This document shows positions 1-22,587 of a stretch of DNA of 22,587 bases, one piece after another. Under the pieces are notes generated by a model. It had not been told where the DNA came from. It saw nothing but the letters and a program-made list of their open reading frames with translations, and did no database searches. This stretch comes from a virus, in IMG/VR virus record IMGVR_UViG_3300021365_002183, positions 1 to 22,587 of that record, one strand, 5' to 3'. The translations under genes were made by a program, and so were the position numbers. How positions within the stretch are numbered: position 1 is the first letter of the stretch; every line of letters begins with the position of its first letter.

Positions 1-2
1 TA

Positions 3-92
3 TCAAATGGTTCATATCAAGATGTGTTGGTCGTAGATAAAGAAATAAACTTTATGGCTACCATCTCTAACATACTTAGGAGACTACAATGA
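3..92 (+). CDS. 3' end of an upstream gene of unknown function (partial)
   Basis: Frame 3 is open from the left edge to a TGA at 90-92 and gives 29 residues ending in ISNILRRLQ. The stop overlaps the next start as ATGA, the commonest junction type in this window, which supports a real gene. The visible part is too short to recognise a family. By position it belongs to the replication/metabolism block ahead of the clamp-loader-like gene, but no function is assigned. Confidence 0.55.
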   Translation, partial: SNGSYQDVLVVDKEINFMATISNILRRLQ

Positions 93-328
93 GTACAAAA
101 CCAATGAAACCACTTCCTAAACAGCAAGTTCAAGTTGATCTAAAAGACGCTGATACGATGAAATGTCAGAAGTGTGAGAATAGTATCTTTATACAAGGAT
201 ATGTAATCAAAAGAATATCTGCTATCGTTTCACCTACTGGTAAAGAAGTTATCGCTCCAATTCAAGTTTTCAATTGTGGAAATTGTGGAGAGATGTTACC
301 ACTACAGGAATTAGATGAACTTATTTAA
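89..328 (+). CDS. Small zinc-ribbon phage protein
   Basis: This 79-residue protein has two CxxC knuckles, C26/C29 and C63/C66, separated by a predicted beta-rich stretch with a GK turn. This is the layout of a one-zinc ribbon. Small proteins of this kind are common in T4-like marine phages, usually without known function; a role in nucleic-acid or protein contacts is inference from the fold only. The ATG at 89 follows an AGGAG-type ribosome site at 78-82 and overlaps the upstream stop. The 3' end overlaps the next gene by 14 bases, so the two are probably translationally coupled. Confidence 0.8.
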   Translation: MSTKPMKPLPKQQVQVDLKDADTMKCQKCENSIFIQGYVIKRISAIVSPTGKEVIAPIQVFNCGNCGEMLPLQELDELI

Positions 329-734
329 GTGGATTGATGAACTATTTACCAAGAAAAGACCTTGGGATAGTTTTTCGGAAGAGGAACAAAAGAAGTTTAG
401 TCCATTTATGGTTAATCGTTATTTAAGTATGAATAATGATTTCTTACCTATTGTTAATCACTTTCAGAGACTAACAATTGAAGTAATGCCTCATTCTGCT
501 GTTTACAAGTTTTATTGTTCCTTACTTCCAAATAAGAAAACATATCTTAGATATCTTAGTGGTAAGAAAACAAAGGTCAACGAAAAGGTTGTTCCTTTTA
601 TTCGAGAATACTTCGAGGTTAGTAAGATACAAGCTGGTGAATATTATAACTTAATGACTAATGTTGAGTTAAAATCTTTACTAACAAAGTATGGTAAGAC
701 AGAAAAAGAAATAAAAAAAATGGGTGTGAAATGA
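315..734 (+). CDS. Probable T4 gp62-like sliding-clamp loader small subunit
   Basis: This 139-residue protein has an N-terminal FMVNRYLSM segment (about residues 31-39), then a helical region, a lysine-rich LPNKKTYLRYL block (about 71-81), and a C-terminal helical part ending in a basic tail. The FMVNR-x-LS signature followed by a basic segment resembles the small clamp-loader subunits of T4-like marine phages, which pair with the gp44 ATPase to load the gp45 clamp during DNA replication. Its length is close to that of the shorter marine versions and below T4 gp62 (187 residues). No gp44 gene is visible in the window, so the assignment rests on remembered sequence pattern. The gene is in the phage core block and ends in an ATGA overlap with the next gene. 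Confidence 0.5.
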   Translation: MNLFKWIDELFTKKRPWDSFSEEEQKKFSPFMVNRYLSMNNDFLPIVNHFQRLTIEVMPHSAVYKFYCSLLPNKKTYLRYLSGKKTKVNEKVVPFIREYFEVSKIQAGEYYNLMTNVELKSLLTKYGKTEKEIKKMGVK

Positions 735-1075
735 GTAAATTATGGATGGGACTTGGTATATCTTTAATTGGTCATATAATAGCTTGGTTTCATATGCAAG
801 GTCAGTTTAAATATGAGTGGGCAAAAAGTATTTGGTGGGTTATTATAGGTGGCATTCCAATTAGTCTATGTTTTTATTATGGAACTCGGTGGTACTATGA
901 ATATTTTAATAACTACTGGTATGTTAGACCTATAGGATTTGGTATGGGGACATTGGTTTTTGCTATATTAACTTTTACATTATTAAACGAAACGCCAGAC
1001 ACAAGGACAATTATTTCCTTGTTTTTATCAATTATTATTATTATATTACAACTGTCACATTTAATCATAAAGTAG
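731..1075 (+). CDS. Small integral membrane protein, four predicted helices
   Basis: This 114-residue protein has about four hydrophobic segments: residues 5-20, 34-52, 65-84 and 93-112. The loops between them are short and rich in Tyr and Trp. The conserved-looking pieces RPIGFG and the N-terminal MSKLWMGLG resemble a small family of membrane proteins that recurs in marine myophage genomes. Function is unknown. Inner-membrane location is inferred from hydrophobicity. The start overlaps the preceding stop as ATGA, and an 8-bp gap with an AGAGG ribosome site separates it from the next gene. It is the only clearly multi-pass membrane protein in the window, so it is not a Wzx-type flippase (those have about 12 helices and are far longer). 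Confidence 0.75.
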   Translation: MSKLWMGLGISLIGHIIAWFHMQGQFKYEWAKSIWWVIIGGIPISLCFYYGTRWYYEYFNNYWYVRPIGFGMGTLVFAILTFTLLNETPDTRTIISLFLSIIIIILQLSHLIIK

Positions 1076-1083
1076 AGGTTATA

Positions 1084-1464
1084 ATGAACATAAAGGAAAG
1101 ACAAATTGGCATATCTAGTGACATTCATCCAATTGTAGAACAAATGGAAAAAGAATGGCCTGAAATGACAAAAGAGTTCAGAAGATTACAAAAAGAACAA
1201 TATGAACTATTTCTTAAAAAACAGCATGATTATGGTCCTGGTAATATTTCTGTAGGAACGCAATTACAGACCGAAGAAGAAGTACATCTATCACTTACTG
1301 GTTTATGGTTTCGTATGAATGATAAGATACAGAGACTTAAAACTTTACTAATGAGTGGTAGGGATAATGCAGTTCAAGGTGAGCCGATGGAAGATGCTTA
1401 TTTAGATGTATCTAATTATGGTATAATGGCAACAATTGTTAAAAACGGTAAATGGGGTAAATAA
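1084..1464 (+). CDS. Nmad1/DUF1599-like nucleotide-modification-associated protein
   Basis: This 126-residue, mostly helical protein carries the hallmark segment KKQHDYGPGNI (residues 45-55), then LWFRMNDKIQRLKTL (74-88) and a C-terminal DAYLDVSNYGIMA block. These match the DUF1599 family (nucleotide modification associated domain 1), common in phages and often near enzymes acting on modified nucleotides. The fold resembles all-alpha NTP pyrophosphatases, with acidic and basic helix residues lining a nucleotide site, but the reaction is not established. A link to altered DNA bases in this phage is inference. AGAGGT at 1074-1079 provides a ribosome site, and the stop overlaps the next start as TAATG. 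Confidence 0.75.
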   Translation: MNIKERQIGISSDIHPIVEQMEKEWPEMTKEFRRLQKEQYELFLKKQHDYGPGNISVGTQLQTEEEVHLSLTGLWFRMNDKIQRLKTLLMSGRDNAVQGEPMEDAYLDVSNYGIMATIVKNGKWGK

Positions 1465-2066
1465 TGGAAAGACATTGGGGAGTAAAAAAGAAGACATCGA
1501 CACCAAGAAAAGCTGGTGGAGAGGTTAATGAAAAACACATATCAGTACAAGATAATAAGATTTATTTTTACTCTGGTGTCAACAGAAATGCTTGTTGTGA
1601 GTTAAATAAAAAGATGGGTGAGTTAGAAGCAAAAGCTCTAACGTTATCATATAATCTTGATATGGAAGCACCACCTGTTAAATTGTTTATAAACTCTGGT
1701 GGTGGTAATATAGTAAGTGGTATTGCTTCTATGGATACGATACTAAGGAGTAAAGTTCCTGTTCATACTTATGTGGATGGATTCTCTGCTAGTGCTGCTA
1801 CTTTTCTTTCAGTAGTTGGAACAAAAAGATATATGAGTAGAAACTCTTATATGTTAGTTCATCAATTATCTTCAACATTTTGGGGAACATACTCTAACTT
1901 TGAAGATGAGAAACAGAACTTAGATTTAATGATGAAGAGTATCAAGAACATCTATAAAGAATACACTAAGATTCCTATGAAGAAACTTAACGAGATTTTA
2001 AAACATGATTTATTTTGGGATGCTAATACTTGTTTAGAGTACGGAATGATTGACGAGATTATTTAA
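1464..2066 (+). CDS. ClpP-like serine protease (S14 family)
   Basis: This 200-residue protein has the complete ClpP catalytic set. S110 lies in GFSASAATF, H133 in MLVHQ, and D182 in HDLFWDA, followed by the usual EYGMIDEII ending. The glycine-rich NSGGGNIVSG (77-86) forms the oxyanion and substrate-strand region. Its length equals a typical ClpP subunit with a short basic N-terminal extension (residues 1-25). ClpP forms a tetradecameric barrel fed by Clp ATPases; the phage protein could form its own barrel or mix with the host's, which is inference. Phage S14 proteases can also act in capsid maturation, but no capsid genes are adjacent here. It lies in a TAATG-coupled chain with the flanking genes. 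Confidence 0.88.
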   Translation: MERHWGVKKKTSTPRKAGGEVNEKHISVQDNKIYFYSGVNRNACCELNKKMGELEAKALTLSYNLDMEAPPVKLFINSGGGNIVSGIASMDTILRSKVPVHTYVDGFSASAATFLSVVGTKRYMSRNSYMLVHQLSSTFWGTYSNFEDEKQNLDLMMKSIKNIYKEYTKIPMKKLNEILKHDLFWDANTCLEYGMIDEII

Positions 2067-2929
2067 TGGCACATATATCACATAGTCAGTTTACCACTTA
2101 TAGTGATTGTAACCTTAAATGGAAACTTCGTTATATAGATAAGTTAGGAACTTTCGTTGGTAACATACATACTCTTTTTGGAACAGCAATGCACACCGTA
2201 ATACAAGAATATCTATCGGTAATGTACAACAAATCTATTGTTGCTGCTGATAAACTTAATATGGAGTCTCGATTAAAAGAAGAGATGGTTACTGAGTTTA
2301 CTAAGATAAAAGAGAGTAACGGAGTCTTACCGTGTACACAAGATGAGATGACAGAGTTCTATCAAGATGGTATCGCTATAATACAACATTTCAGAAAGTA
2401 TCGTAACAAGTACTTTATGAAACAAAATTGGGAATTAGTTGGTATAGAAGTTCCAATTCTTAAAGATGTCCAAGAGGGTGTAGAGATGATGGGATATTTG
2501 GATGTTGTAATAAGAAATAAGATATCTGGTAAGATAGTAATCATTGACCTTAAAACTGCTACTCGTGGTTGGACAGATTTTCAGAAGAAAGACTTTAACA
2601 AGAAATCTCAGTTATTGATTTACAAGAAGTTTTATTCTGAACTATTCGATGTTCCATTAGATAAGATTGATGTGATGTTTCTTATATTAAAAAGAAAGAT
2701 AGCAAAGAACTCTGATTTTCTTATAACTAGATTACAGAAGTTTGAACCAGCAAATGGAGTTCCAAGTATCAACAAGGTTATTACTAAGTTAGAGGAGTTT
2801 AGAGAGGGTGTTTTTGATGATAAGGGAAACTATTTGTTAGAAAGAAATTATGTAGCTAAGCCAGGTAAACCTTGTAAATTTTGTGAATTTTATAATACGG
2901 AGCATTGTGAATGGGGAAAAATCCTATAA
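2066..2929 (+). CDS. PD-(D/E)XK nuclease with Cas4/AddB-like Fe-S cysteines
   Basis: This 287-residue protein shows the RecB/Cas4 nuclease layout: H43 in GTAMH, D146 in GYLDVV, D161 and K163 in IIDLKT, and Q182/Y186 in the SQLLIY helix. One cysteine near the N-terminus (C15) and three at the C-terminus (C270, C273, C281) match the spacing used by Cas4 and AddB proteins to bind a 4Fe-4S cluster that clamps the domain ends. Such proteins are 5'-3' or end-processing exonucleases. In phages they are usually placed in DNA recombination, repair or host-DNA degradation. There is no helicase domain and no CRISPR array here. The start overlaps the upstream stop (TAATG), and the last 19 bases overlap the next gene. 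Confidence 0.87.
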   Translation: MAHISHSQFTTYSDCNLKWKLRYIDKLGTFVGNIHTLFGTAMHTVIQEYLSVMYNKSIVAADKLNMESRLKEEMVTEFTKIKESNGVLPCTQDEMTEFYQDGIAIIQHFRKYRNKYFMKQNWELVGIEVPILKDVQEGVEMMGYLDVVIRNKISGKIVIIDLKTATRGWTDFQKKDFNKKSQLLIYKKFYSELFDVPLDKIDVMFLILKRKIAKNSDFLITRLQKFEPANGVPSINKVITKLEEFREGVFDDKGNYLLERNYVAKPGKPCKFCEFYNTEHCEWGKIL

Positions 2930-3327
2930 AGGTAGGAATAGTAGGAAGTCGTAAGTACGAAAACCGAAGAAAGATAAAAGAGTTTATCTTTAAGTTGAAA
3001 ACAGAAAAGGGTTCTGATACGATAATAGTTAGTGGTGGTTGTAAAACAGGCGCTGATAATTACGCTAAGAAATATGCTCTTGAATTAGGATTACAATATC
3101 AAGAGTTCCCACCTTTTCATGAGAATTGGAATATCTATTGTCCTAAGAATAAAGGAGATTATGGAAAACCATACAATGTTAAAAACTATTATGCTAGGAA
3201 TAAAATAATAGCTGCTTACTCTAATTACATAGTTGCTTTCATTCCAAGAGGTGTAGAGTCAAAAGGTTCTATGTCAACCATAAATTATGCTAAGAAATTT
3301 GGAAAAAACTACCTTGTTATTAATTAA
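2911..3327 (+). CDS. YspA/cpYpsA-like SLOG-fold nucleotide-binding protein (DUF2493 type)
   Basis: This 138-residue protein begins with a beta-strand/glycine-loop KVGIVGSRKY (residues 7-16), followed by VSGGCKTGAD (40-49) and a late YARNKIIAAYSNYIVAF segment. GSR, SGG-x-TGAD and ARN are the hallmarks of the SLOG superfamily subgroup that includes YspA and DUF2493 proteins. The fold binds nucleotides or nucleotide-derived ligands; proposed roles range from ligand sensing to ADP-ribose chemistry, and none is proven for the phage forms. It overlaps the nuclease gene by 19 bases, which suggests coupled expression. It is followed by the only spacer of the window, so it probably ends a transcription or regulation block. 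Confidence 0.8.
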   Translation: MGKNPIKVGIVGSRKYENRRKIKEFIFKLKTEKGSDTIIVSGGCKTGADNYAKKYALELGLQYQEFPPFHENWNIYCPKNKGDYGKPYNVKNYYARNKIIAAYSNYIVAFIPRGVESKGSMSTINYAKKFGKNYLVIN

Positions 3328-3369
3328 TACATATATTTATATATACTAGTTACATACAAGGAATAGGTT
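3328..3369 (+). promoter_or_regulatory. Only real intergenic spacer: AT-rich, promoter-like, with ribosome site
   Basis: These 42 bases are nearly all A/T up to position 3345, with alternating TA steps such as TATATATACT at 3338-3347. A TTGTTA at 3314-3319 could act as a -35 element for a TATATA-type -10 near 3336-3341. A clear Shine-Dalgarno sequence AAGGAA at 3358-3363 sits 6 bases before the ATG at 3370. No GC-rich hairpin or U-tract terminator is seen. Every other junction is an overlap or at most 9 bases, so this is the most plausible place for transcription to restart. The exact promoter boxes are a guess in such AT-rich DNA. Confidence 0.35.
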
Positions 3370-3573
3370 ATGAAAAAAGATACTTTAACAAAGTTGACAT
3401 CCGTAAAAATAATTAAATCATTATATGAACAATTTAAATTTAAGACTGTCAACTCATCAATGAATTTACAAAAATTAGTTAATCGTTCTATTGACCAATA
3501 CATACACGATAATACTATCAAAGAAAAGATAGAAACGTATGACCATCTTCATATAAGTGGGAGTCAGTTTTAA
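3370..3573 (+). CDS. Small ribbon-helix-helix-like protein
   Basis: This 67-residue protein has a strand-like LTSVKII segment (residues 8-14) followed by two helices, with a LQKLVNRSIDQYI motif at about 33-45. This resembles the MetJ/Arc ribbon-helix-helix DNA-binding fold: one strand, a helix, a turn with small polar residues, and a second helix. Phages use such proteins as repressors or DNA-binding accessories. It is the first gene after the window's only spacer, so it may regulate the promoter just upstream; that is inference. Its TAA overlaps the next ATG. Confidence 0.55.
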   Translation: MKKDTLTKLTSVKIIKSLYEQFKFKTVNSSMNLQKLVNRSIDQYIHDNTIKEKIETYDHLHISGSQF

Positions 3574-3806
3574 TGAGAGGTGATTTAATTAAAGCTAGTA
3601 AATTACATTTTAAAGCACATATTGAAAAACATAGAATAAATGTAGAAAATTTATTAGAAAATGGCGTGGGTGTTGCAGAACATTCTGATATTATGGAAAC
3701 AATAGAAAAAGAGTTAGAGATTATGGCTGAATATGATGATAAGCTATCTATCTTAAATAAATATTTTACTATCAATGGTGGTTCTAAAGGAGTTATAAAT
3801 GGCTAA
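3573..3806 (+). CDS. Conserved small helical phage protein, unknown function
   Basis: This 77-residue protein is almost wholly helical and charged, with a basic first half (HFKAHIEKHR, about residues 12-21) and an acidic second half around MAEYDDKL. The GVGVAEHSDIMETIEKELE segment at 31-49 looks like a conserved family core found in marine myophages. No catalytic motif or known domain is recognised. It starts inside a TAATGA junction and has a GGAG ribosome site at 3560-3563. Its last 8 bases overlap the first glycosyltransferase, whose strong ribosome site lies inside this gene. Confidence 0.65.
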   Translation: MRGDLIKASKLHFKAHIEKHRINVENLLENGVGVAEHSDIMETIEKELEIMAEYDDKLSILNKYFTINGGSKGVING

Positions 3807-5160
3807 GAAAAAGATTTTATTGATGTCCGATGATTTACGGATGCATAGTGGAGTAGCTACGGTGTCTAAAGATATCGTATTTGAGACATTACATCAATAT
3901 GATTGGGTTCAGATGGGTGGAGCTATAAAACATCCTGAAGAGGGTAAGATTGTTGATATGTCCGCTAATCTTGAAAAGGATTTTGGTATAAAAGATGGTT
4001 ATCTTAGAATATATCCAGTTAGTGGGTATGGTAATGAAGATTTACTTAGGCAAGTTATGGAAATAGAAAAACCAGATGCTATACTTCACTATACCGATCC
4101 TCGTTTTTGGATTTGGTTCTATAACATGGAAGCAGAAATCCGTAGAGATATACCTATCTTTTATTATAATATATGGGATGATTTACCAGATCCTCAATAC
4201 AATACAAACTACTACAAGAGTTCTGATTTATTGATGGGTATATCAAAACAAACTTATGGTATCAATAAAAGATTATTACCTCATTACGAAGACTGGCAGA
4301 TAACTTATGTACCTCATGGTATATCAAATAGAAGATTTCATAAGATAGAAGATGATAATACTTCACTATTGGATTTTGATGCTAAACATGGTATTGCTGA
4401 TAAGAAGTTTAAGATACTTTATAGTAATAGGAACATCAGAAGAAAACAACCTGGTGATGTTTTATTGGCATACAAATACTTTATGGATGGTTTAACACCT
4501 GAACAGAGAGAAGAGTGTGTATTGGTATTTCATTGTTCTCCTGTAGACGATAACGGAACAGACTTACCAAGAGTTCATAGACATCTATGTCCTGAGTATG
4601 ATGTTTGTTTTACTTACAATACAGAGAATAAACCGTTTGATGATAATGACATGAATTTATTATTTAACTCTGCTGATGTTTACATTAACTTAGCTAGTAA
4701 CGAAGGTTTTGGATTAGGTAGTGCTGAGGCTCTTACCGTTGGAACACCAATTATTGTTAATGTTACAGGTGGTCTACAAGATCAATGTGGTTTTAAGAAA
4801 GATGGTAAGTTTTTAACACCTGAAGATTATGTTGAGTTAGGTTCTAATCATAAGGGAACTTATACGGAACATGGTGAGTGGGTATTTCCTGTTTATCCAA
4901 CTAATCGTTCACTTCAAGGTTCACCTATGACTCCTTATATCTTTGATGATAGATGTCAACCAGAAGATGCTTCTGTTCAGTTAAGAACATTATACGACAT
5001 GGATAGAGAAGAAAGAAAAAGACTTGGTTCATTAGGAACTGAGTTCTGTAAAGAAAATCTAATGGTATCAAAAGCTATGGGACAAGAGTTTATTAGTTCT
5101 ATGGATGGAGCATTTGATAATTGGAAACCAAAACCAAAATACACGATGGTGGCCGTATGA
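3799..5160 (+). CDS. GT-B glycosyltransferase, GT4-like (first of a tandem pair)
   Basis: This 453-residue protein has the two-domain GT-B architecture. An N-terminal acceptor domain starts MAKKKILLMSDDLRMHSGVA, and a C-terminal nucleotide-sugar domain contains NEGFGLGSAEALTVGTP. The EX7E pair of GT4 retaining enzymes is E302 and E310. The segment KFKILYSNRNIRRKQP (about 207-222) is the typical start of the donor domain. It has no membrane segment, so it should be cytoplasmic. A strong AAAGGAG site at 3786-3792 precedes the start, suggesting high translation. Donor and acceptor are unknown. It sits beside conserved phage genes rather than inside the sugar-pathway genes, so it may have a phage-specific acceptor such as a virion protein. 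Confidence 0.88.
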   Translation: MAKKKILLMSDDLRMHSGVATVSKDIVFETLHQYDWVQMGGAIKHPEEGKIVDMSANLEKDFGIKDGYLRIYPVSGYGNEDLLRQVMEIEKPDAILHYTDPRFWIWFYNMEAEIRRDIPIFYYNIWDDLPDPQYNTNYYKSSDLLMGISKQTYGINKRLLPHYEDWQITYVPHGISNRRFHKIEDDNTSLLDFDAKHGIADKKFKILYSNRNIRRKQPGDVLLAYKYFMDGLTPEQREECVLVFHCSPVDDNGTDLPRVHRHLCPEYDVCFTYNTENKPFDDNDMNLLFNSADVYINLASNEGFGLGSAEALTVGTPIIVNVTGGLQDQCGFKKDGKFLTPEDYVELGSNHKGTYTEHGEWVFPVYPTNRSLQGSPMTPYIFDDRCQPEDASVQLRTLYDMDREERKRLGSLGTEFCKENLMVSKAMGQEFISSMDGAFDNWKPKPKYTMVAV

Positions 5161-6521
5161 AACGCTCAGTAGTAATGATTGCACCTTTTAATACTCGTAG
5201 TGGGTATGGTGACCATGCTCGTTCAATCTATTATTCTATTATGGATAGAGATGATTTGGATATTAAATGTATTGATGTTAGGTGGGGAAACACACCACGA
5301 AATCACTTACGTCCTGAAGTAAAAAGACATCAGAAGTTACTGAATAGCTTTGTTACACAAGACCAAATACAAGGTCAACCGGATATTCTTATTGATGTTA
5401 GAATACCTAATGAGTTTGCTAGTGGCGCTAAGGTTAATATCGGAATAACCGCTGGGGTAGAGACAGATGTTGTTTCACCAGCATTTTTAGAAGGTATGAA
5501 CCGAATGAACTTCAACATAGTTCCATCTAAATTTACAGCGGATACATTTACTCGTTGTGTTTTTGATAAGATGCAAGATGCTCCTAATGGAGAAAAACAA
5601 AAAGTCGGTGTTATAAAAAATGAAAAGCCAATATCAGTTTTATTTGAAGGAATAGATACAGATGTTTATTATGCAAAAGATAAGTATCAGACAAAGAAAG
5701 ACGATCCTATATTATATGATGAGTTAAACGAACTTATCACAGAGGACTTTGCTTATCTTCATGTTGGACAATGGGGTACTCAAGGATTTGGTGAAGATAG
5801 AAAAAATATTGGAGTATTAATAAAGTCTTTCTTAAAAGCTTTTTCTAATATCCCTAATGCTCCAGCACTTGTTTTAAAGACTAATGGTGCTAACTTTAGT
5901 ATTCTTGATAAAGTTGATATAAAGAAAAGAATACAATCGGTAAAAGATATGTTTGAGGGCGTAGACTTACCTAATATTTATTTAATACATGGTGATTTTA
6001 CTATCGAAGAAATGTCAACACTTTACAACCATCCAAAGATTGGTGCTTTTATTACTTGTACACATGGTGAAGGATTTGGAAGACCGATGTTAGAGGCTAC
6101 TTGTTGTGACTTACCGGTAATTGCTAGTAAGTGGAGTGGTCATCTTGACTTTCTTACAGATTCAGAATCTATGTTGATTGATGGTTTTGTGAAACCAGTT
6201 CCGAAATCAGTTCTTTGGGAAAATATCATTGTAGAACCATCTAAATGGTTTGATGTAAATCCAGCGGATGTGGTTAGAAAGATTAGAACTTTTCATAAGA
6301 AAAGAAAACTAATACAAAAGAAAGCTGTTCGTTTGGGCAAGAAAAACAGAAGAGAATTTTCTCTGAAAGCTATGTCAAATAAATTCAATGGTATAATTGA
6401 TGATATTTTAAAAGAAATACCACAATCCGTTGGTTTAAAATTACCTAAACTTAAAAAAGTTAGTGGAGAAAGTCCACAACCACCAAAAATAAAACTACCT
6501 AAACTAAAGAAAGTGACATAA
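5157..6521 (+). CDS. GT-B glycosyltransferase, GT4-like, with basic repeated C-terminal tail
   Basis: The start is set at the ATG at 5157, which forms an ATGA overlap with the previous stop; this gives 454 residues starting MKRSVVMIAPFNTRSGYG. The frame is open further upstream, but that part only shadows the previous gene. The donor-domain signature HGEGFGRPMLEA gives E305 and E313 as the EX7E pair, followed by PVIASKWSGHLDFL. A poorly conserved, lysine-rich C-terminal tail carries two exact copies of KLPKLKKV (residues 428-435 and 446-453) with a Pro-rich linker. It is probably a partner of the preceding enzyme, acting in succession on the same acceptor. The tail may bind an acidic surface or polymer, which is inference. 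Confidence 0.87.
   Translation: MKRSVVMIAPFNTRSGYGDHARSIYYSIMDRDDLDIKCIDVRWGNTPRNHLRPEVKRHQKLLNSFVTQDQIQGQPDILIDVRIPNEFASGAKVNIGITAGVETDVVSPAFLEGMNRMNFNIVPSKFTADTFTRCVFDKMQDAPNGEKQKVGVIKNEKPISVLFEGIDTDVYYAKDKYQTKKDDPILYDELNELITEDFAYLHVGQWGTQGFGEDRKNIGVLIKSFLKAFSNIPNAPALVLKTNGANFSILDKVDIKKRIQSVKDMFEGVDLPNIYLIHGDFTIEEMSTLYNHPKIGAFITCTHGEGFGRPMLEATCCDLPVIASKWSGHLDFLTDSESMLIDGFVKPVPKSVLWENIIVEPSKWFDVNPADVVRKIRTFHKKRKLIQKKAVRLGKKNRREFSLKAMSNKFNGIIDDILKEIPQSVGLKLPKLKKVSGESPQPPKIKLPKLKKVT
6438..6515 (+). repeat. Two in-frame copies encoding KLPKLKKV at the end of the second GT4 gene
   Basis: Bases 6438-6461 and 6492-6515 both encode KLPKLKKV. They differ at synonymous sites (for example TTA/CTA and CTT/CTA for Leu, AAA/AAG for Lys), so the protein repeat is conserved while the DNA has drifted. 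The 30-base linker encodes a Ser/Gly/Pro-rich segment. Confidence 0.85.
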
Positions 6522-6937
6522 TGGAAGATTTTATATTAAGAGTAAAATGTCCTGTTTGTATGAAAAATCTAGGGGAAGAAAACATTGAAGATACTCTCGT
6601 ACTACTTGGTGATGGGGAACAGAACATGCAATGTTTAGGTTGTGGTTATAGTTCTAATAATAATATGAAAGAGCATATTAATGACAATCCATTTCCACAA
6701 GAGTTTAAAGATGTATGTGAAAAGATTGGAGATAGATTTTGGGCACCATCCGTATTTACTACAGCAAATTATCAAGTAGTTCCTATGGTAGAAGAAAAAG
6801 AGCTAAAATGGAGAATATTCCCCCATCACGATCCTGAGACAGAAGTGGTTGTTCCTAACTTTACTAGTGCTTATAAAATGGTAGAAAAAATGGAGATAAC
6901 AATTGGCGAATCGATACAACAACAAGCGGATAGTTAA
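6521..6937 (+). CDS. Zinc-ribbon phage protein, unknown function
   Basis: This 138-residue protein opens with a zinc ribbon: C10/C13 (KCPVC) and C38/C41 (QCLGC). It is followed by a mixed domain with the segments RFWAPSVFTTANYQVVPM and LKWRIFPHHD, which look like a conserved beta domain. The family recurs in marine phages without assigned function. Binding to nucleic acid or to a partner protein via the ribbon is inferred from fold only. It starts in a TAATG junction with the glycosyltransferase and overlaps the following TTG-started gene by 35 bases, so all three are probably co-translated. Confidence 0.7.
   Translation: MEDFILRVKCPVCMKNLGEENIEDTLVLLGDGEQNMQCLGCGYSSNNNMKEHINDNPFPQEFKDVCEKIGDRFWAPSVFTTANYQVVPMVEEKELKWRIFPHHDPETEVVVPNFTSAYKMVEKMEITIGESIQQQADS
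6892..6905 (+). promoter_or_regulatory. Ribosome site supporting a TTG start
   Basis: GGAG at 6892-6895 lies 7 bases before TTG at 6903-6905. The next in-frame ATG is about 25 codons further on, inside the conserved-looking LLPGMILTF segment, so TTG is the best start. Confidence 0.65.
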
Positions 6938-7361
6938 ATCTATCCAAACAATAGGTGTCGGTAGGTTACTACCTGGTATGATACTTACCTTTAATTATTC
7001 TGAACAAGGTGTTAAGGATCCTAGACCTATCTTACTTTATTTAAATACTAATAAAGAAACTAAAAATATAGAGGGGTTGAATATGAATTACCTCAATGCC
7101 ACTAAACTAAAAAAGTTATTTACTGTTGCTGATTTTAAGAAAACAGAATTAGATGAGGTAGAAAATTTAATTAGTTTAAAAGAAAATTACTTTAGATTAC
7201 AGATTGCTAATCCAAAGAAAAGAAGTGCTATGACACCTAAAAGATTTTATAGTGATGTAATATCAGCCGATAAATACTTTAAGCAATCATATAGGTCATA
7301 TAAACTTACTAAGTTGACTTCACTAAAGGTTACACAAATAAACATGGAGTTTATCAAGTGA
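6903..7361 (+). CDS. Conserved phage protein with TTG start, unknown function
   Basis: This 152-residue protein shows a pattern near the N-terminus, IGVGRLLPGMILTFNYS followed by DPRPILLYLN and EGLNMNYL. It recalls a family of myophage proteins with the layout G-x-hydrophobic-PG-x-hydrophobic-x-F-x-Y ... DxxPL ... GLNL-x-YL. That family is widespread in T4-like phages but has no function I can assign. The C-terminal half is basic (SAMTPKRFYSD, KQSYRSYKLTKLTS). The start is a TTG with a good GGAG site. It overlaps the upstream zinc-ribbon gene by 35 bases and the downstream GT2 gene by GTGA, so a phage core gene is embedded between glycosyltransferases. Confidence 0.65.
   Translation: MANRYNNKRIVKSIQTIGVGRLLPGMILTFNYSEQGVKDPRPILLYLNTNKETKNIEGLNMNYLNATKLKKLFTVADFKKTELDEVENLISLKENYFRLQIANPKKRSAMTPKRFYSDVISADKYFKQSYRSYKLTKLTSLKVTQINMEFIK
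7346..7360 (+). promoter_or_regulatory. Ribosome site supporting a GTG start
   Basis: GGAG at 7346-7349 lies 8 bases before GTG at 7358-7360. The GTG overlaps the upstream TGA as GTGA and gives the standard GT2 N-terminus. Confidence 0.65.
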
Positions 7362-7990
7362 AAATTAGTTATTCTATGTTGGTTCATAACGAAGATGAAA
7401 CTCTTGAAAAGTTACTACAAACTTTATTATCATATAAACAACCTCAAGATGAGATTGTGGTTCTTGATGACTATTCTGATAATGAAAAGACGAAAGCTAT
7501 ATTAGATTATTATTCATCTACTACAGATATAAAGTTAGACCAAAGAAATTTATTGAAAGATTTTGCTAGTCAAAAAAATTATCTTAAAGGTATGTGTTCT
7601 GGTGATTATAGTTTTAACTTAGATGCTGATGAAATGATATCTCATTGGTTCATGAAAGATATACACGATATACTTGAGGGTAATGAAGTTGATTTAATCT
7701 TTGTTCCAAGAATAAATACTGTAGAAGGTATAACGGAAGAACATTGTAGGATGTATGGGTATCAAATAAATGAAAAAGGATGGATAAACTATCCTGATTG
7801 GCAAGGTCGTATCTTTCGTAACCGACCAAACATTCGTTGGGAAAAACCTGTTCATGAACAACTAACGGGTTTTCAGACCTATGCTCATTTACCACAGGAA
7901 CAAAAGTATTCTATCACCCATCCTAAAACGATAGAAAGACAAGTAGAACAAAATAAATTTTACAATGAAGAAATAACTGCAAAACTTTAA
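7358..7990 (+). CDS. GT2-family glycosyltransferase (GT-A fold)
   Basis: This 210-residue protein starts MKISYSMLVHNEDETL, the classic GT2 first strand with a HNE acceptor/nucleotide loop. It has D37/D38 (VVLDDYSD) for the nucleotide and the metal-binding DAD at 89-91 (FNLDADEM). Segments RMYGYQINEKGW, WQGRIFRN and KPVHEQLTGF fit family members related to WaaE/KdtX-like beta-glycosyltransferases, which transfer glucose or similar hexoses onto LPS core; the precise sugar is unknown. There is no membrane anchor. The gene opens the unbroken glycan cassette and is translated from a GTG start. Confidence 0.82.
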   Translation: MKISYSMLVHNEDETLEKLLQTLLSYKQPQDEIVVLDDYSDNEKTKAILDYYSSTTDIKLDQRNLLKDFASQKNYLKGMCSGDYSFNLDADEMISHWFMKDIHDILEGNEVDLIFVPRINTVEGITEEHCRMYGYQINEKGWINYPDWQGRIFRNRPNIRWEKPVHEQLTGFQTYAHLPQEQKYSITHPKTIERQVEQNKFYNEEITAKL

Positions 7991-7999
7991 GGAATTTAA

Positions 8000-8899
8000 A
8001 TGAAGATATTAGTAGCAGGTGGTGCTGGATTTGTCGGTACTAACTTAATAAAAAGATTATTAAAAGACAAACATGAGGTTCATGCTGTAGATAACTACTC
8101 TACTGGTTTTAAATCCAATCATCAAGATGGTTGTACTTATCACGAGTATGATTTAGCAAGTGAGCATATGTTAGGTATTTATGTAGATCACAGTACATAT
8201 CCTTATTGGAGAGAATTTGAATTTGATTTGATAGTTAATGTAGCTGCTTTGGCTAGAATACAACCATCTTTAAAAAATCCATTAAAGACAATAAGAAATA
8301 ATTTCAATAGTGCTTTACATACATTAGAGTGGGCAAGAGATAATGAAACACCTGTAGTTTTTGCTGGTTCAAGTACACTTCATCACGGGTTATGGGGTAG
8401 TCCTTATGCTTGGTCAAAATATGGTGGAGAACAGCTTTGTGAATTATATAATAAAGTGTATAACTTACCAACTGCTATTTGTAGATTTTATAATGTTTAT
8501 GGCGAACATCAATTAGAAGATGGAGCGTATGCCACGGTTGTGGGTATTTTTGAAAAACAATATCGTGAAAACAAACCACTAACTGTTACCGGAGATGGGA
8601 AACAACGAAGAGATTTTACTCACATAGATGATATTGTGGATGGTATAGTTCGATGTGGTACTGGTTTGTTAGGAGATAATCCTATATCAAGTGGTCAAGC
8701 CTATGAATTAGGTAGAGGTACGAACTTTTCAATTAATGAGTTAGCAGATATGTTTGGTAAAGATTATCCTAAAGAATACATACCAGCAAGAAACGGTGAG
8801 TATCCATTCACTTTGGCTGATTATACAAAAGCAAATCAAGAACTTGGTTGGCATCCAACTAAAGATATTAAAAATTATATAAGTGGAGTTATAAGTTAA
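8000..8899 (+). CDS. NAD(P)-dependent sugar epimerase/dehydratase (extended SDR, GalE-like)
   Basis: This 299-residue extended short-chain dehydrogenase has the NAD-binding GGAGFVG at 7-13 and an acidic D31 after strand 2 (VDNYSTG), which favours NAD over NADP. GSS at the substrate serine is followed by Y136/K140 (YAWSK). CRFYNVYGEHQ and RRDFTHIDDIVDG are typical of UDP- or GDP-sugar 4-epimerases and related enzymes. Length is a little shorter than GalE (about 330-340). It would interconvert or dehydrate a nucleotide-sugar; the substrate cannot be read from sequence. The ATG follows a TAAGGAATTT ribosome site. The next gene begins at the base after its stop, suggesting it works with the ColD-like enzyme. 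Confidence 0.85.
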   Translation: MKILVAGGAGFVGTNLIKRLLKDKHEVHAVDNYSTGFKSNHQDGCTYHEYDLASEHMLGIYVDHSTYPYWREFEFDLIVNVAALARIQPSLKNPLKTIRNNFNSALHTLEWARDNETPVVFAGSSTLHHGLWGSPYAWSKYGGEQLCELYNKVYNLPTAICRFYNVYGEHQLEDGAYATVVGIFEKQYRENKPLTVTGDGKQRRDFTHIDDIVDGIVRCGTGLLGDNPISSGQAYELGRGTNFSINELADMFGKDYPKEYIPARNGEYPFTLADYTKANQELGWHPTKDIKNYISGVIS

Positions 8900-10060
8900 A
8901 TGGACAAAATTTATTTAGTAAAAGATACAATAGATAAGAATGATATAGATAAACTAATTGATTGGTTAAAAACATATCCAAGACTAACTAAAGGACCTGT
9001 AACATTAGAACTAGAAGAGAAATACTCTAATTGGTTAGGGAGAAAGTATTCTGTATATGTCAACTCAGGCTCTTCTGCTAATCTAATAATGTTATCAGCA
9101 TTACAGCAAGGTAAATATTTAAAGAACAATAAGGTGGTAGTACCATCTGTTGCTTGGGCTACTGATTTAGCACCAGTCATGCAGTTGGGATTAAAACCAA
9201 TTTTGTGTGACTCTAATAAGAGAGATTTGTCAGTTGATTTGGTACATTTAGAAAAGATATTTAAAGAGGAATCTCCATCAACTCTAATGTTTGTTTCAGT
9301 TTTAGGTTTAGTTCCTGAAATGGGTAAGGTTGTAGAATTATGTGAAAAGTATGATGTTATATTACTAGAGGATACTTGTGAATCAATGGGGTGTAAGTAC
9401 AAACAAGTTAAGTTAGGAACATTTGGTAAGATGTCAAGTTTTTCAACTTATTTTGGTCATCATATTTCTACAATTGAAGGTGGGTTTGTTTCAACTGATG
9501 ATAAAGATTTATATGATATATTAATATCAATAAGAGCTCATGGATGGGATAGGGATTTAGATACTGAAAAACAAATTGAGTTACAACGAGATTGGGATGT
9601 TTCTACTTTTAATGCACTCTATACTTTTTATTATCAAGGTTTTAATGTCAGAGCTACAGATTTACAGGCATACATAGGTTTAAGTCAAATCGATAAGCTT
9701 GATGGTTGGGGTTTGAAAAGAGAATATAATTATTTAACATATCAAAAATTAGTCAAAAATAATTATTGGAAACCAAGCACAGAACTAAGTGATTTTAATT
9801 CTAACTTTGCTTATCCTGTAATACATCCTAACAGAGACAAAATAGTCAAAGAGTTGGAAAAAAATGGTGTTGAGGTTAGACCTATGATATGTGGCTCAAT
9901 GGGAACTCAACCATTTTATGTAAAAGAATATGGTAAATTAGAGCTACCTAATGTTACAGAAATTGATAGGTATGGTTTTTATGTACCAAATAATCCACAT
10001 ATAACCGATGACGAAATAGTTTTTATTTCTAACATAATTAATGGTCAAATAAATGACTAA
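8900..10060 (+). CDS. ColD-like PLP-dependent nucleotide-sugar 3-dehydratase (DegT/AHBA fold, His for Lys)
   Basis: This 386-residue protein has the DegT/DnrJ/EryC1 fold: phosphate-binding NSGSSANL (55-62), the PLP-ring aspartate D158 in LEDTCESMG, and the EGG-x-V after the active site. At the place where sugar aminotransferases carry the Schiff-base lysine it reads YFGHHISTIEGG, with H187 at that position. His replacing Lys is the mark of ColD and RfbH-type 3-dehydratases, which use free PLP or PMP to remove the C3 hydroxyl. Length matches E. coli ColD (about 388), whose catalytic His is residue 188. It would make a 4-keto-3,6-dideoxy sugar from a 4-keto-6-deoxy sugar. The gmd gene in the same cassette could supply GDP-4-keto-6-deoxymannose, but a CDP or dTDP substrate is possible. 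Confidence 0.82.
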   Translation: MDKIYLVKDTIDKNDIDKLIDWLKTYPRLTKGPVTLELEEKYSNWLGRKYSVYVNSGSSANLIMLSALQQGKYLKNNKVVVPSVAWATDLAPVMQLGLKPILCDSNKRDLSVDLVHLEKIFKEESPSTLMFVSVLGLVPEMGKVVELCEKYDVILLEDTCESMGCKYKQVKLGTFGKMSSFSTYFGHHISTIEGGFVSTDDKDLYDILISIRAHGWDRDLDTEKQIELQRDWDVSTFNALYTFYYQGFNVRATDLQAYIGLSQIDKLDGWGLKREYNYLTYQKLVKNNYWKPSTELSDFNSNFAYPVIHPNRDKIVKELEKNGVEVRPMICGSMGTQPFYVKEYGKLELPNVTEIDRYGFYVPNNPHITDDEIVFISNIINGQIND

Positions 10061-10565
10061 AAAATTTACAGATAGGAAAATTATTAATGGTGTTTTTGAT
10101 GGAGTTAAATTAAATCAACCAAGTTCTTATCAAGATTATCGAGGATATTACTATACGATAAATGATACTGAAGATAACGATGTTGAGTATGTAAAAGATA
10201 AGTTAAGCACTTCATCAAAAAATGTCTTACGCGGAATACATGGTGATTACAAAAGCACAAAATTAGTAACTTGTGTTCATGGAGAGGTCTATTGTGTTAT
10301 TGTTGATAATAGAAAAAATTCTGATACTCATATGAAATGGGCTTGGGAAATACTTAGTGTACACAACAAAAATATTTTAGTATTACCACCTGGCGTAGGA
10401 TTAAGTTATCTTATAACTAGTGAAAGTGCTAATATCTTTTATAAATGGGCTTATCCAGGTGGCTATCCCGATGTGGATGATCAATTTACATTGAAATGGA
10501 ACGATAAAAGTCTAAAAATCTTTTGGCCTATCAAAGAGCCAATATTACAACCGAGAGATTTATGA
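10053..10565 (+). CDS. RmlC-like nucleotide-sugar 3,5-epimerase (cupin)
   Basis: This 170-residue protein follows the RmlC layout: DYRGYYY near residues 28-34 (matching D-x-RG-x-F), VLRGIHGD with the catalytic-base candidate H63, and KLVTCVHGEVYCVIVDNR (70-87) forming the cupin strands. LPPGVGLSYL is followed by a Tyr candidate at Y130 or Y134 and the end DQFTLKWNDKSLKIFWP. RmlC proteins epimerise C3 and/or C5 of 4-keto-6-deoxy sugars. RGIHG in place of RGLHYQ suggests a divergent, possibly single-carbon epimerase. It overlaps the ColD-like gene by 8 bases and its stop forms ATGA with the transketolase gene, so the enzymes are probably made together. Confidence 0.82.
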   Translation: MTKKFTDRKIINGVFDGVKLNQPSSYQDYRGYYYTINDTEDNDVEYVKDKLSTSSKNVLRGIHGDYKSTKLVTCVHGEVYCVIVDNRKNSDTHMKWAWEILSVHNKNILVLPPGVGLSYLITSESANIFYKWAYPGGYPDVDDQFTLKWNDKSLKIFWPIKEPILQPRDL

Positions 10566-11314
10566 TTAAAATATCTAAAGAAATGAGAAGACTCATAGTA
10601 AGTGCAGCATATCATGCTAATCATGGACATATACCAAGTGCTTTATCCATAGTTGAAATTATGAAAAGTTTTAATCAAGTTGAAACTGAAGATGATGTTA
10701 TGATTTTAAGTAAAGGGCATGGATGCCTAGCTTTATATTCTTTATTAGTTATCCAAGGTCATATTAATGAAAAAGAATTATTGACTTTTGGTAAAAAAGG
10801 TAGTAGATTAGGTGGTCATCCAGATAGAAATAAAGTTGATAAAATTTATGCTTCAACTGGTTCACTTGGTCATGGACTTCCAATTGCTATTGGAACTGCA
10901 ATTGCAAAAAAAATAATGAAAAAAAACGGAAAGGTATTTTGTGTTATTGGGGATGGTGAAATAAACGAGGGTTCAATATGGGAATCTATTTTGATAGCTG
11001 TTGATAATAAATTAGATAATTTAATTTGTGTAGTAGACTATAATAAATCACAAATAAGGTCTTTAGAACCAAAACTAAATATTCAAATGTTTGAGTCATT
11101 TGGATGTGATGTAATTGAAATTGATGGGCACGATGTAGACTCTTTAGTACAGGCTATGAAATTAAGTAGTGTAAAAAAACCAAAAGTTATTTTAGCCAAT
11201 ACTGTTAAGGGGAAGGGTATAAAAGAAATAGAAGATAATATGTTTGCTTGGCACCACCGAGCACCAACTGAAGAAGAATATAAAAAATTCTGTGAGGAAA
11301 TTTATGAGAGCTGA
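10562..11314 (+). CDS. Transketolase, N-terminal (TPP-binding) half
   Basis: The start is set at ATG 10562 (ATGA overlap), giving 250 residues; the frame is open upstream but that only shadows the epimerase gene. The protein has the TPP pyrophosphate-binding domain: SKGHGCLALY (50-59), GGHPDR (84-89), TGSLGHGLPIAIG (99-111), and the GDG...N thiamin motif at G130-D131-G132 and N161. The end HHRAPTEEEY is typical of the N half. Transketolases move two-carbon ketol units between sugar phosphates; here the enzyme is split into two subunits, as in many bacteria and archaea. Its place between a sugar epimerase and an SDR suggests nucleotide-sugar tailoring rather than the pentose phosphate pathway; that is inference. 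Confidence 0.88.
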   Translation: MIKISKEMRRLIVSAAYHANHGHIPSALSIVEIMKSFNQVETEDDVMILSKGHGCLALYSLLVIQGHINEKELLTFGKKGSRLGGHPDRNKVDKIYASTGSLGHGLPIAIGTAIAKKIMKKNGKVFCVIGDGEINEGSIWESILIAVDNKLDNLICVVDYNKSQIRSLEPKLNIQMFESFGCDVIEIDGHDVDSLVQAMKLSSVKKPKVILANTVKGKGIKEIEDNMFAWHHRAPTEEEYKKFCEEIYES

Positions 11315-12176
11315 GTTTGCTAAATTATGTCATGAAGTAGTTCAATCTGATTTAAAATCAGTAGTAATGATAGGTGATATAAGTCATTTTCTTTTAAGAG
11401 AAACAGAACAAATTGCACCTGACAGATTTTATAATATAGGTATATGTGAGCAATCAATGGTTGGGATGGCTAGTGGTATGGCTATTGAGGGTATGCGACC
11501 TATTATTCATACTATTTCTCCCTTTCTTGTGGAAAGAGCATTTGAACAGATAAAAAATGACATAGGGTATCAGAATACAGAGGTGACAATAGTGACGGTT
11601 GGTGGGACTTATGACTACGCTGATTTGGGTTGTACACATCATTGTTATGGTGATATTGCTATGATGAGATTAATTCCAAATATGCAAGTGTTTGAACCAT
11701 CTAGTCCAGTTGAATTTAGAAATTTATTTAAAGATACTTGGGGAAATGGCCATCCAAAATATTTTAGATTGACAAAAGAACAACATTCACAGCAGATAGA
11801 TGTTACGCCTGGAGATTTAGAGGTAGTTAGAGAATCTAAAGATGGTAGATATGCTTTTGTCACAGGACATATTTTAGATGATGTATTAGAGTCACCGAAC
11901 ATTGGAGTGATTTATGTTCATACTTTATCACATATCAATTCGGAATCTAAAAAGTATGTAGGTAAATTGTTAAGAGAATCTAAAAAAGTATATTCTGTTG
12001 AAAATCATTTTAAAGTAGGTGGTTTGGGTGATTTTATAAGTGATACATTTAATGTTAATGTACATCGAATTGGTATGGAAAGAAAATTTCTTACGAGTTA
12101 TGGTTCTTATGATGATCTTAGAAGAGAAAGCGCTATGGATAAAAATTCTATATTAGAACAATTGAGGTGGATATAA
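11304..12176 (+). CDS. Transketolase, C-terminal (pyrimidine-binding) half
   Basis: The start at ATG 11304 has GAGGAA at 11294-11299 as ribosome site and overlaps the N-half gene by 11 bases; the product is 290 residues. It holds the pyrimidine-binding domain with the catalytic glutamate E49 in NIGICEQSMVGMASG, and HTISPFLVERAFEQIKND and GDIAMMRLIPNMQVFEPSS. The C-terminal domain includes VYSVENHFKVGGLG. Together with the preceding gene it forms an alpha2beta2-type split transketolase with active sites at the subunit interface. Combined length, about 540 residues, is shorter than single-chain transketolases (about 660) and equals the usual split form. No frameshift is needed to explain the two frames. 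Confidence 0.88.
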   Translation: MRAEFAKLCHEVVQSDLKSVVMIGDISHFLLRETEQIAPDRFYNIGICEQSMVGMASGMAIEGMRPIIHTISPFLVERAFEQIKNDIGYQNTEVTIVTVGGTYDYADLGCTHHCYGDIAMMRLIPNMQVFEPSSPVEFRNLFKDTWGNGHPKYFRLTKEQHSQQIDVTPGDLEVVRESKDGRYAFVTGHILDDVLESPNIGVIYVHTLSHINSESKKYVGKLLRESKKVYSVENHFKVGGLGDFISDTFNVNVHRIGMERKFLTSYGSYDDLRRESAMDKNSILEQLRWI

Positions 12177-13210
12177 TGAACAAATATTTAAAAGAATCAA
12201 TGGATAAAATAAGTAAAGTTATTGGAGCGCCACTTGATGAGTTTAAAGGAAAGACAATTTTAATTACCGGAGCCAATGGTCTGATAGGTGGTTTCTTAAC
12301 AGATTTTTTTGTTTATTTAAATGAAGAATTAAACTTTAATTGTAAGTTGGTTTTAACCAGTCTGAGCTCAGATCCAAAAAGATTAGAAGATGTGATTCAT
12401 AAAAAATATATTACTTACTATTCTAGAGATTTAACCAGTGATGCTTGGTTTTTTGATAAAGTAGATTTTTGTTTTTATTGCGCTGGATATGCTCAACCAG
12501 GTAAATTTTTAGCTGATGCTGATAAAACGTATTCTTTAAATGTTGATGCTATGAGAAGAGTATTTGACTCAGTTTTATCTAATAATCCAACGGCTAAAGG
12601 ATTATTCATAAGTAGTTCTGAGGTTTATGCTTTAAACAAAACTGATAAGTCACATCATGAATCGGATGATTTGAGTGTTTACTTATGGCATAAAAGGGTA
12701 ACATATATTCTTGGTAAAATAGCTGGAGAATACAATATTCAATTATTAAGTGACAAAGGATACAATGCTAGGTCTGCGAGAGTTTCTCTATGTTATGGAC
12801 CAGGACATCTTATGAGTGATTCTCGTGTTATGAGTGAGTTAACTCAAAAAGGAATTGAACAAGAAACTATAAATTTATTTGATGATGGATCTTCATATAG
12901 AAAATATCAACACATTTCAGATTGTTGTATAATGTTGATAAATATTATTTTAAGAGGTAAATGGCCGGTTTATAATGTGGGTGGTAAGGAAGAAATAACT
13001 ATATATGATATGGCAAAAATAATTGGTGATAAATTTAAAAAACGAGTTGTGAGGGGTAAGGTTAATAATGATGTAGCCGACTCAGCTCCTAAAAAAGTTT
13101 CTATATCATTAGATAGATACGAAGAAGAATTTGGTAATTTTGATTTTACATCATTTGAAGATGGTATGGAAAATTACCTAAATTGGTTTTCAGAAGAACA
13201 TAAAAAATAG
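12176..13210 (+). CDS. NAD(P)-dependent sugar epimerase/dehydratase (extended SDR), second copy type
   Basis: ATG 12176 is preferred over an in-frame GTG at 12167, because it makes a TAATG junction and GAGG at 12164-12167 is well spaced; the product is 344 residues. It has the NAD-binding GANGLIG at 32-38, CAGYAQPGKF in the substrate region, SSSEVYA, and the catalytic pair Y177/K181 (YILGK), followed by SARVSLCYGPG and YQHISDCC. It differs clearly from the SDR at 8000-8899, so it is not a recent duplicate. CYGPG and the HISD segment are typical of UDP-glucuronate decarboxylase/dTDP-glucose dehydratase relatives. Coupled to the split transketolase, it probably acts on the same sugar. Confidence 0.83.
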   Translation: MNKYLKESMDKISKVIGAPLDEFKGKTILITGANGLIGGFLTDFFVYLNEELNFNCKLVLTSLSSDPKRLEDVIHKKYITYYSRDLTSDAWFFDKVDFCFYCAGYAQPGKFLADADKTYSLNVDAMRRVFDSVLSNNPTAKGLFISSSEVYALNKTDKSHHESDDLSVYLWHKRVTYILGKIAGEYNIQLLSDKGYNARSARVSLCYGPGHLMSDSRVMSELTQKGIEQETINLFDDGSSYRKYQHISDCCIMLINIILRGKWPVYNVGGKEEITIYDMAKIIGDKFKKRVVRGKVNNDVADSAPKKVSISLDRYEEEFGNFDFTSFEDGMENYLNWFSEEHKK

Positions 13211-13217
13211 GACAAGT

Positions 13218-13526
13218 ATGAGATATTGTTTTGATATAGATGGTACGATATGTTCCACTAATTGTGAGTATAAAGATTCTGTTCCATATCAAGAGGTTAT
13301 AGATTGGATAAATAAAAAATATGATGAAGGTCATAGTATTACTCTCTTCACATCTAGAGGAACATCATCTGGTGTGGATTGGTTTGAGTTTACTGAAAAA
13401 CAAGTAAACGATTGGGGTGTTAAATATCATGAATTAAAATTAGGTAAACCAGCTTATGATTTATTCATAGACGATAGAGCTATCAATAATGAAAAGTGGT
13501 ACAATCAAGAGGGTATAAGTATATGA
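13218..13526 (+). CDS. Small HAD-like phosphatase
   Basis: This 102-residue minimal HAD protein has the nucleophile motif FDIDGT (D6 and D8), motif II Thr/Ser in LFTSRG (43-48), the lysine of motif III in GKPAYD (K77) and the acidic motif IV pair D85/D86 in FIDDRA. No cap domain is present. Such proteins occur in capsule and LPS clusters, where they are thought to remove a phosphate from sugar phosphates or act on a biosynthetic intermediate. AGGA at 13209-13212 is its ribosome site. Its stop forms ATGA with the ATP-grasp gene, hinting at a shared step. Confidence 0.8.
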   Translation: MRYCFDIDGTICSTNCEYKDSVPYQEVIDWINKKYDEGHSITLFTSRGTSSGVDWFEFTEKQVNDWGVKYHELKLGKPAYDLFIDDRAINNEKWYNQEGISI

Positions 13527-14542
13527 ACATACTTTTAGCAGTTTGTGGTAGTATGGCTATTGGACCTAATTTGATATCCATGTTAAGGGATATAGATTAT
13601 GTTAATAAAATAGTAGGAATAGATATAGATTTGGAAAATCCAGGTAGGTTTTTAGTTGATACTTTTCATCAAGCACCTAAAACAAATAACAAAAGTTATA
13701 TTAATTTTGTCAAAAATATATGTAAAATAGAAGAGGTTGATGTTATATTATGTACTTCAACACAAAATAGTCTTATACCATTAAAAAAACATGAGAAAGA
13801 ATTTAATGACTTGGGAGTGTTAATACCAGGAACTAATTTAGATGACTTACTAATAGCTAATGATAAGGGCTCAATGTTAAAAAAATTGTCATCATTGAAA
13901 ATAAAATGTCCTGATTATTGTATTCCTAAAACGAAAAGGGATTTTGATTATTTTATAGATAAACATAATGAAGTTGTAGTCAAGCCAAGAATATCATCTG
14001 GCAGTAGAGGATTTAAAATATTAGAAAAAAAATATGTAAATGATAATCAAAATATATTTGATAAATTAAATAATTCGCCTAAAATGAATTCAGACGAATA
14101 CAAAAAAATTATCGTTAAAAATAATAACTTATCTGATATTGTTATGATGAAAAGGTTATATGGTCAAGATTATTCTATATATTCATTAGCTGATAAAGGA
14201 AATCCATTAGTTACCATACCTTTTAAAAGATTAAACTCTAAAGAAGGTATATCACTTAAAAGTGAAGTTGATATGAACATCAATGTAATCGATTATGTAA
14301 ATAAAATAATTAAATCAATGAATTTGGATTGGATAGTAAACTTACAGTTATTTTTAACTGATGATGGAATACCATATATTTATGAAATCAATCCTAGAGT
14401 AGCAGGATCTATAATATTAACAAAAGGTGCTAATTGTAATATATTAAAATATGGATTAGATTTAATTTCTAATAAAAAATTAAATATAAATAAACCATTA
14501 TATTCTAAGATGATAAGATATTATACAGAGGTTTTGGTATGA
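13523..14542 (+). CDS. ATP-grasp ligase (CarB/PylC-like)
   Basis: The start at ATG 13523 (ATGA overlap) gives 339 residues. The N-terminal preATP-grasp Rossmann-like domain starts MNILLAVCGSMAIGPNL with an acidic residue in GIDID. The ATP-binding part has DKGSM near 114-118, K154 in VVVKP, the glycine-rich SSGSRGF loop (158-164), and the metal ligands E288 and N290 in YEINPR. ATP-grasp enzymes join a carboxylate, activated as acyl phosphate, to an amine or thiol. In surface-glycan clusters such genes may attach an amino acid or other acid to a sugar; the substrates here are unknown. The following NodB-like gene could expose a free amine on an amino sugar. The region is noticeably more AT-rich than the left end. 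Confidence 0.83.
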   Translation: MNILLAVCGSMAIGPNLISMLRDIDYVNKIVGIDIDLENPGRFLVDTFHQAPKTNNKSYINFVKNICKIEEVDVILCTSTQNSLIPLKKHEKEFNDLGVLIPGTNLDDLLIANDKGSMLKKLSSLKIKCPDYCIPKTKRDFDYFIDKHNEVVVKPRISSGSRGFKILEKKYVNDNQNIFDKLNNSPKMNSDEYKKIIVKNNNLSDIVMMKRLYGQDYSIYSLADKGNPLVTIPFKRLNSKEGISLKSEVDMNINVIDYVNKIIKSMNLDWIVNLQLFLTDDGIPYIYEINPRVAGSIILTKGANCNILKYGLDLISNKKLNINKPLYSKMIRYYTEVLV

Positions 14543-15279
14543 ACAAATTTTCTTTTAAAGAATACAAAACAATTTTAAATTTTATCAAAGATAACTATCA
14601 AATTATAGACTATTCTGATGTTACTGATAATACTAATTCTTTTGCTATTGTACGGCATGATGTAGAGTTTTCACCTCATAGAGCTTTAGATATTGCTAAG
14701 ATAGACAAGGAGCTTGGGATTAAATCGTCTTACTTTTTTCAGATTAGAAATAATTGTTATAACTCTTTATCGGGAGAAAATATTAATATCATAAAAAAAA
14801 TCAGTAACTTAGGACATCATATTGGAGCACATATAAATACTTCTCAATTTAATTCTCAAAATTCATTAGAATCTTTTGTAGTAGAAGATATAGAAACTTT
14901 ATCTAAGTACACTAATCTTAATGTGGATAGGTTTTCATTTCATAGACCAAAACCATATCAGTTGAGGGAATATATTAAAATTAATGGGTATATAAATGCA
15001 TATGACGATAAATATTTTCACTATTATGATAAAATACAACCAAAAAAATTAAGAGTTAAGTATATTGCTGATTCAAATAATAATTGGAAATATGGTTACC
15101 CATTGAATTTGAATGTTGATGAAGTTGATAAATTACAATTACTAACACATCCATTTTCTTGGACAAAAAAAGGTCTAGATAACTATGATAATTTTAAAAG
15201 TGTCATCGATGAGAAAACAAAAGAAATGGTTAATAGTTTTAATAGTGAAACAAAATCTTTCCCAACGGAGTTACTGTGA
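14539..15279 (+). CDS. NodB-like polysaccharide deacetylase (divergent CE4 fold)
   Basis: This 246-residue protein has motif 1 as VRHDVEFSP (H40, D41, in place of TFDD), motif 2 HxxxH at H94-H98 in GHHIGAHIN, FSFHRP as the Arg/Pro motif 3 and LLTHPFSW as the final His motif. The metal-binding Asp-His-His set is therefore complete. CE4 enzymes remove N-acetyl or O-acetyl groups from amino-sugar glycans. There is no signal peptide, so it would act in the cytoplasm on a nucleotide-sugar or lipid-linked precursor rather than on cell wall. ATGA coupled to the ATP-grasp gene, and followed by a GTG-started glycosyltransferase through GTGA. Confidence 0.75.
   Translation: MNKFSFKEYKTILNFIKDNYQIIDYSDVTDNTNSFAIVRHDVEFSPHRALDIAKIDKELGIKSSYFFQIRNNCYNSLSGENINIIKKISNLGHHIGAHINTSQFNSQNSLESFVVEDIETLSKYTNLNVDRFSFHRPKPYQLREYIKINGYINAYDDKYFHYYDKIQPKKLRVKYIADSNNNWKYGYPLNLNVDEVDKLQLLTHPFSWTKKGLDNYDNFKSVIDEKTKEMVNSFNSETKSFPTELL
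15267..15278 (+). promoter_or_regulatory. Ribosome site supporting a GTG start
   Basis: GGAG at 15267-15270 is 5 bases before GTG at 15276-15278. The GTG overlaps the upstream TGA (GTGA) and yields a protein whose N-terminus aligns with its paralogue downstream. Confidence 0.6.
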
Positions 15280-16067
15280 AAAAAAATGTTTTATTTTGGA
15301 TAGGTGTTAAAAGTAAAAGTGATTTGATGCTTAAAAAACATGGTCAATTTGAGTACTTAGAAATATCAAAATTATCATGGAAATATTGGTGTGATAAAAA
15401 TAATGTTATATTTTATGAATACAAAGAATCATCAGAATCCGATACAGGTAAACATAGAGTTACTTGGACTAGGTGGTTTGATGTATTTAATCAATTAAAC
15501 CAATCCAATATACAATATAATAAAATAGCTGTAATTGATGGTCATAACATAGTTAGATGGGATACCCCTAACTTTTTTAATTTAACTAATGGCAAGATAA
15601 CCGCTTTTAGATCATTAGAAAATTTAAAATGGCTTTATCAAGCTGTTCAAGGATATAAGAAATTATTTAATAATTACAAATTTGATACAACAAAATACAT
15701 AAGCACCGGTTTTCAAATTTTTGATAAAGATCATGAAAAGTTTTTATTGGAATTAAAGGATTTTTACTACGAAAATAATCAAAAGATATTAGAATTACAA
15801 AAAACTGTACATAGAGGAACAGATCAAACGCCTTATAACTATTTACTTCAAATTAAAAATATTAAAGTAGATTCATTACCAGCTCCATATTTGTTAACTC
15901 ACTTGAACAGATTTGATTGGTTTAAATATAACTGGCAATTAAATGAAGATAAAACTCCTTACTTTATAAAATATGGGTATATTTGGGCTTTTAGTGGATT
16001 TGATAGAACTTTGAGAAATGATTTGATGAAACAGGTGTGGGATTCGGTAAAACATAAATATGAGTAA
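15276..16067 (+). CDS. GT-A glycosyltransferase-like protein, paralogue 1, degenerate DXD
   Basis: This 263-residue protein is a clear paralogue of the next gene. Shared pieces are LSWKYWCD-K (34-41), the FDVFNQL-type helix, a hydrophobic strand IAVIDGHNI (84-92), a TGFQIF acceptor segment, RGTDQTPYN and the closing WAFSGFDRTLRND. Where the paralogue has the metal-binding DAD, this protein reads D88-G89-H90, so the second aspartate of DXD is replaced by His. It may use a different metal geometry, a different donor, or be an inactive partner of the second protein. It is GT8-like in general layout. The start is GTG. Confidence 0.68.
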   Translation: MKKNVLFWIGVKSKSDLMLKKHGQFEYLEISKLSWKYWCDKNNVIFYEYKESSESDTGKHRVTWTRWFDVFNQLNQSNIQYNKIAVIDGHNIVRWDTPNFFNLTNGKITAFRSLENLKWLYQAVQGYKKLFNNYKFDTTKYISTGFQIFDKDHEKFLLELKDFYYENNQKILELQKTVHRGTDQTPYNYLLQIKNIKVDSLPAPYLLTHLNRFDWFKYNWQLNEDKTPYFIKYGYIWAFSGFDRTLRNDLMKQVWDSVKHKYE

Positions 16068-16800
16068 AAATATAGTTTTTATAGTTAATTTATCAGAAGA
16101 TAAAAAACCAGGAAGGGATAAGCCTTACAACTACTCCGTTAAAAGTTGGAAATATTGGTGTGATATTAATGATTGTGAATTGTTCGTTTTAACAAATCGT
16201 ATATATCCAGAGGATTATATGAACGCTAATTGGCATAAACTATTTGTATTTCAATTGCTGGATAGTAGTGGTGTTGATTATAATCAAGTTTTAATTGTTG
16301 ATGCTGATACAATAATACATCCTGATGCTCCTGATATTTTTAAGCTAACGGATGATAAATTTTGTGTTGTGCGTAGTTACGGTAGTTATGATTGGATGTG
16401 TAGAAGTATAGAAAATTATAAAAAACACATGTTTCCTGATATTAATGTACCTTATTTTGAATATTTTAATTCGGGTGTAATATTATGTAACAAAAAACAT
16501 AAAAAATTTTATGAAAAAATAATAAATTTTTACTTGACTAATAGAGAAAATATAGTTAAATTACAAGAAACATATCAAGTTGGAACGGATCAACCTATAT
16601 TAAATTTTTTTGTTAAGCAAGAAAAGATTGAGTATAAACAACTTGACTACGAGTGGAATATGCAAGATATGAATAGATTTGAGATTTTAGATGATGAGTT
16701 GACTTTTACTAAACTTGGTTGGATTTATCATTTCAATGGTATACCAGATGATTTAAGAAATCATATGATGAAAAAAACACAAGAAGAGTTAGATTTATGA
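16060..16800 (+). CDS. GT-A glycosyltransferase (GT8-like), paralogue 2, intact DXD
   Basis: This 246-residue protein has an intact metal motif D81-A82-D83 in LIVDADTIIHPDAP, followed by a YFNSGVILCNK acceptor segment, GTDQPILN and the C-terminal YHFNGIPDDLRNH. These are features of GT8-like retaining enzymes that use UDP-sugars with Mn2+. It aligns along its length with the preceding gene (KSWKYWCD versus LSWKYWCD; GTDQP versus GTDQT), so the pair arose by duplication. The start overlaps the upstream gene by 8 bases and the stop forms ATGA with the next GT2 gene. The sugar is not predictable. Confidence 0.78.
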   Translation: MSKNIVFIVNLSEDKKPGRDKPYNYSVKSWKYWCDINDCELFVLTNRIYPEDYMNANWHKLFVFQLLDSSGVDYNQVLIVDADTIIHPDAPDIFKLTDDKFCVVRSYGSYDWMCRSIENYKKHMFPDINVPYFEYFNSGVILCNKKHKKFYEKIINFYLTNRENIVKLQETYQVGTDQPILNFFVKQEKIEYKQLDYEWNMQDMNRFEILDDELTFTKLGWIYHFNGIPDDLRNHMMKKTQEELDL

Positions 16801-17657
16801 AAATATCAGTTTTAATACCAACTAGACAAAGAACAGATGTTTTATATCGAGGGGTGGATTCGGTTATAAATCAAGCACATGATATATCAAATTTAGAATT
16901 AATATTTAGATTTGATGAAGACGATGATTATGCTTTAAGTGAGTGTATGAAATACTATCAAGTAGAACCTACAAATACTATTGATAAATCAGCTGATTTT
17001 AAATGGGGCAATTCAGATTTTAAAGTTATAGAAACCTTTTCTAAGAAACATAGTATATCTATGAGGTTTATCGTTGGTAAACGGCATGGATATGTTCTTT
17101 TAAATAGATACTATGATGAGATGTGTTTTATGTCTACTGGCGAATATCTTTTAATATGGACAGATGATATGATTTTATTAGATAATGACAGATATGATGG
17201 GTGGGATACTCTTGTTAATGAAGGAAAGGATCAAATCTATTTGTTTACATTTGATTGGCAAGATGGTTATCCAAGAATAGTACCTAGAAAATTTTATGAA
17301 TTAAATAATAGATTATCTCCTAATGTTTTAGATGATAGATATTGGATAGAAGTTATGAAAACCGTAGACATCCATGTTGGTTTGGGTTGGAAAGCAAATC
17401 ACCATTGTCAATGGGATAACAATGAGCCTTTAATTGACGGTAAAGACATAACCGCATCTGAGGGTAGAGGTAGCTTTATAAAACACAGAAGGAGTACTGC
17501 TGGCAACGACTGGCAATTCTTTGATATTGAAGATTTAAATAGGATTAAACACTATTTGGATGAAAACCCAAATCATACAAAAACAAGTCAAAAACATAAT
17601 CCTGAAAACTTTTTCGGACAAGATTTAAACAAACATCCAGATTGTTGGGAGATTTAA
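16797..17657 (+). CDS. GT2-like glycosyltransferase
   Basis: This 286-residue protein starts MKISVLIPTRQRTDVLYRGV, the standard GT2 first strand and loop. It continues with IFRFDEDDDYAL (about 36-47) for nucleotide contact and LLIWTDDMILL, which holds a TDD metal motif. The segment WKANHHCQWDNNEPLIDG and the C-terminal HNPENFFGQDL are not recognised from a named subfamily. There are no membrane helices, so it is probably cytoplasmic. ATGA coupled to paralogue 2 upstream, 1 base before the cupin gene downstream. Donor and acceptor are unknown. Confidence 0.75.
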   Translation: MKISVLIPTRQRTDVLYRGVDSVINQAHDISNLELIFRFDEDDDYALSECMKYYQVEPTNTIDKSADFKWGNSDFKVIETFSKKHSISMRFIVGKRHGYVLLNRYYDEMCFMSTGEYLLIWTDDMILLDNDRYDGWDTLVNEGKDQIYLFTFDWQDGYPRIVPRKFYELNNRLSPNVLDDRYWIEVMKTVDIHVGLGWKANHHCQWDNNEPLIDGKDITASEGRGSFIKHRRSTAGNDWQFFDIEDLNRIKHYLDENPNHTKTSQKHNPENFFGQDLNKHPDCWEI

Positions 17658-17658
17658 G

Positions 17659-18090
17659 ATGAAATTTTTATATTCAAAAGTAGAACCAAATAAACTATTG
17701 CATATTATACACAAGGTTGATGAGTTTTACACAATAGAAGATGGGCATAGAAGGGATATAGTTGGTGATGATTCATTCATTCAATTATCTTCTATGAACA
17801 TGGAGAAGGGACATACATTCAGACCTCATCAACACATTTGGAAATCGGGTGAGAAGGAAGTAATTGCACAAGAATCTTGGGTTGTTATAAAGGGTAGTGT
17901 TGAATGTCATTTCTATGACACGGATGGTGAGTTATTAGGTAAGCCTGTGCTTAATGTTGGTGATTGTTCCATAACACTAGGTGGTGGTCATAATTACTTA
18001 ATATTAGAACATGATACATTAGTTTATGAATACAAAACAGGACCATATAAGGGACAGAAATTAGATAAGGTGTTTTTAGATGAGTTATAA
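17659..18090 (+). CDS. Cupin-fold protein of glycan clusters
   Basis: This 143-residue single-domain cupin has the metal-site segment RPHQHIWKSGEKEVIAQE (about 55-72), in which the two His and the Glu fit cupin motif 1. It is followed by WVVIKGSVECHFYDTDG and the second-motif region GGGHNYLIL with a further His. Small cupins of this type are found in O-antigen and capsule clusters, often beside sugar-modifying enzymes; they may isomerise or epimerise a sugar or bind one, and no reaction is assigned. GGGAG at 17647-17651 is its ribosome site. The FkbM gene overlaps its end by 11 bases. Confidence 0.72.
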   Translation: MKFLYSKVEPNKLLHIIHKVDEFYTIEDGHRRDIVGDDSFIQLSSMNMEKGHTFRPHQHIWKSGEKEVIAQESWVVIKGSVECHFYDTDGELLGKPVLNVGDCSITLGGGHNYLILEHDTLVYEYKTGPYKGQKLDKVFLDEL

Positions 18091-18766
18091 TACAGAAAAA
18101 GATATAGATAAAAGTTATTTTAGAGATAAAATAGATAAAGAGAATCCAACAATATTTGATGTTGGAACTTTTGATGGAAATGATTGTTTAGATTTTTTAA
18201 ATATATTTGATAAACCAAAAATATATGCCTTTGAGGCTGATAAAAGGTCTGTTGATATATTCAAAAAACATGTCGGTAGTGCGAAAATTAATCTAATACA
18301 AACTGCTTTATCTGATGTCAATGGTGAGATAGAGTTTTATCAAAGTGAAAGTGAAACTCGTAGACATACGAGGTATGATTATGAAAAGACATGGAGTGCT
18401 TCTGGTTCAGTTAAAAAACCAGATAATCATTTAAATGTATTTCCTGATGTTCAGTTTGAGTTGAGTAAAGTTAAGTCAACTAAATTAGATACATGGATGT
18501 TAGGTAAAAATATTGATTTGATTGATATAATGTGGGTAGATGTAAATGGTGGTGAAGAAGAGTTTTTATCAGGTGGGTTAGAAACCATAAGTAATAGTGT
18601 TCATTACCTTTATATAGAGTTTAACGGTGTCGGCAATAAAAAACTTTATGAGAATTGTTACACTACAGAAGATATAAAAGATATTTTGCCTAATTTTAAG
18701 GAATTAGGTGTTTATAATTTTATGGGTAATTTTGGAAATATATTATTAAGGAATACTACTTTATGA
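18080..18766 (+). CDS. FkbM-family SAM-dependent methyltransferase
   Basis: This 228-residue protein has motif I IFDVGTFDGNDCLDF (25-39), an acidic residue in YAFEADKRS, ALSDVNGEIEFY as the typical FkbM strand-turn, and the late IDIMWVDVNGGEEEFLSG, equivalent to the usual lidxlKiDvEGxE block. In this family the late motif commonly has KxDxEG; here it reads WVDVNGG. FkbM proteins O-methylate sugars or other hydroxyls, and in glycan clusters they often methylate terminal sugars. It overlaps the cupin gene by 11 bases and ends in ATGA with the half-length DegT gene. Confidence 0.82.
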   Translation: MSYNTEKDIDKSYFRDKIDKENPTIFDVGTFDGNDCLDFLNIFDKPKIYAFEADKRSVDIFKKHVGSAKINLIQTALSDVNGEIEFYQSESETRRHTRYDYEKTWSASGSVKKPDNHLNVFPDVQFELSKVKSTKLDTWMLGKNIDLIDIMWVDVNGGEEEFLSGGLETISNSVHYLYIEFNGVGNKKLYENCYTTEDIKDILPNFKELGVYNFMGNFGNILLRNTTL

Positions 18767-19353
18767 GTTGGACATCAGTAGGTGATTTTGAAACAGATGT
18801 TTCACAATATTTTGGAGCAAGTTACGGTATTGCTATAGATAGTTGCACACATGGCATTGAGTTGTGCTTACGATATCTTGATGTGGATGAATTAATTATA
18901 CCAAAGAGGACTTATATATCTATACCATTTCTTTCTAATAAACTTAATATACCATTAGTGTGGAAGGATGAAAATTGGGAAGATTACTATGAAATAGGTA
19001 ATACAGGAGTTTATGATGCTGCTGTTCTTTGGAAAGAAAATAGTTATATACCAAACACATTTATGTGCTTAAGTTTTCAATTTCAAAAACATTTGAGTCT
19101 TGGTAGGGGTGGTATGATATTAACAGATAATAAAAACGCTTATAATAAACTAAAAAAAATGTCTTATGATGGTAGAGAACCTGATGTGCCTTGGAGAGAA
19201 CAAAATATAGATACAATAGGGTATCATTATTATATGACTCCCGAAACAGCTCAACTAGGACTTGATAAATTACCAAGCGCCATTAAAATCAAACCGAGAC
19301 AATGGGTAGTTGAAGATTGGCCAGATTTAACTAAAATGGAGATATTTAAATGA
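18763..19353 (+). CDS. Half-length DegT/DnrJ-type PLP protein with the active-site lysine
   Basis: This protein has 196 residues against about 370-400 for the family. It retains the large PLP domain: IDSCTHGIEL (25-34) at the phosphate site, D85 in YDAAVLW at the pyridine-nitrogen position, and K109 in FQFQKHLSLGRGGMI at the Schiff-base position. The usual C-terminal small domain is missing. The next gene follows at once by ATGA, so no lost downstream part can be recovered in another frame. The protein still ends in a plausible MTPETAQLGLDKL helix. It may be a compact aminotransferase, act with a partner subunit, or be decayed. An amino-sugar product would fit the deacetylase and ATP-grasp genes nearby. 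Confidence 0.78.
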   Translation: MSWTSVGDFETDVSQYFGASYGIAIDSCTHGIELCLRYLDVDELIIPKRTYISIPFLSNKLNIPLVWKDENWEDYYEIGNTGVYDAAVLWKENSYIPNTFMCLSFQFQKHLSLGRGGMILTDNKNAYNKLKKMSYDGREPDVPWREQNIDTIGYHYYMTPETAQLGLDKLPSAIKIKPRQWVVEDWPDLTKMEIFK

Positions 19354-20321
19354 AAAGAAAAGCTTTTATAACGGGTATTGCTGGACAAGATGGTAGTTAT
19401 CTTGCTGAATTATTATTAGAAAAAGACTATGATGTATATGGAATAGTAAGAAGAAATTCTACTCCAGAAAATCAACACAATAGAATAGATCATATTGAAT
19501 CTGATTTAAATTTAGAGTATGGAGATTTATTAGATGTAAGTTCATTAGAGAGAATGATTAAAGTTATACAACCTAATGAAATATACAATATAGCTGCTCA
19601 AAGTCATGTTAGGATTAGCTTTGATATTCCACAATTTACTGTACAAACAAATGCTCTTGGTTTATTAAATATGCTAGAAGGTTGGAGAAATAACTGTCCT
19701 ACTGCTAGATTTTATCAAGCATCTTCTTCAGAGATGTTTGGTCGTACTGTAGATGAGGATGGTTATCAGAGAGAAACTACAAAGATGGAGCCGACAAGCA
19801 CTTACGGTTGTACAAAGGTGTTTGGGTATAATATGGTTAAACATTATCGACATGCTTATGGTTTATTTGGTGCTAATGGTATTTTATTTAATCACGAATC
19901 TCCAAGACGAGGTGCTAATTTTGTTACCAATAAGGTTGTCAAGGCAGCTGTTAGAATTAAATTGGGAATGCAAGATAAATTAGTTTTAGGTAACATGGAT
20001 GCTTATCGTGATTGGGGACATTCAAAGGATTATGTTAAGGCTATGCACATGATTATAAATCATAATGTAGCAGACGATTTTGTCTGTGCTACTGGAGTTA
20101 CAAATTCAGTTCGTGATATGTGTAAATATGTTTTTGATAAATTGGATTTAAATTATAAAGATTATGTAACACAAAATCCAAAATATATGAGAGCTGAAGA
20201 ACTAAAGTATCTAAAGGGTGATTCTACTAAGATTAGAAAAACTCTTGGATGGAAGCCAAAATATACATTTGAAACCTTGATGGATGATATGATTGAGCAT
20301 TGGAGAAAATATTATGAATAA
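19350..20321 (+). CDS. gmd: GDP-mannose 4,6-dehydratase
   Basis: This 323-residue protein has all the Gmd hallmarks: NADP-binding GIAGQDGSYLAE at 9-20, VRRNST, the AQSHV substrate loop, SSSEMFG, catalytic Y152/K156 (YGCTK), FNHESPRRG and the AYRDWGHSKDYV block. It is slightly shorter than bacterial Gmd (about 340-370), missing some C-terminal residues. It converts GDP-mannose to GDP-4-keto-6-deoxymannose, the branch point for GDP-fucose, GDP-rhamnose, perosamine and colitose. No Fcl/WcaG (GDP-fucose synthase) is recognised in the window, but a ColD-like enzyme is present. Host GDP-mannose would be the feedstock. ATGA coupled upstream; overlaps the next gene by 8 bases. Confidence 0.92.
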   Translation: MKRKAFITGIAGQDGSYLAELLLEKDYDVYGIVRRNSTPENQHNRIDHIESDLNLEYGDLLDVSSLERMIKVIQPNEIYNIAAQSHVRISFDIPQFTVQTNALGLLNMLEGWRNNCPTARFYQASSSEMFGRTVDEDGYQRETTKMEPTSTYGCTKVFGYNMVKHYRHAYGLFGANGILFNHESPRRGANFVTNKVVKAAVRIKLGMQDKLVLGNMDAYRDWGHSKDYVKAMHMIINHNVADDFVCATGVTNSVRDMCKYVFDKLDLNYKDYVTQNPKYMRAEELKYLKGDSTKIRKTLGWKPKYTFETLMDDMIEHWRKYYE

Positions 20322-20985
20322 ATTTACTGGCCATGAAATTAGTTTATTTCAAAATTTTATATGTACTAAGGAATTTAGATTAAACTTGTTAAAAAAAGTT
20401 TTACCTGTTTGGGCTGATGTTATTAATCCATATCCAGTTATAATCAATTACGATACTGATATCTATGCTGATGAAGTCCGTTCTTTATATGAAAAGTATA
20501 TAGAGAACTTACATTTTCAACAAGATTTAAATCGTGATTGGGGTGCACCTATTTTAGATTTTTTTTCAATAACAGATTCACCTTATATTCTATATCTATG
20601 TGAAGATTATCAATTTTCTGATGAACTTACTCGTGATAAATTTTCTGAAATATTTGATGAATATAAAGAAAATAATTGTGGGCATTTGATGTTGACAAGA
20701 GTTTGGAAATATGCTGAAGAGCATTGGCATAAAAATTCTAAGAGGGGTAAAAACTTGTGGTTGTTTCATTCATCGGAGTCTCCTTACTGGCAATTTGCAG
20801 CTGCTGGTTTGTTTGAACGGGAGGTGTATAAACAAGCGGTTGGTGAAACCATAGGTTCTGGTCCTGGTATGATAGGTATAGATAAACTTGAACAATCGGG
20901 TTTAACACAAAGAGATATGATGTGTTGTTGTTTAACTGATATACTGATGACACATGAACAACCAAGTGGAACTAGTGAGAGGTAA
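20314..20985 (+). CDS. Putative GT-A-like protein, unknown function
   Basis: The ATG at 20314 is chosen because GGAG at 20302-20305 is well spaced; a longer frame from a TTG at 20293 only shadows gmd. This 223-residue protein has IINYDTDIYADEV (44-56), where D47-T48-D49 resembles a nucleotide or DXD element. ILYLCEDYQF (92-101) recalls the hydrophobic-strand plus acidic motif of GT-A enzymes. A SGPGMIGIDKLEQSG segment lies near the C-terminus. No named family is recognised, and glycosyltransferase function is inferred from these elements and from the neighbours. It is separated from the next gene by 3 bases. Confidence 0.5.
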   Translation: MNKFTGHEISLFQNFICTKEFRLNLLKKVLPVWADVINPYPVIINYDTDIYADEVRSLYEKYIENLHFQQDLNRDWGAPILDFFSITDSPYILYLCEDYQFSDELTRDKFSEIFDEYKENNCGHLMLTRVWKYAEEHWHKNSKRGKNLWLFHSSESPYWQFAAAGLFEREVYKQAVGETIGSGPGMIGIDKLEQSGLTQRDMMCCCLTDILMTHEQPSGTSER

Positions 20986-20988
20986 TAC

Positions 20989-21549
20989 ATGGAATACATT
21001 TTAAGAACTGAAGATGAATATATAGAATACGGTGGTGTTTCAATAAATAAAGCTGCTGTTGAATTTATAGAAAGTATATTGGATAATGGTAAAACTATAT
21101 TGGAATTAGGAAGTGGTCCAGGTTCAACTGTAGGTTTGGGTAAAATTTATAATTTATATTCCGTTGAAAATCAACCCGAATGGTTTGATAGGTATTCAAA
21201 ATATACAACCTATATAAATTGTAGAAGTAAATCATATGATGAAACTTATACAAAACCCAATGGTTTTTTAAACGATAAAGCTTGGTATCATCCAGACGAT
21301 TTGTTTTCAAATTTACCAAATAGTTATGATTTAATTTTAGTTGATGGACCAGGTGGTTTTTCACATGGTTGGGGACGAGGTGGTTTTTATAAACACATTG
21401 ATAAATTTAATACTGATGTTCCAATTATCTTTGATGATATAAATAGAGATGAAGAAAGTGAATTGATGAAAAGGGTATCGGAATATATTGACAGACCTTA
21501 CAAATATTTAGAAACGGATTTTGAAAACGAAATTGGCTATATATTATGA
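20989..21549 (+). CDS. Class I SAM-dependent methyltransferase-like protein
   Basis: This 186-residue protein has motif I ILELGSGPGSTVGL (37-50), an acidic position after strand 2 in YSVENQ (about 55-60), the later DLILVDGPGGF strand typical of the class I fold, and VPIIFDDINRDE. The LVDGPGG segment matches small methyltransferases of surface-glycan clusters. Length is compact, with no extra domain. It could methylate a sugar or another acceptor. It lies between two GT-A-like proteins and ends in ATGA with the following gene, so it probably belongs to the same assembly step. Confidence 0.68.
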   Translation: MEYILRTEDEYIEYGGVSINKAAVEFIESILDNGKTILELGSGPGSTVGLGKIYNLYSVENQPEWFDRYSKYTTYINCRSKSYDETYTKPNGFLNDKAWYHPDDLFSNLPNSYDLILVDGPGGFSHGWGRGGFYKHIDKFNTDVPIIFDDINRDEESELMKRVSEYIDRPYKYLETDFENEIGYIL

Positions 21550-22547
21550 CTAAATTGACCAGAAGGTATGTAATAGGAACTCATGTAATGTGGTTTGAAA
21601 TCGAAATGTATAATGATTTCATAAACGGAATGGTGAATTTATTAGAAACCGTAGAGAATAAAGAGAATGTAACTATTGATTTGTGTTTTAATATGCTACA
21701 ACACTTTGAAAAAGTTGATACCAACATGATTAAGAAACATGAGTTGTATATAAAATTTAAAAAAGGTGTTGCTACATTAGAACAAATGGGATTTTGGGTT
21801 AACTATGAAGTAAAAGATAAAGAAGATGAATTTTATTTTCATACTGATTATAGAAGAGATTTGAATTACAACTATTGTAAGAAAGTAGATTATGTAATGT
21901 GGGGTGAAACCGACAGTTTCTTTCCAAGAGAAGCATTTCAAGTGATAGAAACATTGGCTAACTACACGGATGAACAAGGAATACATAAATATCTACTGAG
22001 TTTTTCAGATAGAAAAATGTGGGATGCTAGTTGGGATCCATTAGTTCATGTTGATTATCGAGATGTTAAGTTTATAGATGATGATAACGGACATCTATAT
22101 ACTAATCAAGCTAAATCACAATTATCTATAGAAGAGATGAATAAAATAAATGATAGAGCCGAAGATTTTGATTTTTCATATATAACTAACCCAAAAATAA
22201 GTGGAGCTTGTTTGGTATTATCAACGGACTTAATTAAGTTTGGTGTAAACATACCACCATGTATGTTATATAATGACGATGAGGGCTTATCTATAATGTC
22301 TCAGAAGTTATTAGGGCAAAACTATTTACAGTTTGTATGTCAAAATATATTACATGTTCACGCTAGGAGACATCCACAAAAGAGAATGTATGTTAAGGAT
22401 GAAGATAATCCACATTCTTTTCTGAATAAAAAGAATAATAATTTTCAAAAGTTTTTAAAAATGTCAAAAGAAAATATACAGACTCTTGCGACTGGTAATG
22501 GAAAATTTAAAGAGTATAACGATTTACAACAAATATTGGAGATATGA
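21546..22547 (+). CDS. Putative GT-A-like glycosyltransferase, unknown family
   Basis: This 333-residue protein begins with a strand-like RRYVIGTHVMWFEIEM and holds VDYVMWGETDSFFPREAF (114-131), where E121-T122-D123 could serve as a metal/nucleotide motif following a hydrophobic strand. GACLVLSTDLIKFG later resembles the acceptor-side strand of GT2-like enzymes, and MLYNDDEGLSIM supplies an acidic pair suitable for a base. HVHARRHPQKRM follows near the end. The overall order fits a GT-A transferase, but I do not recognise the family. ATGA overlaps on both sides tie it to the methyltransferase and to the second Gmd-like gene. Confidence 0.5.
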   Translation: MTKLTRRYVIGTHVMWFEIEMYNDFINGMVNLLETVENKENVTIDLCFNMLQHFEKVDTNMIKKHELYIKFKKGVATLEQMGFWVNYEVKDKEDEFYFHTDYRRDLNYNYCKKVDYVMWGETDSFFPREAFQVIETLANYTDEQGIHKYLLSFSDRKMWDASWDPLVHVDYRDVKFIDDDNGHLYTNQAKSQLSIEEMNKINDRAEDFDFSYITNPKISGACLVLSTDLIKFGVNIPPCMLYNDDEGLSIMSQKLLGQNYLQFVCQNILHVHARRHPQKRMYVKDEDNPHSFLNKKNNNFQKFLKMSKENIQTLATGNGKFKEYNDLQQILEI

Positions 22548-22587
22548 TGAAAAAAGCATTAATAACTGGAATTAGTGGACAAGATGG
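22544..22587 (+). CDS. 5' end of a second Gmd-like nucleotide-sugar dehydratase (partial)
   Basis: The frame reads MMKKALITGISGQDG and is cut by the window edge. The GxxGQDG NADP-binding motif is typical of GDP-mannose 4,6-dehydratases and close relatives, and matches the start of the gene at 19350. Two adjacent in-frame ATGs (22544, 22547) exist; the first forms the usual ATGA overlap. Whether it is a full Gmd or a related reductase/dehydratase cannot be told from 14 codons. Confidence 0.7.
   Translation, partial: MMKKALITGISGQD

Follow-up and report, generated by a model that had tools for sequence, protein, structure and literature searches.

The sugar gene cluster in the analysed stretch of viral DNA (the window, all 22,587 nucleotides; record G000) is a cassette in a fixed slot, which is a new observation of this study. 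In this marine T4-like phage, the block comprises roughly 30 kb of sugar-making and sugar-attaching genes with fixed border genes on both sides, and is located between a replication exonuclease and an HNH/deformylase/UvdE region (these three names were assigned by eye). The cluster, which the original prediction had put forward as a candidate for an undescribed system, is one allele of a widespread fixed-slot island rather than a lone oddity. The absence of recognised export machinery, together with the swapped sets of sugar genes, suggests that the phage particles themselves, and not the host surface, may be what these enzymes glycosylate. No description of fixed-border glycan cassettes was found in the literature searched, in which few subscription papers were covered.

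Left Border and Core Glycosyltransferases

The analysis covered 50 records, namely the window's own record and 49 others, with the near-identical pairs G000/G001 and G004/G008 included, and 151 survey loci; the loci outnumber the contigs, since some contigs were hit by two queries. The left part of the window contains the following features.

315..734, + strand: clamp loader gp62-like protein of the T4-like replication block (phrog_225, E 1.5e-17; recognised in 131/151 survey loci)
731-1075: 114-aa membrane protein of the replication block (15/151 survey loci)
2066..2929, + strand: PD-(D/E)XK-type exonuclease, adjoining the island on its left side (phrog_69, E 5.8e-28; 142/151 survey loci)
3334..3341, + strand: promoter-like motif TATTTATA at the island head, 36 nt before a 67-aa ORF (consensus-type evidence)
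3799..5160, + strand: GT4a, retaining GT4 glycosyltransferase, fixed core enzyme (PF00534; AlphaFold pLDDT 91.6)
5154..6521, + strand: GT4b, second retaining GT4, fixed core enzyme (PF00534; pLDDT 93.9)
6521..6937, + strand: small CxxC-containing protein of the left border (no PHROG match; 20/151 survey loci)
6903..7361, + strand: small left-border protein (no PHROG match; 17/151 survey loci; no match in annotated phages)
7358..7990, + strand: GT2L, left-border glycosyltransferase 2 (PF00535, E 8e-12; 108/151 survey loci)

As expected of a T4-like phage sugar cluster (cyanophage LPS-type), the sugar-nucleotide and GT genes are part of a T4-like genome: gp62 and the exonuclease adjoin the cluster, there is a RegA-region match in pelagiphages, and larger relatives contain homologues of gp20, gp23, sheath and terminase. 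The homologues of the exonuclease in Flavobacterium phage immuto and Microcystis phage Mel-JY01 are annotated as PD-(D/E)XK. The 114-aa membrane protein was considered as a GtrA-like flippase and rejected, as it had no Pfam support and GtrA was found in 0 of the 50 records.

The two GT4 genes (3799-6521) belong to the same unit as the 7358-22587 island. An EX7E-type motif, which we take to be the signature of GT4 enzymes of the GT-B fold, was present in all full-length survey copies of GT4a (138/138) and GT4b (137/137), and the two proteins matched 3oy2 in Foldseek at 1.6e-16 and 6.2e-17, respectively, as expected of GT4 enzymes; VIA Z scores of about 32 were tied among several general GT4 enzymes. 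The C-terminal tail of GT4b, of low confidence in the predicted structure, contains two LPKLKK motifs, for which a search of annotated phages, weak because the low-complexity filter was on, gave no match. A link of the GT4 pair to the streptococcal protein transferases GtfA/GtfB was considered; these were absent among the 50 matches listed per core enzyme, which excludes nothing.

A Fixed Slot with Exchangeable Interiors

The left border has the order exonuclease-GT4-GT4-GT2 and the right border consists of one GT2 (GT2R). These borders are common to the relatives, including the isolated phage immuto, while the interiors are made up of different sugar genes; the left part also occurs in Mel-JY01. 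In G004 and G007, the flanks nearly match (90.5% identity across 4.8 kb of the left one and 92.4% across 2 kb of the right one), whereas the interiors shared just short pieces of 66-80% identity across 21-23 kb. Downstream sequences were available for 46 of the 50 records (G000 is represented by G001, and G022, G037 and G041 are short after the core), and 30 two-border islands remained after subtraction of the 16 without a recognised right-border GT2; the right border was weak (29-44% identity) in 5 of these 30 (G011, G012, G025, G029 and G032). The two-border islands contain 7 to 36 genes of at least 100 aa each, many with sugar pathways, and in some (e.g., G040 and G042) no epimerase-family gene was found. 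The Pfam tally covered 150 of 483 interior genes, a set that did not include those of G001, G004, G007 and immuto.

A tblastn search of 50,697 phage records (E<=1e-5) gave GT4a matches in just four of them, immuto, Mel-JY01, RM378 and LR756508, and GT4b matches in the first two alone. In immuto, a phage of Flavobacterium sp. LMO8, GT4a is gp181 and GT4b is gp180. The core pair is common to phages of Flavobacterium and Microcystis, hosts from different phyla, and the Rhodothermus phage RM378 has a remote copy of it with no cassette beside the pair. The occurrence of one core pair across such different hosts fits an acceptor that travels with the phage.

Sugar-Pathway Genes of the Window Allele

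The run of sugar-nucleotide, tailoring and glycosyltransferase genes predicted for 7358-22587 proved unbroken, with 20 complete + strand ORFs, the first of which is GT2L, filling 7358-22547. The others are as follows.

8000..8899, + strand: NAD-dependent nucleotide-sugar epimerase/dehydratase (SDR) (PF01370, E 3e-40)
8900..10060, + strand: ColD-like 3-dehydratase, DegT fold (PF01041; best PDB match ColD 2gms, E 6e-53)
10053..10565, + strand: RmlC-like 3,5-epimerase (PF00908, E 4e-31)
10562..11314, + strand: split transketolase, N-terminal (ThDP-binding) subunit (PF00456; GDG-x-N motif)
11304..12176, + strand: split transketolase, pyrimidine-binding subunit (PF02779, E 1e-25)
12167..13210, + strand: SDR epimerase/reductase that completes the three-gene transketolase module (PF01370, E 2e-22)
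13218..13526, + strand: small protein, possibly HAD-like phosphatase (E 8e-30 to phrog_1238, named 'phosphoheptose isomerase'; sub-threshold Pfam matches to HAD)
13523..14542, + strand: ATP-grasp ligase (PF15632, E 8e-16)
14539..15279, + strand: possible NodB/CE4-like deacetylase (weak profile match to 7bly, E 0.41)
15276..16067, + strand: likely glycosyltransferase, by eye (relatives in 21/45 other downstream sequences)
16060..16800, + strand: GT8 glycosyltransferase (PF01501, E 6e-8)
16797..17657, + strand: GT2 glycosyltransferase (PF00535, E 2e-5)
17659..18090, + strand: cupin-like small protein, fold by eye (homologues in G002, G032 and others)
18080..18766, + strand: FkbM-type methyltransferase (PF05050, E 9e-14)
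18763..19353, + strand: half-length DegT-type protein, 196 aa (PF01041, E 2.5e-18)
19350..20321, + strand: GDP-mannose 4,6-dehydratase (GMD) (PF16363, E 1e-110)
20314..20985, + strand: glycosyltransferase-like, by eye only (no family match at 0.001)
20989..21549, + strand: methyltransferase-like, by eye only (no family match)
21546..22547, + strand: conserved island protein, probable glycosyltransferase by eye (relatives in 17/45 other downstream sequences)
22544..22587, + strand: first part of a second gmd, truncated at the contig end (complete in G001: PF16363, E 9e-124)

The ColD-like, RmlC-like, split transketolase, ATP-grasp, half DegT and Gmd assignments of the original prediction were borne out by Pfam and PDB matches. 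In alignments with 2gms and 3b8x, the protein encoded at 8900..10060 has a His where ColD has its catalytic His in place of the PLP-binding Lys and where 3b8x has N, as expected of a ColD-type enzyme. The best PDB match of 10562..11314 was 6yak, a split-chain transketolase (E 7e-41), and the transketolase and SDR trio was also found in G025 and G002. A single genome scan with the transketolase half for a possible bacterial source gave five weak loci (38-40%). The possible deacetylase at 14539..15279 had no Pfam match at E<=0.001 and no single-sequence PDB match, and short DegT forms like that at 18763..19353 occur in G032, G027 and immuto. Five ORFs of the window island, starting at 15276, 17659, 20314, 20989 and 21546, had no Pfam match at 0.001.

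No Recognised Export or Priming Genes

Because the second gmd, from about 22544 onwards, is truncated at the contig end, the window by itself cannot establish that export genes are absent. The near-identical record G001 has 20/20 window island proteins at 100% identity, with an apparent switch of core allele between the two records at about 2.8-7.0 kb of the window. In G001, the cluster goes on for about 14 kb past the window end, to a window-equivalent position of 36.3 kb, and is followed by phage genes. No flippase, polymerase or priming transferase was found in this remainder, and no gene of the complete G001 island has two predicted membrane segments. The predicted lack of flippase and polymerase, premature as a conclusion from the window, therefore holds with G001 and the relatives: such genes were also sought just past the cluster edge in G001 and 48 further records, and none was found, supporting a soluble-looking, export-free cluster.

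Across the 50 records, Wzx (PF01943), PF00953, Wzy_C (PF04932), GtrA (PF04138), ABC2_membrane (PF01061) and the priming transferase Bac_transf (PF02397) were each found in none, while being positive in 13, 12, 9, 7, 14 and 9 of the 14 control genomes, respectively; the epimerase family PF01370 was present in 41 of the same 50. No record thus contained the families of a Wzx/Wzy-type O-antigen or capsule locus (PF01943, PF04932, PF00953 and PF02397), an ABC-transporter-dependent polysaccharide locus (PF01061) or a Gtr serotype-conversion cassette (PF04138). Among the 645 genes of at least 100 aa in the 30 two-border islands, none had two or more predicted TM segments. Of the 272 ORFs of at least 100 aa in the 16 sequences lacking a recognised right border, three reached two predicted segments, two of them on the opposite strand and the third, in G035, a soluble DegT-type enzyme by eye.

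These results bear on the main rival explanation, the remodelling of the host envelope, in which the phage enzymes would act on a host lipid-linked glycan by way of the host priming enzyme, flippase, polymerase or ligase, altering the O-chain to exclude other phages. In the E. coli K-12 rfb and wca control, 6 of 30 genes had at least two predicted TM segments and 24 had fewer; enzymes for lipid-linked glycans are thus often soluble, and the missing membrane proteins are compatible with the use of a host carrier and flippase. The gene content of the islands also resembles O-antigen sugar pathways, and in the accessible text of PMC7029224 and PMC7824862, sugar clusters of marine and jumbo phages, including pelagimyophages and cyanophages, are taken as modifying the host surface. 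We nevertheless consider this explanation rather doubtful, because all six export and priming families are missing from the 50 records, the one core pair is found in phages whose hosts belong to different phyla, the motif at the island head also marks structural genes, and a surface glycan made late in the lytic cycle would probably have scant time to take effect.

A Promoter-Like Motif at the Island Head

The motif TATTTATA was spotted while the T4 late motif TATAAATA was being checked in immuto and the survey leaders, and its counts are therefore no independent test. Of 111 distinct exonuclease-to-GT4a stretches, 82 contained it, compared with 14 of 98 gp62-to-exonuclease stretches, and it was present at the island head in 4 of 6 large genomes; of the others, G002 had only the variant TATAAATA, before GT4a, and G047 had neither motif within 75 nt. 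Inside the islands it occurred at background (0.10/kb), and in 10 of 30 it lay between -50 and +350 relative to the GT2R end. In six genomes, TATTTATA preceded 19/87 ORFs of a structural set (the annotated virion genes of immuto and some hypothetical genes in the same blocks, plus homologues) versus 0/57 ORFs of a replication set; the contrast was 12/62 versus 0/44 without immuto (Fisher p 0.001, the six genomes being related). The motif is not purely structural, as it was also present in 34 of 79 2-kb stretches before gp62. The T4 late motif itself was rejected as the island promoter for most, being present in 11 of 107 distinct leaders.

The Probable Acceptor

We propose that fixed core enzymes and exchangeable sugar cassettes together form a soluble system that glycosylates a virion protein, an explanation to which we give about even weight; a cytoplasmic acceptor is the best reading of the data. 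The fixed core of GT4a, GT4b and GT2L on the left and GT2R on the right would begin or assemble a glycan in the host cytoplasm, where the soluble acceptor would most likely be a virion protein. The exchangeable interior would provide the specific activated sugars as well as the transferases completing the glycan. Judging from the enzyme names, Gmd would convert GDP-mannose to GDP-4-keto-6-deoxymannose, from which the ColD-like enzyme may then remove the 3-hydroxyl; the split transketolase could add a two-carbon branch, the neighbouring SDR could carry out a reduction, and decorations of the methyl, carbamoyl and ATP-grasp types may come from other island genes. Sugar types would be swapped between phages by homologous exchange at the conserved border genes, and the phage may benefit from a masked or altered particle surface. 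In line with this proposal, some phage sugar clusters are close to virion genes: that of S-CAM7 adjoins a tail-fibre gene, and G002 has a baseplate-wedge homologue about 14 kb downstream. Less favourable to it are the occurrence of the head motif before gp62 as well, the islands in which no epimerase-family gene was found, and the fold matches of the core pair, which are to general GT4 enzymes.

More tentatively, and at somewhat below even weight, tailed phages may own a serotype-like locus in which the GT4 pair starts a capsid- or tail-protein glycan and border-exchanged cassettes of about 6-33 kb give a lineage-specific coat sugar (nonulosonate-type sugars and branched or carbamoylated ones among them) in marine T4-like phages, most of which are uncultured.

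DNA, which the original prediction had listed among the possible acceptors, is unlikely. The core pair would in that case add a sugar to a modified base, with the unusual sugars of the cassette protecting against nucleases; the island does sit in the replication block beside the exonuclease, and virus-encoded DNA-glycosylating transferases are known (cited in the accessible text of PMC12619734). Such a role has very little probability, since the thymidylate-synthase/dCMP-hydroxymethylase family (PF00303), whose dCMP hydroxymethylase makes the hydroxymethylated base for T4-type DNA glucosylation, was found in just 8 of the 50 records, many of them fragments, and in 2 of the 7 of at least 159 kb (absent in 42 and 5, respectively). 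It was also absent from G000 and G001, both fragments carrying the window allele. Further, immuto already has annotated 7-deazaguanine DNA modification genes, including DpdA, and the many tailoring and sugar genes per island would be easier to reconcile with a long glycan than with a tag on a base. The cluster also includes ATP-grasp, carbamoyltransferase, split transketolase and methyltransferase genes, types that occur in secondary metabolism as well. A soluble product acting against host defence or competitors (a free oligosaccharide, secondary metabolite or modified nucleotide), one option suggested for a second cyanophage cluster in the accessible text of PMC7824862, is nonetheless highly improbable, given five window transferases with Pfam matches (3799, 5154, 7358, 16060 and 16797), two more probable ones, and the conserved transferases at both borders, which point to glycan assembly on an acceptor.

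If many such clusters are virion-glycosylation loci with exchangeable sugars, the diversity of particle surfaces would be comparable to that of bacterial serotypes, a layer that genome-based host-range and receptor models would then ignore. As immuto and, for the left side, Mel-JY01 are in culture and have these borders, the question of the acceptor is directly testable.

Comparison with Known Systems

Bacterial O-antigen and capsule loci have a variable interior of sugar-pathway and transferase genes between conserved genes, and the island is alike in layout. The E. coli rfb and wca loci have enzyme types such as Gmd and RmlC in common with it, but the phage islands are without the Wzx, Wzy_C, priming-transferase and ABC-2 exporter families. 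The 'LPS' clusters of the T4-like cyanophages P-SSM2, S-CAM7 and S-SKS1 likewise combine sugar-nucleotide and glycosyltransferase genes, and in those of S-CAM7 (10 genes) and S-SKS1 (19 genes), too, every gene falls short of two predicted TM segments; GT4a and GT4b, however, were matched in the tblastn search described above only in the phages named with it. The host recognition cluster of pelagimyophages, as described in the accessible text of PMC7029224, is likewise a hypervariable island with glycosyltransferases in marine T4-like phages, but is located between VrlC and gp14 in a structural block with tail fibres, whereas the present island is on the replication side. In mycobacteriophages, phage transferases have been linked to capsid- and tail-protein glycans (Freeman 2023, cited in the accessible text of PMC12619734), and few transferases are carried (two in Maravista), compared with the gene numbers of the present islands. 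The isolated phage immuto (NC_055915, Immutovirus) has the same GT4-GT4-GT2 on the left and GT2 on the right (GT4a 45% and GT2R 47% identical); its cassette is short, with the GT2s about 6 kb apart, and its sugar genes differ from those of the window.

Gene content of the window and its continuation

The window is an IMG/VR virus record in its entirety, 22,587 bases long. At its left it carries T4-like genes, namely those for the clamp loader gp62, a ClpP-like head-protease-type protein, an exonuclease and a phrog_1811 small protein; at the DNA level, this last gene matches pelagiphages in their RegA region. Features of the window up to the GT2 at 7358 include the following.

731-1075, small hydrophobic protein after gp62, with two predicted membrane segments and without a family
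1464-2066, ClpP-like head-maturation-type protease, within the replication block
from 3799 and from 5154, GT4 transferases (GT4a and GT4b)
between the GT4 pair and the GT2, two small proteins
from 7358, GT2

Nineteen more complete genes follow the GT2; each either is of sugar-nucleotide, tailoring or transferase type or matched no family. The record ends within a second gmd. The protein at 731-1075 has up to four predicted segments among the survey loci (see below), with a homologue at 123 kb in the phage record G002. The half-length DegT protein at 18763-19353 has counterparts of about 200 aa in other phages (64% in G032, 34% in G027 and 31% in immuto, an isolated Flavobacterium phage).

The cluster continues in G001 (IMGVR_UViG_3300028844_005431, 39,632 bp), whose alignment spans the full window at 97.7% identity and in which all 20 island proteins of the window are identical. 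Its extension encodes, in order, gmd, two genes without a Pfam match, a DAO-type oxidoreductase, a GFO/IDH oxidoreductase, a carbamoyltransferase, another gene without a match, a GT2, an SDR, a C-methyltransferase, two genes without assignment, a UDP-glucose-dehydrogenase-type enzyme and the border GT2; small phage genes and then an HNH protein, peptide deformylase and UvdE (by eye) lie downstream. The original prediction described a glycan cluster free of flippase and polymerase, genes that might have lain just past the window edge. No protein of the G001 extension has two predicted membrane segments, and the prediction therefore withstood this check.

Export and priming genes

Under one crude hydropathy rule for calling membrane segments, none of the 645 genes in the 30 islands with both borders had two segments, and 14 had one. 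In 16 other downstream sequences, where the right-border transferase GT2R was not recognised, 3 of 272 ORFs had two; a pair of these lie on the opposite strand, and the third looks by eye like a DegT-type enzyme. The E. coli K-12 rfb and wca control gave at least two segments in 6/30 genes (wzx 9, wzy 6, wzxC 9, wcaD 8, wcaJ 5 and wzc 3). Profile searches of the 50 phage records, many of them fragments and seven at least 159 kb long, found PF01943, PF00953, PF04932, PF04138, PF01061 and PF02397 each in none, and the Epimerase family PF01370 in 41.

Borders and interior of the islands

The two GT4 queries matched at least 600 and at least 599 stretches; the analysis used the 80 top matches per query, 151 loci in total, some of them incomplete. 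The recurrent order was gp62, exonuclease, GT4a, GT4b and the left-border GT2L; gp62 was present in 131, the exonuclease in 142 and GT2L in 108 of the 151, GT4a and GT4b having served as the queries. GT2R stood at the right border in 30/46 downstream sequences. The interiors vary. The island of G008, which equals that of G004 at 99.97% over the shared 17 kb, encloses nonulosonate-type genes for NeuB, a UDP-GlcNAc 2-epimerase and a cytidylyltransferase, and that of G007 encodes a SPASM protein together with a PIG-L deacetylase. The left flanks of G004 and G007 are 90.5% identical across 4.8 kb and their right flanks 92.4% identical across 2 kb, with similarity in the interior limited to short pieces of 66-80%; GT2R is 96% identical, and reciprocal matches of at least 40% were found for 9 of 27-28 genes. 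A Pfam scan of a random 150 of the 483 interior genes gave Epimerase (28 members), GT2 (16) and DegT (7) among the leading families. As judged from these comparisons, the island is a fixed slot with exchangeable contents.

The core itself may also be exchanged. The window and G001 are 96-100% identical to about 3.0 kb, 84-93% to about 7.0 kb, across GT4a and GT4b, and 99.8-100% from there to the end, and G006 gave a similar pattern. Differences of roughly 7-16%, confined to the core GT4 region (about 2800-7000) of two phages with 99-100% identity elsewhere, suggest allele exchange; chimeric assembly of the window is a less likely source of them.

A promoter-like motif

The promoter-like motif TATTTATA was present in 54/346 intergenic leaders versus 0/346 in-gene controls, and, in six large genomes, upstream of 19/87 structural-set ORFs versus 0/57 replication-set ORFs. 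Of 111 distinct stretches between the exonuclease and GT4a, 82 held it, as against 14/98 between gp62 and the exonuclease, and its density was 0.10/kb within islands and 0.83/kb (10/30) directly downstream of GT2R. The island head carries it in immuto, G033, G044 and G048, carries the T4 late motif TATAAATA in its place in G002, and lacks it in G047. This evidence is of the consensus type and was noted post hoc. TATTTATA may serve these phages as late promoter, replacing the T4 motif TATAAATA; its presence in 34/79 stretches before gp62 counts against a purely late role. The motif also precedes structural genes in immuto (L251/L030/L249/L250) and in other phage contigs.

The GT4 pair and its occurrence in isolated phages

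The predicted models of GT4a and GT4b were of very high confidence, and the top Foldseek match of both was the chlorella virus transferase 3oy2. Its structural Z-scores tied with those of bacterial GT4 enzymes, and the fold therefore indicates no acceptor. An EX7E-type motif was found in all full-length survey copies (138/138 and 137/137). GT4b (5154-6521) ends in a low-confidence tail; two LPKLKK-type motifs occurred in 77/145 GT4b proteins versus 0/2,979 other survey ORFs, and this tail is possibly a docking peptide.

In a search of 50,697 phage records, only immuto (four records) and the Microcystis phage Mel-JY01 matched GT4b, and GT4a additionally matched the Rhodothermus phage RM378 and one uncultured phage. 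Immuto has a short cassette enclosed by both borders. Mel-JY01 has gp62, the exonuclease, the GT4 pair, with GT4a split in two by the annotation, more transferases and then deformylase. The pair in RM378 is remote (E 1.6e-59 and 1.7e-10).

L183 9165-11893, remote GT4a/GT4b pair of RM378

Ribonucleotide reductase follows it, with no sugar cassette at that place, and it is possibly a minimal or ancestral form.

Proposed mechanism and acceptor

In the mechanism we propose, cassette enzymes would make sugar nucleotides, the fixed GT4 pair would put the first sugar or sugars onto a soluble acceptor, cassette transferases would extend and decorate the glycan, and exchange via the borders would supply variety. 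For the window allele, the enzyme names suggest a route from Gmd through a ColD-like enzyme and the split transketolase to an SDR, yielding a branched 3,6-dideoxy sugar. The transketolase-transketolase-SDR module (10562-13210), with a gmd nearby, recurs in G025 and G002.

We consider a virion protein the leading candidate for the acceptor, at about an even chance. The host envelope is the main rival, less likely but with an appreciable chance; glycosylation of DNA and a cassette yielding a soluble product both appear unlikely.

Comparison with known systems

The literature search, in the portions of text available, returned no description of fixed two-sided borders with cassette exchange, of a conserved GT4 pair or of a counted absence of exporters. 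Glycan clusters as such are already known in T4-like marine phages (PMC7824862, PMC7029224). The sugar clusters of cyanophages S-CAM7 and S-SKS1 are likewise free of two-segment genes, so that the export-free state may be general.

L284 14098-25627, sugar cluster of S-CAM7, with a tail-fibre gene directly after it

Such an arrangement, a cluster devoid of two-segment genes lying before a tail-fibre gene, also fits virion glycosylation.
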